This document shows, one piece after another, positions 1 through 64,000 of a stretch of DNA of 64,000 bases. Every line of letters starts with the position of its first letter. Position 1 is the first letter of the stretch. The position numbers were made by a program, and so were the translations under genes. Origin of the DNA: Ensifer adhaerens (GTDB lineage Bacteria > Pseudomonadota > Alphaproteobacteria > Rhizobiales > Rhizobiaceae); assembly GCF_001270265.1 (NCBI RefSeq), contig NZ_LGAP01000003.1, positions 62,001 through 126,000 on the forward strand. The letters are read 5' to 3'. Under the pieces are notes generated by a model. That model was not told the DNA's origin. It saw only the letters and a program-made list of their open reading frames with translations, and searched no databases.

Positions 1-1530
1 TTCATGCCGAACCTGAACGAAGGCACGCTGATGTATATGCCGACGACGTTGCCGGGGTTGTCCGTGACGAAGGCGGCCGAGCTGATGCAGACGCAGGACA
101 GGATCATCAAATCCTTCCCGGAAGTTGAGACAGTATTCGGCAAGGCGGGCAGGGCGCTGACCGCGACCGATCCGGCACCGACGGAGATGTTCGAGACCAT
201 CATCACCCTGAAGCCGAAGTCCGAATGGCGGCCGGGTGTGACGATCGACAGCCTCAAGCAGGAAATGGACAAGGCGCTGCAGTTTCCGGGAGTATCCAAC
301 GCATGGACGATGCCGATCCGCGCGCGCATCGACATGCTGTCGACCGGAATCAGGACGCCGGTCGGCGTCAAGGTATACGGTACCGACCTCAAGGAGATGG
401 AGCGGATCGCCCGCGATGTCGAAACCGTCCTGAAGACGATCCCCGGCACATCGAGCGCCTATGCCGAGCGGGTGATCGGCGGATACTATCTCGACATCGT
501 TCCGGACCGCATCGCGCTCGGGCGTTACGGCCTGAGCATCGACGACGTCCAGGAGGTCATCGGCACGGCGCTCGGCTCCGAGGTGGTCACGTCGACCGTG
601 GAAGGCCGCGAACGCTACGGGGTGGCGGTGCGTTATCCGCGCGCCTTGCGAAGCGATCCGCAGTCGATCGCCCGCGATGTCCAAGTGGCGCTGCCGGGCG
701 GTGGAACGGTCCCTCTCGGCGAGGTCGCCGAGGTGAAGCTGACGCGGGGTGCGACGACGATCCGGACCGAGAATGGACAACTGGCGGCCTACGTCTTCGT
801 CGATATCGCCGGACGCGATCTGGGCGGCTATGTCGGGCAAGCACAGCAGACCGTTGCCGATAGCGTCAAGCTACCGTCCGGATACTCGGTCGCCTGGAGC
901 GGCCAGTATGAATATCTCGAACGGGCTAAAGCGCGGCTGGCGATCGTCGTTCCGCTGACGCTCGCGTTGATCTTCCTGCTGCTCTACCTGAACTTCAAGG
1001 CGCTCGCCGAGACACTGATCGTCATGCTGTCGCTGCCGTTCGCGCTCGTCGGCGGCATCTGGCTGATGTGGTGGCTCGGCTTCAACGCCTCCGTTGCGGT
1101 CGTCGTCGGTTTCATCGCGCTCGCCGGAGTCGCGGCCGAGACCGGGGTGATCATGCTCATCTACCTCGACCAGGCCTGGAAGGAGCGGCGGTCTGGCTGC
1201 CAAGCCGAAAATCGGGACCTGACGAGAACCGATCTTCACCAGGCGATCATGGTCGGGGCGGTCGAACGCGTACGGCCGAAGATGATGACCGTCGTCGCGA
1301 TCATGGCGGGCCTTGTGCCGATCCTGTGGAGCACGGGTGCCGGCTCGGAAATCATGCAGCGCATCGCCGTGCCGATGATCGGCGGCATGATCTCGTCGAC
1401 GATCCTGACGCTGGCGGTGATCCCGGCGATCTACGGGCTGGTCAAGGGATGGCGGCTACCGGCGGACGCAACCGCCCGGTCGGTCGCAACCGAGGTCGCG
1501 CAGGCGGCCCTGAAGGAGGCTGCCGAGTGA
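1..1530 (+). CDS. cusA: CusA/CzcA-type heavy-metal RND efflux pump, C-terminal half (partial)
   Basis: The reading frame is open from the first base, so the gene begins before the window; about 509 residues remain of a family that is usually about 1,040 long. The first residues (FMPNLNEGTLMYMP) match the periplasmic stretch of CusA-type pumps that supplies methionines to the metal path. Hydrophobic helices follow at about residues 315-395 and 445-490, with a small charged insertion (KERRSGCQAENRD) in the cytoplasmic loop between them. The family uses proton influx to export Cu(I)/Ag(I), or divalent metals in CzcA types, across inner and outer membranes with a fusion protein and an outer-membrane channel. 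The copper genes immediately downstream favour a copper/silver substrate; the exact metal is inferred. Confidence 0.93.
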   Translation, partial: FMPNLNEGTLMYMPTTLPGLSVTKAAELMQTQDRIIKSFPEVETVFGKAGRALTATDPAPTEMFETIITLKPKSEWRPGVTIDSLKQEMDKALQFPGVSNAWTMPIRARIDMLSTGIRTPVGVKVYGTDLKEMERIARDVETVLKTIPGTSSAYAERVIGGYYLDIVPDRIALGRYGLSIDDVQEVIGTALGSEVVTSTVEGRERYGVAVRYPRALRSDPQSIARDVQVALPGGGTVPLGEVAEVKLTRGATTIRTENGQLAAYVFVDIAGRDLGGYVGQAQQTVADSVKLPSGYSVAWSGQYEYLERAKARLAIVVPLTLALIFLLLYLNFKALAETLIVMLSLPFALVGGIWLMWWLGFNASVAVVVGFIALAGVAAETGVIMLIYLDQAWKERRSGCQAENRDLTRTDLHQAIMVGAVERVRPKMMTVVAIMAGLVPILWSTGAGSEIMQRIAVPMIGGMISSTILTLAVIPAIYGLVKGWRLPADATARSVATEVAQAALKEAAE

Positions 1531-1542
1531 AAGGAAGATGCC

Positions 1543-1662
1543 ATGATGAACGATATGATGGGCGGCGGCATGATGTGGGGCATGGGCCTCGCGGGTCTCA
1601 TCGGACTCGTACTGATCGCGCTCGTGATCGCGGCGCTCGTCAAGTACCTCTTCTTTCGCTGA
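1543..1662 (+). CDS. 39-residue Met-rich single-span membrane peptide
   Basis: A very small gene 12 bases after the pump stop, with a purine-rich AAGGAAG ribosome site before its ATG. The peptide begins MMNDMMGGGMMWGMG, giving seven methionines in the first 14 residues, and continues as one hydrophobic helix that ends KYLFFR. Methionine clusters bind Cu(I) in many copper proteins, and the tight spacing to cusA suggests translation with it. The role is unknown. A modulator or metal-handling subunit of the pump is a guess from composition and position only. Confidence 0.62.
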   Translation: MMNDMMGGGMMWGMGLAGLIGLVLIALVIAALVKYLFFR

Positions 1663-1766
1663 GGCGTCCGCCCGCGTCGCATAACGCAATGTTGACGCCC
1701 CGGCCCGGCGGGGTGACGCATCATGGCTTGAATTTGCGGGAATTCGGCGCGATCCTCTCTGGTGCC

Positions 1767-2126
1767 ATGAAGCACGTGTCGTTCCGACAGCTTGGCATCG
1801 TGTTCCTCGCGGTCCTGGTGGCTGCGGGGATGGGGCTGGCAATCGGCCAGGCGAGCGGCATGGCTGCCAAGATGGCGGTGATGTCCGAAATGGCAGCGTC
1901 GGATCACGGTGACTGCCAGGATTGCCCCGAGCAGCCCGCCGATAGCGCTATCAAGGCGATGGCTTGCGGCAATGTTTGCGCCGCTCCCGTGGTCGCGCCG
2001 CTACCAGTCGTGGTGCTCCTGCCGATCGGGGAGAAGGTGGCTTCCTTCGCGGCCGGCGGTCTGCTCCTCAATGGCAGGGTGTTGCCGCCCGATCCCGATC
2101 CACCACGAACCTCCGACATCGGCTGA
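1767..2126 (+). CDS. small Cys/Met-rich membrane-anchored protein of the copper locus
   Basis: 119 residues. A hydrophobic N-terminal segment (residues 9-27) acts as an anchor or signal. It is followed by a Met-rich stretch, a DCQDC motif, a further CGNVC pair and a second hydrophobic segment at about residues 80-105. The layout resembles the small DUF2946-like proteins found beside copper pumps, but I cannot assign a family securely. An upstream ATG at 1689 in the same frame would add 26 residues without hydrophobic character, so the start at the MKHVSF methionine is preferred. Metal binding by the cysteine pairs is inferred. Confidence 0.6.
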   Translation: MKHVSFRQLGIVFLAVLVAAGMGLAIGQASGMAAKMAVMSEMAASDHGDCQDCPEQPADSAIKAMACGNVCAAPVVAPLPVVVLLPIGEKVASFAAGGLLLNGRVLPPDPDPPRTSDIG

Positions 2127-2226
2127 TTTCCGGCTATCGCGACCCAAGCGACCGAGCCGGACAAGCGAACGCGTGCGCATTGAAGGCCCATGCGTTCCAT
2201 CATCTCGATGATCGGAAGGATCGAAC

Positions 2227-3681
2227 GTGGCTGAAGAATCCAACAGCGTCGTGTCCCGTCGGAGCCTGCTCCAGGCCGGAGCGGGCCTTCTGCTCGCGAC
2301 GGCGTTGCCGCCGTTCCCGGCAGGTGCTGCATCGTCCGACGGCTACCGGATTGTCGCAGAACCCGCCCGCGCACGGCTTGCTGGTCTGGATCAGCGCGAG
2401 ACGGATGTCTGGACCTACAATGGCACTGTGCCAGGCTCGCTCGTCCGGCTCCGCCAGGGCGAGCCCGCTCGCCTCCTCGTCGAGAACCGGCTTGCCCAGG
2501 AGACGACCGTCCATTGGCACGGCATAAGGCTGCCCAACGCGATGGACGGTGTGCCCGGACTGACGCAGCTTCCGATCAGGCCGGGCGAGCGCTTCGTCTA
2601 CGAATTCACGCCACTCGATGCAGGCACCTTCTGGTACCACCCGCATGCCAACAGCCTGGAGCAGCTCGGTCGCGGTCTCGCCGGAGCCGTGATCGTCGAG
2701 GAACGCGAAGCCGTCGCCGTCGATCGCGATCTTCTCTGGTTCGTAACCGATTGGAGGCTGAACGAGGACGGTGGGATAGCCTCCGGCTTCGGAAATCGCA
2801 TGGAGGCGGGGATGTCCGGGCGGGTCGGCAATACCGTCACGCTCAATGGCCGGGTTTCTGAGGCTGAAACGGTACGCGCCGGCGAACGCGTCCGCCTGCG
2901 TCTCGTCAACGGATCCCTTGCGCGTATCATGGCGCTGCGTTTCGAAGGGCATCGGCCTGTGATCGTGGCGATCGACGGACAGCCGTGCGATGCGCACGAG
3001 CCCGAGCGCGGCCGCATCCTGCTCGGTCCGGCTATGCGTGTCGATGTTATGATCGACATGCAGGCAGACCCGGGGCGGCGCTACGGCGTCATGGACGAAT
3101 TCTACGAGGGTCTGTCGTACCAACTGACGCAGCTCGCCTATGACGGGCGGTCGCCGCTTCGCGCGCATCCGCTCGATGCTCCGCTTGATCTGTCGCGCAA
3201 TCCATTGCCGGAGCCAGACCTTGCGGCAGCAGAGCGACAGGATCTGACCATCCAGGGCGGCATGATGAGCGGTATGATGACCGGAACCGGCAGCATGATG
3301 GGTGGGGGGATGATGCACGGTACGATGATGGGCATGGGCGGTGCCCCGTCATGGGCGATCAACGGCATGTCGATGACGGGCGACGGTCATGCAGGCATGG
3401 AACCTGCCATCACGTTCCAGCGTGGACGCAGCATCATACTGGTGCTGCGCAACGAGACGGCCTGGTGGCACCCGATGCATTTCCATGGTCACAGCCTGAG
3501 GGTGCTGAGCCGCAACGGCGTGGCCGTACCGCATCGCCAATGGCAGGACACCGTGTTGATGGCGCCGAAGGACGTCGTCGAAGTCGCCTTCGTCGCCGAC
3601 AACCCCGGCGACTGGATGCTGCATTGCCACGTGATCGACCACCAGATGGCCGGGCTGATGACCGTGCTTCGTGTCGCCTGA
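2227..3681 (+). CDS. Tat-exported multicopper oxidase, CopA/CueO type
   Basis: 484 residues from a GTG start preceded by a good GGAAGGA ribosome site. A Tat signal (SRRSLLQ, then a hydrophobic stretch to about residue 36) sends the folded, copper-loaded enzyme to the periplasm. All four copper-binding blocks are visible: HWHG near residue 96, WYHPHAN near 136, HPMHFHGHS near 415 and HCHVIDHQMAGLM near 466, the last two giving the type 1 and trinuclear sites. A long methionine-rich loop at about residues 343-373 resembles the Cu(I)-oxidation or docking loops of CueO/CopA. The family oxidises Cu(I) to the less toxic Cu(II). It sits mid-locus between the RND pump and Sco. Confidence 0.94.
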   Translation: MAEESNSVVSRRSLLQAGAGLLLATALPPFPAGAASSDGYRIVAEPARARLAGLDQRETDVWTYNGTVPGSLVRLRQGEPARLLVENRLAQETTVHWHGIRLPNAMDGVPGLTQLPIRPGERFVYEFTPLDAGTFWYHPHANSLEQLGRGLAGAVIVEEREAVAVDRDLLWFVTDWRLNEDGGIASGFGNRMEAGMSGRVGNTVTLNGRVSEAETVRAGERVRLRLVNGSLARIMALRFEGHRPVIVAIDGQPCDAHEPERGRILLGPAMRVDVMIDMQADPGRRYGVMDEFYEGLSYQLTQLAYDGRSPLRAHPLDAPLDLSRNPLPEPDLAAAERQDLTIQGGMMSGMMTGTGSMMGGGMMHGTMMGMGGAPSWAINGMSMTGDGHAGMEPAITFQRGRSIILVLRNETAWWHPMHFHGHSLRVLSRNGVAVPHRQWQDTVLMAPKDVVEVAFVADNPGDWMLHCHVIDHQMAGLMTVLRVA

Positions 3682-3711
3682 AACAAACAGAGCTAATCAA
3701 GGAGAATCGAA

Positions 3712-4152
3712 ATGAACCGCACCATCCGCTTCGCCAGCCTCACCGCTCTCGTTGCTTTCGCCACCCCGGCGCTGGCCGACCCCCTCCAGGCAACACTCTA
3801 CAAGAACCCGCAATGCGGCTGCTGCGAGGGCTATGCCGCCTATCTTCGGGATAACGGCTTTAACGTCGACGTGAAGCCCACCAACGACCTCGCCGAAATC
3901 AGCCGCAAGGCGGGCGTAGCGGAGGGGATGCAGGGCTGCCACACCATGTTCATCGACGGCTATGTGATCGACGGGCACGTGCCGGTGAACGTCATCCGCA
4001 AGCTTCTCACCGAGAGGCCAGCGATCGCCGGCATTACCCTGCCAGGAATGCCGATGGGGTCACCCGGCATGGCCGGCACCAAGACCGAGAAGTTCGTGAT
4101 CTACACCGTGCCCAAGGACGGTAAGGCCCCCTCCGTCTATGCGCAGGAGTGA
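3712..4152 (+). CDS. DUF411 periplasmic metal-binding protein
   Basis: 146 residues with a cleavable signal ending near ALA at residue 22. The mature protein opens with the DUF411 hallmark YKNPQCGCCEGY (cysteines 35, 37 and 38), on a thioredoxin-like scaffold, followed by GCHTMFIDGYVIDGHVP. A clean AAGGAG precedes the ATG. DUF411 proteins are common in copper and silver resistance loci and are thought to bind the metal. The C-terminal part has a Met/Gly-rich turn (PGMPMGSPGMAG) that is also typical. Its position 30 bases after the oxidase suggests one operon. Confidence 0.85.
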   Translation: MNRTIRFASLTALVAFATPALADPLQATLYKNPQCGCCEGYAAYLRDNGFNVDVKPTNDLAEISRKAGVAEGMQGCHTMFIDGYVIDGHVPVNVIRKLLTERPAIAGITLPGMPMGSPGMAGTKTEKFVIYTVPKDGKAPSVYAQE

Positions 4153-4174
4153 GGTCGGACGGGAGGTGATCGCC

Positions 4175-4441
4175 ATGACCGAACTCATCATGGAGGCAAC
4201 ATCGAAGGCGGAGGGCGGGCCGACATCCGCCTTGAGTCGTCGGCTGCTGCTGGCGCTGCCGGCTATCGCATTCGTGGGACTGGCCGCCGTGTTTGCTTGG
4301 GGCATCAGCCGCGATCCGAGCCAGCTCCCGTTGGCGCTGATCGGTAAGGCAGTGCCGACCTTCGATGCCTCCGCTTCACTCGCGGTTCTGCGGTCGTGCT
4401 GCTCGTCCACGCACGGCGATGCCACCGCTTTCGAGAGGTGA
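4175..4441 (+). pseudogene. truncated CcmG/DsbE-type thioredoxin (N-terminal anchor only)
   Basis: The 88-codon frame matches the start of cytochrome c biogenesis thioredoxins. It has an inner-membrane anchor (RRLLLALPAIAFVGLAAVFAWG) and the following LIGKAVPTFD segment, where the thioredoxin domain normally begins. The similarity stops there and the frame runs into unrelated residues (ASASLAVLRSCC) before the stop, so the CxxC active site is missing. The fragment is sandwiched between DUF411 and Sco with no room for the rest of the gene. A deletion that fused the anchor to the Sco leader region is the simplest reading. A short membrane peptide may still be made. Confidence 0.65.
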
Positions 4442-4444
4442 CCC

Positions 4445-5131
4445 ATGCGCGCATTGCATTCAGCCCTGATTGTCATCGCAATGACGGTGGCTTCCGGCGT
4501 CCCGGTGCTGGCACATTCGCTCGAGGAGGTCGATCAGGACCTCCGCGCCAAGGAGACATACTTCCAGGCGGTCGACAAAGAAGGGCCCGCATTCACATTG
4601 CAGGATTCGGCGGGCCGCACCGTCAGCCTGTCCGACCTTCGAGGCAAGGTCGTCGTGTTGAACTTCGTCTACACCAACTGCCCGGACGTTTGTCCCCTGC
4701 ATGCCGAGCGAATCGCGGAACTCCAGACGATGATCAACCGGACGCCGATGAAGGCGATGGTCGAGTTCGTCACCATCACCACGGACCCGAAGCGCGATAG
4801 AGGCACGGTGCTCAGCGAGTACGGACAGGGTCTCGACCCGGTGAACTGGATGTTTCTGACCGCAGCGCCGGGCCAGTCGGAAGACAATACCCGCAAGATC
4901 GCCGAAGCCTACGGCCTCAAGTTCACCGAAAGCGAAGAGGGCATGCAGATGCACGGCATCGTCACCCACGTGATCGACCAGGATGGCCGTCTCCGAGCCC
5001 GCTTTCACGGATTGAAGTTCGAGCCGGTCAATCTGGTCGTCTTCGTCAACGCGCTCACCAACCGGACCCAGAAATCCCACGGACATCCGGAACCGGGGTT
5101 GTGGGAACGATTGAAGGGATTGATACGATGA
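4445..5131 (+). CDS. Sco1/SenC-family copper chaperone
   Basis: 228 residues with a Sec signal ending near residue 23 (VLAHS). The thioredoxin-like domain carries the copper-binding CPDVC motif (cysteines 79 and 83) in the context NFVYTNCPDVCPLH, and the conserved distal histidine lies in the MHGIVTHVID segment (about residue 175). Sco proteins deliver copper to, or reduce the CuA site of, cytochrome c oxidase; in copper loci they also act as periplasmic copper/thiol proteins. The start ATG follows a GAGAGG site. Its stop overlaps the next start (ATGA), which implies coupled translation. Confidence 0.93.
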   Translation: MRALHSALIVIAMTVASGVPVLAHSLEEVDQDLRAKETYFQAVDKEGPAFTLQDSAGRTVSLSDLRGKVVVLNFVYTNCPDVCPLHAERIAELQTMINRTPMKAMVEFVTITTDPKRDRGTVLSEYGQGLDPVNWMFLTAAPGQSEDNTRKIAEAYGLKFTESEEGMQMHGIVTHVIDQDGRLRARFHGLKFEPVNLVVFVNALTNRTQKSHGHPEPGLWERLKGLIR

Positions 5132-5358
5132 CGACCGACGAGTCCCGCAGCCCGTCCATTCTCGAATCCGTGCTGACCTGCCCGCATTGCGGCTTTGCAA
5201 AACGCGAGACCATGCCCTTGGATGCCTGTCTGTTCTTCTATGAATGCCTCAGTTGCAAAACCCTGCTACGCCCAAATCCCGGTGACTGCTGCGTTTTTTG
5301 CTCGTTCGGTTCAGTGAAGTGCCCGCCGATCCAACAGCAGCACGGGTGCTGCGGGTAG
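5128..5358 (+). CDS. GDCCVxC-domain small cysteine-rich protein
   Basis: 76 residues starting in an ATGA overlap with the Sco gene. It carries a CPHC pair (cysteines 18 and 21), a central CLSC pair and the block GDCCVFCSFGSVKCPPIQ that defines the GDCCVxC group, annotated elsewhere as a protein or selenoprotein family. All positions here are encoded by ordinary cysteine codons. The protein ends HGCCG and has no signal sequence, so it is probably cytoplasmic. Ten cysteines in 76 residues point to metal binding or thiol chemistry; the function is not established. It is the last gene of the copper locus. Confidence 0.85.
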   Translation: MTTDESRSPSILESVLTCPHCGFAKRETMPLDACLFFYECLSCKTLLRPNPGDCCVFCSFGSVKCPPIQQQHGCCG

Positions 5359-5424
5359 GGCTCGGCTCCGATTTCCGAGGCGATTTCCCGGTTTATCGAC
5401 CTGTTCAGGGCGGCACCTGCGCTC

Positions 5425-5622
5425 CTAACGAAGTTTGGCCACGGTGCGATACGCGTTGATCAATGCTTCACGACCACCTGACAGCCCGGCGCGGCTGCCC
5501 TTTTCGCTCGACGCTTCGAGTGCTCGCAGCAGGTGCTCGGCGACGTCCAGCCGACCCTGTCGGCAAGCTTGTTTGAACAGAGTGAGGATGTTCTCTTCTA
5601 GTTTGTCGGCGCGACGGTCCAT
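5425..5622 (-). CDS. 65-residue conserved-type hypothetical protein
   Basis: A short gene on the opposite strand to the copper locus, preceded by a strong GGAGGT ribosome site eight bases before its ATG. The product is helical and charged, with a central segment RQGRLDVAEHLLRALE that resembles the tandem-helix motif of small rhizobial hypothetical proteins. There is no signal peptide or membrane segment. The frame stays open upstream for another 120 codons into the Rieske remnant, but the ribosome site fixes the start here. The function is unknown. Confidence 0.6.
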   Translation of the reverse strand: MDRRADKLEENILTLFKQACRQGRLDVAEHLLRALEASSEKGSRAGLSGGREALINAYRTVAKLR

Positions 5623-5731
5623 TCCTGGTGACCTCCATGCTGGACGGAATCTTACGGCTTCCAACGATGGCAAGGTCAAGCAAACAGAAGGAGGAGAGTA
5701 TCCCGTTCCAGCTTCTTGGAGCGTCAAGGCG

Positions 5732-5991
5732 CTATCCGATCCTGATCCTCTGATCATCGAGGAAGGCGTAGGGCAGGATTTGAAGGTTGTGCGGTGCGGG
5801 GCCTTTTCGAACCCGTCCCGAAGCATCGTAGATCGAGCCGTGGCAGGGGCAGAACCAGCGGCCGTAGGGGCCGCGCGGATCGCTGTCTTTTGGCCAAGCG
5901 GGATACAGCCGAGGTGAGTACAGACGCCCACCAAGATCAGCCATTCTGGCCGCGGCGCGCGTTCGCTGTCGGTGCTGAAGACGTCGGCCAT
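5732..5991 (-). pseudogene. frameshifted Rieske iron-sulfur protein fragment (petA-like)
   Basis: Two overlapping frames together read as the cluster-binding domain of the ubiquinol-cytochrome c reductase Rieske subunit. The first has [20 protein letters not shown] and the second has [19 protein letters not shown] followed by KGPAPHNL and a normal C-terminal end. Both cluster-ligand boxes (CTHLGC and CPCHGS) are present but in different frames. The frameshift lies just after the first box, near 5900. The N-terminal membrane anchor is absent, so the gene is both truncated and broken. A full bc1 operon would carry cytochrome b next to it; none is seen. Confidence 0.75.
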
Positions 5992-6228
5992 GGCACCACC
6001 GTCCCGAGGAGAACCTTCGTCCTTTCTCTCCCGTTCATCGATCCATCCGCCTCCGTCGCGGTCACGTCAACGCTTCTTGGAGCGAGACGGTGAGCCAGTG
6101 TTTCGGAGATCGCGTGATCGGCCGGACGACCGACCTTTTACGCTCATTGCAGAAGCAAAGATGAGCTGCGCAGTGCAACGATCGAGGCGCATTTCAAGTC
6201 GCTCGACCAGCCTGTCCAAGTGCCCGAT

Positions 6229-6927
6229 TCAGCGCAACCGGAGAATGTCCGCGAGCCGTTCCTGCTTCTTTGCCGCGAGGCCGACGTCGAGCCCCGACAG
6301 GACATCCTCCAGATGGCTTTTCATCAGCTCGGCGGATTGAGCGGCGTTGCCATCGGCGATTGCCTCGACCAAAGCCGCATGCGCATGGCTTTCGCAGGTT
6401 GTCTCGCGTTTTTTCCAGTAAAGCGCGACCACGAGGGAAGAGCTGGAGACCAGTTCGCGAACGAAATTTGTGAGCACGGTATGATTGGCGATCTCGGCGA
6501 TTTCTATATGGAATTGCGCGGATGCTGCGATAGCGTCGCTTGTGTCGCCGGAGCCGACGGCCTCGTGCTCGGCCTGCATGTGCTTGCGCAGCTTGGCGAC
6601 ATCCGACTTCTTGGCGACCTCTGCGGCGATAGCTGCAACTTTCGGCTCGATCAAGAGCCGTGCTTCAAAGACCTCACGTGCTTCCTGCTTGGTCGGGCTG
6701 GAAATGAAGGTGCCACGATTTGGCTGGAGTTGCGCGAGCCGATCGTGTGTCAGCGCCTGCAGCGCCGATCGAACAACGGTTCGGCTGACATCATAGATCG
6801 ATGCCAGTTCATCCTCGGGCAGTTTCGTCCCGGGTGCCAGCCGATGACTGACGATCGCATCGCGCAGCGCGACATAGATCGGCCACCAACTGGTCTGCTT
6901 CTCGACGAATCGGTCGCCTTTAAACAT
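6229..6927 (-). CDS. GntR-family regulator, FCD subfamily
   Basis: 232 residues. A winged helix-turn-helix at about residues 17-75 contains IYVALRDAIVSHRLAPGTKLPEDELASIYDVSR as separate elements (helix, PG turn, recognition helix). The FCD effector domain follows at about 85-215, with its conserved metal-binding pattern of acidic and histidine residues (QFHIEIAE, HAALVEAI, HLEDVL). Such regulators respond to small carboxylates or amines and usually control an adjacent catabolic or transport operon. The perfect palindrome ATTGTATACAAT at 7634 and a variant at 7831, just upstream of the ABC importer, are likely binding sites, so control of that importer is inferred. Confidence 0.9.
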   Translation of the reverse strand: MFKGDRFVEKQTSWWPIYVALRDAIVSHRLAPGTKLPEDELASIYDVSRTVVRSALQALTHDRLAQLQPNRGTFISSPTKQEAREVFEARLLIEPKVAAIAAEVAKKSDVAKLRKHMQAEHEAVGSGDTSDAIAASAQFHIEIAEIANHTVLTNFVRELVSSSSLVVALYWKKRETTCESHAHAALVEAIADGNAAQSAELMKSHLEDVLSGLDVGLAAKKQERLADILRLR

Positions 6928-7102
6928 GGAGTTGTCTCGAACACCTTAAACCCGCGATTTATTATCTTAGTGGTTTTGCGTCTAGCCGGTGTAGGCGACT
7001 CCAAGCAAAGTATCGTCGATAGTTGCAGCAAGGGGGATCATTCCTCGCAGTCAATGCGGTGTTGTTGCGAGCGGGGGACCGGGTTGGTGGCCGAAGCGCC
7101 AC

Positions 7103-7635
7103 TTACAAATCGGCGCTTCGGTACGCCGGAGCGTTAAGGCCGCTCGGCCGTTCCATCGAGGTTCTGTCCGCCGGCCCCAGACGGGATGCTGGGTTTTCTG
7201 ACCTACCCTTCGCCTCGGGCACCGGCCCGCCGTAGCCGGTAGCGATATCGTGGTGAACGAACTCGTCCGGCTTTGTCAGCACGAACTGATTGTCGGCGAC
7301 GATGTAGTTGTTGGCATGCAAGCGGGCGATAGGCTGGTAGACTTCCGGAAGGACATAGCGGCCGCTCGCATCGAGGCATTCGTCGCGGACATACATCTGC
7401 ACGACTTCGCCGATGACGATCGAGCGGCGGCCGTAATCGAGGATCTGCGACACGCGGCATTCCATGGCGCAGGGTGATTCCTGGATACGCGGCGGTGCGA
7501 CCTTGATGGAACGTCAGCCCGGAGACCTGGATTTCGTCGACATCGCTGGGGAGGTTGATGCCGGTGATGATCATCTCCTTGGCGATCGCCATGTCCACCA
7601 TGTGAGTGACGAATTCGCCATACCGCCACCCACAT
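7103..7635 (-). pseudogene. flavin-reductase-like domain gene, frameshifted and truncated
   Basis: Two frames together read as the FMN-binding split-barrel flavin reductase family. The upstream frame gives GEFVTHMVDMAIAKEMIITG and SDVDEIQVSGLTFHQG. After a shift near 7490 the second frame gives AMECRVSQILDYGRRSIVIG, RYVLPEVYQPIARLHANNY and KPDEFVHHDIATGYGGPVP. The first 40-60 residues expected of the family are absent and the last 40 codons are unrelated sequence. The enzyme would have supplied reduced flavin or acted on a flavin-dependent substrate. The remnant lies between the GntR gene and the importer, so it may have belonged to the same pathway. Confidence 0.75.
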
Positions 7636-7645
7636 TGTATACAAT
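7634..7645. promoter_or_regulatory. perfect palindrome ATTGTATACAAT, probable GntR/FCD operator
   Basis: A 12-base perfect palindrome of the TTGTATACAA type commonly bound by FCD-subfamily GntR proteins. A degenerate copy (ATTGTATGCAT) lies at 7831-7841, close to a TTGACG hexamer at 7821 and about 85 bases before the importer gene. The intervening stretch 7646-7926 holds no gene. Binding by the regulator at 6229-6927 is inferred from motif type and proximity. Confidence 0.45.
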
Positions 7646-7926
7646 AATCATCGATATTGCTGAAAGCATCAGGCGTCTAAGGTGCTCAGGATTCGCGCCT
7701 TCGGCACCTCGTTGCAGGCTTAGCGCGGCGAGAGAGCCAATAATCCCAGATCATCCTCCTCCTGATGTTCGTCGATTTCGCATTTCGCCTGCCAAAGTGT
7801 CGACAATCTAAAATACGATCTTGACGCAATATTGTATGCATGAGACAGTCCATATGTCTATACAAAACGGCGTGGAGGCCGCTTGTATCGACGGCGCGAG
7901 GAGCGCCAAAACGGAGGAGAAAACTC

Positions 7927-9504
7927 ATGTCAGTGAATAGGCGTACGTTCCTGCAGGGGGCGGCCGGCGCTATCGGCTTGGCTATGGCGCAGGGTGCTTT
8001 GTCGAAAATTGTCTATGCGCAAGGTGCCGCGGGCACGCTCAGGGTTGCTATCGCCAAACCTGCCGGCAACCTCGATCCGCAAAGCCATTATGCGATCTGG
8101 GCGATCCAGGATCTGATGTTCGAGCCGCTCGTGAAATACGGTAAGGGCGGCCAGATCGAACCTTGCCTGGCGACCGACTGGAAGATCGAAGACGGCGGCA
8201 AGACGCTGCATCTGACGTTGCGCGAGGGCGTGACGTTCCAGGATGGCACCAAGTTCGATGCTGCCTCGTGCAAATGGAATCTCGAGCGCTGGATGGGCCT
8301 CGACCAGTTCAGTTGGATGAATTGCTCAAAGCATTTCCAGTCGCTGGACGTGGTCGACGACTACCACATCACCCTGAATTTCAAGGAGCCGGTGCTCGCG
8401 CTCATGCAGGAACTCTCCTACACGCGGCCGACGCGTTTCCTTTCGCCCAAATCTGTGGGTGCCGACGGCAAGTTCGGCGAGCCTGTGGGCACCGGGCCGT
8501 GGCGTCAGATCAGCGCGGATGATACCCAGAGCGTCTTCGAGCATCACGAAGGCTACTGGGGCGAGTTGCCGTCCTATGAACGCCTTGAAGCCAAGGTCAT
8601 TCCCGATGCGCGGTCGCGGGTTGCGGCGTTGCGTGCCGGCGAACTTGACCTGGTCGGCGGCTTCTGGATCGCGCCCTTGACCCCGGAAGAGGGCAAGCAG
8701 CTCGAGGCGGCCGGCTTCAATGTCGTCGTCGATCCGGGCAACGTCACGCTGGTGATGGCATTCAATCCCGACCGCGCCGAGGCGCTCAGGGATGCGCAGG
8801 TGCGCAAGGCCGTCAGCATGGGCATCGATCGCGCAGCTATCTCCAAGGTGCTCTACCACGGCTACGCGAAGCCCGCCGGCAATATGTTCTCGGGCGCTTT
8901 GCCCTATGCCGGAACGCAATATGACGCACCCGCCCGCGATGCTGCGGCGGCATCGGCACTGCTCGAAAAGGCGGGCTGGACGGGTAGCCCCATCCGATCC
9001 AAGGATGGCAAGCCGCTGGCGCTGGAGCTGGTTGTCAGCCCGGATGCCGTGCCGGGGTCGCGTGTGATTGCCGAAGTCATCCAGTCCGAGATGAAGGAGA
9101 TCGGCATCGATCTCGTCATCCGCTCGGTCGACCATGCCTCCAAGCACACGGACATGCTGGAGCAGAAGTATGACCTCGGCTTCTTCCTGACCTACGGCGC
9201 GCCCTACGATCCGTTCGGCTCGATCGTGGGACTGTGCCTGTCGACCTTCCACAACGACGTCGAGGGCAAGCTGGTCACCGATCCGACCAATCTGGATCCA
9301 TTGATCAACGCAGCGATGGCGGCAACGGGGGATCAGATTCAGCCGACCATTCAGAAGGTCTATGACTGGCTGCGGGACAATGACGCGATTGCGCCGCTGG
9401 TCTACGTGCCGAGCATCTGGGCGCATTCCAAGCGGGTGCACGGCTTCAGCAGTCCGGTGACCGAATACGACATGCCGTACGAAAACATTTTGCTGGCCGA
9501 ATAG
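7927..9504 (+). CDS. ABC importer substrate-binding protein, family 5 (dipeptide/nickel type)
   Basis: 525 residues starting at an ATG preceded by GGAGGAG; an upstream in-frame ATG at 7840 lacks a ribosome site. A Tat signal (NRRTFLQ, hydrophobic to about residue 33) directs it to the periplasm. The family 5 fold is clear: LMFEPLVKY, the LTLREGVTFQDGTKFDA block and GTGPW near residue 200. Several stretches (FEPLVKY, MQELSYTRPTRFLSPKS, GTGPW) resemble NikA more than DppA, so a nickel chelate, a peptide or another small solute are all possible. It heads a complete five-gene importer operon. Confidence 0.9.
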   Translation: MSVNRRTFLQGAAGAIGLAMAQGALSKIVYAQGAAGTLRVAIAKPAGNLDPQSHYAIWAIQDLMFEPLVKYGKGGQIEPCLATDWKIEDGGKTLHLTLREGVTFQDGTKFDAASCKWNLERWMGLDQFSWMNCSKHFQSLDVVDDYHITLNFKEPVLALMQELSYTRPTRFLSPKSVGADGKFGEPVGTGPWRQISADDTQSVFEHHEGYWGELPSYERLEAKVIPDARSRVAALRAGELDLVGGFWIAPLTPEEGKQLEAAGFNVVVDPGNVTLVMAFNPDRAEALRDAQVRKAVSMGIDRAAISKVLYHGYAKPAGNMFSGALPYAGTQYDAPARDAAAASALLEKAGWTGSPIRSKDGKPLALELVVSPDAVPGSRVIAEVIQSEMKEIGIDLVIRSVDHASKHTDMLEQKYDLGFFLTYGAPYDPFGSIVGLCLSTFHNDVEGKLVTDPTNLDPLINAAMAATGDQIQPTIQKVYDWLRDNDAIAPLVYVPSIWAHSKRVHGFSSPVTEYDMPYENILLAE

Positions 9505-9515
9505 GGGAGGGTACC

Positions 9516-10451
9516 TTGATCCACTTCATCAGCAAGCGGCTGAAGCATTCCCTGGTCCTTTTGTTCATGGCGTCCCTGGTTTGCTTCACACTCGTGGTGT
9601 CGGCACCCGGTAATGTTGCCGTCCTGATCGCCGAGCTTCGCGGGGCGGTCGCTACACCGGGTTATGTCGAACAGGTCGCCGAAGAGATAGGACTGCACAA
9701 GCCACTGCTGATGCGCTACGTGGATTGGCTTGGCGATGCTGTTCGCGGCGACTTCGGCATTTCCTACAGAACAGGAACGGACGTCAGCGCGGACCTGGCG
9801 AACCGGATGTTCGTGACCGGGACCCTGATTGTAGGTTCGGCTGCAATCGCCACCCTCATCAGCCTGGCTTTGGGGTTCCTCGGTGCCTTTTGGCCCTACA
9901 AATTGCCGGACCGCGTATCGCGCGGTCTGGCGCTCCTCGGCGCGTCGACGCCGACGTTCTTCGTCGGTGCGCTGATGATCTATGGCTTCTCCGTCACCTT
10001 CCAGCTCTTGCCGTCGTTCGGTTTCAACGGCCCGAAAAGCTGGATCCTGCCATGGCTCACCGTCGCCGTTCTTCCGGCCGCAGTCCTCAGTCGCGTTGTG
10101 CGGGTCGGTTTGGAGGAGGCGATGACGAGTCCTTTCGTTCTGACCGCGAAAAGCAAGGGCCTCGGCCGCACTGCCATCTTGTTCCGGGAAGCGTTGCCCA
10201 ACATCACACCCCTCTTCATCAATGCGCTCGGCACCCAAGTCGGTTTGATGACAGCGACAGCGATCATCGTCGAACCGCTTTTCGCCTGGCAGGGCCTTGG
10301 GGATTATTTCCTCGCCGGCGTCCGCTTTCGCGACTTCATGGTGGTGCAGGCATGCCTGCTCATCTTCCTGACCTTCTTTATCGTGGTGAATCTGATCGTC
10401 GATCTAGCGGTTCTTTTGACCGATCCGCGCATTCGCCGCCAATGGAGCTGA
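9516..10451 (+). CDS. ABC importer permease, DppB/NikB type
   Basis: 311 residues from a TTG start with an excellent GGGGAGGG ribosome site eleven bases after the binding-protein stop. Six membrane helices are visible and the DppB-type N-terminal layout is present (first helix at 13-35, then the periplasmic loop with the GLHKPLLMRYVDWLGDAVRGDFG elements). The cytoplasmic EAA loop for ATPase contact is LEEAMTSPFVLTAKSKGLG near residue 205. It forms the membrane pore with the following permease. Confidence 0.92.
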   Translation: MIHFISKRLKHSLVLLFMASLVCFTLVVSAPGNVAVLIAELRGAVATPGYVEQVAEEIGLHKPLLMRYVDWLGDAVRGDFGISYRTGTDVSADLANRMFVTGTLIVGSAAIATLISLALGFLGAFWPYKLPDRVSRGLALLGASTPTFFVGALMIYGFSVTFQLLPSFGFNGPKSWILPWLTVAVLPAAVLSRVVRVGLEEAMTSPFVLTAKSKGLGRTAILFREALPNITPLFINALGTQVGLMTATAIIVEPLFAWQGLGDYFLAGVRFRDFMVVQACLLIFLTFFIVVNLIVDLAVLLTDPRIRRQWS

Positions 10452-10453
10452 TC

Positions 10454-11350
10454 ATGAACATGCTCAATCCTATCCTGGCCCGATTGAAGAAGATGCCGCG
10501 GGCGGCATTGATTACCATCGGCCTATTCGTTGCTCTGGGTACTTTCGCGCCCTGGCTTGCACCCCAGGACCCAAGCGCCCAAAACCTGCTGGAGGCCGGT
10601 CTCGGTCCAATGGCCGCACACTGGCTCGGAACCGATCACCTCGGACGTGATACGTTCAGCCGTTTGATTATCGCTGCGAACACGTCGCTGGTGAGCGTCG
10701 GCTCGGTTCTCGGCATCGCCATGACCATCGGTATCGTGCTCGGAACGATCGCTGGTTACCACCGGGGCTGGGTGGACGACCTCCTGATGCGCATCGTTGA
10801 TGTGGGTCTGTCCGTACCGAGCCTGATCATCTCGCTGGCCGTGATCGGGATCGTCGGCCCCGGATACTGGACCATGGTGCTGGCGCTGGCACTTGCCTGG
10901 TGGCCCATGAGTGGGCGTATCAGCCGCGCCGTGGCCGTCAGCATCATGAGCAAGCCGCATATCGAGGCGCTGCGGGTGCTCGGTGCCAGCCCCTGGCGCA
11001 TCTATTTCGGTCATCTCCTTCCCGGCACGATCGGCTCGGTAATGGTCTATGCCACGGCCGACGCCGGCACGGCTGCCCTGGCGGTCGCGACGCTGAGCTT
11101 CCTCGGCCTCGGCATTCAGCCGCCGACGCCGGAATGGGGCCAGATGCTCGTCGACGCGTTGCCCTATCTCGAATCCGACCCGCGTCAGGTTCTGTTACCG
11201 GGACTTGCCCTCACGGCAGCCGTCATCGGCTTCAACACCCTCGGGGAGTCCATCGCTCTCAACCGCATTCCAAAACCCCTCACTCGCCGCATGCTCGCAG
11301 CGCGCCGGCTTGAGGTCGCAAGCTGGGACAAGGAGAATTCCGATGCGTGA
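10454..11350 (+). CDS. ABC importer permease, DppC/NikC type
   Basis: 298 residues, starting two bases after the preceding stop. The N-terminal HWLGTDHLGRDTFSRLI signature is diagnostic of the DppC/OppC group, and the EAA loop reads EALRVLGASPWRIYFGHLLP. Five or six helices follow. The C-terminus overlaps the next ATPase gene by eight bases. It pairs with the DppB-type subunit as the second half of the translocation channel. Confidence 0.92.
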   Translation: MNMLNPILARLKKMPRAALITIGLFVALGTFAPWLAPQDPSAQNLLEAGLGPMAAHWLGTDHLGRDTFSRLIIAANTSLVSVGSVLGIAMTIGIVLGTIAGYHRGWVDDLLMRIVDVGLSVPSLIISLAVIGIVGPGYWTMVLALALAWWPMSGRISRAVAVSIMSKPHIEALRVLGASPWRIYFGHLLPGTIGSVMVYATADAGTAALAVATLSFLGLGIQPPTPEWGQMLVDALPYLESDPRQVLLPGLALTAAVIGFNTLGESIALNRIPKPLTRRMLAARRLEVASWDKENSDA

Positions 11351-12338
11351 CGAGGCGCTCCTGAACGTCAGCAACCTGACGGTCAATCTGTTGACCGCGA
11401 AATCGGCGGTCCGCCCGGTCGACGGTGTCAGCTATTCGGTCCGGCAGGGCGAATGTCTCGCCATCGTCGGCGAAAGCGGCAGCGGCAAGACGGTGATGAA
11501 CTTCGCACCGCTCGGGCTGATGCCGACGGGCGTGACGACCATGCTCTCCGGCTCTGTCAAGCTCGAGGGGCGCGAACTGATCGGCTTGCCTGAGCCCGAG
11601 ATCCAGAAGCTTCGCGGCAAGTCCGTCGGCTTCATCTTCCAGGACCCGATGAGTGCCCTCAACCCTGTGCGCCGCATTGGGCGGCAGATTGCCGAGATGG
11701 CCGAATTGCATCTCAACATGACGCCCAGGGCGGCCGAGGCACGTGCCCTCGAGCTCGTGAAGCTTGTCGGGATCTCCGATCCTGTGGCCCGGCTCCGGCA
11801 ATATCCGCATGAGCTTTCCGGTGGGCTGCGGCAACGCATCGTCATCGCGATTGCGCTTGCGGGCGAGCCGAAGCTGTTGATCGCCGACGAACCTACCACC
11901 GCGCTCGACGTGACGGTTCAGGCGCAAATCTTGCGGCTGTTAAAGGACGTGCAGCGCCGGCTCGACATGGCGATGGTGCTGATCACGCACGACATGGGCG
12001 TGGTCGCCGGCGCCGCCGACAACATCGTCGTCATGTATGCGGCGCGCGCTGCTGAATGCGGTCCGGTGGACAAGGTTCTCGTCAGCCCACGTCACCCCTA
12101 CACCAGGGGCTTGATCAACGCGATACCGAGGCGGGAGGATCCAATTGGGTCGGAGTTCAGAGGTCTCCCCGGCATTCCGCCGACGCTCGGTGCGCCGATC
12201 AAGGGCTGCGCACTTGCGCCGCGTTGCGAGCTTGCCGTCCCCGCATGCAGCAATAGCCGCCCCCCGTTGGTCCGGTCGGACGACAGCTCGGTTCTCGTGG
12301 CTTGCCCCGTCGTCAATCAAGGAAAGGCCGCCGCATGA
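11343..12338 (+). CDS. ABC importer ATPase, DppD/OppD type
   Basis: 331 residues beginning inside the end of the permease gene. Walker A is GESGSGKT (about residue 44), the signature is LSGGLRQRI and Walker B is LLIADEPTTALD. The C-terminal oligopeptide-transporter extension with its cysteine cluster (GCALAPRCELAVPAC) is present; in DppD proteins this region binds an iron-sulfur cluster. The GGLRQ in place of the usual GGMRQ is a mild variant. The stop overlaps the next start (ATGA). Confidence 0.93.
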   Translation: MRDEALLNVSNLTVNLLTAKSAVRPVDGVSYSVRQGECLAIVGESGSGKTVMNFAPLGLMPTGVTTMLSGSVKLEGRELIGLPEPEIQKLRGKSVGFIFQDPMSALNPVRRIGRQIAEMAELHLNMTPRAAEARALELVKLVGISDPVARLRQYPHELSGGLRQRIVIAIALAGEPKLLIADEPTTALDVTVQAQILRLLKDVQRRLDMAMVLITHDMGVVAGAADNIVVMYAARAAECGPVDKVLVSPRHPYTRGLINAIPRREDPIGSEFRGLPGIPPTLGAPIKGCALAPRCELAVPACSNSRPPLVRSDDSSVLVACPVVNQGKAAA

Positions 12339-13351
12339 CACAAGCACCGGTTCTTAAAGTCGAAAATCTCCAGACGCGCTTCAAAAGCGTTCAGCGGGGC
12401 AAATTTGTCCATGCCGTCGATGATGTCTCGATCGAACTCTATCCCGGTGAGATCGTCGGACTGGTCGGTGAATCCGGCTGTGGCAAGTCGACGCTCGGAC
12501 GCACCATCGTCGGGCTTGAGAAGGCAAGCAGCGGACGGGTGTTGCTCGACGGTGTCGACCTCAGCGCCCTATCGGGCGCAGCCCTCCGTGACAGCCGTCG
12601 GGCGCTGCAATATGTCTTCCAGGATCCCTATTCATCCTTGAACGATCGTCAGACGGTGGGTGAAGCCATCGATGAAGCTCTCGTCATCGCAGGCACCAGA
12701 ACGCTCGAGGAGCGGGATCGTCGCACGAAGGAGCTTCTGGATCAGGTAGGCCTTGCGTCCGCGGTCAGGGACCGTCACACGCGAGAACTCTCGGGCGGTC
12801 AGCGCCAGCGCGTGGCAATTGCCAGATCGCTCGCCGTGAACCCGAGGGTGCTGATCTGCGACGAGCCGGTGAGCGCGCTCGATCTTTCGATCCGCGCGCA
12901 GGTGATGAACCTGTTTCTGCGCCTGCAGAAGGATCTGGGTGTAGCATGCCTGTTCATCGCCCATGATCTGGCACTGGTGCGGCAGGCGGCTTCGCGGGTC
13001 TATGTCATGTACCTCGGCAGGATCGTCGAGCATGGCCCGTCCCAGGAGCTCTACGATCGTCCGAGCCACCCCTATTCGCAGATGCTGTTGGCATCCGCGC
13101 CCGAGGTGGATCCGCGGATCGAAAAGCACCGCAGAGGACCACTGATGATCGGTGAAGTCCCCAGTCCGACAAACCCGCCGTCGGGCTGCCGGTTCCGGAC
13201 CCGCTGCCCCCTGGCGGTGGACGACTGTGCCAAGGCAATGCCGCCGTCCCATGGCCTTTCGCCGGGCCACAGCGCCGCCTGCATCTTTGCCGCGGACCTA
13301 CATCGCGGTAAGCGGTCGGCTCTCCTTCACCAGGAGGCATCGGCCGCGTGA
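12335..13351 (+). CDS. ABC importer ATPase, DppF/OppF type
   Basis: 338 residues translated from an ATGA overlap with the first ATPase. Walker A is GESGCGKST, the signature is LSGGQRQRVAIAR and Walker B is VLICDEPVSALD. The C-terminal oligopeptide extension (SGCRFRTRCPLAVDDC) completes the DppF pattern. Together with the previous four genes this gives a full importer with two distinct ATPase subunits. A strong hairpin-plus-T terminator lies 105 bases downstream. Confidence 0.93.
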   Translation: MTQAPVLKVENLQTRFKSVQRGKFVHAVDDVSIELYPGEIVGLVGESGCGKSTLGRTIVGLEKASSGRVLLDGVDLSALSGAALRDSRRALQYVFQDPYSSLNDRQTVGEAIDEALVIAGTRTLEERDRRTKELLDQVGLASAVRDRHTRELSGGQRQRVAIARSLAVNPRVLICDEPVSALDLSIRAQVMNLFLRLQKDLGVACLFIAHDLALVRQAASRVYVMYLGRIVEHGPSQELYDRPSHPYSQMLLASAPEVDPRIEKHRRGPLMIGEVPSPTNPPSGCRFRTRCPLAVDDCAKAMPPSHGLSPGHSAACIFAADLHRGKRSALLHQEASAA

Positions 13352-13455
13352 ATTGGGAGGAAGCGCTTGCCGACGGCGAACCGGCATCGGCGGCGCTTTC
13401 GATCAGTTTAGATGTTGCTATTCCCCCCGCGTCCCCATGATCTGGATGCGCGCCT

Positions 13456-13482
13456 GCCCCGCTATCAAGCGGGGCCTTTTTT
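13456..13482 (+). terminator. Rho-independent terminator of the importer operon
   Basis: GCCCCGCT (13456-13463) and AGCGGGGC (13468-13475) form a perfect eight-base-pair stem with an ATCA loop, followed directly by C and six T residues. It lies about 105 bases after the last importer gene in the correct orientation. Confidence 0.88.
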
Positions 13483-13805
13483 GTCGCTGTGGCTTGATCT
13501 CCGGCCACAAGGCTGCCCGATGACTTACGCTCGGCTTCAAGTCAACGCTGTCAGTCGCTAGCTCGCCCTGGCCAGAAGTGGTGGATGACGGTCGCGCGGT
13601 CGTTGGTCAGGCCGGGCACGGGACGCGATCCCGAGAGGTCGCTTCTGGCCCGATCCCTCGCTCAAGCGGAGCGGCTTGCCGGTTCCGAAACTTTCGAGGA
13701 ACCGCCCAACGATTGAGCCGTGGCCAATAAGAACCACTCATCCAGAGAGTAGCTCTCGTCCTCGTCTTCGGTGTTGCACACCTTCATATCTGAGGCGTTC
13801 TGAGA
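13483..13805. other. intergenic stretch without recognisable gene
   Basis: This stretch lies between the importer terminator and the convergent arsenic-locus MFS gene. I see no frame with family resemblance, no strong ribosome site and no clear second terminator serving the minus-strand arsenic genes. It may contain decayed coding sequence. Confidence 0.4.
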
Positions 13806-15035
13806 TCACTGAATCCGTCTGACGTTCACCGTTTGTGGAAGAACCACAGGGCGCCGCTCGAGTGACACGATTGCAAGGAATGCCAAAACCCCTGCCAAAC
13901 CCACCGCTACCGTCACCCAGATCGAGGCCACGACGCCGAATCCTGCCATCGACATGGACATAGCGAGCGGGGCAATCGCCGACATCATCTGTTTGGCTGA
14001 CGTGGCCCAGCCGAGACGACTGCCGTAACCCTTTGATCCAAACAATTCGAGCGGCAATGTCCCCCCGACAATGCTTGTGAGACCGGAGCCCAGTCCAAAG
14101 CAGATTGCGAACATTACCGCTCCGGGCACCCACGGTGTCGTCATCAGAAGGATCGTCAGACCGATTGGTAGAAGTCCAGTCGCGATGACGGCCAGCCATT
14201 TCTGCGACAGCTCGCGGCCGAAGAGCAGGTTGATCAGGCGGCTTGCAACCTGGGCTGGACCGAACAGGGAAGCAACCAGCAGACCTGCTGCACCAAACCC
14301 GAGCGCCTGTGTCAGCGGTACCATGTGAACCAGGATCGCCGACAGGGCATAGCCCTCGATGGCAAAGCCGAGCAGCATCAGCGAGAACAGCAGTGTTCCG
14401 TTCGCAATAGGGCGGTGTTCGCTAATAGGGGCGGTGCTGGTCTTGGAGACTGACACTGCTGTGGTCGTCAGCCGGGCAAGCGCCAAGTGCACTGGAAGGC
14501 AAATGAAGAGGTTCAACGCTGCGAACAGCAGATAGACTTCCCTCCAGGACAGAAAACCATGCAGCCAGGACGTCAGCGGCCAGAAGACCGAGGAGGCGAA
14601 ACCTGCGATCAGCGTCAGGTGAACAATGGATTTCTGCGCATTTTGTCCTCCAGTCTGAACAATTGCAGTGAACGCGGTGGCGTAGAGAACGGCGACCGAA
14701 ACGATCTCGGTCAGCGCCAGTGCGACAGCGAAGGTGATCGGTCCGGTGGAGACGGCCATCAAGACGAGTGTTGCGGACGCCAGCAGCGATCCTGCCGCCA
14801 TCAACCGCCCCGCGCCAATCCTGTCGGCAAGGTATCCTGACAGGGGCGCGGCGAGGCTCCCAACTAGAAGAGCTACCGAGAAAGCTCCAAACACCCATTG
14901 CTGCGATTTGCCGATATCTTCTGCGATTTCCGGCACAAGGATACTGAACGCATAGTAGAGGGTGCCGTATCCGATGATTTGCGTTGCGCCGAGCCCCGCA
15001 AGCGCCCATGCGGGTAGCTTCCGTTCTCCCATCAT
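13806..15035 (-). CDS. MFS transporter of the arsenic locus
   Basis: 409 residues from an ATG that overlaps the TGA of the flavoprotein gene by one base, so the two are translationally coupled. Twelve hydrophobic segments can be traced, with an MFS-type loop (GYLADRIGAGRLMAAGS) between helices 2 and 3. It begins with the conserved-looking block LPAWALAGLGATQIIGYGTLYYAFSIL. MFS carriers of this kind, placed directly after a flavoprotein and arsR, are frequent in rhizobial ars operons and may export an arsenic species or a modified product. The substrate is not deducible from sequence. Confidence 0.82.
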   Translation of the reverse strand: MMGERKLPAWALAGLGATQIIGYGTLYYAFSILVPEIAEDIGKSQQWVFGAFSVALLVGSLAAPLSGYLADRIGAGRLMAAGSLLASATLVLMAVSTGPITFAVALALTEIVSVAVLYATAFTAIVQTGGQNAQKSIVHLTLIAGFASSVFWPLTSWLHGFLSWREVYLLFAALNLFICLPVHLALARLTTTAVSVSKTSTAPISEHRPIANGTLLFSLMLLGFAIEGYALSAILVHMVPLTQALGFGAAGLLVASLFGPAQVASRLINLLFGRELSQKWLAVIATGLLPIGLTILLMTTPWVPGAVMFAICFGLGSGLTSIVGGTLPLELFGSKGYGSRLGWATSAKQMMSAIAPLAMSMSMAGFGVVASIWVTVAVGLAGVLAFLAIVSLERRPVVLPQTVNVRRIQ

Positions 15036-16429
15036 CACGCTCGCTCTTCTTCGACAACTGGTGCCGCACAGCCGCATCCGGATTTTCCATCGGCCTTCGC
15101 GGTCGCATCAGCGACACAGCAGGCGTCCGCTTCTACGGGCGCGGGTCCGCCGCAGCATCCCGATGTGGCGTTTACTGCGAGATCGACGGAGCACACACCC
15201 GTTTCAGGAAGAACCAGTTCCACCCGTCGTGCGGCAACGTGATCTCCCGCAAGCTCTGCGACCACGGAACGAACCTGTTCGTAGCCGGTCTTCATCAGGA
15301 ATGTTGGAGCGCGGCCATAGGATTTCGAGCCGACAATGTAGAAGTCCTTCTCCGGATGAGCCAATTCGATGACGCCGTGGGGCGGAACGGTACCGCAGGA
15401 ATGAAGGTTCGGATCGATCAGTGGAGCCAGGGCTGGCGGAGCCTCGACGGCAGGATCGAGATCAATGCGGAGTTCTCTGAGAAACGATAGGTCGGGCCGG
15501 AAGCCAGTCGTGACCACCACCCGGTCTAGTGCCAGTCTCACTGGCTCTCCGTTTGCCATGGCCTTGACGACGATCCCTTCGTCTTCGGATTTCACGCTCC
15601 TGGCGGAAAAGGACGTCAGCATTCTGAGGCGACCCTCGTCCATGGCCTTCTTCGCAGCCAGTCCGAGGGCACCGCGCTCGGGAAGCTGGTCATTGAGACC
15701 GCCGCCGAGCAGGCGGGCCACACCATGATGGCGGAGCGCCCAGAAGATTTCGGTCGCAGGATCACTCTCCTGAAGTTCCAGCAGGGCCAGGGCGACATTG
15801 ATTGCTGAGTGACCGCTTCCGACAACCAGTGTTCGCTTGCCGGCGAAGTCAGACCGCCTGACCCCGGCAACGTCCGGTATGCCATAGGAAACCCTGCTGG
15901 AGGTGCGTTCGCCGACGACGGGCAGACCGTTGATCCCCATCGGGTTCGGTTGCATCCAGGTGCCGGAGGCATCGATGACAGCTCGTGCCAGAACTTCGTG
16001 CTCGCCCCCGGTATCGTCGTATCGGACCACGAAAGGCGCATCCTGACGGCCGTTTGATGAGACCTTGTCAAATCCCTGGCGGGTAATCGCCGTGACCGTT
16101 GTGGCGAGCTTCAGGTTGGCCGCGACCTTGGGAACACCCGCCAACGGCAGAAGATAGTTTTCAACGATTTCCCGGCCCGTCGGCACACCGTCAGGCTGCG
16201 GGGCGTTCCAGCCGAGATCATCGAGCAATCGTCGCGCGGCATCGTCGATGTTGTATTTCCAGGGGGAGAAAACCCGCACATGGCCCCAGTCGATCAGGGA
16301 CGAGCCTACGGAAGCTCCCCGCTCCAAGATAAGGGGCGTGATGCCTGCCTCCACCAATCTTGCCGCAGCCGCGAGTCCAACGGGACCAGCGCCAATGACA
16401 GCGACCGGAAGCTTTTCAGGGAATGCCAT
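15035..16429 (-). CDS. flavin-dependent oxidoreductase with Cys-rich tail (ArsO-like)
   Basis: 464 residues. The ATG with AAAGGA upstream at 16430-16445 is preferred over a longer frame that runs into arsR. An N-terminal FAD-binding GAGPVGLAAAARL (near residue 13) and a second dinucleotide motif VVGSGHSAINVA (near residue 195) give the layout of a two-dinucleotide flavoprotein monooxygenase/reductase. The last 40 residues contain clustered cysteines (SGCCGG, ACCVAD, GCGCAAP), resembling As(III)-binding tails. The gene follows arsR and precedes an MFS carrier, as do arsO-type genes. A role in oxidising or handling an arsenic compound is inferred. Confidence 0.78.
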   Translation of the reverse strand: MAFPEKLPVAVIGAGPVGLAAAARLVEAGITPLILERGASVGSSLIDWGHVRVFSPWKYNIDDAARRLLDDLGWNAPQPDGVPTGREIVENYLLPLAGVPKVAANLKLATTVTAITRQGFDKVSSNGRQDAPFVVRYDDTGGEHEVLARAVIDASGTWMQPNPMGINGLPVVGERTSSRVSYGIPDVAGVRRSDFAGKRTLVVGSGHSAINVALALLELQESDPATEIFWALRHHGVARLLGGGLNDQLPERGALGLAAKKAMDEGRLRMLTSFSARSVKSEDEGIVVKAMANGEPVRLALDRVVVTTGFRPDLSFLRELRIDLDPAVEAPPALAPLIDPNLHSCGTVPPHGVIELAHPEKDFYIVGSKSYGRAPTFLMKTGYEQVRSVVAELAGDHVAARRVELVLPETGVCSVDLAVNATSGCCGGPAPVEADACCVADATAKADGKSGCGCAAPVVEEERA

Positions 16430-16443
16430 GTGCTTGTCCTTTC

Positions 16444-16473
16444 GTATTTCTGGAAATTTCGAAATTTGAATAC
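16444..16473. promoter_or_regulatory. nested palindrome between arsR and the flavoprotein gene
   Basis: A perfect 14-base palindrome AAATTTCGAAATTT (16454-16467) sits inside a wider dyad GTATT...AATAC (16444-16448 and 16469-16473). It lies in the 56-base gap between the arsR stop and the flavoprotein start. The TTTC/GAAA halves resemble the dyad upstream of arsR at 16848, so it may be a second ArsR operator for an internal promoter. Confidence 0.5.
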
Positions 16474-16485
16474 AAAAAAACGCCT

Positions 16486-16806
16486 TCAGGCCACGGTTTC
16501 GCGGGTTTGCTTCAAGCATCCCGCATCGGCGCAGCACTCGTCAGCGAGGTAACCGATCAGGGCATTCATGTGCTTGTAGTTCGCGGTACAGATCAGCGTC
16601 GTCGCCTGACGGTCCTGGATAACAAGGCCAGTGTCGATGAGTCGCTTCAGATGGTGTGAAAGCGTGGACGCTGGAATTTCCAGCTTTTCTTGGAGCCTCC
16701 CGACCGGCAGGCCATCGTCACCTGCACGCACGAGCGCACGATAAATCTGGAGGCGTGTGACGTTGCCGAGGGCTTCGAGTTGGGATGCTGCTTTTTCGAT
16801 AATCAT
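16486..16806 (-). CDS. arsR: ArsR-family metalloregulator 1
   Basis: 106 residues. The winged helix-turn-helix covers about residues 10-85, with LPVGRLQEKLEIPASTLSHHLKRL as helix-turn-helix elements. The usual N-terminal CVCDL-type As(III) site in the recognition helix is absent. Instead a C-terminal cluster, DECCADAGC (cysteines 91, 92 and 97), probably binds As(III), as in the ArsR type with the metal site near the C-terminus. Metal binding releases DNA. It is the first gene of an arsR-flavoprotein-MFS unit and has a dyad upstream. Confidence 0.9.
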   Translation of the reverse strand: MIIEKAASQLEALGNVTRLQIYRALVRAGDDGLPVGRLQEKLEIPASTLSHHLKRLIDTGLVIQDRQATTLICTANYKHMNALIGYLADECCADAGCLKQTRETVA

Positions 16807-16847
16807 GGAAATAGGCTACGGCCCCACCCACGTTCTCGTCAAGTTGT

Positions 16848-16869
16848 TATTTCCATGATTGTCGAAATA
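16848..16869. promoter_or_regulatory. dyad upstream of arsR 1, candidate operator
   Basis: TATTTC (16848-16853) and GAAATA (16864-16869) form a six-base inverted repeat with a ten-base centre. It lies about 45 bases before the arsR 1 start and just after the arsH stop. The halves match the TTTC/GAAA halves of the palindrome at 16454, consistent with autoregulation. Confidence 0.42.
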
Positions 16870-16914
16870 TTGGCAAGGCGAGCGACCTGATCGTCTCGCG
16901 GTTGGTGCTGCATG

Positions 16915-17640
16915 TCAGATGGCCTTGAGCTGGACACGCTTTTCCAGCTTCTCCGCATCCTCTTTCCGCTCGCTATAGCGGTCGGTGAGGTAGGGCGACG
17001 CATCTCGGGTAAGCCAGGTAAATTTCACCAGCTCTTCGCAGACATCGACGACGCGGTCGTAAAAGGACGACGGTCTCATCCGCCCGTCGGCGTCGAATTC
17101 CTGCCATGCCTTGGCAACCGAAGACTGGTTCGGGATCGTGATCATCCGCATCCAGCGGCCAAGAATGCGCATCTGGTTGACGGCGTTGAAGGACTGGCTG
17201 CCACCAGACACTTCCATGACGGCCAGTGTCTTGCCTTGCGTCGGTCTGATGGAACCGATGGAAAGCGGTATCCAGTCAATCTGGGCCTTCATAATGCCTG
17301 TCATCGCGCCATGCCGCTCGGGGCTAACCCAGACCTGGCCTTCCGACCACTCGGAAAGATCGCGCAGTTCCTTCACCTTGGGATGGCTGACCGGCGCTTC
17401 ATCGGGCAGCGGCAGGCCCTTCGGATCGAAGACCCGTACTTCGCAGCCGAAGTGCTCCAGCAGGCGACGAGCTTCGTGAGCGAGAAGTCGGCTGTAGGAG
17501 ATTTCACGGAGCGAGCCGTAGAGGATCAGGATACGCGGCTTGTATGTCGAGAACTGAGGACGCAACGCATCGACATCAGGCATGCGAAAGTGCTCAGTGG
17601 CGGCAGGGAATGCTTCAGACAATGCGCTGGCCCTTCTCAT
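16915..17640 (-). CDS. arsH: ArsH, NADPH-dependent FMN reductase / organoarsenical oxidase
   Basis: 241 residues from the ATG at 17640, which overlaps the end of arsC; a longer frame to 17703 only duplicates arsC sequence. The flavodoxin-like fold shows the FMN phosphate loop [11 protein letters not shown], the [18 protein letters not shown] block and [16 protein letters not shown], all characteristic of ArsH. ArsH oxidises trivalent organoarsenicals to less toxic pentavalent forms and reduces flavin or quinones using NADPH. It is the last gene of the larger ars operon. Confidence 0.94.
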
Positions 17641-18037
17641 CGAGGACCCGTTCGCCGTCTTCCTTGGTGAAAGCGCCCTTGTGGGTATCGGGAAGGATTT
17701 CAAGGACGACTTCGGACGGACGGGAAAGTCGCGTACCCATCGGCGTGATGACGAACGGCCGATTGATGAGGATGGGGTGCTTCAGCATGGCGTCGAGCAA
17801 CTGTTCATCTGTCAGCTCCGGGTTATCGAGGCGGAGTTCCGCGTACGGCGTGCCTTTTTCGCGAATTGCCTCACGGACGGTAAGTCCCGCATCGGCAATC
17901 ATTTGCACGAGTTGGTCACGCGTTGGAGGCGTGTCCACATATTCGATGACAGTCGGCTCGATGCCCGCGTTGCGGATCATCTCCAGCGTGTTGCGGGACG
18001 TTCCGCAGCCGGGGTTGTGGTAGATGGTGACGTCCAT
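17615..18037 (-). CDS. arsC: ArsC, glutaredoxin-coupled arsenate reductase
   Basis: 140 residues. The start at the MDVTIYH methionine leaves a proper seven-base gap to an AAAGGG site; the other ATG six bases upstream is too close to it. The catalytic loop [11 protein letters not shown] (cysteine 11) and the [19 protein letters not shown] arginine-containing region match the E. coli ArsC type. That type reduces As(V) to As(III) with glutathione and glutaredoxin. It lies directly after acr3, so its product can be exported at once. Confidence 0.95.
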
Positions 18038-18039
18038 GA

Positions 18040-19113
18040 TCATGCCCTTTCGGCGATAGTTTTTTCGATGACGGTGTTTCTGGCGACGGATGGGCTTGCT
18101 TCGTACCAGCCCTTGGAACGGTTCACGATCCAGACGACGGACAGCATCACCGGCACCTCGATGAGGACCCCAACGACGGTTGCCAGCGCAGCACCCGACT
18201 GGAAGCCGAACAGGCTGATGGCGGCCGCGACCGCGAGCTCGAAGAAGTTTGATGCCCCAATCAGTGCGGATGGCCCGGCAACGCAATGCTGTTCGCCGGA
18301 CATGCGGTTCAACAGGTATGCGAGGCCCGAATTGAAGTAGACCTGGATCAGGATCGGAACGGCAAGCAGCGCAATGATCGTCGGCTGGGCGATGATCTGT
18401 TCGCCCTGGAAACCAAACAATAGGACCAACGTTGCCAGCAACGCCACGAGCGATAGGGGCTGTAGCTTGGCCAGGAGCCCATCGAGAGCCTTCGTCGTGC
18501 CATCGGCCATCAGCATTTTCCGGAGGACCTGCGAGATCGCCACCGGGATGAGGATGTACAGAGCGACCGAGATTATCAGCGTGTCCCACGGCACGGTGAT
18601 CGCCGAAAGACCGAGCAGCAGGCCGACGATGGGAGCGAACGCGACAATCATGATCGCGTCGTTGAGCGCGACCTGCGAAAGCGTGAAATGCGGCTCACCC
18701 TTCGTCAGGTTGGACCAGACGAAGACCATGGCGGTGCAAGGGGCTGCGGCAAGAATGATCAGCCCGGCGATGTAGGAGTCGATCTGATCTTCGGGCAGCC
18801 ACGAGCGAAATAGGTAGCCCACGAACAGCCAGCCGAGCAACGCCATTGAGAAAGGCTTGACCGCCCAGTTGATGAACAGGGTGACACCGATTCCGCGCCA
18901 GTAGCTACCGACCTTGGACAACGATCCGAAGTCGATCTTCAACAGCATGGGAATGACCATCAGCCAGATGAGGATGGCCACGGGAATATTGACCTTGGCG
19001 ACTTCCGCTGCACCGATGGCCTGGAAGACGCCTGGCAAGAAATGACCAAGCGCAATGCCAACGAGAATGCAGAGAAACACCCAGACGGTAAGGTATCGTT
19101 CAAACGCGGACAT
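18040..19113 (-). CDS. acr3: Acr3 arsenite efflux permease
   Basis: 357 residues with ten hydrophobic segments. The conserved cysteine of helix 4 is in LAAAPCTAMVFVWSNLTKGEP (cysteine 116), which is essential for As(III) transport in Acr3 proteins. The N-terminal block YLTVWVFLCILVGIALGHFLPG is typical. It uses the proton gradient to expel As(OH)3. Its start overlaps the stop of the PTP-type reductase gene by one base. Confidence 0.95.
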   Translation of the reverse strand: MSAFERYLTVWVFLCILVGIALGHFLPGVFQAIGAAEVAKVNIPVAILIWLMVIPMLLKIDFGSLSKVGSYWRGIGVTLFINWAVKPFSMALLGWLFVGYLFRSWLPEDQIDSYIAGLIILAAAPCTAMVFVWSNLTKGEPHFTLSQVALNDAIMIVAFAPIVGLLLGLSAITVPWDTLIISVALYILIPVAISQVLRKMLMADGTTKALDGLLAKLQPLSLVALLATLVLLFGFQGEQIIAQPTIIALLAVPILIQVYFNSGLAYLLNRMSGEQHCVAGPSALIGASNFFELAVAAAISLFGFQSGAALATVVGVLIEVPVMLSVVWIVNRSKGWYEASPSVARNTVIEKTIAERA

Positions 19114-19640
19114 CAGCTTGCCTTCTCCTGGGGCTGCGAGGAGCCTTCCATCTTGCCGATCTGGCGCAGATGCTGCTCAAGGGCGAGCTTGTCGATTGAG
19201 GAATGCGGAAGACTGAGAAACGCCGATATGCGGTTCTTGAGGAACCTCGCTGCTTGAGCGAAGGCCTTTTGCACCTCGACTTCTGTCCCTTCAACGGCTG
19301 CCGGGTCTTCGACACCCCAATGTGCGGTCATGGGATGGCCGATCCAAACTGGGCACGCTTCGCCCGCCGCGCTGTCGCAGACGGTGAAGATGAAGTCCAT
19401 CTGCGGTGCGCCTGGCTCAGCGAAGACGTCCCAGCTTTTCGAGGAAAACCCCGTGGATGGATAACCGAGTGCCTCAAGCTCCTTAATGGCGTGAGGATTG
19501 ACCTCGCCCTTTGGATTGCTGCCAGCGGAATGGGCGCGGAAGCGGCCCTTGCCCTCGGCATTGAGGATGGATTCGCCAAGAATAGAGCGAGCAGAATTGC
19601 CCGTGCACAAGAAGAGCACGTTATAAACACGGTCAGACAT
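19113..19640 (-). CDS. low-molecular-weight PTP-type arsenate reductase
   Basis: 175 residues. The N-terminal P-loop is LFLCTGNSARS (nucleophile cysteine 12). A second pair, CDSAAGEAC (C-x7-C), matches the two redox cysteines of thioredoxin-coupled ArsC. The C-terminal 45 residues (SIDKLALEQHLRQIGKMEG) are an extension beyond the usual 130-140. This is a second arsenate reductase with a different ancestry from the ArsC at 17615. It is the first structural gene after arsR 2. Confidence 0.88.
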   Translation of the reverse strand: MSDRVYNVLFLCTGNSARSILGESILNAEGKGRFRAHSAGSNPKGEVNPHAIKELEALGYPSTGFSSKSWDVFAEPGAPQMDFIFTVCDSAAGEACPVWIGHPMTAHWGVEDPAAVEGTEVEVQKAFAQAARFLKNRISAFLSLPHSSIDKLALEQHLRQIGKMEGSSQPQEKAS

Positions 19641-19689
19641 TGTCCTTGTCCCTAGTGGTGTTGATCCGGCTTTTGAGAAATACGGAAGC

Positions 19690-20043
19690 TCATGCGCTCG
19701 CCTTCACGGGCGGGCAGCACGGTGTGAGTTCGGCGATGAGCGGCATGCAAATCTCCGCGTTGCCCCCACAGCAGTCCTTGATTAGGAACAGCGTCAGTTC
19801 GCGGAGCACATCGAGGTTTGCGCGGTAGATGATTGAACGGCTTTGACGCTCTCCGGATATTAGCCCAGCCTGAGCCAGCGTCTTCAGATGTGCCGACATA
19901 GTATTTTGCGGCACGCCGATAATCCTCGCCAACTCGCCGACGGGCAGGCCGTCAGGCTCATGCTTGACGAGGAGGCGGAACGTGTCGAGACGGGTGCTCT
20001 GTGCAAGAGCGCCGAGTGCAGTGATAGCTTTTGAGTTATCCAT
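19690..20043 (-). CDS. arsR: ArsR-family metalloregulator 2
   Basis: 117 residues with a winged helix-turn-helix (LPVGELARIIGVPQNTMSAHLKTL as helix elements). The C-terminal half contains five cysteines: DCC at 91-92, C99 and CC at 109-110. These give a likely As(III) site separate from the classical position in the recognition helix. The start codon lies inside a perfect 12-base inverted repeat and has no convincing ribosome site. Translation may therefore be leaderless, with the repressor occluding its own start region. It heads the PTP-reductase/acr3/arsC/arsH operon. Confidence 0.92.
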   Translation of the reverse strand: MDNSKAITALGALAQSTRLDTFRLLVKHEPDGLPVGELARIIGVPQNTMSAHLKTLAQAGLISGERQSRSIIYRANLDVLRELTLFLIKDCCGGNAEICMPLIAELTPCCPPVKASA

Positions 20044-20069
20044 ATATCCGCATTACTGGATATATGGAT
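20038..20069. promoter_or_regulatory. 12-base inverted repeat overlapping the arsR 2 start, operator
   Basis: ATCCATATATCC (20038-20049) and GGATATATGGAT (20058-20069) are perfect inverted copies around an eight-base centre. The left arm includes the arsR 2 start codon (20041-20043). The size and symmetry fit an ArsR dimer site. Its position would let the repressor block transcription initiation at or very near the start codon. Confidence 0.7.
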
Positions 20070-20504
20070 GGTAGTCAACCGGTAAAGCCTTCACCCCTCT
20101 GAGGCAACTCTTTTAACCGGTCAAGCCCCGCGCGAACGGGCTCTGGCAGCGTTGCAGCCGGCGCAGGGGCTCATCAACAAGTGGCCAGCTCAGTGGTTCG
20201 ACCGCCGGTGGCGGCGGGTGACGTGAAGTAGGCGCCGGGAATCCTGGATGCCCCGGTTCGAACCCGCCTCGACCCAGACCGAAATCGAGAAGGACCCTTC
20301 AAGCAGGGTATCGTGGACAAGATGGAGAGGCCGGCGGACTGCAATCCTGTCGGCGAGGTTGGACGGGGCCAGGGCCAGGGGCAGGCTTGCCGAGATCGAG
20401 GCGCATCGCACTTCAAATACTCTTATGCATAGTGGCCGATCTGTCGCGGCCGCAATTGCGAGATCTGCGGCTCTAATCACCTCAGGGCCGGGCTCTAACC
20501 ATGG
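20070..20504. other. intergenic stretch after the ars locus
   Basis: About 435 bases without a gene I can support. Open frames on the minus strand (20190-20480) show no recognisable family or ribosome site. A GGTTCGAACC segment at about 20254 recalls a tRNA T-loop, but the arm does not pair and no cloverleaf can be drawn. The stretch separates the ars operon from the cyclase gene. Confidence 0.4.
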
Positions 20505-21317
20505 CTAATTCAGCCACTCGCACCGGTAAGCCCGGATTGGCTTTGCAAACCCCTTTAGCCGGTGGCGGCCACCATGAGTGAAGACATCAGCCTTGCCATA
20601 CTCTTGGTATATGTTTTCGGATATCAGGATTTGATCGCTATGGGCGGCAGCGCAAAGCCTTGCTGCCAGTTGCACCGTGGTGCCGAAGAGATCATTGCTG
20701 TCCTCGACAGGTTCGCCACAATCCAGTCCGATGCGGATATGGATTGGCTCGGCATTGCCTGCGTTGTAGCGATGGAACTCGCGTTGGATCTCAATTGCAC
20801 AGTCGACTGCAGATACCGTGGAGGAGAACGCCGCCATGATTCCATCTCCGGTGTGCTTGACCTCACGGCCGGATGATCGTCCCAGGCAACCGCGAACGAG
20901 GGCATCATGAGCTCTGATGAGTTCAGTGGCCATACGATCGCCAAGGCGCGACGTCATCTCGGTAGATCCAACCATGTCGGTGAAAAGGATCGCCCGGTGG
21001 CCGGCATCCATGCCTTTCGAGATCGATTCAGCCGCCTCAGGATCTTGTATTCGCCCGAGAAATGCTTCGACAGCTGATAGCGCCACCTCCACGACTTCGC
21101 CGGCAATGAACCCGTGGGCCTCACGATGAACGCATTGCGCGGTTTCAGCGTCCGGCGCATCTATCAGACAGAAGGTCGTTCCACGCCGGTGGTCAAACCA
21201 GTAGGTCAGGAACTTGACGCCGTACTGGTCCTGTATGCTGAGATCTTTAAGGTGTGCTTCGGCGACATCAGCAGCGGAAGCGCCTGCAAGATCATGCCGG
21301 TCCATGAAGATAGGCAT
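20505..21317 (-). CDS. class III adenylate/guanylate cyclase with N-terminal DUF4242 domain
   Basis: 270 residues. Residues 1-90 match the DUF4242 (nickel-binding SCO4226-like) fold, opening MPIFMDRHDL. Residues 105-270 are a class III cyclase catalytic domain, with FTDMVGST supplying the first metal aspartate, KHTGDGIMAAF the second, and DLFGTTVQLAARLC the region of the transition-state residues. In this last block glutamine stands where the canonical asparagine lies (VNxAAR). The architecture suggests a small-molecule or metal-sensing domain joined to cyclic-nucleotide synthesis. No membrane segment is seen. It lies at the end of the DUF1254 island. Confidence 0.85.
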   Translation of the reverse strand: MPIFMDRHDLAGASAADVAEAHLKDLSIQDQYGVKFLTYWFDHRRGTTFCLIDAPDAETAQCVHREAHGFIAGEVVEVALSAVEAFLGRIQDPEAAESISKGMDAGHRAILFTDMVGSTEMTSRLGDRMATELIRAHDALVRGCLGRSSGREVKHTGDGIMAAFSSTVSAVDCAIEIQREFHRYNAGNAEPIHIRIGLDCGEPVEDSNDLFGTTVQLAARLCAAAHSDQILISENIYQEYGKADVFTHGGRHRLKGFAKPIRAYRCEWLN

Positions 21318-21457
21318 TCGTTCGCTCCCGAAGGGGCCGTCGCCACAGCCAGCCTCAGTTTACGACAGTGCCGGGCCATCGTCTATCTCGGATAGAGCGC
21401 CGTCGCGCGAGTTGCCCACCGGCTCCAAAAAGCCGCGGTTCAAGCGGCCATTCGCCG

Positions 21458-22261
21458 TTACTTCGGGAACAAGAACGTTACTGCCGCTCTGAAACCCCAA
21501 CCTTCTGGACCGTTCTGAGGTGCTTGTGCCCAATACCGAGCACCCGCTGTCAAGCTCACGGGTTGCTCGCCGAATTTCACCAGCTTCGACACCTGAAAGT
21601 TAACGGGAACTGACCACGCGTCGTTACTCCAGTCGTACGAGCTTTCGGTATTCAGCGCAAAGGTCCAAGCATCGGGTGTCGTATAGGAAAGGAATGGCTG
21701 CAGAAACGTCGAACTGACATCCTGCCGGTCACTTTGCCCGGCGAAGGACCAGATATGGTTGGCCAGGATCCCGTATGTCCATGGCCCGTCCTGTTTCAAG
21801 GCGACGGCCGTGGGGCCAGCTCCCCATTTTCCACGCCCAAGCAGTTCATCGGTCGCGGTTGGGATAAGGAAGACCGGTCCAGCACCCCAGATGATCCCGC
21901 CTGGGCCAGGTTGCTTGGGGGAAACGAAAAGGCTCTGGGTGATATCGCCGAGACCGAACTGGTGCCCGGATTGCCCCGCTATGTCATTTTGCGAGATCAC
22001 GGGCAAGATTGTGCGCGAGATGATGTTCCAGTCTTCGTTTAGCGAGATTGGGATGACTGGTTGTATGTTGAGGACTTCGCGGTTGCCATTCTCCGGGCCG
22101 TAACCGCGATCATAGTTGAACTGAAAGGGCACGCTGATGAGCGAAGCAATCGGATTGCTGAGCTTCTTGGCGAGGTCAGCGCCAGACTCTTGAGCAACGG
22201 CTGACCCGACCGTGGCCATGAAAGATACAGTCAAACAGATAATTCTGTAGTGCGGCTTCAT
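21458..22261 (-). CDS. outer-membrane beta-barrel protein, neuromedin-U/MetA-like transporter family
   Basis: 267 residues with a signal peptide ending AVAQE near residue 24. The mature protein alternates short amphipathic strands rich in aromatic residues (SVPFQFNYDRGYG, FQVSKLVKFGEQPVSLTAGARYW) and ends in VTFLFPK, so it has a barrel-like C-terminus. It resembles proteins annotated as neuromedin U or phenol-degradation MetA-like barrels, which recur beside DUF1254 genes. Its substrate is unknown. It is the first of two adjacent barrel genes here. Confidence 0.75.
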   Translation of the reverse strand: MKPHYRIICLTVSFMATVGSAVAQESGADLAKKLSNPIASLISVPFQFNYDRGYGPENGNREVLNIQPVIPISLNEDWNIISRTILPVISQNDIAGQSGHQFGLGDITQSLFVSPKQPGPGGIIWGAGPVFLIPTATDELLGRGKWGAGPTAVALKQDGPWTYGILANHIWSFAGQSDRQDVSSTFLQPFLSYTTPDAWTFALNTESSYDWSNDAWSVPVNFQVSKLVKFGEQPVSLTAGARYWAQAPQNGPEGWGFRAAVTFLFPK

Positions 22262-22419
22262 ATTGTGATCTCGGCCCCTGGATTCGAAGGTTTTCTGTGC
22301 TGCTTTGCCTCAAGACGGCAGTGGTGCAACTCGCGTGACGGCACAGTCAGCGGACCACGATCGGTCCGCTCGTTGTCTACAAACGTCCGCTGAACGTCCG
22401 CGAACGGCACATGAGCATC

Positions 22420-23211
22420 CTAAAACCGTACGACCAGTCCGAGGATGGGCCCCTGCTGAACGGTGTCGAACACGAACCCATCATCGCTGTAGTCGACGCC
22501 CAAAGCGCGGTAGCCGGCAACTGCCGAAATCGTGTCGCTAAACCGGTAACCAATCGTCGCAGCGACGTCCCAGTCGAGATCGGCCCCCCCTGCCCCAATG
22601 AACCCCCACCCTGTCAGATAGATTTCGGGAGTGAGCGAATAGGTGCCCCGAAGGCCGGCTAAACCGTCCACCCACGTTGCATCATCGCGTCTGGAACGCC
22701 CATCCAGAATGCCGCCACTGAAGGAAAGCTCGCTTTCGACGGACCAGACGCGCAGACCACCGACGATTTCGAGCCGCGCGGTGCTGTCCTCGAAAACGGA
22801 ATACCCTGCACCGAGCAGCCCGGCGAATGTCTCGGATGAGAGCTCGACGTCGGTTGCAAGGATGCCTCTTGGCGTGCCAGCCTGCCCCGAAATCTTCGTA
22901 TACATGACATCGCCGAAGATGCTGTAGGGCCCATTGCGGGCTTCGCCCATCGCCATGGCTCCGAAATCGAGGTGATCGAAGATGTCGCTGAAACTGGAGT
23001 CTACATGCACCGCCGGTAACCCGAACTGCGCAACGTCCCCCGACAATCCAGCCGCCCAGAAATAGGGGGCAAAAGTAAAGGTCCAGCCGCCCTCGGCGGT
23101 CGTCTGCTGAACCTCCGGCGTCATGGGCGAATAGATGTCCGCAGCGCTCGCTCCGCTACTAGCCAGACCGATCCCCATCGCTGTCAAAGCGCGACGTAAG
23201 TATAATTTCAT
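22420..23211 (-). CDS. outer-membrane barrel protein, OmpW/autotransporter-barrel-like
   Basis: 263 residues starting at MKLYLRR; an upstream ATG four codons earlier is possible. A signal peptide ends near ASAAD (residue 24). The mature protein has repeated amphipathic strands (GWTFTFAPYFWAAGLSGDV, YSIFGDVMYTKISG, EIYLTGWGFIGAGGADLDWD) and the terminal phenylalanine motif GPILGLVVRF that marks substrates of the BAM complex. No more specific family is recognised. Together with the preceding barrel it would place two outer-membrane proteins beside the periplasmic DUF1254 proteins. Confidence 0.75.
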   Translation of the reverse strand: MKLYLRRALTAMGIGLASSGASAADIYSPMTPEVQQTTAEGGWTFTFAPYFWAAGLSGDVAQFGLPAVHVDSSFSDIFDHLDFGAMAMGEARNGPYSIFGDVMYTKISGQAGTPRGILATDVELSSETFAGLLGAGYSVFEDSTARLEIVGGLRVWSVESELSFSGGILDGRSRRDDATWVDGLAGLRGTYSLTPEIYLTGWGFIGAGGADLDWDVAATIGYRFSDTISAVAGYRALGVDYSDDGFVFDTVQQGPILGLVVRF

Positions 23212-23256
23212 GCTAGCCCCCAATAACTGTCGTGTCGTCTACCAAGGAGCAAAGCG

Positions 23257-23345
23257 CTTGGTCAGTCTTGCTCCTTGGGTACTGGCTTTGTCTGTTCCTT
23301 GCGCCCCCCTGCGCAAATGCCGACCGGCGCCAACTGTCCCAGGGC
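23257..23345 (-). pseudogene. degenerate remnant of a DUF2721 gene
   Basis: The stretch TGGTCAGTCTTGCTCC near 23260 reproduces the last codons and stop of the intact DUF2721 gene at 28391 (its reading gives VPKEQD and a stop, against VPMEQD in the intact copy). A second match around GCAAATGCCG near 23312 corresponds to the middle of that gene. The rest has drifted or been deleted. The remnant sits immediately downstream of the first DUF1254 gene. Confidence 0.6.
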
Positions 23346-23390
23346 ACGATGACCACGAGGAACAGAAAGCGTCAGCACAGACGGCGAAAA

Positions 23391-24824
23391 TTATCCCGCC
23401 ACGATGATGCCGGGCGGCTGCCACGTCCCTTGCCCCGGCGGCAGGATGGATGGCGCTTCCGTCTTCGGCCAGTACAGGCGCATCACGAGATAGATCGTGT
23501 CATTGGGCGCAGGCAGCCAATTTGCCTCCTTGTCTGCGCCGGGGCTGTCTTTCTGGATGTAGAGGGTGAGCGAACCGTCGTCGTTCTTCTTCATGGCTGA
23601 CAACATCGGCGAGTTGATGAGGTAGCGGTTGATCGGGTTTTCGATCAGGAGTTGGGACTTACCATCATACATTGTTAGCGACCAGAACGAATTCACCGGT
23701 GGTAGGTGTCCCGCCGGGAAGGTCAGTGTGTAATTGTGCTTGCTGCCGTCCAGCGTCTGGCCGTCGCTGTCAACGCGCGTGAACGGATAGGTCGCTTCCG
23801 CCGGGTCATTACCATAAATTCCGGCTTGAGCGGCGATGGCACGCTTCAACCAGTCGCCATTGTAGTGGGCGCTGTCGCCTGGAAGACCGCTAACCCGCCA
23901 GCCATTGATCGCCTTGCCGACATCGGCGACGGCCTCGTCGACCTTCCGCTGGCCTTCCTTCATGCCGAGGCCAAGCTCCAGCTTGTGCTCCAGTGGTAGG
24001 TCTTTGAAGTTTAGGGTCTTGCCTGGCCCGACGCCGATACGTGCCAGCTTGGCGCGTATCTCCTTCTCATTACCCTGCGCCGGCGCGAATTGCAGCGCAA
24101 AATCGAGATAATCCAAGAAGTTGGTCTTCACCAGTTCCTTATCGATCTTGGGGAATTCGATGGCTGGCGCGGCCGGCGGCGGCGTCTGCTTCAGATAGGC
24201 GGAGAGCATCTGCACCTTGTAGCCCGCCTGCACCTTCTTGACGTTGTCGAGATCATCCGGGCCGAAAAGTTGGGTGCGATAGCCCGCGAGAGAAAACTGT
24301 GTGCTCGAACGAAATACCTGCTTGATGCCCGCCGGGGTGTCGCCCTCCCACTCGGGCCCGACCACCATATAGTCGCCGGGCTCGTTCCCTGTGGCACGGG
24401 TGCCGATATAGCCGTAATTGTAGGTATTGCCGTCGCAGAGCATGACCGAGTAGTAGCGCTTCGGATCGATCGCCGGCACCGAGAGCACCACCGGTTCCGC
24501 CCGCAAATCCATCCACACGAAGGAATAGGGTGTGTCGCTGTTGGGCGTGACGATTGCCGTATCTTTGTAGGTGAAGACGTTAGGTTCGTTCTTGATCTGA
24601 TTGAACGGCGCCTTGAACTGCCCCGAATTGCGATCTACCGCGTACTCGTACATGATGGCATAGTTCATCACGAGCGGCAGACCGTAGATGAAACCTTCCT
24701 CGGCGATGTCCTTTGCCTCGATGATGCCCGGGTAGCTTTGCGCCATCAGGAGGCTTGGCCTCGCAATCGCGGCGCTAGCGGCGATCACCGCGGTGGATCG
24801 AAGTAGATCTCTCTTCGTCAGCAT
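23391..24824 (-). CDS. DUF1254/DUF1214 exported protein, copy 1 of a tandem pair
   Basis: 477 residues from MLTKRDLLRST, a Tat-like signal with a lysine in the first twin position, cleaved near LLMAQ. The DUF1254 part includes GFIYGLPLVMNYAIMYEY and TPNSDTPYSFVWMDL. The DUF1214 part ends with FWSLTMYDGKSQLLIENPIN, DGSLTLYIQKDSPG, NWLPAP and MRLYWPK. No catalytic role is established to my knowledge. It is nearly superimposable on the next gene along its entire length, so the two arose by tandem duplication. A longer upstream frame is rejected because its sequence resembles the spacer, not a protein. Confidence 0.9.
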   Translation of the reverse strand: MLTKRDLLRSTAVIAASAAIARPSLLMAQSYPGIIEAKDIAEEGFIYGLPLVMNYAIMYEYAVDRNSGQFKAPFNQIKNEPNVFTYKDTAIVTPNSDTPYSFVWMDLRAEPVVLSVPAIDPKRYYSVMLCDGNTYNYGYIGTRATGNEPGDYMVVGPEWEGDTPAGIKQVFRSSTQFSLAGYRTQLFGPDDLDNVKKVQAGYKVQMLSAYLKQTPPPAAPAIEFPKIDKELVKTNFLDYLDFALQFAPAQGNEKEIRAKLARIGVGPGKTLNFKDLPLEHKLELGLGMKEGQRKVDEAVADVGKAINGWRVSGLPGDSAHYNGDWLKRAIAAQAGIYGNDPAEATYPFTRVDSDGQTLDGSKHNYTLTFPAGHLPPVNSFWSLTMYDGKSQLLIENPINRYLINSPMLSAMKKNDDGSLTLYIQKDSPGADKEANWLPAPNDTIYLVMRLYWPKTEAPSILPPGQGTWQPPGIIVAG

Positions 24825-24924
24825 TTGACGTACTCCTTCAATATTCGGTGAGTTATCGAAACGACGCGAGCTGTGGGGCAGCCCCCGGAACCCTGGACGC
24901 AATTGTCCGCTGCTGAAGCAGCCC

Positions 24925-24990
24925 AATGGCAAACGCCCAGCGAGCAGATTTAAGAACGCACCGCCTATGCAAATGCCGGCTGTCGCTAAC
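24925..24990 (-). pseudogene. second degenerate DUF2721 remnant, in the spacer of the DUF1254 pair
   Basis: CCCAATGGCAAACGCC, GCAGATTTAAGA and GCAAATGCCGGC follow one another at 24932-24982 as they do in the intact DUF2721 gene at about 28545-28600 (GTCCAATGGCAAGAGCG, GTAGATTTAAGA, GCAAATGCCGGC). Only this central part survives. It shows that the duplicated unit included DUF2721 sequence. Confidence 0.65.
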
Positions 24991-25057
24991 TATCCTCGGT
25001 CATGATGACCACAAGAAGCAGAGGCGCCAGCCAAGCATCAGCACAGTCGGGGGAGAA

Positions 25058-26491
25058 CTATTCGGCCACAGTGATACCGGGCGGCTGCCATGTCCCTTCG
25101 CCCGGCGGCAGAATCGAAGGCGCTTCTGTTTTCGGCCAGTAGAGCCGCATGGCCGTATAAATCGGGCCGTTCGGCGCCGGCAGCCAGTTCGATTCCTTGT
25201 CCTCACCCGGCGACTTGTGCTGGACGTAAAGCGTTAGCGACCCGTCGGCGTTCTTTTTCAAAGTCGGCAGCATCGGCGAATTGATCAGATAGCGGTTGAT
25301 CGGATTCTCGATCAGCAACTGGGTCTTGCCATCGTACATGGTCACCGACCAGAAGGCGTTGACCGGCGGCAATTGATCGGCCGGGAAGGTCAGCGTGTAG
25401 TTGTGCTTGCTTCCGTCGAGCGGTCTGTCTTCCGAATCGAATTTTCCGAGCGGATAGGTCGCCTCCTCATCGTCGTTTCCAAAGATGCCCGCCTTGGCGC
25501 CCGCGGCGCGTTTCAGCCAGTCGCCATTAAAGAATGTGGCGTCGCCAAAGAGGGAGCTGAGCCGCCATCCGTTGACCGATACGCCGGCCTTGTCGACGGC
25601 CTCGTCGACCTTTCGTTCTCCTTGCTTCATTCCGATGAGAATCTCGGCTTTGTGCTCAAGCGGGAGATCCTTGAAGCTGAAGGTTTTTCCTGCGCCGACA
25701 CCGATGCGCGCAAGCTTCGCCCGGATATCCTTCTCGCTCTCCAGCGCCGGCGCAAACTGCAGGCAGAAATCGAGATACTCGAAGAAGTTCGTCTTCACGA
25801 GTTCCTTGTCAATCTTCGGAAAATTCAAGGCCGGCGAAGCGGGCGGCGCCGACTGCTTCAGGTAGGCGGAAAGCGGCTGCGCCTTGTAGCCAGCCTGCAC
25901 CTTCGTCACGTTGTCGATGTCGGCCTGATCAAAAAGCTGGGTGCGGTAGAGAGCGAGCGAGAACTGCGTGCTCGACTGGAACACCTTCTTCACTCCAGCG
26001 GGAGTTGCTCCCTTCCAGTCGGGTCCGACGACCATGTAGTCGCCGGCATCGTTCCCCGTGGCGCGCCTGCCGATATACCCGTAATTATATGTATTGCCGT
26101 CGATAAGCTGGACGGAATAGTAACGCGTTGCGTCCACAGCCGGAACCGAAAGCACCATCGGTTCCGACCTCAGGTCCATCCATACAAGTGAATACGGCGT
26201 GTCGCTGTTCGGCGAAATGACGGCGGTGTCTTTATAAGTGTAGACGTTGGATTCGTTCTTGATCTGATTGAACGGCGCCTTGAACTGCCCCGAATTCTGG
26301 TCAACGGCATATTCGTACATGATGGCGTAGTTCATCACGATCGGCAGACCGTAGATGAAGCCTTCCTCGGCGATGTCCTTGGCCTCGATGATGCCCGGGT
26401 AGCTTTGCGCCATCAGGAGGCTTGGCCTCGCAATCGCGGCGCCAGCGGCGATCACCGCCGTGGATCGAAGCAGATCTCTCTTGGTCAGCAT
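25058..26491 (-). CDS. DUF1254/DUF1214 exported protein, copy 2 of the tandem pair
   Basis: 477 residues, the same length as copy 1, opening MLTKRDLLRSTAVIAAGAAI. The family blocks are the same (FIYGLPIVMNYAIMY, TPYSLVWMDL, GDYMVVGPDW, FWSVTMYDGKTQLLIENP, NWLPAP). Differences from copy 1 are scattered and mostly conservative, except in the KVF-QSS to KTFSFKDL middle region, where changes are denser. Both signals are Tat-like. The preceding gene (26657) is also Tat-exported and on the same strand. Diverged duplicates under selection are more likely than a recent copy, since many synonymous differences are present. Confidence 0.9.
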   Translation of the reverse strand: MLTKRDLLRSTAVIAAGAAIARPSLLMAQSYPGIIEAKDIAEEGFIYGLPIVMNYAIMYEYAVDQNSGQFKAPFNQIKNESNVYTYKDTAVISPNSDTPYSLVWMDLRSEPMVLSVPAVDATRYYSVQLIDGNTYNYGYIGRRATGNDAGDYMVVGPDWKGATPAGVKKVFQSSTQFSLALYRTQLFDQADIDNVTKVQAGYKAQPLSAYLKQSAPPASPALNFPKIDKELVKTNFFEYLDFCLQFAPALESEKDIRAKLARIGVGAGKTFSFKDLPLEHKAEILIGMKQGERKVDEAVDKAGVSVNGWRLSSLFGDATFFNGDWLKRAAGAKAGIFGNDDEEATYPLGKFDSEDRPLDGSKHNYTLTFPADQLPPVNAFWSVTMYDGKTQLLIENPINRYLINSPMLPTLKKNADGSLTLYVQHKSPGEDKESNWLPAPNGPIYTAMRLYWPKTEAPSILPPGEGTWQPPGITVAE

Positions 26492-26656
26492 TTGCCGTAT
26501 TCCTTCATTATTCGATGAGTTATCGAAACCATGCTAGCTGTAGGGCAACCCCGGAACCCTGGACGTAATTGTCCGGTTCGTTGGCTGTTGGTGAGTATTC
26601 GAAAGAGCCGATGGGGGCTGCGGGCAGGACCGTACCGAGCGGCAATCCGGCAGGTG

Positions 26657-27181
26657 CTAGTACAGAAACGCCCGCCGGTAGCCGCGCCTGGCCACGCCCG
26701 CATAGGAGAGCGGCGTCAACGGCATGCCGATGATGTCGATGAACACAGAGACATCGGAGCCCTTCTCCGGCATTTCGCCACCAACCACCTTCACCGTGTA
26801 GGTCAAGTTATTGTCGTGCAGTTCCGGATTCTCCAGCACGACGACAACCTGTCGGAGCTTGCTCCCTTCGAGGATCGACAGGTCGGCATTCGGCGGATCG
26901 GAAAGGAAGCTGTCCTTGCCCTTGCTCCAGAACGGCACGAAAGCGGCCGTGTCCATGTTCCCGGCAATACGCTCGGGACGGTCAGAGAAAAACAACGTGG
27001 CGCCGCCAATACCTTCGAGCGTCAGTTTGCTCGACGCCTTGTCGAATTTCATGGCGCTTGCGGTTTGAACGAACAGGAAGTCGGCGACTTCGTCGGTTGC
27101 CTGCGCCAGTCGCGGCATGAACGGCACTGTCGTCGCCGCGACAGCTGTGGCTGCCAGCAATAGGTTCCGTCTGGTTGTCAT
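26657..27181 (-). CDS. Tat-exported hypothetical protein next to the DUF1254 pair
   Basis: 174 residues with a Tat signal (TTRRNLLLA, hydrophobic to about residue 28). The mature part begins DEVADFLFVQTASAMKFD and contains LEGIGGATLFFSDRPERIAG, VPFWSKGKDSF and VVVLENPELHDNN, predicted mostly as beta strands. I recognise it as a hypothetical type often seen near DUF1254 genes but cannot name a domain. It is divergent from the AraC gene, with about 140 bases of shared promoter space. It is probably first in an operon with the DUF1254 pair. Confidence 0.75.
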   Translation of the reverse strand: MTTRRNLLLAATAVAATTVPFMPRLAQATDEVADFLFVQTASAMKFDKASSKLTLEGIGGATLFFSDRPERIAGNMDTAAFVPFWSKGKDSFLSDPPNADLSILEGSKLRQVVVVLENPELHDNNLTYTVKVVGGEMPEKGSDVSVFIDIIGMPLTPLSYAGVARRGYRRAFLY

Positions 27182-27321
27182 AGTCGCTCCCCTCCTACAG
27201 GTCGCAAGATGTTCAAATCTCTACTTGTGCTACTCACATGTTTTACGGCACTAAACAGTATTCGCAATACGAAACCACTCATTTTGCGCCACGGTTGTCT
27301 TATTTCTGGAGTGTTGCATAC

Positions 27322-28332
27322 ATGGCTGAGATCCCGGTCATTTCCAACCGCATCCTCTCTGGCATGCCGGCCTTCATACGGCGTGAAATGGGGCAAAAGG
27401 CGCTGCTGCAGGCCAATCGTGCCATCGGCTTCGATCTCGAACTGACCGAGGGAGAGAACTGCTTCATCCCGCACGCAGCAGTAATCGGCTTCGTCGAAGC
27501 GGCCGCACGCGCCGCCGGCGAGAGCAATTTCGGAATCCTGATCACTCCGATGATGAATGCCGCCAACTATGGCAGCTTCGGTCACTACGTATTTGGCGCC
27601 GGCAGCCTCGGGCAGGCCCTCGAGCGCAGCATTGTTGGCCTTCGTTATCATAGTACGGTTGATAGGATGTCAGTCGCGGTGGTTGGCGACGAGGTACGGT
27701 ACAGCTATGTGTTCGCTTTGGCCGGCCACTCTGGATATGCCAGTATTGTCTGTGCCGCCGCGGGCGTCCTGCTCAGCCTCTTCAAGTCTTATCTGCCCCC
27801 TGACTGGCGACCGCTGCGCGTCGAGCTTGACACCGACAGACCGCGCCAGACGGGCCTTTTTGAAGATCTCTTCCAGTGTCCGGTTCTCTTCAACGCACCC
27901 GCGACAAGCATCGTTACGGATCGCCATCATCTTTCCGCTCCTGCGAGGCCCGCTTCATGGCCAATTGTCACCATCGAGGATGTGGCGCGAGACCGGCGAG
28001 GCGGCGCTCCACGGGATCTGCTCGAGGTCATCATGGAGCAGGTTCGGGTCCAAGTTCTCACCGGCAGCGTGTCGATCGATAGTGCCGCGCAATCGTTGGA
28101 CACCAGCGTCCGGACCCTGCAACGTGAGCTGAACAGAGCCGGCACGGATTTTCGTGGGTTGGCGGGCGCGGCAAGGGTTCAGCGGGCCATTGAACTGCTG
28201 CGGCACACGAACGGCTCGATCACGCGCGTGTCGGCGGAGTTAGGATATTCGTCTCCAGCCAATTTCGCCCGGGCATTCCGAAAGGCAACCGGCAACGGAC
28301 CGCGGGAATTCCGCTCGAATATCTCGCGTTGA
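27322..28332 (+). CDS. AraC-family regulator with arabinose-binding-type N-terminal domain
   Basis: 336 residues from MAEIPVIS; the frame extends 28 codons further upstream without a good ribosome site. Residues 20-210 match the PF12625-type effector domain of OruR/ArgR-like regulators. The C-terminal 100 residues form two helix-turn-helix motifs (IDSAAQSLDTSVRTLQRELN and ITRVSAELGYSSPANFARAF). It is transcribed away from the 26657 gene and is flanked by DUF1254 and DUF2721 genes, so control of the island is plausible. Confidence 0.9.
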   Translation: MAEIPVISNRILSGMPAFIRREMGQKALLQANRAIGFDLELTEGENCFIPHAAVIGFVEAAARAAGESNFGILITPMMNAANYGSFGHYVFGAGSLGQALERSIVGLRYHSTVDRMSVAVVGDEVRYSYVFALAGHSGYASIVCAAAGVLLSLFKSYLPPDWRPLRVELDTDRPRQTGLFEDLFQCPVLFNAPATSIVTDRHHLSAPARPASWPIVTIEDVARDRRGGAPRDLLEVIMEQVRVQVLTGSVSIDSAAQSLDTSVRTLQRELNRAGTDFRGLAGAARVQRAIELLRHTNGSITRVSAELGYSSPANFARAFRKATGNGPREFRSNISR

Positions 28333-28390
28333 ATGTACGGCCGTTGGCCGTTCAGCAACGCGAGCGGCCACCAAGATCAGAAGTACCTGG

Positions 28391-28843
28391 TCAGTCTTGC
28401 TCCATGGGGACTCGGTCCATTCGTATTTGCCGCAACAAATTCCGTCCGGCGATCAGCAATTCGAACAGGAATGCGACAAGCGATCCGATGAGCGAGACTA
28501 TGGCACCACCAAAAAACCAGAAGAGATTTTCTTGCCGCAGTCCAATGGCAAGAGCGCCAGCAAGTAGATTTAAGATTGCGCCGCCCGTGCAAATGCCGGC
28601 CATAACCCCAAGCACGACCGCAACCTCCAGTGCAAGTGCCCTTCGCCGCAGATACGCGATCTGCATGCGAAACAACTTGCCCTGCTTACCCCTATCCGCG
28701 ACCTCGTTCAGCCGGTCCGATACTCTCCCGAGCCGAATGGTGTAGATACTGACAAAACCTGCGGTACCAGCCAACAAAAAGACCGGCGCAAGGGATGTTT
28801 GTATGACAGAGGCAAGGTCGTTGACGATCGGCGGTGTGTCCAT
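28391..28843 (-). CDS. DUF2721 membrane protein
   Basis: 150 residues with three hydrophobic segments (about 12-35, 72-95 and 108-128). The DUF2721 pattern LAPVFLLAGTAGFVSIYTIRLGRVSDRLNEV is at the start, followed by a basic stretch (YLRRRALALEVAV). The function of the family is unknown; it is an inner-membrane protein. Broken copies at 23257 and 24925 prove that this gene was part of the unit duplicated with DUF1254. A RIME-like repeat separates it from the MscS gene. Confidence 0.88.
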   Translation of the reverse strand: MDTPPIVNDLASVIQTSLAPVFLLAGTAGFVSIYTIRLGRVSDRLNEVADRGKQGKLFRMQIAYLRRRALALEVAVVLGVMAGICTGGAILNLLAGALAIGLRQENLFWFFGGAIVSLIGSLVAFLFELLIAGRNLLRQIRMDRVPMEQD

Positions 28844-28852
28844 AATTCCTCT

Positions 28853-28956
28853 TAGAGCATTTCGAGGAAAAGTGCGAAGTGGTTTTCCGTCGGTAAATGC
28901 GCAAAAACAAAGAGATAGAGCGTTTCCTGCGCTCCCTTTAAACCCGAAACGCTCTA
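28853..28956. repeat. RIME-like intergenic repeat of Rhizobium type
   Basis: The stretch begins TAGAGCATTTCGAGGAAAAG, passes GTGGTTTTCCGTCGG and AGATAGAGCGTTTCC, and ends AAACGCTCTA. This matches the layout of the Rhizobium intergenic mosaic element RIME1 of about 105 bases. Internal inverted copies (AGAGCGTTTC and GAAACGCTCT) form a stem. Its last bases provide the stop codon of the MscS gene. Confidence 0.75.
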
Positions 28957-30987
28957 GAAAGCTGGCCCATTGGGTCCCGGTGGAGCAGTGGTGCCTTGAA
29001 GTTGCAGCGTGGTGTGAGCCGCAGCAGTTGAACCTTTGTCATCTCCACTAACCTGGACTACAGGCTGAGCGAAATCGATCCCGTTGTCGCCAAACAACTG
29101 CATTAGCATCGTATATGCCTTGCGGCGGATCACGGTTTGATCGCCAGGCTTACAGGTGAAGCCAACGCCGAGTTCGATGCCGTACTCGCCAATTTGCTCG
29201 ACGCCCTTGAGCTTGAGTGGCTCGATGAATGACGACCCGAGCTCCGGATCGGCCTGCAACTGCCCGCCGATTGTCTTGATGAGCTTGCGGACCTTATCGA
29301 GATCCGTTTTGAAGGGGACACGGATGCGGAACTTATCAACCGTCCAGTCACGGCTCAAATTCTTGATAGCGCCAAGCGACCCGAAGGGCACCGTGAATAT
29401 CGGTCCGCGATGGTGCCGCAGCCGCACTGACCGTAAACTGAAGGACTCGACTGTGCCTATGTAATTTCCCGCCTCAATATACTCTCCGACGCGGAACGCA
29501 TCGTCCAAAAGATAAAAAATACCACTGACGACGTCCTTGACGAGCGTCTGTGAACCGAACCCAATAGCCACGCCCACCACGCCAGCACCGGCGACGAGTG
29601 GGCCTATCTGGACCCCCATCTGCGAGAGGACCGTAAGTGCGGCCACACTCAGAAGTCCCGCGGCCAACGCGTTGCGGAATACAGGCAGCAAGGTACGAAG
29701 CCGGCCCTGGCGCGCGATCTCATTCGGTGCGAGTGCTCCTCCCTCGCCAACGCGGCCGAGCTGACGGGCTATGTAAGCATTCCCCAACCGCCAAACGAGG
29801 TCGATGACCAGCAAAATGACGACGCTGTTGAAGGCGCCGGCTATGATTGTCTTGGCGAGCGCCAGCTGACCGGTAATGGGCTGGAAATTGTGACGCCAAA
29901 CGAATGCGATCCAATCCACTGCGATGATGACGATGATAGCTCGCGCGCCTCGAACTAGCAGCACTGTCTTCGGGTCTGTCGCACCATCGTCATTCCAGCG
30001 TGAAGCCGCAACCGCGTGGGTCAACCTGTCAGCGATTGAGAGGGCGCGGGGCACAACAACAAACATAATGCCGAGCCAAAATAGCGCCAGGAAACCACCG
30101 CACCAGAGCAGCCAGAGCGTTACAGCGCCGGTAATGCCGGTTGTCCGAGGCACGCCTCGGCCCAAAAGCTGTGCATCATCGCCTGAGCGGTTGCGGCCGA
30201 TAGCTTCGATCGCGATCAGGAGAAGCAGACCCGAAAATCCAATGGCAATCAGCGAACGGACGTCCGTGGAAACGGCGAGGCGCTCGCATATAGCCGAGAA
30301 CGCCATCGCCAATGCCAGCACCGCGACGAACAGCCGGACACGGGGGTAGGCCTTAGCCATCGGCACGGATACGGTCATCGCGAGCCGACAGATCGCCAGC
30401 GCGCTTCGGTAGCCGACTGTCGCGACGAGCGAATAAAGCACGACCACGCGCATGAGCGGCGGCCAGGCGAAGATCAGAAAGACGAAGGCAACCGTCGCCG
30501 TGAAAATCAACGGTGGCGCAAACTCCCTGTGAACTTGCGCCAAGAGATGATTGGGCAAGGTCACATCCGGCCCTGAGCGACGAAAGAACCATTCCACGCC
30601 AAAACCAATGCCCGCGATTATGCCGATCATCAGGATCCCGGGGGCAAAGCCGCTATCGTGCGCCTCTCGCCGGACCGAGGAGGCTGCGCGGTAGAGTTCG
30701 CTGCCTATACGCGGCACAGCAGACAGGAGGACGTGGAGGCGGGTACGCGAGCGAGCCTCTAAGTCGTCGATGACCCGCGCCACCTCGGCGGCGCCCTTTT
30801 CGGGAACTGCTGCTTGCCTTTGCGCCAACCATGTCTTCACGTCCGCATCTTCGAGGAGAAGCAGCAGCTCGGCCACCTTTGATGATTCTGCTGTGCTCGT
30901 TGCCGGCGCCTTCGCCTGCGCGTGCGACAGGGAAACAGTCGACAGGCAGATGAGCAGGCTCAGTAGCAGAAAGCGAATGATGAACAT
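28954..30987 (-). CDS. MscS-family mechanosensitive ion channel, large type
   Basis: 677 residues starting at MFIIRFLLL. A signal peptide ends near SHAQA (residue 24), and a helical periplasmic region (residues 30-100) precedes eight to ten membrane spans. The MscS pore helix and beta domain are clear at about 455-570: VGVAIGFGSQTLVKDVVSG, DDAFRVGEYIEAG and TVPFGSLGAIKNLSRDW. Such channels release solutes on osmotic downshift. The final TAG falls in the end of the RIME-like repeat, so the C-terminus may have been set by insertion of that repeat. Confidence 0.9.
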   Translation of the reverse strand: MFIIRFLLLSLLICLSTVSLSHAQAKAPATSTAESSKVAELLLLLEDADVKTWLAQRQAAVPEKGAAEVARVIDDLEARSRTRLHVLLSAVPRIGSELYRAASSVRREAHDSGFAPGILMIGIIAGIGFGVEWFFRRSGPDVTLPNHLLAQVHREFAPPLIFTATVAFVFLIFAWPPLMRVVVLYSLVATVGYRSALAICRLAMTVSVPMAKAYPRVRLFVAVLALAMAFSAICERLAVSTDVRSLIAIGFSGLLLLIAIEAIGRNRSGDDAQLLGRGVPRTTGITGAVTLWLLWCGGFLALFWLGIMFVVVPRALSIADRLTHAVAASRWNDDGATDPKTVLLVRGARAIIVIIAVDWIAFVWRHNFQPITGQLALAKTIIAGAFNSVVILLVIDLVWRLGNAYIARQLGRVGEGGALAPNEIARQGRLRTLLPVFRNALAAGLLSVAALTVLSQMGVQIGPLVAGAGVVGVAIGFGSQTLVKDVVSGIFYLLDDAFRVGEYIEAGNYIGTVESFSLRSVRLRHHRGPIFTVPFGSLGAIKNLSRDWTVDKFRIRVPFKTDLDKVRKLIKTIGGQLQADPELGSSFIEPLKLKGVEQIGEYGIELGVGFTCKPGDQTVIRRKAYTMLMQLFGDNGIDFAQPVVQVSGDDKGSTAAAHTTLQLQGTTAPPGPNGPAF

Positions 30988-31149
30988 GTAACCCCGTCGC
31001 AGCAAACGAGCGCTGGCCGCTCTCAAACAAGGCGGCAAATAATCCCAGCTGATGCTGATCCGACACAACCAGTCGGATCAGCATTGAAGATGAAAACCAG
31101 CATGGAGGCGAGCGCTAATATCGCGATCAGTTGATCACGGATATTCTGA

Positions 31150-32673
31150 TCACTCGGCCAGTTCGATTTCACCCGGCTTCCAGGATTTATCGAACCACGA
31201 CTCCAGCGGACCATAGAGGCGCAGGAGGACGTTCCAACCTTTGCCGGGAACGGTCTGCACCCAGTTAGCCTCGTGACCTGCCGGTGCTGTCGGGCCGAAC
31301 CAGACATCCACCGAAGAGTCTGCGTTGACGACAAGGTCCTTCTTATCGCTGCCTATGCTCGGGAACTGATTGTCGGTCTGTAGCATCGACCGGGTCTGGT
31401 TGTCATAGACGACGAATGACCAGAAGTCCTTGGCGGGGATATTCGGCGGCAGGTGAACCTTGTAAGTCTTGCTACCGTCGAGAGGCTTTTTCTCGCTGTC
31501 AGTTGTTGCTCCAGCGTATTGCGAACCGACGCCGACACGCTTTATCGCCATAGCCGGCGTGATCCCGGTCGCGTAGTAGTGAAACAGCACCCGGGCGTCG
31601 AGGTAGCGAACGCCGGGCTGCTGAAGGAATTCGTAGCTACCGCCGACAAAACCGGTGAACCAGGCGCTGTTGGGATAGTAATATGCGTCCTTCATCCGTG
31701 TATCGAAGGTAATCGTGCGAGCCGTCGCGTTCCCGACAGCCACGGCGTCGGTGAGGATCTTCTTCATGCGCTCGTCAGGCGCGAAGGGCTTGCCCTTCTC
31801 GATGCCGATTGCGGCAAGTTGTCCAAGCACTTCCGGGTGGTAGGCCTCGTTCGGCTCGTACTGAACGACGTCGTTTATTTCCTCGTAGAAGTGGAAATCA
31901 TTGGAATGGATCGTATTGAATTCCTTGCCGCTGACGTTAACGAATTTCATCGGCGGCGGATTGGCGGTATCCGACAGACGATACACCTTGGCGAACTTCT
32001 TGGTGTTCTCGACCGCGGTCTTCGTGCTGCCGTTTTCGAGAAAGCCTCGCCAGAAAAACAGGTTGCCGTAGGTCGAACTCCGGAGCACGAAATAGCCGTC
32101 TGGGATCTCGCCCTTGTAGCCGGGGGGCAGCAGCAGGTACTTGCCACCCTTGCCCCGGTCCGGACCGGCATTTCCGAGGTCTCCGACATATTCGAACCAG
32201 TGCGTATCGATCATGCCCAGGATATTCGGTGGTGTTTCGATCACCAGTGGCCCTGCTTTGGTGTCGAGCCACATCAGATTGTAGATGCTCTCGGTATTGC
32301 CGGTGAGGAACAGCGAGCGCGAGTCCATCAGGTCTTCGAAAATGAGGATGGTCTGGTTGTTGTCCGCACCTTGGCTGGCAAGGCCAACCCTCAACGCCTC
32401 GACCGACGCCCCCGGCATGGCATTGAGAAAGGCGTCGACACCGCGCATGAAGTCGAGGTTGTTGTAGAGTTTCTCGGAAGTGGCTTTGTCCGGGAAACCA
32501 TCGACGAAATTCAACGTTCCAAGCCGGGTTTCAACTTTGTCCGGGGTGGTGATGGAATCCGGTATCGGCGTCGTCATTTCCATCTTCGGCGCCGTCTGCC
32601 CATGGGCGACGCCGGCAAGAAGTACCAGTGCAGAGGCCCCTGCGAGCAGGGCTTTCATCGAGCAACTCATCAT
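31150..32673 (-). CDS. DUF1254/DUF1214 exported protein, ITTPDKVE subfamily (a)
   Basis: 507 residues with a Sec signal ending HGQTA near residue 27 and an AAAAGGAG site upstream. It opens with ITTPDKVETRLGTLNF and a helical DNNQTILIFEDLMDSRSLFLTGN block, with DUF1254 at about residues 90-225 and DUF1214 at about 395-500 (FWSFVVYDNQTRSMLQTD, NWVQTVPGKGW, LLRLYGPLE). This subfamily is shared with the protein at 46783. Partner genes on the same strand upstream are the 108-residue protein and DUF2092. The function is unknown. Confidence 0.9.
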   Translation of the reverse strand: MMSCSMKALLAGASALVLLAGVAHGQTAPKMEMTTPIPDSITTPDKVETRLGTLNFVDGFPDKATSEKLYNNLDFMRGVDAFLNAMPGASVEALRVGLASQGADNNQTILIFEDLMDSRSLFLTGNTESIYNLMWLDTKAGPLVIETPPNILGMIDTHWFEYVGDLGNAGPDRGKGGKYLLLPPGYKGEIPDGYFVLRSSTYGNLFFWRGFLENGSTKTAVENTKKFAKVYRLSDTANPPPMKFVNVSGKEFNTIHSNDFHFYEEINDVVQYEPNEAYHPEVLGQLAAIGIEKGKPFAPDERMKKILTDAVAVGNATARTITFDTRMKDAYYYPNSAWFTGFVGGSYEFLQQPGVRYLDARVLFHYYATGITPAMAIKRVGVGSQYAGATTDSEKKPLDGSKTYKVHLPPNIPAKDFWSFVVYDNQTRSMLQTDNQFPSIGSDKKDLVVNADSSVDVWFGPTAPAGHEANWVQTVPGKGWNVLLRLYGPLESWFDKSWKPGEIELAE

Positions 32674-32794
32674 ATGGCTCCTTTTAATTCCACCGAGACG
32701 ACCGTACAGTTCGCTCGCTCTGTACATCGAGGGCGAAGTACAAAGTGGGAAAAGGCTGAAGATTTAAATTGAACTGGTGCAATAAGCTCTGGCA

Positions 32795-33121
32795 TCAGTC
32801 GATGTAGACGACGACGTAACGCCCATCATAGGGCTGGTAGTAGATCCCGCCGCAGCGCCAGATCAAAACGCCGTTGATGCTGGTCTTGACACAGCCGGAG
32901 GGAAGCGCTGCGACGTAGACCGCGGAGCGGCGGATTACACGGCGGGTGGTGCGGCGCGCAACACCGGCAACACTGCCCGGGGTCACAGGACGCCCTACGA
33001 CCGCCTGCGCTTCGGACACGAACGAGCCGAACGGCATTGGCATGAGACTGTCGACTGCGAGCATGGCGAGGCCGGCGATTGCGGCGCAAAGGACTTTTCT
33101 CTGCAACTTGCGCATCTTCAT
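32795..33121 (-). CDS. 108-residue exported hypothetical protein
   Basis: A signal peptide (residues 1-40, ending SEAQA) precedes a basic stretch RRTTRRVIRRS and a compact C-terminal part, LPSGCVKTSINGVLIWRCGGIYYQPYDGRYVVV, with two cysteines likely joined. It starts inside an ATGA overlap with the DUF2092 gene, so the two are coupled. Similar short proteins often follow DUF2092 genes. The function is unknown. Confidence 0.72.
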   Translation of the reverse strand: MKMRKLQRKVLCAAIAGLAMLAVDSLMPMPFGSFVSEAQAVVGRPVTPGSVAGVARRTTRRVIRRSAVYVAALPSGCVKTSINGVLIWRCGGIYYQPYDGRYVVVYID

Positions 33122-33918
33122 TCTCCCGCCTCGAGCAACATGTCGCCGGTAACGTCGGCATGTACGTGTTCGAGTTTCTTGGCGTTCGCTGGCGGTGTGA
33201 ACTTAAATTGAGCGGCACCAATGCCAGCTGACTTCCAGTTGCTCAGCCGCAGCGAGTATTCCGGCGCTCCGGTTACCCATTTGGTCGTGATGACATATTT
33301 GAGCGGCAACGGATTGTTGCCCTTGCTGACCCAGATTTGCCAGTCGACAATATCTGTTCTGAAGGCGAGGTGATCGCATTCGACTCCACCAACGAACGCC
33401 GATCCGACAAGGGTTCCCTTGGTCACACCATCAGTGAGAACCGCATAGGGGTCGCTTGCCAACAGGTCGGCCCCCGGCGCATCGAGTCCGGTGGCGACGC
33501 GAAGTTCGTCTGCTGCCGCTTCAACACTTGGCCCCGGACTTTGCACCTGCGCATAGACATTCATGCCTTTGCTGTGAAGCGATATCGTATTGCCGTCGAA
33601 TATCACCTCCGCATCGGAGAAAGGCCCCTTGCGCGTCAACAGAAAACCCTTGCCGCGATCGAGCGCGATGGTACCCGATGCGCTGTACTGGATCTTCTGC
33701 CCCTCAAGATCGACGATCTCCTGATCTGCGTCATAGTTGACGCTAAGAGTCGGCATCGACCTGAGATTATCGCTCATCGCAGCGAGAACCTTGGCAGCCT
33801 CGGGTTCTATCGTGTCCTGGGCCGAGGCGGACCACGCCGCCGCGCAGGCGGTGGCCGCTATCATCAATGTGTACGGGCGCCGAGCTACCCCAGGCCATTT
33901 CAGTTTGAATTTGCTCAT
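33118..33918 (-). CDS. DUF2092 exported protein
   Basis: 266 residues from MSKFKLKW with a signal ending WSASAQ near residue 34. The DUF2092 pattern follows: AAKVLAAMSDNLRSMPTLSVNYDADQE, the DRGKGFLLTRKGPF turn, DGNTISLHSKGMNVYAQ and, near the end, LSNWKSAGIGAAQFKFTPPANAKKLE. The fold is thought to be LolA/LppX-like, which would bind lipids or amphiphiles in the periplasm; that is family-level inference. It is divergent from an AraC gene and starts the operon that runs to DUF1254. Confidence 0.85.
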   Translation of the reverse strand: MSKFKLKWPGVARRPYTLMIAATACAAAWSASAQDTIEPEAAKVLAAMSDNLRSMPTLSVNYDADQEIVDLEGQKIQYSASGTIALDRGKGFLLTRKGPFSDAEVIFDGNTISLHSKGMNVYAQVQSPGPSVEAAADELRVATGLDAPGADLLASDPYAVLTDGVTKGTLVGSAFVGGVECDHLAFRTDIVDWQIWVSKGNNPLPLKYVITTKWVTGAPEYSLRLSNWKSAGIGAAQFKFTPPANAKKLEHVHADVTGDMLLEAGE

Positions 33919-34072
33919 CCGCTCACCTTCATACCCAGCTCCTCCGACGCGGCTCGCAGACGATCGGCTGTTCCGGCCTCGCCCCCTGCACAACTTCCTT
34001 GCGAAATCTCTCCGCATACTGCTATAGCGGACATGTTCCGTCTTGCCTTTTCATGCCAAGGTTGCGTCTCGG

Positions 34073-35050
34073 ATGCTGAATTCTGCACCTTCGATCAGGA
34101 TCAGGACGTTCTTGGCCATTGCGCCCTATCTGGCGAAGCACGATGTCTCGGCGATTGAGTTCTGCAAGCGCCTCGGCATATCGCCAAACGTATTCCAGAA
34201 TGCCGATGGCTGGCTTCCGCGCGCCCAGTGCTTTCGCTTGGGCAATGACCTGGCGGCCGTCGCGGGGGATCCGTTCGCAGGCGCGCATGTCGGCTCCTCG
34301 ACCGACCTCCGCGAGCTCGGCGGGTGGGGACAATCCGTTCTCGCAGCAAAGGATGTGGCTCACGCATGCGCGCTCGCGTCCGGCAATGTGCCGTCGATTC
34401 ACCGCGGTTCAGATGTACGCTTCCTGGTGGAGGGCAGAACCGCTCGAATCGTCTTCCGCTTCGCGGATCGTTGCGAATTCGATCCCCGGCAGTTCATCTT
34501 CGGTAGTCTCGCGGTCCTGCGAAAGGTGCCTCTTTTGGCGGGGGAACCGTCCGGCATAAAGGTTCGACTGACCGCGACGAAGACGCGAGGGGTCGAGGCA
34601 CTCGAGGAGTGCCTCGGGCCCAATATCGAATTGGGCTGCGAGCACGACATGATCGAATTCGATCGCGAGTTGCTCGATCTGCCTCTCAAAACCCACGAAA
34701 CTGGCCCCTCAAAGGCGACGACGGCCCTGACATCGACGGTGGAGGTGGCACGGCTGCTCAGCGACAGGCTCTCCGACGACCATGAGCTTAGCTTGAAAGC
34801 CATGGCAGGAAGAGTTGACGTGTCCGTGCGTACCCTGCAGAGGCGCCTAAAATACTGCGGCGTCGAGTTCGAGGAACTGCTTGACGAGACTCGGCGAAGC
34901 GAGGCTATCCGACTGATCCGCGAAGGCGGTCACAGCATGACCGAGATCGCCTATCGGGTGGGTTACAGCGATCCCGCGCATTTCACGCGCGCATTTAGAC
35001 GCTGGACAGGAAAGGCGCCATCTCGCTTCCAAAGCCAGGATGGTGAATGA
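34073..35050 (+). CDS. AraC-family regulator, second of the DUF1254 island
   Basis: 325 residues from the ATG at MLNSAPSIR; a TTG ten codons upstream is possible. The N-terminal arabinose-binding-type domain spans about residues 10-210. The C-terminal helix-turn-helix pair comprises LSLKAMAGRVDVSVRTLQRRLK and MTEIAYRVGYSDPAHFTRAFRRW. It is divergent from DUF2092 across about 150 bases. It has the same architecture as the regulator at 27322 but is a clearly different sequence, so two regulators may govern the two halves of this locus. Confidence 0.9.
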   Translation: MLNSAPSIRIRTFLAIAPYLAKHDVSAIEFCKRLGISPNVFQNADGWLPRAQCFRLGNDLAAVAGDPFAGAHVGSSTDLRELGGWGQSVLAAKDVAHACALASGNVPSIHRGSDVRFLVEGRTARIVFRFADRCEFDPRQFIFGSLAVLRKVPLLAGEPSGIKVRLTATKTRGVEALEECLGPNIELGCEHDMIEFDRELLDLPLKTHETGPSKATTALTSTVEVARLLSDRLSDDHELSLKAMAGRVDVSVRTLQRRLKYCGVEFEELLDETRRSEAIRLIREGGHSMTEIAYRVGYSDPAHFTRAFRRWTGKAPSRFQSQDGE

Positions 35051-35324
35051 TCTTTTCCCTGCGATAAAGTCGTGCGCAGACGCTGGAAAAAGGTTCTCCC
35101 GGAGCGGTAGATGTTCAGCTTACCGTTCAGAAATCGATGATGCATGACGTCAGCCATCACTTTTCTATCCACGCCGCGAGATTTCAATCAAGCAGCGTGT
35201 TCATCATCAAAGGCGAAAGCCGTCATGCCCTTGCCCGTGAGATTCCCACGGTGCCCCTTATTGAGCCACGGAAATACCCGGACTTGCTCTTCCGGACAGC
35301 CAAAGGGCAGATCTCGACGCGGCG

Positions 35325-35519
35325 ATGGATCGACGACAGATGGCCTATATCGACCAATTTATCATGTTCTGCGCTGGCGTTTGGATGACGGCGGTGGGTC
35401 TGCGCTATCTCGACATCGGCTCCCGGCAAGACTGGCTGAAACAGTTTGCCAGGCATTTCCGCTGGATGGGGCCGCTTTTGATCGTCATCTCGGTCCTTCT
35501 GCTGTTTGCACCGAGGTAG
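35325..35519 (+). CDS. 64-residue putative membrane protein
   Basis: Two hydrophobic segments (residues 9-29 and 46-62) flank a charged middle, SRQDWLKQFARHFRW, and the peptide ends LLLFAPR. An internal ATG at 35340 (MAYIDQF) is an equally good start; neither has a strong ribosome site. The hydrophobic pattern argues that this is a real small gene and not chance. The function is unknown. The 275 bases before it (35051-35324) hold no recognised gene. Confidence 0.42.
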   Translation: MDRRQMAYIDQFIMFCAGVWMTAVGLRYLDIGSRQDWLKQFARHFRWMGPLLIVISVLLLFAPR

Positions 35520-35609
35520 CGCTTTGTCCACCGGCCTCCAGGGCAAAGAAGGAGGTTGTCCACTGAGTCAGAGCTGGCTTTGCATTCCGAGGCCGGGACA
35601 CCTGGCATG

Positions 35610-35800
35610 CAAGGAGGTACGGTTCTCGATTTGCCGCGCAGGCCGCCAAGCTCCGCGCTAAGATCGTCAGCGATCTGGAAGCTGGTGACCCGGTAGAACG
35701 TCCTTGTTGTAGCTCGGATTGCTGCGTGACTTGGCGACGGTCCGGATGTCGACCACTTCAGCGACTTCGCCAGCCGCAGCAAACCCGCGAACTGCTGCAT
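35610..35800 (-). pseudogene. DUF488-family remnant, frameshifted
   Basis: The minus strand reads FAGLLRLA, then in a second frame EVVDIRTVAKSRSNPSYNKDVLPG, then in the first frame again AELGGLRGKSRTVPP. This order is the DUF488 signature (V-D-R-T-V-x-x-S-R-x-N-P-x-Y, then ELGGLRG). Two frameshifts and truncations at both ends mark it as a pseudogene. The rest of the gap, 35520-35609 and 35801-35915, shows nothing recognisable. Confidence 0.6.
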
Positions 35801-35915
35801 GCGCCGATTGGAATGTACATTGGAAAGCGGTTACCGGAACGGCAACCTGAGCCAGGCATCCGGCCGAAACTGCTCTTTGCAGATTTAACCTGACATCACC
35901 CGGTTACCCCTTCTT

Positions 35916-37232
35916 TCAGAGCGTCTTCAGCACATCGCCGAGTGCATCAGCGAGCATATCGGCGTTCTCGCGGGAGAAGACGAGGGGAGGACGGATCTTC
36001 AGAACGTTAGCATTGGGGCCTGAGGCGCTGATCAGGATGCGGCGCTCGCGCAGGCCGTTGACGATGCGTGTCGTCAGGGCCGCGTCAGGACGCTTTGTGG
36101 CCGAGTCGGCGATGATCTCGACGCCGATGAAGAGCCCAGTCCCGCGCACGTCGCCGATCGCCGGATGGGTAGCTGAGAGGCTCTTCACCCTATCCATCAG
36201 GTGGCGACCAACCACCAGCGCATTCTGCTGCAGGCCTTCAATGCGGATCGTGTCCAGCACCGCTTTGCCGGCGGCGGCAGCGACTGGATTGCCGCCGAAT
36301 GTGTTGAAATAGCGCGCCCGAGGACCGAACTCGGCAATGACCTCCGGGCGAAGAACGATGCCGGCCATCGGATAGCCGTTGCCCATCGGCTTGCCGATCG
36401 TCACCATATCGGGCGCGACGCCGTGGCGTTCGAAGCCCCACATGGCCTCGCCGGTGCGGCCGAAGCCGGGCTGTACTTCATCCGCCACGAAGAGACCGCC
36501 TGCCTCATGGATGGCGTCCACCGCCGGCTTCAGAAAACCTTTCGGCCCCTCGAAAATACCGTCGCTCGAAAAGATCGTGTCGGTGATCAGCATGGCCGGC
36601 TTGATGCCGTGGCGCTTCAGGTCAGCAATCGCCGCGCGCACGTCGCGGCCGAACTTTTCCATCATCTCCTCGGCGGAATGACGGTAGCTGTCCGGGGCGG
36701 GCACGGTGCGCACATGCCGGCCCAGCGTCACGGCTTCGCCGAGGGAGGGCGAGAATTCCGCGACGGCGCCCGTGAGGCCGTGATAGGCAAGCTCCGTCGC
36801 GATGATGCCTGTGCCGCCGGTGACGAAGCGGGCGATGCGCACCGCAAGGTCATTCGCCTCGCTGCCGGTACAGGTGAACATGGCCTGGCTGAGCGCTTCG
36901 GGGAAAGTGGCCGTCAGCGCCTCTGCATAGTCGATGATGCCTTCGTGCAGGTAGCGCGTGTGGGTGTTAAGCACGGCGGTTTGCCTGGTGATCGCCTCCA
37001 CCACGCGCGGGTGGCAATGGCCGAGCGAGGCGACGTTATTGTAGGCATCGAGATATCGTTCGCCGGCCGCGTCATAGAGAAAGACGCCTTCGGCGCGCAC
37101 GAGATGCAGCGGTTTTTCATAGAAGAGGCGGTAGGCGGGACCGAGCACTTTTTCCCGGCGCGCGATCAGCGCCCGTTCGGCCTCGTCGAGCCGTTCGAAA
37201 TCTTCGTGCGAGAAAGCATTCACCATCGACAT
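35916..37232 (-). CDS. class-III aminotransferase-fold PLP enzyme (phospholyase candidate)
   Basis: 438 residues from MSMVNAF, two bases after the kinase-like gene stop. The PLP fold is complete: TCTGSEANDLAVR, the DEVQPGFGRTG aspartate that contacts the cofactor, and the lysine in VTIGKPMGNGYP that forms the internal aldimine. The YLDAYNNVASLGHCHP opening matches the AGXT2L/ethanolamine-phosphate and phosphohydroxylysine phospholyase branch, not omega-transaminases. With the phosphotransferase next to it, a two-step route (phosphorylate an amino alcohol, then eliminate phosphate and ammonia) is likely. The exact substrate is inferred. Confidence 0.85.
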   Translation of the reverse strand: MSMVNAFSHEDFERLDEAERALIARREKVLGPAYRLFYEKPLHLVRAEGVFLYDAAGERYLDAYNNVASLGHCHPRVVEAITRQTAVLNTHTRYLHEGIIDYAEALTATFPEALSQAMFTCTGSEANDLAVRIARFVTGGTGIIATELAYHGLTGAVAEFSPSLGEAVTLGRHVRTVPAPDSYRHSAEEMMEKFGRDVRAAIADLKRHGIKPAMLITDTIFSSDGIFEGPKGFLKPAVDAIHEAGGLFVADEVQPGFGRTGEAMWGFERHGVAPDMVTIGKPMGNGYPMAGIVLRPEVIAEFGPRARYFNTFGGNPVAAAAGKAVLDTIRIEGLQQNALVVGRHLMDRVKSLSATHPAIGDVRGTGLFIGVEIIADSATKRPDAALTTRIVNGLRERRILISASGPNANVLKIRPPLVFSRENADMLADALGDVLKTL

Positions 37233-37234
37233 GA

Positions 37235-38284
37235 TCAGGCCTCGGAAAGGTTGGGCACGAGCCTTTTCAGCCCGGCCGGCGTCAGATTGGATATGTTTTG
37301 AAGCCCCCGCCAGGCGGTGGCGTGGTTGCGCATGATGTAGTCGCGGTTTTCCGGGAAGCGTGCGGAGCGCCACTCGGCGATGATGAGGGACATCGCCAGC
37401 CGTGACCGGGTCAACACCGGCAGAAGCTCCATTTCGGCAGGCTCCAACGCACGTGCCGAAAGAAACCCCTCCAGGAAGGAACTCGTGCGCGCCGCCCAGT
37501 TTTCCGTCGCCAGATGATAGGAAAGCGCCACGGCAAGGTCGTTGATGAGCGGCGCATGGACCATGTCGCCGAAATCGATGATGCCGACGACTGCGGTGGG
37601 TGCGGCCGGATCGAGCAAGACATTGTGCGGGTTGAAGTCGTTGTGGATGATCTGTCGCCGCTTGAGCCTGGTGATAGCGGGAAGCGCCCGCTCGAATTCC
37701 GCCAGCACGGCTTCCGCCTGCGCCCGGCGTTCGGGCGCGACATGGTCGACGACGGCGGTGAGATCGAGCGTGTGGGAAATGTCCCACATCAGCTTTCCCG
37801 CCGGCGGGCGTCCGTCATAGTCCTCAAGGCCAAGCCCGAGTTCCGCAAGTGCCCGGCCGACGTTGCGGCTCTGCGCCTCGGAGGCGGGTGTGCGGTACTG
37901 CAATTCGCCGCGCAGGAAAGTGAGCAGGCGCATGATGCGCGGGCCATCGGCGGTGGAAAGCGTGTGGCTCGGCTCTCCGCTTTTCGTGGGTATGAGCCGC
38001 GGCACCGGGACGGCGGGGGGGGCAGCCTCCAGATGCAGGAGCGCACCGTCCTGGAATTCCAGCGCGGCCGGGTCCTCGGCGGGATTGGCAATCTTGAGGA
38101 TGAAGTCCGTCCCGTCCGAGCGGGTGAAAAGAAAGGTCTCGTCTCTTTCGCTGGAAAGCCGCCTGATCGTGCCGGCCACGCCATAGACCTGCATTACCGC
38201 GGCCTCGGCATCGGAAAGCGATGTCGCACTCCACGTCGCCGACATGGAATCGGCCTTCTTGGCGGTGGGCGATGGCTCCGTCAT
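37235..38284 (-). CDS. APH-fold phosphotransferase, hydroxylysine-kinase-like
   Basis: 349 residues starting at MTEPSPT. The kinase fold shows a lysine in FILKIANP, the catalytic loop IIHNDFNPHNVLLD (aspartate and asparagine) and the metal-binding IIDFGDMVHAPLINDLAVAL. The family includes aminoglycoside and choline kinases. The close pairing with a phospholyase-type PLP enzyme matches hydroxylysine kinase, which in many bacteria is fused to that enzyme. Drug resistance is less likely. It is divergent from the GntR gene. Confidence 0.82.
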   Translation of the reverse strand: MTEPSPTAKKADSMSATWSATSLSDAEAAVMQVYGVAGTIRRLSSERDETFLFTRSDGTDFILKIANPAEDPAALEFQDGALLHLEAAPPAVPVPRLIPTKSGEPSHTLSTADGPRIMRLLTFLRGELQYRTPASEAQSRNVGRALAELGLGLEDYDGRPPAGKLMWDISHTLDLTAVVDHVAPERRAQAEAVLAEFERALPAITRLKRRQIIHNDFNPHNVLLDPAAPTAVVGIIDFGDMVHAPLINDLAVALSYHLATENWAARTSSFLEGFLSARALEPAEMELLPVLTRSRLAMSLIIAEWRSARFPENRDYIMRNHATAWRGLQNISNLTPAGLKRLVPNLSEA

Positions 38285-38403
38285 GCTTGCTCCGTTGGGT
38301 GCGGTTTCCCACATTTCATTCTATTGTCTGCGCCGTCTGCTGACCACGGCGCCGACTATATTGCCGCGGCAAGCCGATTGGCGGATGATGCCCGCGACAT
38401 GTC

Positions 38404-38439
38404 ATACTTGAAACACACCGAAAAAGATGCATCAAGTAT
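38404..38439. promoter_or_regulatory. candidate operator in the divergent kinase/gntR promoter region
   Basis: ATACTTGA (38404-38411) and TCAAGTAT (38432-38439) are perfect inverted repeats. Inside the right arm region lies GATGCATCAAG (38426-38436), which returns as GATGTATCAAG at 39195, just upstream of the SDR gene. Both sites precede transcription units expected to be controlled by the GntR regulator in between. Confidence 0.5.
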
Positions 38440-38468
38440 CTTGTTATTCGATTTTGCGGACCAATTCC

Positions 38469-39149
38469 ATGCCTCAATTCACGTCACTGGATCATGAGAA
38501 CCTCAACAGCGCCGTTTATGGTGCGTTGTGCGATGCCCTGATCCAGGGCCGGTTCCAGCCCGGCGACCGGCTGAAGATCCGCGATCTGGCGGAACAATTC
38601 GGCACGAGCGTCACACCGATCCGCGACGCCATCCTCCGGCTTGCCAATGACGAGGCGATCACCTTCCGCTCGCCGCGCGACATCCGCATCCCGGGTTTGA
38701 GCGAAAACCGCTACCGTGAGATCCGCGCAATCCGTGTCCGGCTGGAGGGATTGGCGGCGGAAACTGCCGCCCAGGTGGCGACGAGCACGGATATCGAGGC
38801 GTTGGAACGCATCTTGCGCGAAAACGAACAGGCAATCGAGGCCGGCGACCGGCTGAAGGGCACGCAACTCAACCAGGCCTTCCACTTCCTGCTGCCGCAG
38901 ATCGCTGGGCTGCCGGTGCTGAACGGCATCCTGCGGCGGCTCTGGCTGCAGATGGGACCGCACATTTCCGATGCCTATATAGAGGGCGGACGTGCGATGA
39001 TCGACCATCACTACCCGGTCGTCGAAGCCCTGAAACGGCACGATTCCGCCGCCGCCTCGATGGCGATCGTCGACGATATCCTGCTCGGCGGCAAGCCAAT
39101 CCTCGAGCGCATCGAACGGGACACGGAGCAGGAAGCGCGCCGGGCCTGA
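38469..39149 (+). CDS. GntR-family regulator, FCD subfamily, of the amine locus
   Basis: 226 residues from MPQFTSLD. The winged helix-turn-helix covers residues 8-75 (YGALCDALIQGRFQPGDRLKIRDLAEQFGTSVTPIRDAI in successive elements) and the FCD effector domain about 85-210, with its metal-binding pattern (FHFLLPQ, DHHYPVVEAL). A longer in-frame start at 38427 would begin inside the operator. It lies between the divergent kinase/phospholyase pair and the SDR/ABC genes and probably controls both. Confidence 0.9.
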   Translation: MPQFTSLDHENLNSAVYGALCDALIQGRFQPGDRLKIRDLAEQFGTSVTPIRDAILRLANDEAITFRSPRDIRIPGLSENRYREIRAIRVRLEGLAAETAAQVATSTDIEALERILRENEQAIEAGDRLKGTQLNQAFHFLLPQIAGLPVLNGILRRLWLQMGPHISDAYIEGGRAMIDHHYPVVEALKRHDSAAASMAIVDDILLGGKPILERIERDTEQEARRA

Positions 39150-39194
39150 CACCGCTTGGAAGAGGAGGCTTGCAATTCATGGGCGGCCTATTAC

Positions 39195-39205
39195 GATGTA
39201 TCAAG
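39195..39205. promoter_or_regulatory. second copy of the GATGyATCAAG motif, candidate operator
   Basis: GATGTATCAAG differs by one base from the copy at 38426-38436, and the flanking bases extend it to a partial dyad with GCATCAAG. It lies 20 bases before the SDR start, overlapping the ribosome site region, so binding here could also block translation initiation or elongation of the transcript. Confidence 0.45.
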
Positions 39206-39225
39206 CATCAAGAGGAAACGCTCGC

Positions 39226-39966
39226 ATGACTGAAGAATGCCGCTACATGTTGCTGACGGGGGCGAGCCGCGGGATCGGGCATGCGACGGTCAAGCTCTTC
39301 CAGTCGAAGGGCTGGCGCATTCTCACCGTTTCCCGCCAGTCCTTTTCCGAGGAATGCGCCTGGCCGTCCGCCCGCGAGAGCCATATCCAGGCCGACCTCG
39401 CGGATCTCACGCAGATCGACCGCCTGGCAGCGACCGTGCGCGAGCGCCTGCCGAACGGCCGGCTGCACGCGCTCGTCAACAATGCCGGCATTTCGCCGAA
39501 GGGGCCGGGCAAGAGCCGCCTCGGTGTGCTGGATACGGATGCCGATGTCTGGACGCAGGTGCTCAACGTCAATCTTGTCTCGACCGCTTTGATCGCACGC
39601 GCGCTCATGCCGGAACTGGAAGCGGCGAAGGGCTCGATCGTCAATGTTACGTCCATCGCCGGCTCGCGCGTCCACCCCTTCGCAGGCGTTGCCTATGCGG
39701 CGTCCAAGGCGGCGCTTGCCTCATTGACCCGCGAAATGGCGCACGAATTCGGCCAACGCGGGGTCAGGGCGAATGCCATCGCGCCGGGCGAGATCGAAAC
39801 GTCGATCCTGTCGCCCGGAACGGATGAACTGGTGGCGGCGGAAGTGCCGATGCGAAGACTGGGCGAACCGCGCGAAGTCGCGGAGACCATCTATTTCCTC
39901 TGCACCGAACCATCGTCCTACATCAACGGCGCGGAAATCCACATCAACGGAGGACAACACGTCTGA
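39226..39966 (+). CDS. short-chain dehydrogenase/reductase (SDR)
   Basis: 246 residues from MTEECRYM with AGAGGA upstream. Classical SDR marks are present: TGASRGIG for the dinucleotide, NNAGIS, the catalytic serine in NVTSIAGSR and YAASK for the tyrosine and lysine, then PGEIETSI. The C-terminus ends INGAEIHINGGQHV. It would use NAD(P)H on an alcohol or carbonyl. The position suggests that it oxidises or reduces an intermediate of the amine pathway; the substrate is unknown. Confidence 0.9.
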   Translation: MTEECRYMLLTGASRGIGHATVKLFQSKGWRILTVSRQSFSEECAWPSARESHIQADLADLTQIDRLAATVRERLPNGRLHALVNNAGISPKGPGKSRLGVLDTDADVWTQVLNVNLVSTALIARALMPELEAAKGSIVNVTSIAGSRVHPFAGVAYAASKAALASLTREMAHEFGQRGVRANAIAPGEIETSILSPGTDELVAAEVPMRRLGEPREVAETIYFLCTEPSSYINGAEIHINGGQHV

Positions 39967-40181
39967 CGATCGTCAACGGGGGAAAATCCCCTCAGACCGA
40001 CAAGGACCAGAATGCATCATTCGGTCGGACGAACGCCCGGGGAGAAAGGGCGCGACGACCGGAGAGGCAGAAATAATCGCGATACGCCAAAGACAGGGAC
40101 GGGTCAGCAGTCCGCATGAGATCGTCAACTGAGCCGGCGGCTGACGTCGGCGCCTTCACAAACAAAGAAAAGGGGAGTGCA

Positions 40182-41234
40182 ATGAAGACTATCTTGAAAG
40201 CGGGTGTTCTGGCGGCCGCCGTCGTCGTGCTGTCGGCAAGCCTTGCCGCACCGGCATTCGCACGGGACCTGACCGTCGTCTCCTGGGGCGGCAACTATCA
40301 GGATGCGCAGCGCAACATCTATTTCAAGCCGTTCGCCGAAAAGTCCGGCAAGCCGGTGCTCGACGAAGCCTGGGACGGCGGCATCGGCGTCATCCAGTCG
40401 AAGGTCAAGGCCGGCGCACCGAACTGGGATGCCGTGCAGGTGGAAGCCGAAGAGTTGGCGCTCGGCTGTGCCGACGGTCTCTATGAAAAGATCGACTGGG
40501 ACAAGATGGGCGGCAAGGACAAGTTCCTCGATTCTGCGGTCGATGACTGTGGTGTCGGCGCCATCGTCTGGTCGACGGCGATCGCCTATGACGGTGACAA
40601 GCTGAAGGAAGGCCCGGCCTCCTGGGCGGACTTCTGGGACGTCGAAAAATTCCCCGGCAAGCGCGCGCTGCGCAAGGGCCCGAAATATACGCTCGAATTC
40701 GCGCTGCTCGCCGATGGCGTCTCTAAGGACGAGCTGTACGACGTGCTTGGGACCGACGAAGGGGTCGAGCGCGCCTTCAAGAAGCTCGATGAGCTGAAAC
40801 CGCACATCGTTTGGTGGGAATCGGGCGCCCAGCCGCTGCAGTTCCTCGCCTCCGGCGAAGTGGCGATGACGTCGGCCTATAACGGCCGCATAACCGGCAT
40901 CAACCGCACAGAAGGCAAGAACTTCAAGGTCGTCTGGCCGGGCAGCATCTACGCCGTCGATAGCTGGGTGGTGCTGAAGGATGCGGAAAACAAGGACGCC
41001 GCACAGGACTTTATCGCCTTCGCAAGCCTGCCCGAACATCAGGCGAAGCTGCCGGAATTCGTCGCATACGGCCTGCCGAACAAGGAAGCCGCAGCCAAGG
41101 TTCCGGCGGAATTCGCGAAGGACCTGCCGACCGATCCGGCGAACATGACGGAGTCGATCTCGCTGAATGTGGACTTCTGGATCGACAATGCCGAAACGCT
41201 GACGCAGCGCTTCAACGCCTGGCTGGCCCAGTAA
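40182..41234 (+). CDS. ABC importer substrate-binding protein, polyamine/PotD type
   Basis: 350 residues starting at MKTILKAG after an AAAGGGGAG site. The Sec signal ends APAFAR near residue 28. The mature protein begins DLTVVSWGGNYQDAQRN, the usual opening of the PotD-like group. It has DEAWDGGIGVIQSKVKAG and the YNGRITG and WPGSIYAVDSWVVLK segments of the second lobe. These proteins bind polyamines, amino alcohols or similar cations. Together with the three downstream genes it forms a complete importer. About 215 bases (39967-40181) separate it from the SDR, with no recognised gene. Confidence 0.92.
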   Translation: MKTILKAGVLAAAVVVLSASLAAPAFARDLTVVSWGGNYQDAQRNIYFKPFAEKSGKPVLDEAWDGGIGVIQSKVKAGAPNWDAVQVEAEELALGCADGLYEKIDWDKMGGKDKFLDSAVDDCGVGAIVWSTAIAYDGDKLKEGPASWADFWDVEKFPGKRALRKGPKYTLEFALLADGVSKDELYDVLGTDEGVERAFKKLDELKPHIVWWESGAQPLQFLASGEVAMTSAYNGRITGINRTEGKNFKVVWPGSIYAVDSWVVLKDAENKDAAQDFIAFASLPEHQAKLPEFVAYGLPNKEAAAKVPAEFAKDLPTDPANMTESISLNVDFWIDNAETLTQRFNAWLAQ

Positions 41235-41250
41235 GAACATCCGCCGCGAA

Positions 41251-41268
41251 GGCGCCCCGACGGGCGCC
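41251..41268 (+). terminator. GC-rich hairpin between binding-protein and ATPase genes
   Basis: GGCGCCC (41251-41257) and GGGCGCC (41262-41268) form a perfect seven-base-pair stem with a CGAC loop, 17 bases after the binding-protein stop. There is no T run, so it is more likely a partial terminator or mRNA-stabilising hairpin. That would give more binding protein than transporter, a common arrangement. Confidence 0.5.
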
Positions 41269-41343
41269 CTTCCAGCCTGGCCGGATGCGTTCTCACGGGT
41301 TTTCCGGATGGCGCATCCTTCGCCTCTAGCGATGGAGTCTTCC

Positions 41344-42411
41344 GTGGCCGAATTCATTCGATTTGACCGCATCACCAAATTCTACGGCCCGCTCTGCGTG
41401 GTTGAAAACCTGGCTCTCGGCATTGGGAAGGGCGAGTTCGTAAGCCTGCTCGGCCCCTCCGGCTCCGGCAAGACGACGCTCCTGATGATGCTGGCGGGTT
41501 TCGAGCAGCCGACCTCCGGCAATATCCTGCTGGACGGAACGGCGATCAACGACGTGCCGACCCATAAGCGGGATATGGGCGTCGTCTTCCAGAGTTATGC
41601 CCTGTTCCCGCATATGTCGGTCGGCGAGAACGTGGCCTTCCCGTTGCAGATGCGCAGGCTGGGCAAGGCGGAGATCGCCGAGCGCGTGGCGCGGGCGCTG
41701 GATATGGTGCAGCTGTCGGCCTTCGTCGACCGCCGGCCTTCGCAACTCTCCGGTGGGCAGCAACAGCGTGTGGCGCTTTCCCGCGCCCTGGTCTTCGAGC
41801 CACGCGTCGTGCTGATGGACGAGCCGCTCGGCGCGCTCGACAAGCAGTTGCGCGAGCAGATGCAGCTCGACATCCGTGACCTGCACCGCCGCCTTGGCGT
41901 GACGATTGTCTTCGTCACACATGACCAGTCGGAGGCGCTGACCATGTCGGACCGTGTCGCCGTCTTCAACAAGGGTAAGATTGAGCAGATCGGCACCCCG
42001 CGGCAGGTCTATGACGAACCGGCGACGCGCTTCGTCGCGGAATTTATCGGCGAGACCAATCTGGTCGAGGGTGTCGTCGAGGCGGTGCAGGGGCAGGAGG
42101 CGACCGTGCGCCTGCGGTCCGGCGCGCATATCGTTTCGGCCGTTTCCGGCAGCGTCGCCTCCGGCCAGCCCGTCTTTCTCTCCATCCGGCCGGAGCGGGT
42201 CGATCTCAGCGAGACGCGCGGCGAAGCGCGCAATTGCCTGGAAACGGAAGTGACCGATTCCGTCTATCAGGGCGATCATCTGCGCGTGCAGTTGCAGAAC
42301 GCCGCACAACCGTTGATCGCAAAGCTCGGTCGACGGTCGCGCGAATTCCCGCCGGGCACCAAGGTCTATGCGGCCTTTTCAGCCGGCGATTGCCGGGTCA
42401 TCGCGCCATGA
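41344..42411 (+). CDS. ABC importer ATPase, PotA type
   Basis: 355 residues from a GTG (reading V/M-AEFIRFDRITKFYG) with GGAG seven bases before; ATGs at 41332 and 41308 are alternative starts. Walker A is GPSGSGKTT, the signature is LSGGQQQRVALSRAL, and Walker B is VVLMDEPLGALD. The TOBE-type C-terminal domain (residues 270-355) includes FLSIRPERVDL. It powers the importer. The stop overlaps the next start (ATGA). Confidence 0.92.
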   Translation: MAEFIRFDRITKFYGPLCVVENLALGIGKGEFVSLLGPSGSGKTTLLMMLAGFEQPTSGNILLDGTAINDVPTHKRDMGVVFQSYALFPHMSVGENVAFPLQMRRLGKAEIAERVARALDMVQLSAFVDRRPSQLSGGQQQRVALSRALVFEPRVVLMDEPLGALDKQLREQMQLDIRDLHRRLGVTIVFVTHDQSEALTMSDRVAVFNKGKIEQIGTPRQVYDEPATRFVAEFIGETNLVEGVVEAVQGQEATVRLRSGAHIVSAVSGSVASGQPVFLSIRPERVDLSETRGEARNCLETEVTDSVYQGDHLRVQLQNAAQPLIAKLGRRSREFPPGTKVYAAFSAGDCRVIAP

Positions 42412-43586
42412 GTGCAGTCTCGTCCCGGACCGGGCGGTCACTCGTTCTTCTTGCGCCGCTGCTTCTCTTCCTCATCGGCTTCTTCGTCTGGCCGCTGTTC
42501 AGCATGATGTCGCAGGCCGTGTCGGATCCGGCCGTGCTGCGCCTGCTTCCGCGCAGCGCCGAGGTGCTGACGGATTGGGATCGAAAGTCGCCGCCGACCA
42601 TGCCCATGCAGACGGCGCTGATGGAGGACCTGAAGGCCGTCGATGACGACCAGGCGCTCGGCGATATGGTCCGCCGCCTCAACAGCGCCCGTTCCGGCTT
42701 CCGCACGCTCATGTCCAAGACGATGAGCGCGCTCGAAGACACGGCGAACCCGCCCGCCGACCTCGTCTCCATCGACAAGCGTTGGGAGAAACCGGAATTC
42801 TGGCTGGCCATCGCCGATGCGCTCTCGCCGCTCACCGATCGCAACCTGCTCGCCGCCGTCGATCTCGGCCGCAATGCCGCCGGCGATATCGAGCACCTGC
42901 CGGCCGACCGGTCCGTCAACCGCGTTATCCTCGTGCGCACCTTCTGGATCGCCGCACTCGTCACCTTCGCCTGCGCCGCCATCGGCTTCCCCTATGCGAT
43001 GATCGCGGCTTCGCTTACCGGCTGGAAGCGCGATCTGATGCTGGCCGCCGTGCTGCTGCCGCTCTGGACCTCGCTTCTGGTACGCACCGCCGCCTGGTTC
43101 ATCCTGTTGCAGGAAAAAGGGCTGATCAACGACCTTCTGCAAACGCTCGCCCTGATCGACGCACCGCTGCCGTTGATCTTCAATCGTACCGGCGTCATCA
43201 TCGCCATGACCCATGTGCTGCTGCCTTTCATGGTGCTGCCGATCTATTCGGTGCTTATTACCATCCCGAAGAACCTGATGCCGGCGGCCGCCTCGCTCGG
43301 AGCGCCGCCATGGCGCGCGTTCCTGCGCGTGCTGCTGCCGCTGAGCCTGCGCGGCGTCGCCTCCGGCAGCCTGCTCGTCTTCATTTCTGCGATCGGCTAC
43401 TACATCACGCCGGCGCTGATCGGGGGGCCGGGTGACCAGATGATCAGCTCGATCATCGCCTTCTACGCCACAGGTTCTGCGAACTGGGGCATGGCCGGGG
43501 CGCTTGGCGTCGTGCTGCTTATCGCGACGCTGCTGCTCTATAGTGTCTATGCGCGGCTCTCCACTGACGAGCCGGGGAGGCGCTAG
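42408..43586 (+). CDS. ABC importer permease, PotB type, with an extended periplasmic loop
   Basis: 392 residues, about 100 longer than typical PotB. The first membrane helix is at about 10-32. A hydrophilic, helix-rich segment follows from about 40 to 165 (LRLLPRSAEVLTDWD, MVRRLNSARSGFRTLMSKTMSAL) before the remaining five helices. The EAA loop is PAAASLGAPPWRAFLRVLLPL near residue 300. The extra segment faces the periplasm and may dock the binding protein. It is translated from an ATGA overlap with the ATPase. Confidence 0.9.
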   Translation: MSAVSSRTGRSLVLLAPLLLFLIGFFVWPLFSMMSQAVSDPAVLRLLPRSAEVLTDWDRKSPPTMPMQTALMEDLKAVDDDQALGDMVRRLNSARSGFRTLMSKTMSALEDTANPPADLVSIDKRWEKPEFWLAIADALSPLTDRNLLAAVDLGRNAAGDIEHLPADRSVNRVILVRTFWIAALVTFACAAIGFPYAMIAASLTGWKRDLMLAAVLLPLWTSLLVRTAAWFILLQEKGLINDLLQTLALIDAPLPLIFNRTGVIIAMTHVLLPFMVLPIYSVLITIPKNLMPAAASLGAPPWRAFLRVLLPLSLRGVASGSLLVFISAIGYYITPALIGGPGDQMISSIIAFYATGSANWGMAGALGVVLLIATLLLYSVYARLSTDEPGRR

Positions 43587-43589
43587 GTC

Positions 43590-44372
43590 ATGCCGATGAA
43601 GCTCGCCAAGTTCGCTTTCGCCTCGCTGACGATCCTCTTTCTCGTCGCGCCGCTCATCGCCATCCTGCCGCTCGCCTTCACCTCGAGCGTCATCCTTACC
43701 TATCCGATCCCGTCCTGGTCGCTGCGCTGGTTCGAGGAACTTTTCACGGCGGATGCCTGGCGGCGGGCGATCTTCAACAGCCTGATCATCGGGACGGGCA
43801 CGACGCTGCTCGCCACCGTTCTCGGCACCGCCGCCTCGCTCGGCCTGCGCAACCGCCTCCTCTTCTTCTGCGGCTCGATACGCACGCTCTTCCTACTGCC
43901 GATGGTGGTGCCTGCCGTCGTGCTCGGCGTCGGCATGCAGGTGCTGCTTGCGGGTTTCGGCCTGACGAACAGCTATGCCGGCGTGATCATCGCCCACACG
44001 GTCGTCGCCGTGCCCTTCGTCGTGGTCAGCGTCATCGGCGCGCTTGCCGGCATCGACGAGCGTGTGGAACTCGCCGCGCAAAGCCTTGGCGCTTCGCCCG
44101 CAACGGTCTTCCGCCGCGTAACCCTGCCGCTTGCCATGCCCGGCGTGCTCTCCGGCGCGGTGCTGGCCTTCGCCACCTCGCTGGACGAGGTCGTGCTGAC
44201 GCTCTTCGTCGCCGGTCCCAACCAGCGTACGCTGGCCCGGCAGATGTTTTCGAGTATCCGCGAGAACATCAGCCCGGCGATTGCGGCAGCGGCCTTCCTC
44301 TTCATCGTCGCGACGATTCTGATCGGCCTCGCGGTTGTGCTGTTTCGATCTATGCTGGCGAAGCGGCGTTAG
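43590..44372 (+). CDS. ABC importer permease, PotC type
   Basis: 260 residues with six helices and the EAA loop ELAAQSLGASPATVFRRVTLPLAMPG. It begins three bases after the PotB stop. The ITYPIP-like opening, written here as ILTYPIPSWSLRWFEELFT, is typical of PotC. It is the last gene of the importer. No strong terminator is seen; insertion-sequence debris begins about 200 bases downstream. Confidence 0.92.
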   Translation: MPMKLAKFAFASLTILFLVAPLIAILPLAFTSSVILTYPIPSWSLRWFEELFTADAWRRAIFNSLIIGTGTTLLATVLGTAASLGLRNRLLFFCGSIRTLFLLPMVVPAVVLGVGMQVLLAGFGLTNSYAGVIIAHTVVAVPFVVVSVIGALAGIDERVELAAQSLGASPATVFRRVTLPLAMPGVLSGAVLAFATSLDEVVLTLFVAGPNQRTLARQMFSSIRENISPAIAAAAFLFIVATILIGLAVVLFRSMLAKRR

Positions 44373-44573
44373 ACAATTTCGCCCTGTCACGTTTCAGTGG
44401 TGCTTCTCAGAAGCGGCCGTGTTGAGAGACGACTGAGAATGCCCTTCGCGTAATTTTCAGTGTTCTGCTCGCCTTCGCTCCTGCCGAAGGCTTGGCGGAA
44501 TATCTGAGCTTCGCCACACAATCTTGGATTCAGCAGGATTGTTTTCATTGGAGAAATCGCCCTGTCCAAACGG

Positions 44574-44642
44574 ATCATTTTGGATCCTCAGGCGCACAAT
44601 TCTGGATCAGGCAGCGTGCTGCACCCATAATACTGGACTGAT
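44574..44642 (+). mobile_element. IS21-like multi-repeat end remnant (left)
   Basis: Successive short repeats CATTTTGGATC, CAATTCTGGATC and CCATAATACTGGACTG follow one another, as in the repeated transposase-binding ends of IS21-like elements. A related array in inverted orientation lies at 58695-58757. No IS21 transposase is present. The surrounding gap 44373-44862 otherwise shows no recognised gene. Confidence 0.4.
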
Positions 44643-44862
44643 TTTCAGGGGTAGAATCGATGCCGTCATGGCGCTTGTTACAATGAGAAAGCGGGGCGGG
44701 AATGATGTCAATGGCGCCCGTGATGTGACACCTATCTGTGGTGCAGGGTACGCACGCTTCTCGCTCCTGCAACGTCGGAATACTGATCTGGTGGAAGAGC
44801 CGTTTGAAAGGCCAGTGCATTGCATCGACGATGCTGTGCATTCGAATCTCTCTTGATTTTCG

Positions 44863-44966
44863 GTAAGCGGTGTTCTCAGGCCACGGCCTGCTCCGGAGCC
44901 CGGATGTAGGCCCAGGGGAGGAGATCGTCGATCTGGCTGTTGGGGTGCCCGTCGACAATCCTGCGG
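44863..44966 (-). mobile_element. IS66-family fragment: end of transposase and terminal repeat
   Basis: The minus strand reads RIVDGHPNSQIDDLLPWAY ending PEQAVA and a stop, which is the C-terminus of IS66-type TnpC. It is followed by the terminal sequence GTAAGCGGTG at 44863, the usual start of IS66 ends. Only about 100 bases of the element remain. Confidence 0.65.
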
Positions 44967-44979
44967 CCATGGCGGCGGT

Positions 44980-45145
44980 TGGGAGGCGTGAATGCCTAAG
45001 CTTTGCCAGCCTTCTGAGGTTTTGGGCAGTGGCGGCGAGACGGAATTCATCGCGTGCACCACATGGATTGCGCAGTCTCAACCTGGCCATCCGCAGGATG
45101 CGCTTGAGGTGAGCGAAGATGCGCCGGAGCCGCCTGAAAACCCAT
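44980..45145 (-). mobile_element. IS1182-family transposase C-terminal fragment
   Basis: The minus strand reads RRLRRIFAHLKRILRMARLR, then CGARDEFRLAATAQNLRRLAKL. This is the conserved C-terminal end of IS1182-type transposases. The frame runs straight into the IS66 fragment, so one element was truncated by or joined to the other. The gap from here to 45295 contains nothing else recognisable. Confidence 0.65.
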
Positions 45146-45295
45146 CTATCGCCTGATCCCCTGCCAAATCACTCAGAGGATTGAATCACGCGTCCCAAGG
45201 GCCTGCAGTAACGAGTTTTTCAACAGTATCGACCCAAAGCGGTCGCACAGAGTCCGTCTCGAAAGTCGCCGGGGTTTGGCCGTCTCGAAATCTGC

Positions 45296-46735
45296 TTACG
45301 GGATCTTCTCGACATCCGGCATCTTCCAACTCTTGTCGAAGAAAGCCTTCTCTGGCCCATAGAGGCGGAAGATCAGGAAGAAGTTCTTACCCGCGGTCGG
45401 GACCCAATTTTTCTCGAATCCCGCCGGCGCCTTCGGGCCGAAATAGAGGTCCACGGACCCGTCGCCGTTCTGCTTCATCGCCGGCTTTTCGAAGGACGAC
45501 AGCCCAACCACGTTGTCCGCCGTATCGCACGGCCCGGCGCAGACGAACGCTTTCGAGTCGCTGTCATAGACGATGGCCGACCAGAAATCCTTTGCCGGCA
45601 CAACCGCAGGGACGCGCAACCGGTAGGTTGCTTGTCCGTCGAGTAGCTGCCCTGCGGAGTCGCGCAAGCCCACCAGATAGAACGAGCCGCCGCCAAGCTT
45701 CTTCGGCAGGAACGTCGCGTAGTAGTACACACCGCCCGCCCTCGCATCAATCCAGAGCGCGTCGGGGGTTTCAAAGGTGAACTGGTGCGCCACGCGCATT
45801 GTCGACGGGGACAGTGACATCCACTGGCTGCCGGGCCACCACGGGACGAACGTGGATTCCTCGAAATAGTGCTGCATGATCCGCCTCGCGTCAACGAGTG
45901 CGGCGTCAAGCGTCTTCTGCATTTTCGCATCGGGCTGAAACGGCTTGCCGCGCTCGATCCCGATCGAGGCCAACATGCCCATCATCACCTTGTCGCGTTC
46001 GCGCACCGGCTCTTCGTTGACCATCGCCGCCAGCTCGCGGAACCAGCTTGCGTCGTAGACCGGGAGCGTATGGTAGGGTTTAGCAGAGCCATCGACAAAC
46101 CGCGTTGGCTTCGGGGCCGCTGCGTTCGCCAGCGGATAGACCTTCAACTGCTGGGCGTAGCTATGGGCGTCCTCAGCCGTTCCGCCGTTTGCCGGCACCG
46201 GACGAAGGGCCGCGGAAACGATGTAGCCCTCCATCCGAACCGGAAGGTAGCCGTCCGGAATCGGCTCCGAGTATCCAGGGGGCAGGAACAGGTATTTGGC
46301 GCCGCGCCCTTCGTCCTCCCCCGACGGACCGACATCAACGATCGGGGTCTGCCAATTGTCGATGAAGCTGCCAAAGAGCAGCGCCTTCGCACCGGCGGCC
46401 GGGATTTCCACCACTACCGGACCCTGCCGGAGGTTCAGGTAGGTGAACATGTAAGGCACTTGGTTGTTTGCCGTCAGCAGCTCGTGCTTAGGCGTCGCGG
46501 GCTTGCTGAACAGGACCACGTCGTTCCAGGAGACGCCATAATCCTTGAACGTAGCCTGCTGAAGCCCGCGGATGCTGATCGCCGGTATCGACCAGATGAC
46601 CGCCTCGATGCCACGCTGGTAGGCGAGCTGATCGTCAAGATCTACGGTCTGCGCTCTTACACTCGCGACCGAGCCGACGATCAGCGCGAGGCATAGACTG
46701 GCGCCCTTCAGTACCGTCATAAAGATGCTGTTCAT
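45296..46735 (-). CDS. DUF1254/DUF1214 exported protein, LAYQRGIE subfamily
   Basis: 479 residues from MNSIFMTV with a Sec signal ending SVRAQ near residue 28; the longer upstream frame overlaps the neighbouring gene's end and has no signal. DUF1254 starts at LAYQRGIEAVIWSIPAISIRG and has LTANNQVPYMFTYLNLRQGP. DUF1214 has RLRVPAVVPAKDFWSAIVYD, DGSVDLYFGPKAPAG, NWVPTAGKNFF and FRLYGPEKAFFDKSW. A cysteine pair in VCAGPCDTADN replaces the usual MLQTD-like segment. It is most like the protein at 56509. The function is unknown. Confidence 0.9.
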   Translation of the reverse strand: MNSIFMTVLKGASLCLALIVGSVASVRAQTVDLDDQLAYQRGIEAVIWSIPAISIRGLQQATFKDYGVSWNDVVLFSKPATPKHELLTANNQVPYMFTYLNLRQGPVVVEIPAAGAKALLFGSFIDNWQTPIVDVGPSGEDEGRGAKYLFLPPGYSEPIPDGYLPVRMEGYIVSAALRPVPANGGTAEDAHSYAQQLKVYPLANAAAPKPTRFVDGSAKPYHTLPVYDASWFRELAAMVNEEPVRERDKVMMGMLASIGIERGKPFQPDAKMQKTLDAALVDARRIMQHYFEESTFVPWWPGSQWMSLSPSTMRVAHQFTFETPDALWIDARAGGVYYYATFLPKKLGGGSFYLVGLRDSAGQLLDGQATYRLRVPAVVPAKDFWSAIVYDSDSKAFVCAGPCDTADNVVGLSSFEKPAMKQNGDGSVDLYFGPKAPAGFEKNWVPTAGKNFFLIFRLYGPEKAFFDKSWKMPDVEKIP

Positions 46736-46782
46736 AAGCCACTCTCCCTTGGTGCTGACGATCGGCTTGGGACACACGCAAC

Positions 46783-48399
46783 TCACCGAACCAATTCGAT
46801 CTCGCTCGGCCGCCACTCCTTGGTGAAGAACGGTTCGAGCGGGCTGTAGAGGCGAAGCATCGGGAACCAACCCTTGCCTGGCATGGTCTGTATCCAGTTA
46901 CCCCGCTTGACCCCCGCGGGCTGGGCCGGACTGAAGTAGACCGTCGTTGAGCCGTCGGCGTTTGGGTCGGCGGCGGGCGATGGATAGCTCTGGCTGCCCG
47001 CTCGCGGGTAGCGCTGCGGCGTATCCAGCATCGAGCGCGTCTGGCTGTCGTAGACCGTGAACGACCAGAACTTTTCCGCGGGGATCCCCTTCGGCAGCGT
47101 CACCTTGTAGGTCTTGGCCCCGTCGAGATATTGCTTGTCCGCATCCACCATGGCCCAAATGTATTGCGACCCAACGCCTGTCAGGCGCATGCTCATCGCT
47201 GGCGTGATGCCGGTGATGCCGTAGAACCATAACGTCCGCGCATCCAATGTGCGATAGCCAGTAGGCGGGAAGGGTTTGGCGCCCTCGCGCGTAATTTCGG
47301 GGATCGGCGTCTCGAACTCGGAGCCGCTGATGAACAACGGATTGAACCACGACGAACCTGGGTAGTAGTACCAGTCCGCCTCGCGCGGATTCATGAACAG
47401 GCCGCGCGAGGTGGCATTGCCGACCGCGACCGCCTCGGCAAGAATCTTCTTCATCCGAGCATCCGGGGCGAAGGGCTTGCCTTTGACGATCCCGATGGCG
47501 GCCAACGGTCCCATCAGCTCGGGGTCGAGCGAAGTGGCCGGTTCCTGTTGCACCACCTCGTTGAGCATCTCGTAATAGCTAAAGTCGTTGGGTGGGATCG
47601 TGTTGAACGCCTTGCCACTGGCTTCATGGAACACGGTCGGCGGCGGCGAGGTGACTGGGCCGAGTTTGGCCTTGCCGCCCAGGAATTCGGCGATGCTTGT
47701 GCCGACGCCGCCGGCTTCATAGGGATAGATCTTGGTCGCCGACTTGATCAAATCCACCGCGGGTTTCGGATCGTTGTTCTCCAGGAACGAGCGACCGAAC
47801 CACAAGACGCGGGTGGTCCGGGCCCGCGATACATAAAACCCACCCTCGGGCAGCGGGCCATCGTAGCCGGGTGGCAGGATGAGGTATTTCCCGCCCTCAC
47901 CGCGATCAGGCCCAGGCAAACCGAAATCGGTGACCCAGCGGAACCAGTCGTCGTCGATGGCGCCGAGCGCCTTGGGCGGCGGCTCGAGCACCATCGGCCC
48001 ATTGGAGAGGTCGAGGAAGCCGAAGAAATAGACGGTGTCCGCATTCGCGGTCAGGAATAGCGACTTGGCATCCATCAGCTCGGAGAAGATCATGACTTCG
48101 TTGTCCTTCACCCCGATGCTGAGAAACCCCTTGCGGATGGCGGCTACGCTGACGCCCTGCATGGTGTTCACGAACGCTTCGAAGGCGTGAGTGAAGTCGA
48201 GATTGTCGTAAATCTTCGCCATGGTCGCCGCGTCGGGCGCACCGTCCTTGAACTCCAGCACGCCGAGTCGCGACTCGACTTTATCCGGCGTGGTGATTGT
48301 CGAAGGGATTCCAGTGGCCGTCTGTGCGGCGGCCAAGTGGGGCATTGCCAGCATGGCACAAGCCACGACTACTGCTTGCGGTTTAAAGACCTGCTCCAT
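46783..48399 (-). CDS. DUF1254/DUF1214 exported protein, ITTPDKVE subfamily (b)
   Basis: 538 residues from MEQVFKPQ with a Sec signal ending AAAQT near residue 27 and an AAAAGGAAG site. It shares ITTPDKVESRLGVLEF, KDNEVMIFSELMDAKSLFL and FWSFTVYDSQTRSMLDTP with the protein at 31150, and is about 30 residues longer through insertions in its middle (PYEAGGVGTSIAEFLGG, the ETPIPEITREG region). It is followed on the same strand by the 45296 gene, so the two are probably co-transcribed. It is divergent from imuA across about 430 bases. Confidence 0.9.
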   Translation of the reverse strand: MEQVFKPQAVVVACAMLAMPHLAAAQTATGIPSTITTPDKVESRLGVLEFKDGAPDAATMAKIYDNLDFTHAFEAFVNTMQGVSVAAIRKGFLSIGVKDNEVMIFSELMDAKSLFLTANADTVYFFGFLDLSNGPMVLEPPPKALGAIDDDWFRWVTDFGLPGPDRGEGGKYLILPPGYDGPLPEGGFYVSRARTTRVLWFGRSFLENNDPKPAVDLIKSATKIYPYEAGGVGTSIAEFLGGKAKLGPVTSPPPTVFHEASGKAFNTIPPNDFSYYEMLNEVVQQEPATSLDPELMGPLAAIGIVKGKPFAPDARMKKILAEAVAVGNATSRGLFMNPREADWYYYPGSSWFNPLFISGSEFETPIPEITREGAKPFPPTGYRTLDARTLWFYGITGITPAMSMRLTGVGSQYIWAMVDADKQYLDGAKTYKVTLPKGIPAEKFWSFTVYDSQTRSMLDTPQRYPRAGSQSYPSPAADPNADGSTTVYFSPAQPAGVKRGNWIQTMPGKGWFPMLRLYSPLEPFFTKEWRPSEIELVR

Positions 48400-48766
48400 T
48401 GTGACGCTTCCTTTTTTCCCCAAGAGCCAACACCGATCCGTTTTCCTGTTATGAGCCCTCGCTTGGTGCAAACTCATCACATGGAGGGAGCGAACAGCGC
48501 TGCCGACCTTTCCGCTTCGGGAGAAGATGTTAGTACAAACTGGTGTGCACCGATATTGCCCATGACGAAACGGCCGCGTCATTAATCGGACAGCGCGTCG
48601 AAGGCAATCCTTCACAGGCGACAAAATTTTTTTCAATAAAGCCGGTGACTTACGAGATTCGGCTACGTGTCTGATTCATCGAAACAATCTTCGGAAAAAC
48701 TAAAATTGTGGGATATTATTCCTAGCTGGCGCCGTATTGACTCCGATTTCCAGAAGGAACATTACA
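48400..48766. other. divergent intergenic region between DUF1254 and imuA
   Basis: About 370 bases with promoter space for both directions. The part near 48625-48720 is unusually AT-rich compared with its surroundings (AAAATTTTTTTC, AAACTAAAATTG). No gene is supported. The SOS box at its right edge serves imuA. Confidence 0.5.
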
Positions 48767-48781
48767 GGAACATCAGCATTC
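48767..48781 (+). promoter_or_regulatory. LexA SOS box, GAAC-N7-GAAC
   Basis: GAAC ATTACAG GAAC is an exact match to the alphaproteobacterial LexA operator (direct repeat with seven-base spacing). It lies 53 bases before the imuA start. It predicts that the whole imuA-imuB-dnaE2 unit is induced by DNA damage. Confidence 0.88.
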
Positions 48782-48833
48782 AAGCGACATGATGTCGTCA
48801 GTTTCAACGCGATCTGAACAGGATTCGTGACCG

Positions 48834-49586
48834 ATGTCCGCTGTCCGAGCGCACGTCATAGCCGACCTTCGGGAACGCATCAGCTCCATCGAGAGGCATG
48901 CGGTGAAGAAGGCCGGGTGCCTGGAATTCGGCGTGCCGGAGATCGACGCGGTTCTCCCGGGAGGCGGACTGGCGCACGGCGCTCTCCACGAGTTCGCGGG
49001 AGGCGGGGTGGGCACGGTCGATGGCGCCGCCGCCGCACTCTTCGCGGCGGGGATCGCGACCCGAACGGCAGGGCCGATCGTCTGGTGCCTCACCCGGCCC
49101 GACCTCTTCATGCCTGCGCTGGCACAGGTCGGCCTCCATGCAGACCGCGTGATCTTCGTTGAATCTGACAAAGAAGAAGACGTGCTTGCGAATATGGAAG
49201 AGGCGCTCGCATATGGGAGTCTCGGCGCCGTCGTCGGCGAGATCGTCCGACTTCCGATGGCGGCATCACGCCATCTGCAGCTCGCGGCCGAGAAGACTGG
49301 AACGATGGCCTTGGCGGTCAGGCGGTGGCGGCGACAAACGGAGGCGAACGACTTCGGCCAGCCGACGGCGAGCACGACACGATGGCGGGTGAGTGTTAGG
49401 CCGTCCGAAGTGCTTCCGGTGCCGGGAGTGGGGCGGCCCAGATGGTTTCTGGAACTGATGCGCGTGAAGGCGGGTGAATGTGCAGAGTTTCTCGTAGGAG
49501 CGTGTGATGACCAGGGTCGTATCGATCTTCCTTCCCGATCTGCCGACGGATCGCATTCGTCGCGCCGATCCATCCATCCCGGCTGA
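48834..49586 (+). CDS. imuA: ImuA, SOS mutagenesis accessory protein
   Basis: 250 residues, RecA/SulA-like fold. FGVPEIDAVLPGGGLAHGALHEFAG is the usual N-terminal block of ImuA, and LPVPGVGRPRWFLELMRVKAGE the C-terminal one. It lacks a clear Walker A P-loop (PGGGLAHG stands in its place). ImuA works with ImuB and DnaE2 in error-prone translesion synthesis. The SOS box lies directly upstream. Its end overlaps imuB by about 80 bases. Confidence 0.9.
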   Translation: MSAVRAHVIADLRERISSIERHAVKKAGCLEFGVPEIDAVLPGGGLAHGALHEFAGGGVGTVDGAAAALFAAGIATRTAGPIVWCLTRPDLFMPALAQVGLHADRVIFVESDKEEDVLANMEEALAYGSLGAVVGEIVRLPMAASRHLQLAAEKTGTMALAVRRWRRQTEANDFGQPTASTTRWRVSVRPSEVLPVPGVGRPRWFLELMRVKAGECAEFLVGACDDQGRIDLPSRSADGSHSSRRSIHPG

Positions 49587-51018
49587 CCAGGCGATTGCTG
49601 TGATCGCGAGGTCGGGATCAAAGCGCTGGGTCTCCGCTGCCGATGCCGCTGCTCGAAAGGCTGGCGTTCACTGCGGCATGCAGGCTGCCAAGGCGCAGGC
49701 GCTATTCCGCGGCCTCACGATGATCGATGCCAATCCTATGGCAGACGCCGTCGCACTCGAGCGGATTACCTTCTGGGCGCTGACCCAGTATTCGCCGATC
49801 GTTGCTGTCGATGGCACAGACGGGATCGTCATGGACACCGAAGGTGCCGACCACCTGCAGGGTGGCGAGGAGCCGATGCTGACGCGGATCGCCAACCAGT
49901 TCCGCGCCAAGGGGCTGACGACGAGGGTTGCGATAGCCGACACCTGGGGAGCGGCGAATGCCTGCGCGCGGGCGATCTCAAGAGACACCGTCATAGTCCC
50001 GCGCGGCGAGACCGTCAGGGCAGTCGAAAAACTCCCACTCTCACTTCTGCGCCTTCCGGATAAGATCGTCGGCGATCTTCGAATGCTCGGCTTCAAGACC
50101 ATCAGTGAACTTGCCAACACCCCACGCGCGCCGCTGACGCCTCGTTTCGGACCGGAGGTTGGTCGTCGCCTCGACCAGATGTTCGGCAGAACGCCTGAGC
50201 CGATCGATCCCATCCGCACGGCGGAGTTGGTCGAAGTCAGCCGTGCATTCGCCGAACCCATCGGCGCCGCGGAGACGATCAACAAGTATGTCGGCCGACT
50301 GGTCGTCCAGCTTGTCGACGAGCTGCAGAGGAGAGGTCTCGGTGTCCGGCGGACCGACCTCATCGTCGAGAAGGTCGACGGAACCAGGCAAGCCATTCGT
50401 GCCGGCACCGCCAAGCCTGCTCGCGATGTCGCCTGGCTGACGAAGCTCTTCAAGGACAGAACCGAGAAGATCGAACCCGGCTTCGGGATCGAGAAGATGA
50501 CCCTGGTCGCCGTCATGGCGGAACCGCTGGAAGAAGCCCAGAAGTCGTCGTCGCTGGTCGAAGACGAGGTCATTGATGTGACACCCCTGATCGACATCTT
50601 CGGGAACCGGGGAGCGCGGGTGTATCGCGTCGCCCCCGTTGCTTCGGACGTTCCCGAGCGTTCCGTCCGGAGGATCGGTGCCGCATCCGATCCGGTCGAA
50701 GCCTCGTGGGTCAATCATTGGCGCCGTCCCGTACGTTTGCTGGCGCGGCCGGAACAGGTCGATGTGATGGCGCTGATGCCCGATCATCCGCCCGTGTGGA
50801 TCATATGGCGGGGCAAGCGACGGAAGGTGAAGAACGCCGACGGTCCAGAGCGCATCTTCGGCGAATGGTGGGAACGCAATTCCGAGATGGCCGCGGTCCG
50901 CGACTATTTCGTGATCGAGGACGAGGGCGGTGAACGGCTCTGGATCTTCCGGTCCGGCGACGGCGTGGATACGGAAACAGGCAGCCATAAATGGTTCGTG
51001 CACGGGGTCTTCGCATGA
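49507..51018 (+). CDS. imuB: ImuB, Y-family polymerase-like clamp-binding protein
   Basis: 503 residues from the ATG at 49507; a GTG lies one codon upstream. It begins [17 protein letters not shown], which lacks the DxDxFF catalytic pattern of active Y-family polymerases, as in other ImuB. The little-finger and helix-hairpin-helix regions ([22 protein letters not shown]) follow. It serves as a hub linking DnaE2 and the beta clamp. The gene starts within imuA and its end overlaps dnaE2. Confidence 0.93.
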
Positions 51019-54000
51019 GATACGCGGAGCTGCAGGTCACGACACATTTTTCGTTCCTTCGCGGTGCGAGTTCGGCGCAGGAGCTGTTCGAGACCGCCAA
51101 GGAGCTTGGCATAGATGCCATCGGTGTCGTTGACAGGAATTCGCTAGCCGGGATCGTGCGTGCTCTCGAAGCATCACGATCGACCGGTATCCGTCTGGTC
51201 GTCGGCTGTCGTCTGGATCTGCAGGACGGTATGTCGATACTGGTCTATCCCACCGACCGCGCCGCGTACTCCCGGCTGACGCGCCTGATCACGCTTGGAA
51301 AGTCACGTGGAGGGAAGAACAACTGCATTCTGCATCTGGACGACGTGGTCGCATATGCCGATGGCATGATCGGCATCCTGGTACCGGATCTTCCCGACGA
51401 GACCTGTGCCGTCCAGCTTCGGAAGTTGGCCGAGATATTTGGTGACCGCGCGTACCTGTCTCTCTGCCTTCGACGACGTCCGAACGATCAGCTCCGGCTC
51501 CATGAGCTGTCGAATCTCGCAATCCGCTTCAAGGTGAAGACCGTCGTGACCAATGACGTGCTTTTCCACGAGGCGGGGAGGCGGCAGCTTCAGGACATCG
51601 TCACCTGCATCCGGCACAACACGACCATCGATGCCGTTGGTTTCGAGCGCGAGCGCCATGCCGATCGGTATCTCAAGCCTCCCGAGGAGATGGAGCGTCT
51701 GTTCCCGCGCTATCCGGAAGCGCTCAGGCGCACGATGGAGATCGTCGATCGCTGCAAGTTCAGCCTCGAAGAGCTGACCTACCAGTATCCGGAAGAAGCC
51801 ATCGTCCCCGGCAAGACCGCTCAGGAATCCCTTGAGCACTATCTCTGGGAATGCGTGCCCAACCGCTATCCAGAAGGCCTCCCACCCGAGGTGCTGAAGA
51901 CCGTCCGCCACGAGCTCGATCTGATCCAGAAGATGAAGTACGCGCCGTACTTCCTGACGGTCTTCAGCATCGTCAAATATGCGAGGTCGCAAGGCATCCT
52001 GTGTCAGGGCCGCGGATCGGCGGCGAATTCGGCTGTCTGCTACATTCTCGGCATCACCAGTATTGACCCGTCGACGAATGATCTCCTGTTCGAGCGCTTC
52101 GTTTCGCAGGAACGGGACGAGCCGCCGGACGTCGATGTCGACTTCGAGCACGAACGAAGGGAGGAGGTCATCCAATGGATCTACGAGACCTACACCCGCG
52201 AGAAGGCCGCTCTCTGTGCGACGGTCACCCGATATCGGGCCAAGGGCGCTATCCGTGATGTCGGCAAGGCACTCGGATTGCCCGAGGACGTTATCAAGGC
52301 CCTTTCGTCGGGCATGTGGTCATGGTCGGAGGAGGTGCCTGACCGCAATATACGCGAACTCGGACTGAACCCCGAGGACCGCCGTCTGGCGCTGACGTTG
52401 ATGTTGGCCCAGCAATTGATGGGTGCGCCGCGTCACCTCGGCCAGCATCCTGGCGGCTTCGTCCTGACCCACGACAGGTTGGACGATCTCGTGCCCATCG
52501 AACCTGCCAGCATGAAGGATCGGCAGATCATCGAGTGGGACAAGGACGACGTCGAAGCGCTGAAGTTCATGAAGGTCGACGTGTTGGCCTTGGGCATGCT
52601 CACCTGCATGTCGAAGGCTTTCGATCTGATCCGAGAGCACAAGGATGACGACCTCGACCTCGCCAAGATAGAGCAGGAGGACAGTGCCACCTATGCGATG
52701 ATCAGGAAAGCCGACACCCTCGGCACGTTCCAGATCGAGAGCCGCGCGCAGATGGCGATGCTGCCCCGCCTGAAACCACGGACGTTCTACGACCTCGTCG
52801 TTCAGGTGGCCATCGTTCGTCCAGGCCCGATTCAGGGTGACATGGTCCACCCCTACCTCAGGAGACGGGAAGGGAAGGAGCCTGTCGAATACCCGACACC
52901 CGAACTTGAAGCCGTGCTCGGCAAGACCCTCGGCGTACCGCTTTTTCAAGAGTCAGCGATGAGGGTCGCCATGGTGTGCGCCGGCTTCACGGGCGGGGAG
53001 GCCGATCAGCTCCGGAAGTCGATGGCGACTTTCAAGTTCACGGGCGGAGTCAGCAGGTTCAAGGACAAGCTCGTATCCGGGATGGTGAAGAACGGGTATT
53101 CTCCGGAGTTTGCTGAGAAGACGTTCTCGCAGCTCGAAGGATTCGGTTCCTACGGCTTCCCGGAATCCCATGCAGCATCGTTTGCTCTGATCGCCTACGC
53201 CTCGAACTTCGTGAAGTGCCATTATCCGGACGCGTTCTGTGCAGCGCTCCTGAACTCGCAGCCCATGGGATTCTACGCTCCGGCACAGATCATCGGCGAT
53301 GCCCGAAATCACGGCGTCGAGGTTCGACCCGTCTGCATCAATCAATCCCGCTGGGACTGCACGCTTGAACCTATCGGCAACACCGGCCGCCATGCTGTCC
53401 GTCTCGGGATGCGAATGGTGAAGGGGCTGGCCGCCGTCGATGCCGCTCGCATCGTCGCCGCGCGGATGCAGGTCGGCTTCGATAGCGTGGACGACATGTG
53501 GCGGCGTTCCGGTGTCCCGCCCGAAGCGCTCGTGCAGCTCGCGGAAGCGGATGCTTTCCGCCTGTCGTTGAAGCTCGAGCGACGTGACGCCCTCTGGGCC
53601 ATCAAGGCGCTGCGTGACGAGCCGCTACCTCTGTTTGCGGCGGCTGCCGAACGAGAGATGAAGACGATCGCCGAACAGCAGGAACCTGAGGTAGTGCTCC
53701 GGCAAATGACTGAAGGCCACAACGTGGTCGCCGACTACAGCCATACCGGGCTGACACTCCGGGAGCATCCGATCGCGTTCCTGCGCAAGGATCTGCAGAA
53801 GCGGAACATCGTGACCTGCGCGGACGCGATGAACGCGCGGGACGGCCGCTGGCTGATGGCGTCGGGACTTGTCCTGGTGAGGCAGATGCCAGGGTCGGCA
53901 AAGGGGGTCATGTTCGTGACCATCGAGGACGAGACCGGGCCTGCAAACATCGTCGTCTGGCCGAGCCTGTTCGAGAAACGGCGGCGGGTTGTGCTGGGAT

Positions 54001-54278
54001 CGTCAATGATGGCGATCAACGGCAGGATCCAGCGGGAAGGCGATGTCGTCCATCTCGTCGCCCAGCAGGTCTTCGACCTGTCCGGCGATCTCTCTGGACT
54101 GGCCGACCGCGACATCGACTTCAAGCTGCCGACGGGCAGGGGTGACGAGTTCGCGCATGGGTCGCCGGGAAGCCCGGATTCTCGGGATCGGCCGAAGCCA
54201 GTGCCACACCCCAGAGACATCTTCGTTAGGGATCTGCATATCGACGCCCTGAAGGTGAAGGCGAGGAATTTCCACTGA
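51015..54278 (+). CDS. dnaE2: DnaE2, error-prone DNA polymerase III alpha subunit
   Basis: 1,087 residues from an ATGA overlap with imuB. The PHP domain is at the start ([18 protein letters not shown]). The polymerase core contains [19 protein letters not shown] and the catalytic aspartates in [15 protein letters not shown], then [17 protein letters not shown] and [13 protein letters not shown]. An OB-fold domain lies near 970-1040. The length and absence of the tau-binding tail fit DnaE2 rather than DnaE1. It carries out SOS mutagenic synthesis with ImuA and ImuB. It ends the cassette. Confidence 0.96.
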
Positions 54279-54400
54279 CACGACAGGCCGTTCCACTCGT
54301 GCTATCTGTGCGAGAGGCATCAAGGCGGAGAAATTCCGTGTTGTTCTTGTGGCTGAGGGCACTGTGCGACAGCCGTTGGCGGAAAACGGTCAAGATCCGA

Positions 54401-54763
54401 TTAATTCGTGAGCCACGAACAGCTTCCGGCCTCTAGCACAACCGGACCCTTTCCGAACATCGTCAGAACGTATTCGCCGTTGGATGCCGTATAGCTAAGC
54501 ATCACGCCGTTGCCGCTGCAGAAGATCTGATCCCCATCCGCAACTGAGGAGCAGGCGAGCGAATCCGGAAACCTGTCGCCAGATATCTCGTCGTCCTCAA
54601 TACGAAGGGCGAAATAGCTTTTCGGCTTGAACCGGACCGCATTCCGGTTTCCTTGGGCATCGATTGATAGGCCAGCCGCGCCCTTACCATAGCACGCATA
54701 GTTCCCTGCGAATGCCGCGGATGGCATCAGTGCGATAATACAAGCCACGACCGCTCGACGCAT
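54401..54763 (-). CDS. 120-residue exported hypothetical protein
   Basis: A signal peptide (RRAVVACIIALMPSAAFAG) precedes a mature part of about 100 residues with five cysteines, several likely paired (CYGKG, LACSS, QIFCSG, GSCSW). It is mostly predicted beta (GEYVLTMFGKGPVVLEAG). I know no named family. It is convergent with dnaE2 and divergent from the next DUF1254 gene. Confidence 0.6.
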   Translation of the reverse strand: MRRAVVACIIALMPSAAFAGNYACYGKGAAGLSIDAQGNRNAVRFKPKSYFALRIEDDEISGDRFPDSLACSSVADGDQIFCSGNGVMLSYTASNGEYVLTMFGKGPVVLEAGSCSWLTN

Positions 54764-54973
54764 GAAGTGCTCCTAATATGTGCGCGCGACCCCATCTGAG
54801 CAAGCCCGTCGCGGCAGGTCTGCGAAGCCGGCGAACTCAGCTTCCATTTTGCAGTCCGCACTTGCCCAAGAGGGCAATATCGGTTCGGCGATTTCTCATG
54901 TAAGTTGAGCGTACCGGGGCACGTGGTGCCATGCACGTCAAATGTCCTCCTCACAGAGCAGAGGAATTCAAAC

Positions 54974-56485
54974 ATGTCGATGAAGCCTCGCGGAACCAAC
55001 CAACGCCAACACCGGTTCGGGGAAATTGACCGTCGGTCTTTTTTCCCCCTGCTGGGAGCCGGGGTCCTCTTGATGTTGCCCGGAAAGGCTTGGGCGCAAC
55101 AAGTCCCCATACCCACAAACGCCGATCAGGTTCGGGGCACACCCGGCGGCACGGCCATGACCACGGCCTACGTGCAATCGTTGGGACGCATTGCGTATCG
55201 GTGGGGCTGGCCACTGGTCAATTCGGTCAACCGCTCCATAGCCTTTTCCAAGGCTCCCCAACCAGGCTTGATAGGCGGAGTGGTTCCAATCGCATTCAAC
55301 GGGAACGCAATGCTGACCGGGTATATCAGCCCGGACCAGACGATCATCGCCTGCCCGAACCAGGATGTCGCGTATGGTGCCGGCTGGATGACACTGGACA
55401 AAGAGCCCATCGTCTTCCAGGTACCGGATTTTGGCGATCGTTTCTGGGTCTACGCGCACTATGACGCGCGCACCGACGAGTTTTCCGAGATCGGCAAGCA
55501 ATACGGCACCAAGCCCGGCTTCTACCTGATGGTGGGTCCAGACTGGAAGGGCGAAACGCCAGCCGGCATCACGGCGGTGGTGCGCTCCTCCACGTCGCTT
55601 GCCTTTGTCATTCCGCGCATCTTCATCGATGACAGCGCCGAGGATCAAAAAGCCGTCCAGCCGTTGCTCAGCCAGGTCGTCTACTACCCGTTGTCGGAGT
55701 TCGACGGCAAGATGAAGATCAGGGACTGGAGCAAGCTCCCGCATTTCCCGGCACCGAAATCCACCGGCAAAGGTGAGACCAAGTGGGTAAACCCGGAGAC
55801 CTTCTTCGACGAGTTACCTGAGGTGATGAAACAAGTGCCGCCGATGCCGGGCGAGGAAGCCCTCTACAACTGGATCGGTAGCGTGCTGGACGCCGCCGCC
55901 AAGGATCCTGCGATCAAGAAGACGCTTGTGGAAACTGCTGTCGCCGCCGAGGGTGAACTGATCTCACCGTTCTTTAAGTGGGCCAATAACGGCCGCCCCG
56001 CTAGCAATGGTTGGAATTCGCCGGTGAACAACGCGGAGTGGGGGAACGACTACGTCAATCGCACGGGCCCTTCCAAGTCGAACATGTACGACAACCGGCC
56101 TGAGGAAACCAAGTACATCTACACGGACAACGACAAGCAGGGTGCACAACTCAACGGACAGAACAATTACACGATCACATTTGCCAAGGGTCAGACGCCA
56201 CCGGTTAAGGGGTTCTGGTCGTTGACCTTGTATAACGATGTCCACTTCTTCAACCCAAATCCACTAAGGCGCTATTCATTGGGCACGAAGAACAAGACCA
56301 TCAAATACAACGCGGACGGCTCGCTGACGCTTTACGCCAGCGCCAAGTCGCCGGGCGCGGACAAGGAAAGCAACTGGCTGCCCGCGCCCGAAGGTACGTT
56401 CTCGCTCTACATCCGCGCCTATTGGGCCGACCAGGCCATCCTCGACGGCACCTGGCAGCCCCCGACCGTCACGGTGGCGAACTGA
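54974..56485 (+). CDS. DUF1254/DUF1214 Tat-exported protein, IDRRSFF subfamily
   Basis: 503 residues from MSMKPRGTN with a Tat signal (EIDRRSFFPLLGAG, cleaved near KAWAQ). The DUF1254 part contains SLGRIAYRWGWPLVNSVNR and NQDVAYGAGWMTLDKEPIVF. The DUF1214 part contains NNYTITFAKGQTPPVKGFWSL, DGSLTLYASAKSPG, NWLPAP and IRAYWADQ. It is the most distant of the seven members and the only one here with a classical twin arginine. It begins a plus-strand pair with the next gene, 23 bases apart. Confidence 0.9.
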   Translation: MSMKPRGTNQRQHRFGEIDRRSFFPLLGAGVLLMLPGKAWAQQVPIPTNADQVRGTPGGTAMTTAYVQSLGRIAYRWGWPLVNSVNRSIAFSKAPQPGLIGGVVPIAFNGNAMLTGYISPDQTIIACPNQDVAYGAGWMTLDKEPIVFQVPDFGDRFWVYAHYDARTDEFSEIGKQYGTKPGFYLMVGPDWKGETPAGITAVVRSSTSLAFVIPRIFIDDSAEDQKAVQPLLSQVVYYPLSEFDGKMKIRDWSKLPHFPAPKSTGKGETKWVNPETFFDELPEVMKQVPPMPGEEALYNWIGSVLDAAAKDPAIKKTLVETAVAAEGELISPFFKWANNGRPASNGWNSPVNNAEWGNDYVNRTGPSKSNMYDNRPEETKYIYTDNDKQGAQLNGQNNYTITFAKGQTPPVKGFWSLTLYNDVHFFNPNPLRRYSLGTKNKTIKYNADGSLTLYASAKSPGADKESNWLPAPEGTFSLYIRAYWADQAILDGTWQPPTVTVAN

Positions 56486-56508
56486 AACCCCAAACAACGC
56501 GGAGGGTC

Positions 56509-58062
56509 ATGACAGTGACAACCATTCGCCCACTCAACCTTCTCGTCGCCGCGCTGGTTGGCGGTTTGGCAATGAACGGCTTCGCTACGCAGGCTTTCGC
56601 TCAGGAGACCTCCTTCGATAAGTTGGCCAACCTCCCGTTCGCGGAAGGCCGGCCCACAAAGGAGACAGCGCAGACCTTGCGCGACGAACTGCTCTTCCAA
56701 CGGGCGACGCAGACCTATCTCTGGGCGCTGCCGTTGATCAACACCCTCGGGATGCAGGTCGGGTCGGAAAAGACATTCGGCACCGGCTACAACGTCCTGC
56801 CGATCTGGAAGAAGCGGCTCGATGCCAAGACCCTGGTGACTACCCCCAACTCCGACGTCCTCTACGCCATGAGTTACGTTGACCTGGGCAAGGATGGTCC
56901 GCTGGTGATGGAAGCGCCGTCTGAGTTGCAAGGCATCCTGCTGGATTACTGGCAGCGCCCCATTCCGGTGGATGGCGGCAAGTTCTTTGGTGACGTCGGT
57001 CTGTTTGGACCGGATGGCGGCAAGGGGGGCAAGTTCCTCCTGTTGCCACCCGGCTACAAGGGAGCGGTGCCGGACGGTTACTACGTTTACCGGTCAGGCA
57101 CCAACAGCGTCTTTATCTTTCTTCGCGGGTTTTACGAGGACCCGAAGAATCTGACACCCGCCGTCGCGCACCTGGAGAAGACAAAGATCTATCCGCTTAA
57201 CGGCGAGGCTGGCGCCAAGCCGATGGAATTCCCCGATGGCTCCGGCGTCCCGGTCAACATGCTGCCGATCAGCGACGGCAGCGCCTTCGATCAACTCAAG
57301 CTGCTGGTGGACCGGGAGGGTAACAATCTCGCCGGTCCCGATTGGCTCGGCATGCTGGCGGCCATCGGCATCGTCAAGGGCCAGCCGTTCGATCCTGATG
57401 CGCACACACGCGAGATCCTCGATCGGGCCGCGAAGACCGGCTACAAAATGAGCCGTGTCATCGGCTTTGCCGACAGGGCAAGTGGTCTCTCGTTGCTCGT
57501 CTATCCAGACCGCCGCTGGCTCAATCCCTTCGCCGACGGGACTCCCGCGAATCCGGGTGGGTCGATGAATCCGGACTGGGAGAATGTCGCCGGAGCGTAT
57601 CCATATCTGGCCCTCGATGCCCGAATCTGGATGTTCACCGACTACTACTCGATCAGCCCGGGGATGATGTCCCAAACCCCGGGCAAGGGCGCGAAGTACA
57701 TGATAGGCTTCACCGATAGCGAAGGCGTGCCCTTGTCGGGCGGTAGCAACTACCGCCTGAACCTGCCCGCCAACATTCCAGCCGCCAACTTCTGGTCGGT
57801 GACGCTCTACGAGGCTGAGAATGCTTCGGGTCTCGCAAATGGGCAGCCTTTCCCATCGTTGGGTTCAAAGGACAGGCCGGCGCAGAACGCTGATGGCAGC
57901 ACGGAGCTTTACCTCGCCCCCAAAGCACCCGAGGGCAAGGCCGGCAATTGGCTCGTGACCGTGCCGGGCAAGGGGTACTTCGCCATCCTCAGGCTCTACG
58001 GCCCGACCGAAGCGGCCATCGACAAGAGCTGGGTCCCAGGGGACATCGAGAAGGTGGAGTGA
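56509..58062 (+). CDS. DUF1254/DUF1214 exported protein, LLFQRATQ subfamily
   Basis: 517 residues from MTVTTIRP with a Sec signal ending QAFAQ near residue 31; an upstream frame within the previous gene is rejected. It contains LLFQRATQTYLWALPLINTLG, LVTTPNSDVLYAMSYVDL, FLLLPPGYKGAVPDGYYVY and, at the end, FWSVTLYEAENASGL, NWLVTVPGKGYFAILRLYGPTE and IDKSWVPGDIEKVE. The protein at 45296 is its closest relative here. Downstream lie scraps of further family members. Confidence 0.9.
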   Translation: MTVTTIRPLNLLVAALVGGLAMNGFATQAFAQETSFDKLANLPFAEGRPTKETAQTLRDELLFQRATQTYLWALPLINTLGMQVGSEKTFGTGYNVLPIWKKRLDAKTLVTTPNSDVLYAMSYVDLGKDGPLVMEAPSELQGILLDYWQRPIPVDGGKFFGDVGLFGPDGGKGGKFLLLPPGYKGAVPDGYYVYRSGTNSVFIFLRGFYEDPKNLTPAVAHLEKTKIYPLNGEAGAKPMEFPDGSGVPVNMLPISDGSAFDQLKLLVDREGNNLAGPDWLGMLAAIGIVKGQPFDPDAHTREILDRAAKTGYKMSRVIGFADRASGLSLLVYPDRRWLNPFADGTPANPGGSMNPDWENVAGAYPYLALDARIWMFTDYYSISPGMMSQTPGKGAKYMIGFTDSEGVPLSGGSNYRLNLPANIPAANFWSVTLYEAENASGLANGQPFPSLGSKDRPAQNADGSTELYLAPKAPEGKAGNWLVTVPGKGYFAILRLYGPTEAAIDKSWVPGDIEKVE

Positions 58063-58074
58063 CCCCCGTGCGCT

Positions 58075-58102
58075 CAGCGGCTTAAGGCCCGAAAAGCCGC
58101 TG
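58075..58102 (+). terminator. nine-base-pair hairpin after the DUF1254 pair
   Basis: CAGCGGCTT (58075-58083) and AAGCCGCTG (58094-58102) are a perfect inverted repeat around a ten-base loop, 12 bases after the stop of the preceding gene. No T run follows. It may act as a weak terminator. It overlaps the start of the remnant sequence below. Confidence 0.45.
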
Positions 58103-58185
58103 TTCGACAAGACGTGGAAGCTCGGCGACATCGAGGAAGTGAAGTGATCTCCGCCTACGCCCGACCGAAGCTGCTGAAGGGAAAT
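58086..58185 (+). pseudogene. C-terminal scraps of further DUF1254/DUF1214 genes
   Basis: From 58088 the plus strand reads PEKPLFDKTWKLGDIEEVK and a stop at 58147, which is the typical end of this family (compare AIDKSWVPGDIEKVE in the intact neighbour). Immediately after, from about 58151, a second stretch resembles LRLYGPTEAA of the same family, with one codon lost. Thus at least two further copies once stood here. Confidence 0.65.
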
Positions 58186-58694
58186 GCAATTCAATAGGAA
58201 TGAGAGCGACGGCTTTGCTTGTTGAGCCATGTGTTTCGCGGCCTGCAGGTCGAAGGGCGGACCGTGAGCGCCGCCCAGAAGAAGAGATGGCCGAGCGCGG
58301 CGCAGGATGGTACGCACCATATGGCGCGTTGGTACGCTTTGGTGCGCACGGGTTGGTACGTTTTGATGGGGGCGACAGCCTAACTAGCCGTCTGGCTGGC
58401 TATTCCAAGGGTATGAATCCTGCCAAATTGACCGAAACGAGACCTTGAGGATGGCGTTCGATAACTTAGTGGGTGACTGTACTTATTGTCGATACGATAT
58501 GTACTCAAGAAAATGGAACATAGTCTTGGCTATTCCGAATTCGTTTTAGCGCACCACAGCGCACCACATCTTTATTACTTTGCGAAAAAAGTAGCGACAC
58601 GATCAAATAAATCGACGGAAATCGCGCAGCCGAGCATGGGGCAACGACACCGAGTCAGGATTGGCGTCGAAGGGCGGTTAGGGCAGAAGGGAGC
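58186..58694. other. intergenic stretch with short GGTACG repeats
   Basis: No gene is supported. Between 58305 and 58365 GGTACG occurs three times (GGTACGCACC, GGTACGCTTTGG and GGTACGTTTTG), interspersed with GGTGCGCAC. The rest is unremarkable. The stretch separates DUF1254 debris from IS debris. Confidence 0.4.
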
Positions 58695-58757
58695 ATGAAT
58701 CCAAAATTATGGGTGCACAGTCCAAGAATGCGTGACCACAATCCAAAATTATCTGGC
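58695..58757 (-). mobile_element. IS21-like multi-repeat end remnant (right, inverted)
   Basis: On the minus strand this reads AATTTTGGATTG, CATTCTTGGACTG and then CACCCATAATTTTGGATTC. This is the same order of imperfect repeats as at 44574-44642 but in the opposite orientation. No transposase is attached. It marks the right edge of the second DUF1254 segment. Confidence 0.4.
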
Positions 58758-58816
58758 GACGCTCAATATCTGCAGCGATGTACCCGGCTACAAACATTGT
58801 GGCAGCCGAGTTGAAC

Positions 58817-58848
58817 TGTCCGCTTTGGCGCAAAGTTAAAATGTCACT
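58817..58848. repeat. left terminal inverted repeat of the ISNCY-type element
   Basis: It begins TGTCCGCTTTGGCGC and ends AAAATGTCACT. Its reverse complement aligns with 60411-60441, sharing AGTGACATT, ACTTTGC and the terminal GGACA. Confidence 0.6.
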
Positions 58849-59007
58849 TTGGATACGTCTTCAGCCATTTAGAAATGCGACACCCGACATCTCCACTTGC
58901 GCTGAGGCAAGCCCCCGACCGGACCGGCTGGGCCGGGTTGCAAGGGAAGGGAGGGGGTGGGCGTAGGGCACCCCGTCGGCTTTGGCTTTGAGAGCCCGAT
59001 CAGTGGA

Positions 59008-60383
59008 TCATTCCGCAGCATCAAGTCGGGACAGGACCTTCTCGCGTCGCGCGATCACCCCCGGATCGTTCATGAAGTCCGTCCGCTTGCCCGGCTTGCG
59101 GCCACGCGGTTTGTAGCCATTCTTCTCGCTGTTCGTCTTTAAGGCCGGCTTCGTCTGCTGCTCCTGACGCTCCTTGATGTAGGCCAGGACATCACCGAGC
59201 CGCTTGTTCTCGGTGATCGCCGCATGCGTCACCCGCTGGTCCTTGTCGAATACCCGGTAGGGTAGGGAATGCCCCAGCGCACATCCAGCCTGCCGTCGGC
59301 AAGCGCGTAGGTCTCGACATAGCGACCGACCAGCCCGCGCGTCACCTCGGTCTCCTCCAGCATGATCCGCTGGCGCTCGAACGAAAACGTCAGCTGCGAT
59401 CCGACATAACGCTGCTCACGTTTGCACAGGACGTCGCGCAGCCGATCCGGGGCAAGGTTCAGCGGCCGATGCAGATCATCAGATCGGGCAGGGGTAATGG
59501 CAAACTGGCGGTTATAGCGCTCCATGAACCGAGGCAGGAAAGCGTTGCCGTCGTCCATGCCGCAGATGCCCTCCAGGCGCAGATCCTTGATCAACCGGTC
59601 CTGTAGCGTCCGGTTCATCCGCTCGACCCGGCCTTTGGCTTGGCTGGAGTTTGCGCAAAGAATCTCGATGTTTAACTCGCAAAGTGCACGCCCGAACTGG
59701 GTCATGCCCTGACCGCCCCTGGCATCCTTCTTCGCAACCCGAAACACCGAATGCTTGTCGGAATAGAAGGCGACTGGAGCACCATGCGCCTTCAGATAGA
59801 GCTCGAGCGCCTCGAAATAGCTGAACGCACTTTCCGATCGTACAAACCGCAACTGCATCAGCTTGCCCGTCGCGTCATCGACGAACACCAGAAGCGAGCA
59901 CGGCGGCCCGCGATCCTCAAACCAGCGATGTTCCGACCCGTCGATCTGCACCAGTTCACCGTAGGCCTCGCGCCGCAATCGTGGCTGATGAAACGTCCGT
60001 CGCTGCTTGCGCGACAGCCAAAGTCCGGCATCCGCCATCCATTGGCGCAGGGTCTCGCGCGACACCGTCAGACCATCACGCTCGGCAAGCTTCTCGGCCG
60101 CCAGCGTCGGACCAAAGTCCACATAGCGCTCGCGCACGATCGCCATGGCATAATCGCGCACGCCGTCACAAATCCGATTGTTCGATGGCCGGCCGATCGC
60201 CTTGTGCCGGATCGACGCTGCACCGCCAGTGCTGATCCGCTCTAACAGTCGACGCACCTGACGGGTGCTCAGTTCAAGCACATGCGCCGCCGACACCAAC
60301 GTCATGCGGCCCGCGATTACCTTCGACAACACCTCGATCCGCTGCAGATCGCGCTCGCTCATCGCAATCAACCCCATCCGCAA
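59008..60383 (-). pseudogene. ISNCY-family transposase, frameshifted near its C-terminus
   Basis: The first 384 residues form the family pattern: a helix-turn-helix at the start (ERDLQRIEVLSKVIAGRMTL), GRPSNNRICDGVRDYAM, a DDE-type core with the aspartate in LVQIDGSEHRWFEDRGP, a second in YSDKHSVFR and a glutamate in AKGRVERMNRTLQDRL. The frame then ends prematurely. The next frame supplies the missing tail YRVFDKDQRV, THAAITENKRLGDVLAY and KPRGRKPGKRTDF to 59008. The break is a tandem duplication of four bases (GGTAGGGTAGGG on the plus strand at 59256-59267). One repeat fewer would restore the frame. Confidence 0.85.
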
Positions 60384-60410
60384 TCTCCCACGTCATCAAA
60401 ACCCGGGGAG

Positions 60411-60441
60411 AGTGACATTCTTACTTTGCAGGATCAGGACA
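60411..60441. repeat. right terminal inverted repeat of the ISNCY-type element
   Basis: AGTGACATTCTTACTTTGC followed by AGGATCAGGACA is the inverted partner of 58817-58848. A second TTTAACTTTGCGG copy continues just outside at 60443. Confidence 0.6.
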
Positions 60442-61024
60442 CTTTAACTTTGCGGGCACATCAATCGATCAGATAATGTACATTATGGAACTTCTCTATT
60501 CGGCGTCTTGAGGTCAAGCACTATCGAGCCTTCCACTTTCACCGATATTCGACGTCGTTCACGGGGCCTTGCTTCTCTTCGGGATCGGGCCTTTGCCCCT
60601 CCCATTATGGGGTCAGTAGAATGAAGTAGAACAATCTAAGACGCGTCCTGGTCGGTAAAACCCGATCGGTACAAGTTCCATAGCGGACTCACTTCATCCA
60701 TCGTCCCGTGAAGGACCTCTTTCCACCGGCGGGTGGAATCTAGTCGTCTAAAATTGCTCAGGCCTTTGCCAGGTCGGGCACGTGGTTCGTACGAATCGGC
60801 ACATCCGCGCTTTTGAAGGCACCATGAAGGCAGAGTTTCAAGATAATCGGGCAGTCATGCGACATTGCGGATCAAGGCCGTAAGGCGCTAGGCCCTGTTG
60901 ATGCGCAGGAAGAACTGCCACGCCTTGACACATGCCCGCGCCCCTCGGTCCTCACATCCCAACAATCAGGAAGTAGCAGGGTGGAAAGCGGTCTTCCGCC
61001 GGACCAGCCACCGACACTGCAGTC
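60442..61024. other. gene-free stretch with a 14-base palindrome
   Basis: A perfect palindrome ATAATGTACATTAT lies at 60473-60486, 30 bases outside the insertion sequence. No coding frame of quality and no RNA gene is recognised between the insertion sequence and the RTX gene, whose reverse-strand stop lies at 61025. Confidence 0.45.
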
Positions 61025-62761
61025 TCACAACGTGAAAGCAATATCGTCGGCAGATAAGTCCGCAAGCGAAACGCCTTCGATGAGGATACCTTCGGTTTCA
61101 CCATGAAAGGCTACATAGACACCCTCCTCTGTGTCATGCGAGGCAGCCACAAAGGAATCGAAATTATAGATGTTGGTGTCGCCAGGATAGAAGCCCCCCA
61201 ACTCGATCACGTCGCCACTTTGGGTGTCAAAATCGACGATATGGTCGATGCTGCTATGGCGACCCTCAAATCCACTCCAGTGGAATGTGTCAGCGCCCTC
61301 ACCGCCGATCAGACGATCCGCTCCCTCTTGGCCGTAAATTATGTCATTGCCGCCTCGCCCCTCGAGAAGGTCATCGCCGCTTCCTCCCTGGATAATGTCG
61401 TTACCGGCGGCGCCGCGCAGGCTGTCATCATGGTCACCGAGAACGCGTATCTCGAAATCTTCGACATTGACAAAAGTCAAACCCGTTGAGCTTGTTCCAC
61501 TCGCGGCGTCAACATTGATCGCAGCCGATAGATCGGGGACGGTGATCTCAAGCGTATCGTGGCCATCGCCGCCATCAATGTCGGTTAGTCGAGCCGCAAA
61601 GATTGTGTCGTCACCGGCGCCGGCCCTGACAGTGGTGATCTCGGTCGTATTGGAATTAACGACCGCAAAATGGTCATCACCATTGCCGCCGTCGAGCATA
61701 TCGGCGCCACCGTAGCGGTTATCGAGCCAATCATTGCCTTCGCCGCCGAATAACGTGTCATTGCCTTCATCACCATCGAGGAAGTCAATACCGTCGCCTC
61801 CAGAGAGGTGGTCATCGCCTTCACCCCCACTAAGTGAGTCGACTCCGGCACCGCCTTCAAGGCGGTCATCATCGCCTTCGCCATAGAGATAGTCATTATT
61901 TTCGCCGCCAAACAGGCGGTCGGCCCCATTGCCGCCGAAGAGGTTGTCGCGACTGAGGCCACCGAGCAAAGTATCATTGCCGCTGCCGGTATGTGCGTAA
62001 ACCCGCTCAAAATTGTGAAAGGCCGTACCGGTCGATGTAACGCCATTGACCACATCGACCGTGACATCATCGGTCCGATCCGCATCCTCGAACCGTAACG
62101 TGTCGTCACCGTCGCCGCCGTCGAGTTCGGCAGATGAAAGTGTCGTTGTGATGCTGTCGTCGCCACTGCCGCCAGAAAGATGATTGGCCCCGAACCGATC
62201 GATTATCGTGTCGTTGCCTGCACCGGCGTCGATAACATCAGCACCCAGGGAACTTTTTTCATTATGGGTGTTCGGCAATGACTGGCCGCCGATGATGTCC
62301 GCGCCGTCTCCGGTCGAGATCACGTCGTCACCCGTGCCACCCTCGACAATGTCGTTGCCGCTACCGGTCGTCAGCTTCAGCCGCTCAATGCCGCGGTAGA
62401 AGATGTGATTGTCGGTCTCAGCTGGGTCACCGAAGGTTACGTGGCGGTTCATGCCGTTAAACGTGACTCGGTTGCCCGTCCCTGAAAGATTGATGACCAG
62501 CGTATCGATGCCGGCACCTCCCCGCGCCGCGCCGCCCGTTCCGTTGAGTTCCAGCCGGTCATCGCCATCGCCGCCATCGAGCTCGTCATAGCCGCTGAAA
62601 CTCATCAGGCCGTCGTTGCCGGCCCCGCCATAGAGAAAATCGTTCCCAAGCCCGCCGTCCAGCGTGTCATTGGCGCCGAGACCCCAGATATTGTCGTTTT
62701 CGTCTGTCCCGAACAGGGTGTCGTTCGCATCAGTGCCGACTATCTTTGAGATTGTTTTCAT
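61025..62761 (-). CDS. RTX (hemolysin-type calcium-binding repeat) secreted protein
   Basis: 578 residues composed largely of nonapeptide repeats GGxGxDxLx (for example GGLGNDFLYGGAGND, GGDGDDRLEL, GGEGNDWLDN and LEGRGGNDIIYGQEGADRL), which bind calcium as a parallel beta roll. It lacks an N-terminal signal and ends with a hydrophobic, hydroxyl-rich tail, LADLSADDIAFTL, typical of type I secretion substrates. Between repeat blocks are about five unique segments (AINVDAASGTSSTGLTFVNVE and similar). No type I transporter gene is nearby. The biological role (adhesion, enzyme scaffold) cannot be assigned because no catalytic domain is visible. Confidence 0.88.
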   Translation of the reverse strand: MKTISKIVGTDANDTLFGTDENDNIWGLGANDTLDGGLGNDFLYGGAGNDGLMSFSGYDELDGGDGDDRLELNGTGGAARGGAGIDTLVINLSGTGNRVTFNGMNRHVTFGDPAETDNHIFYRGIERLKLTTGSGNDIVEGGTGDDVISTGDGADIIGGQSLPNTHNEKSSLGADVIDAGAGNDTIIDRFGANHLSGGSGDDSITTTLSSAELDGGDGDDTLRFEDADRTDDVTVDVVNGVTSTGTAFHNFERVYAHTGSGNDTLLGGLSRDNLFGGNGADRLFGGENNDYLYGEGDDDRLEGGAGVDSLSGGEGDDHLSGGDGIDFLDGDEGNDTLFGGEGNDWLDNRYGGADMLDGGNGDDHFAVVNSNTTEITTVRAGAGDDTIFAARLTDIDGGDGHDTLEITVPDLSAAINVDAASGTSSTGLTFVNVEDFEIRVLGDHDDSLRGAAGNDIIQGGSGDDLLEGRGGNDIIYGQEGADRLIGGEGADTFHWSGFEGRHSSIDHIVDFDTQSGDVIELGGFYPGDTNIYNFDSFVAASHDTEEGVYVAFHGETEGILIEGVSLADLSADDIAFTL

Positions 62762-62995
62762 CCTCCCGAAAGCAATCTATAAGCAAACAACAATTGCAAA
62801 CAAGTATTATATTTATGACGCATTATTATGTTCAGTCATTTATTGTAATTCAATTATAATTCAAAACTTAAATCAATATCCATCACTGTCATTCAAACAG
62901 CTGAAAACTGGCGCGATCCTGGAACAACTGGCGTTGAGATCGATGACGCTAGGTGACACTACGCTACTGACATCGCCGTTAGCGCGACGATCGCT

Positions 62996-63470
62996 TCACT
63001 CGCGCACGACATCAGCCGCAGCTTTTTGCGCCGCCATATGCCGCTCCGCAACTTCAGCCAGGCTTGGCCCGGCCCCTTCAATTCTCGCTTCAACCATTGC
63101 CGCCCACTCGAAGAGTCGGGGTAGGGATGCCATGAAGGGAAGCTCAAACGCGTCAGGCTATGGGCGACGTGGGAAATCGACCGCCGCCGCATCGGTCGCG
63201 ATCTGCGCCGCGAGACCTTCCCTAATTTTCGAGTAGCCTGAGCGGCGTCGGTGAAGAGATCGAAAACCGGCGACTCGCAGCTTTCACAGTTACCGCTGGC
63301 CCTATCCGCCAGGCGTCGTGCCTCCCTGTGAGGCCGGCTCCCGAGGCTGATGCGGATCAGACCGCCAATTTGCCAATAGCCAATCTCTTTGGACACCTTA
63401 ATCTGAAAAAGATAAACGGAGCCTGACCGGACTAGGTACCGCCCCGGCGAGGGTTGTCGCCGGCATTCGG
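62996..63470 (-). pseudogene. decayed DUF6538-type N-terminal part of a tyrosine recombinase
   Basis: The minus strand reads RYLVRSGSVYLFQIKVSKEI, IRISLGSRPHREARRLADRA and, after one or more frameshifts, LFEWAAMVEARIEGAGPSLAEVAERHMAAQK before a stop. The first blocks match the DUF6538 opening found at the start of many rhizobial integrases. The catalytic domain (R-H-R-Y residues) is missing. The identification is by memory of the motif, hence moderate. The AT-rich stretch 62762-62950 upstream of the RTX gene holds no gene and probably its promoter. Confidence 0.45.
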
Positions 63471-63568
63471 CCGTGTGATTCATGCCCGCTGTTTGCGATA
63501 CCGGACGCGATGAAAACTTCCCGATCAGTATGCTTGAGAGCCGTTTCTGCATCTCCTTCCCGATCGGT

Positions 63569-63597
63569 AAGAATAGTATTGAGATCTAGGGATTCTT
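63569..63597. promoter_or_regulatory. inverted repeat upstream of hipB, candidate operator
   Basis: AAGAAT (63569-63574) and ATTCTT (63592-63597) are inverted copies 17 bases apart, with GAGATCTAG in the centre. The dyad is 33 bases before the hipB start, a usual location for the autoregulatory operator of a hipBA-type toxin-antitoxin pair. Confidence 0.45.
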
Positions 63598-63629
63598 CCT
63601 GTACGGTAAGCCAACATTGGGGAGACGCG

Positions 63630-63905
63630 ATGATCCGGTCAGCACAGGAGTTTGGAGCCCTAGTCCGGCAAAGGCGCAAGGCGCTCGCCTGGACGCAGAC
63701 CGAACTTGCGACCCGTTCCGGCACCGGGGAACGCTTCATCGTCGAGCTCGAATCCGGAAAGCCGAGCTGCCAGCTTGAGAAGGCTCTTGTCGTTGCGCGG
63801 ACAGTCGGCCTTGAAATCGGCGACCTCAAAGCGGCACCGCCGTCACCGGCCAGCGCGGAGGAGGACGAGCTCGGCTTCCTGCCCACTTTCGGTGACAAGC
63901 GATGA
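63630..63905 (+). CDS. hipB: HipB-type antitoxin, helix-turn-helix regulator
   Basis: 91 residues from the ATG at MIRSAQEFG with GGGGAG seven bases before. The Xre-type helix-turn-helix is QEFGALVRQRRKALAWTQTE, then SGTGERFIVELESGKPS. The tail (SPASAEEDELGFLP) is longer than in E. coli HipB. It would repress its own operon and neutralise the kinase toxin HipA. Its stop overlaps the hipA start (ATGA). Confidence 0.88.
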   Translation: MIRSAQEFGALVRQRRKALAWTQTELATRSGTGERFIVELESGKPSCQLEKALVVARTVGLEIGDLKAAPPSPASAEEDELGFLPTFGDKR

Positions 63906-64000
63906 CGTCGATCTATTACGAGACCCTCCCCGTCGCGCACCTGACCTTCGCAGACGAATGGCGGCTCGACTATGATCCGTCCTGGGAGGCGCGCCGGTCG
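63902..64000 (+). CDS. hipA: HipA-type serine/threonine kinase toxin, N-terminus (partial)
   Basis: The first 33 codons run off the end of the window. The sequence reads IYYETLPVAHLTFADEWRLD, then YDPSWEARRS, the usual N-terminal domain of HipA, which phosphorylates glutamyl-tRNA synthetase or other targets and causes dormancy. It starts in an ATGA overlap with hipB. Confidence 0.85.
   Translation, partial: MTSIYYETLPVAHLTFADEWRLDYDPSWEARRS

Follow-up and report, generated by a model that had tools for sequence, protein, structure and literature searches.

Organization of the locus

The DNA considered here, 'the window', is a stretch of 64,000 nucleotides from Ensifer adhaerens (contig NZ_LGAP01000003.1, positions 62,001 to 126,000). 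Seven of its genes carry both PF06863 (DUF1254) and PF06742 (DUF1214) above curated Pfam cut-offs (7/7), just where a sequence-only reading of this DNA had placed seven intact members of the family. Their open reading frames have starts at 23391, 25058, 31150, 45296, 46783, 54905, and 56422, with true starts probably lying inside several of these frames, e.g., at 54974 and 56509. That same reading had treated these genes and their neighbors as a single large island. The genes are indeed present, but the stretch consists of a core (20.5–35.1 kb) plus two DUF1254 pairs, split from one another by unrelated cassettes, that is, it is not a single unit.

Within the core, AraC regulator 1 (27238..28332, plus strand; PF12625 plus HTH_18) is divergent from, and faces, the minus-strand run p174-D2-D1-barrel B-barrel A. 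Here p174 (26657..27181) is a 174-residue, presumably exported protein, and D2 (25058..26491) and D1 (23391..24824, an ATG start being assumed within the frame 23391-24932) are VPA0106-like DUF1254/DUF1214 paralogues. The latter two share 79% identity and are not sisters in the tree, with a single gene found at their place in two named relatives. Barrel B (22420..23223, likely start near 23211) and barrel A (21458..22261) are 267 residues each and would be outer-membrane barrels, as judged from their own sequences and from relatives annotated 'transporter'; a Pfam search of both, Phenol_MetA_deg (PF13557) included, gave no match at E 0.01. Next to barrel A, also on the minus strand, is a class III nucleotide cyclase (20505..21317) with an N-terminal SCO4226-like domain (PF14026, which we take to be the former DUF4242), a homologue of which in Ensifer canadensis lies across the core, 3.2 kb past the AraC gene there.

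AraC regulator 2 (34043..35050, plus strand, true start probably near 34118; PF12625 plus HTH_18) similarly is divergent from, and faces, the minus-strand run DUF2092-s108-D3-MscS-DUF2721. These are a presumably periplasmic DUF2092 protein (33118..34017; PF09865), a 108-residue, putatively secreted protein, s108 (32795..33121), the VPA0735-like DUF1254/DUF1214 paralogue D3 (31150..32727), an MscS-family mechanosensitive channel (28954..31068), and a DUF2721 membrane protein (28391..28843; PF11026, E 6.8e-18). Pfam matches bear out the cyclase, both PF12625-type AraC regulators, MscS, DUF2092, and DUF2721, all as previously listed. A 72% identical paralogue of AraC regulator 2 is encoded in the same genome, divergent from a further DUF1254 gene (locus L011). 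AraC regulator 2 itself scores 145.2 bits, i.e., below the cut-off of 250, against the curated model for QhpR, an amine-responsive AraC regulator.

The two remaining pairs are D4 (45296..46870) with D5 (46783..48636, likely start near 48399), both on the minus strand, and D6 (54974..56485) with D7 (56509..58062), both on the plus strand, all four identified by Pfam. The D6-D7 order, with barrel A upstream, is seen as well in locus L089, and D7 has counterparts in both L089 and L092. By eye, the signal of D6 (frame start 54905) has a clear RR motif, suggesting Tat export, with KR instead seen in the D1/D2 pair. Separating these pairs and the core, and lying outside of the module, are a polyamine-type cassette (35916..44372; aminotransferase, phosphotransferase, GntR/FCD regulator, SDR, and polyamine-type ABC transporter, by Pfam), an 8-kb block of which is found, 96.1% identical, on another replicon of Ensifer canadensis, and an imuA-imuB-dnaE2 cassette (48773..54278), identified by Pfam and with the same annotation on Rhizobium plasmids. 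Positions 59229-60383 hold a transposase gene. The interrupting cassettes, p174, and the shared peptide described below had been left out of the sequence-only reading.

The genome has 15 DUF1254 matches, seven of them in the window, and is the richest in these (next 9) among 61 sampled genomes of the order, 35 of which have such matches, many being short forms.

Recurrence in other genomes

Of 19 other DUF1254 regions, 10 contain an AraC-family gene (8 aligned full-length), compared with none of the 19 controls (one-sided p 2e-4, or 1.5e-3 for the 8/19 full-length), and 5 contain barrel B or a Phenol_MetA_deg barrel, again versus 0/19 (p 0.023). The 19 regions were drawn from 12 genomes, two of them having short-form matched frames; the count leaves out three further loci, L042, L043, and L089, all of which have partners, and retains L128 and L120 despite their being shorter than 20 kb.

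A second comparison covered 79 named DUF1254 loci, setting neighbors within 1.5 kb against genes at least 4 kb away, with p values uncorrected. Closer neighbors were enriched for barrel A (11/306 vs 1/434, p 0.0004), AraC (14/306 vs 3/434, p 0.0006), the Phenol_MetA_deg barrel (5/306 vs 0/434, p 0.012), and sulfatases (15/306 vs 9/434, p 0.028). Enrichment was not seen with the cyclase (p 0.79), barrel B (0.19), DUF2092 (0.48), SYLF-like (0.55), LysR (0.69), or SDR genes (0.96). Arrays of 2–5 DUF1254 genes occur in 33 of the 79 loci, all on the same strand in 31 of the 33, and 14 of these arrays have a VPA0106-type member in addition to the VPA0735-type. Different subfamilies recur together across phyla, which fits with the earlier suggestion that the paralogues may differ in specificity or at least in role.

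Of 150 genomes of the order, 18 have a relative of barrel A. Among named DUF1254 loci, 11 of 14 barrel A copies are within 1.5 kb of DUF1254, but from the side of the barrel the association is looser, with DUF1254 in only 3 of 20 barrel A regions. Barrel B relatives adjoin DUF1254 or DUF2092 in other genomes, and a neighboring barrel in L043 does have a PF13557 match. Near-complete partner sets are seen in L096, L144, L146, and L207. Support for the association is good in the case of AraC, barrels, and paralogue arrays, and less so with DUF2721, MscS, and the cyclase. The co-occurrence check proposed by the sequence-only reading bears out the main members of the set: AraC, barrels, and further DUF1254 genes recur, and DUF2092, DUF2721, MscS, and the cyclase do so only weakly.

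The DUF2092-s108 pair and a shared peptide

DUF2092 and s108 are tightly spaced, with a 4-base overlap between the stop of the former and the start of the latter; a tightly spaced pair is found on a cyanobacterial plasmid too. An s108 profile run against the whole genome yields three s108 genes in all, each of them adjoining DUF2092, and picks out as well the tail of p174 (E 6.9e-8). DUF2092 is, as proposed in the relevant portion of PMC4520260 and as suggested by models here, LolA-like; its scores against two LolA models (E 6e-6 and 6e-5) fall short of the curated cut-offs (25.9 bits vs 100 and 22.5 vs 112). Differing from LolA, it is coupled to a small, putatively secreted protein without an obvious lipobox.

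The pair often is found alone: among 18 DUF2092 regions, DUF1254 occurs in 3, and DUF1254 or a barrel in 5. DUF2092 is present in 7 of the 79 named DUF1254 loci and in 0 of the 19 regions, a count that excludes L042, L043, and L089, two of which have it. Elsewhere, an S. meliloti cluster reads adenylate cyclase / DUF2092-s108-DUF1254-DUF1254 (in Sinorhizobium meliloti 1021, DUF2092-s108 and DUF1254 genes are on pSymA), a Leptolyngbya cluster has AraC, a barrel B-like gene, DUF2092, two s108 genes, and a sulfatase, and a Neorhizobium cluster reads DUF2092-s108-DUF3604. No DUF2092 relatives were found in viral contigs.

What s108 and p174 have in common is the peptide GRP-x-TP-x-S-x-AGVARR, a sharing which is new here. 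In s108 it is near the mature N-terminus, with GRPVTPGSVAGVARR directly following the predicted signal peptide, and in p174 it is at the C-terminus, which bears PLTPLSYAGVARR. Residues 152-174 are disordered in the p174 structure model, for which Foldseek returned no match at E 0.001; PDB sequence searches with p174, barrel A, and DUF2092 gave chance-level matches only. The peptide was not found in 19 control regions.

Distinct p174 loci number 27, i.e., 30 minus L241 (no p174 match by blastp) and minus two which repeat L237 and L245, and 10 of the 27 have the peptide. Of these 10, five have DUF1254 no farther than 1.5 kb away, versus 0 of the 17 without (p 0.003), and any listed partner is present in 10/10 (8/10 minus two weak partners) versus 1/17, this partner list having been drawn up after the data were seen. 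The tail was rejected as a perfect marker of such islands, with L109, L146, and L265 as counter-examples: p174 genes without the peptide are near DUF1254 in these loci, beyond 1.5 kb. Tails of p174 relatives elsewhere are mostly Gly/His- or Cys-rich. One genome (G023) has DUF2092-s108 with the peptide, DUF1214 only as a 202-residue frame, and no full-length DUF1254. As a DUF2092 match is missing in six of the eight p174-peptide genomes apparently covered by the DUF2092 search (G031, G035, G041, G074, G081, and G098), DUF2092 is not needed for the peptide.

It is possible, if rather doubtful, that GRP-x-TP-x-S-x-AGVARR(-x-x-RR) serves as an address or docking signal of the periplasm that can be transferred between proteins and is carried by two unrelated families, marking those members which serve DUF1254, sulfatase, or DUF3604 cassettes, with the LolA-like DUF2092 or else the client as candidate receptor. 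If so, then it would represent a novel type of motif for targeting within the envelope, i.e., a periplasmic docking signal.

Sulfatases and known systems

Sulfatases occur in 24 of the 79 named loci, with lipase and DUF3604 genes also among the neighbors. Twelve sulfatase genes are within 500 bp of DUF1254, in 11 loci which, going by record titles, are of Acidobacteriota, Pseudomonadota, Desulfobacterota, Verrucomicrobiota, and Planctomycetota, with some of these phylum names being our presumption. These clusters were read mostly through chosen query families, none specific to glycoside hydrolases. No sulfatase match adjoining the core was found on the window's part of its contig; of the 12 sulfatases in the genome, two lie no more than 5 kb from DUF1254 genes outside the window, on two other contigs.

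Loci for sulfatases and polysaccharide use combine an outer-membrane channel with exported hydrolases and a regulator. The core would work much like these, with barrel, exported proteins, and regulator, but its central proteins are DUF1254/DUF1214 and DUF2092, and neither SusC/SusD nor a TonB-dependent receptor was recognised among its genes.

DUF1254 and DUF1214 are widespread families whose structures have been solved and to which no function has been assigned. Same in family and fold are two structural-genomics entries from Vibrio parahaemolyticus whose titles are without function, VPA0735 (PDB 2p3y and 3vb9) and VPA0106 (3u07), matching D3 (3vb9, E 9.2e-75) and D2 (E 4.5e-41), respectively. 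D3, the one of the seven that was modelled (AlphaFold, pLDDT 93.8), has the VPA0735 fold (2p3y, E 2e-50, TM 0.84/0.92 by Foldseek). Only VPA0735, VPA0106, and 6ans reached E 0.001 with this fold, i.e., no enzyme, and neither Pfam nor Foldseek gave any known glycoside hydrolase fold or family for the DUF1254/DUF1214 proteins. A PF06742 protein of Malassezia, sharing the C-terminal domain, was modelled by Wu et al. as a jelly-roll glycosyl hydrolase; as treated in the relevant part of that paper, however, it is a lone fungal gene of predicted function and without a cassette (PMC4634964).

Proposed working and alternatives

Given that the members recur together in unrelated bacteria, and that two small proteins share a peptide, this gene set very likely is a real but undescribed cell-surface system. 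We suggest, with a probability of about 40%, that the island is a gathering of inducible cassettes of the cell envelope, all of a single recurring type, AraC-controlled and capturing and processing amphiphilic, often sulfated, compounds, with the peptide as a shared docking tag. Each AraC-facing run would open with a small, peptide-bearing exported protein, either p174 or, behind DUF2092, s108. Next would come an exported 'client', i.e., DUF1254/DUF1214 jelly-roll proteins here and sulfatases or DUF3604 proteins elsewhere. The amphiphilic compounds, in many cases sulfate esters or other esters, would pass the outer membrane by way of the barrels, DUF2092 could as a LolA-like hydrophobic carrier shift ligand or client, and DUF1254/DUF1214 proteins of different subfamilies may act together in a mixed assembly that binds or cleaves the ligand, with the product inducing the operon via AraC and the peptide anchoring the small proteins on a shared partner of the assembly. 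The earlier suggestion of a periplasmic small-molecule system supplied through the barrels is kept as a candidate, fitting as it does with such neighbors as sulfatases, lipase, and the LolA-like DUF2092. Together, the same-strand arrays of widely divergent subfamilies, AraC, barrels, and sulfatases (at least five phyla) supply concrete substrates and mutants to test.

Capture and processing sits less well with the lack of a sulfatase adjoining the window core, with the solitary DUF2092-s108 pairs and barrel A genes, with those partners (cyclase through SDR) not enriched near DUF1254, with a fold matching no enzyme, and with the mismatches between peptide and DUF1254 noted above. An envelope maintenance or stress role, in which DUF1254, DUF2092, OmpA, MscS, DUF2721, and a cationic peptide mend or tune outer membrane or peptidoglycan, no outside compound being processed, would account for MscS and DUF2721 within the core, for lipid or lipoprotein traffic as suggested by a LolA-like DUF2092, and for clusters elsewhere with OmpA-family, cysteine-rich, and DUF2147 genes (M14) or OmpA and cysteine-rich genes (WSM1274); a Listeria DUF1254 gene, lmo1241, furthermore is in a bacteriocin-response table of PMC12791056. 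We nevertheless see such a role as somewhat unlikely, as barrels, sulfatases, lipase, DUF3604, and AraC point to inducible compound processing, and as the uneven presence of DUF1254 is unlike that of housekeeping genes.

Less likely still is that DUF1254/DUF1214 proteins are glycan-active enzymes or jelly-roll lectins, with the cassettes as small use loci for sulfated glycans. Consistent with this are the Malassezia model, adjoining sulfatases, strong conservation at W, Y, R, D, and N positions, and a weak Foldseek likeness to beta-galactosidases that falls just under the cut; this likeness, however, has E 1.1e-3 and TM 0.18, and both lipase and the LolA-like DUF2092 would suggest hydrophobic ligands instead. 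That mobile genes simply piled up by chance in a variable part of some large replicon might be suspected from the two unrelated cassettes, the transposase, DUF1254 genes on several other contigs of the genome, and the core being plasmid-borne in named relatives. Recurrence in other genera and phyla relative to controls, and conserved pairs such as DUF2092-s108 and D6-D7, make this highly improbable overall, and for the core chance accumulation, which the sequence-only reading had named as its own refutation, is itself refuted because of the AraC and barrel controls (AraC 10/19 vs 0/19) and the neighbor counts of the 79 loci.

The cyanobacterial plasmid pANL bears sulfur-regulated genes. A link to sulfur starvation via pANL was dropped as an idea, a paper search having yielded nothing useful. 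A COG5361 gene, anL05, does appear in a table of PMC13125312.

Make-up of the stretch

All seven genes which the sequence-only reading had assigned to DUF1254/DUF1214, i.e., D1 to D7 (at 23391, 25058, 31150, 45296, 46783, 54974, and 56509), indeed carry both domains (Pfam). Their grouping into a single island (20505..58185) holds only in part, as a core (21.4-35.1 kb) and two DUF1254 pairs are present but with unrelated cassettes between. One (35.9-44.4 kb) consists of an aminotransferase, APH-type phosphotransferase, GntR/FCD regulator, SDR, solute-binding protein, and ABC transporter, with an 8-kb block displaying 96.1% identity to another E. canadensis replicon and ~91% identity in S. meliloti. 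The other (48.8-54.3 kb) is an imuA-imuB-dnaE2 cassette. Adjoining the last pair is a transposase-like gene with HTH domains (59229-60383; ISNCY is annotated in a related region), followed by a protein containing ten stretches of RTX calcium-binding repeats (61025-62761). At 18040-20043 is an arsenic-type cluster comprising, by Pfam, an ACR3-like SBF transporter gene and one resembling LMWP phosphatase/arsenate reductase, plus, by eye, an ArsR-like regulator; an arsenic resistance protein is close to the core as well in Sinorhizobium sp. M14 (pSinB).

Two AraC-family regulators (+) each face genes that are all on the (-) strand. AraC 1 (27238..28332) faces p174, a 174-aa exported protein (26657..27181), then D2, D1, barrel B (22420..23223), barrel A (21458..22261), and a cyclase (20505..21317). 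AraC 2 (34043..35050) faces DUF2092, the 108-aa secreted protein s108 (32795..33121), D3, MscS, and DUF2721, with the DUF2092 and s108 genes overlapping, by coordinates, by 4 bases. A spurious ORF in antisense masks the p174 gene, which is annotated in both E. canadensis and M14. The D3 model (pLDDT 93.8) has fold matches at E 0.001 or better solely to VPA0735 and VPA0106, which are Vibrio parahaemolyticus DUF1254/DUF1214 proteins, and to 6ans.

Approximately half of a 24-kb query spanning the core is found, at 86-87% DNA identity, in M14 (pSinB), E. canadensis, and E. adhaerens plasmids, suggesting an Ensifer/Sinorhizobium-like host. D3 is missing from the E. canadensis core, and a single gene replaces D1 plus D2 in both E. 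canadensis and M14. Between p174 and the DUF1254 genes, M14 pSinB and Rhizobium sp. WSM1274 possess OmpA-family and cysteine-rich-repeat genes, which are absent from the window's core. In S. meliloti 1021 (pSymA; L263, 11170-12668), the second DUF1254 gene is split into two reading frames, with a full gene annotated there in strain ml28.

Of the 15 DUF1254 matches in the genome itself (7.46 Mb, 99 contigs), eight are outside the window and spread over six other contigs; two of the genome's 12 sulfatases are no more than 5 kb from DUF1254 genes other than the window's. One DUF1254 gene is broken into two frames (L012, contig C25, 14687-16134), and another is short (L014, 9464-10240).

Association of DUF1254 genes with partners

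The association of DUF1254 genes with partners is real and wider than the sequence-only reading knew, with its mechanism being a proposal. Within the order, 19 other DUF1254 regions from 12 genomes, regions which are not fully independent, were set against 19 control regions drawn from the same genome group; loci L042, L043, and L089, all with partners, are not among the 19 DUF1254 regions. AraC-family genes occurred in 10 DUF1254 regions versus no controls (eight matches aligning over the full regulator, two over the DNA-binding part only), barrel B or a Phenol_MetA_deg barrel in five versus none (the L105 match covering just 50 residues), and a sulfatase in one versus none. A second DUF1254 gene was present in 5/19 regions, DUF2721 in 1/19, and DUF2092 in 0/19. 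Controls gave three single matches to other queries, i.e., aminotransferase, MscS, and cyclase.

Across phyla, scanning with the D3/D5 subfamily gave at least 563 confirmed stretches, the best 80 of which yielded 79 loci. Among these, 33 possess two or more DUF1254 genes, with up to five (L173), and 31 of these 33 arrays run in one direction; grouped by best match, 14 include a VPA0106-type gene. Array members from Marinobacter, Acidobacteria, and Thermoleophilia share subfamilies with D1, D3, D5, or another own-genome paralogue in a tree whose deepest forks are weak, with long branches on two rows. De novo clustering of the loci's 1,169 genes identified sulfatases at 24 loci, barrel A at 13, AraC at 11, and cyclases at nine; barrel B, DUF2092, and Phenol_MetA_deg barrels were each present at seven. 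Near-versus-far tests over these 79 loci supported barrel A, AraC, and the Phenol_MetA_deg barrel as near DUF1254, sulfatases weakly, and gave no support for cyclase, barrel B, DUF2092, SYLF-like, LysR, or SDR genes. Twelve sulfatase genes, in 11 of the loci, are within 500 bp of DUF1254, most being long (~800 aa) and on the same strand.

The most likely reading, at a probability of about 0.4, is that these are AraC-controlled envelope cassettes which may capture amphiphilic compounds, often sulfated ones, and process them. The main rival, that the cassettes instead serve envelope maintenance, is somewhat less likely. In the accessible portions of the open-access literature on DUF1254, DUF1214, and DUF2092, among them tabulated entries from Caulobacter, Bradyrhizobium, and Listeria, a Malassezia text, a fold table, and a DUF2092-LolA section, no description of the gene set was found.

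The shared peptide and the DUF2092-s108 pair

The s108 and p174 proteins share a peptide, GRP-x-TP-x-S-x-AGVARR. In s108 it directly follows the predicted signal peptide, while p174 has it at its C-terminus or close to it. The peptide's 13-residue pattern was found in 31 of 199 scanned loci, a few of which overlap, versus 0/19 controls; a literature text search for its core letters found no mention. In an alignment of 18 s108 proteins, 14 columns are invariant, namely those of the peptide itself plus the A-x-A ahead of the presumed cleavage site. Searched against the whole of this genome, an s108 profile hit the tail of p174 (E 6.9e-8) as well as three s108 genes, with no further match at E 0.001. 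Among 240 genomes of the class eight match, some of them only weakly and via frames looking non-coding. No Pfam family was found for p174, which is modeled by AlphaFold as a confident beta-rich domain with a tail disordered from residue 152; in p174 relatives away from islands, Gly/His-rich or Cys-containing tails mostly occupy the peptide's place.

DUF2092 occurs in 13 of 101 genomes of the order, as 19 genes including the window's. An s108 gene adjoins 11 of the other 18 (10 by motif, L037 by profile), with DUF1254 present in three of those 18 regions and DUF1254 or a barrel in five. The exact 4-base overlap is seen in 17 of 22 distinct DUF2092-s108 pairs measured, several being close relatives. 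DUF1254 accompanies the pair in S. meliloti, DUF3604 does so in Neorhizobium, and a sulfatase both in L252 and on a Leptolyngbya plasmid, where AraC and a barrel B-like gene are also present. No NCBIfam family was found for s108; one Leptolyngbya relative is annotated as DUF6515, and another matches DUF6515 at E 0.047 (Pfam). By eye, sulfatase-like proteins from Thiobacillus (L207, 2109-3890) and Leptolyngbya (L262, 10073-11731) have near-identical N-termini, hinting at what may be one sulfatase subfamily travelling with DUF2092-s108.
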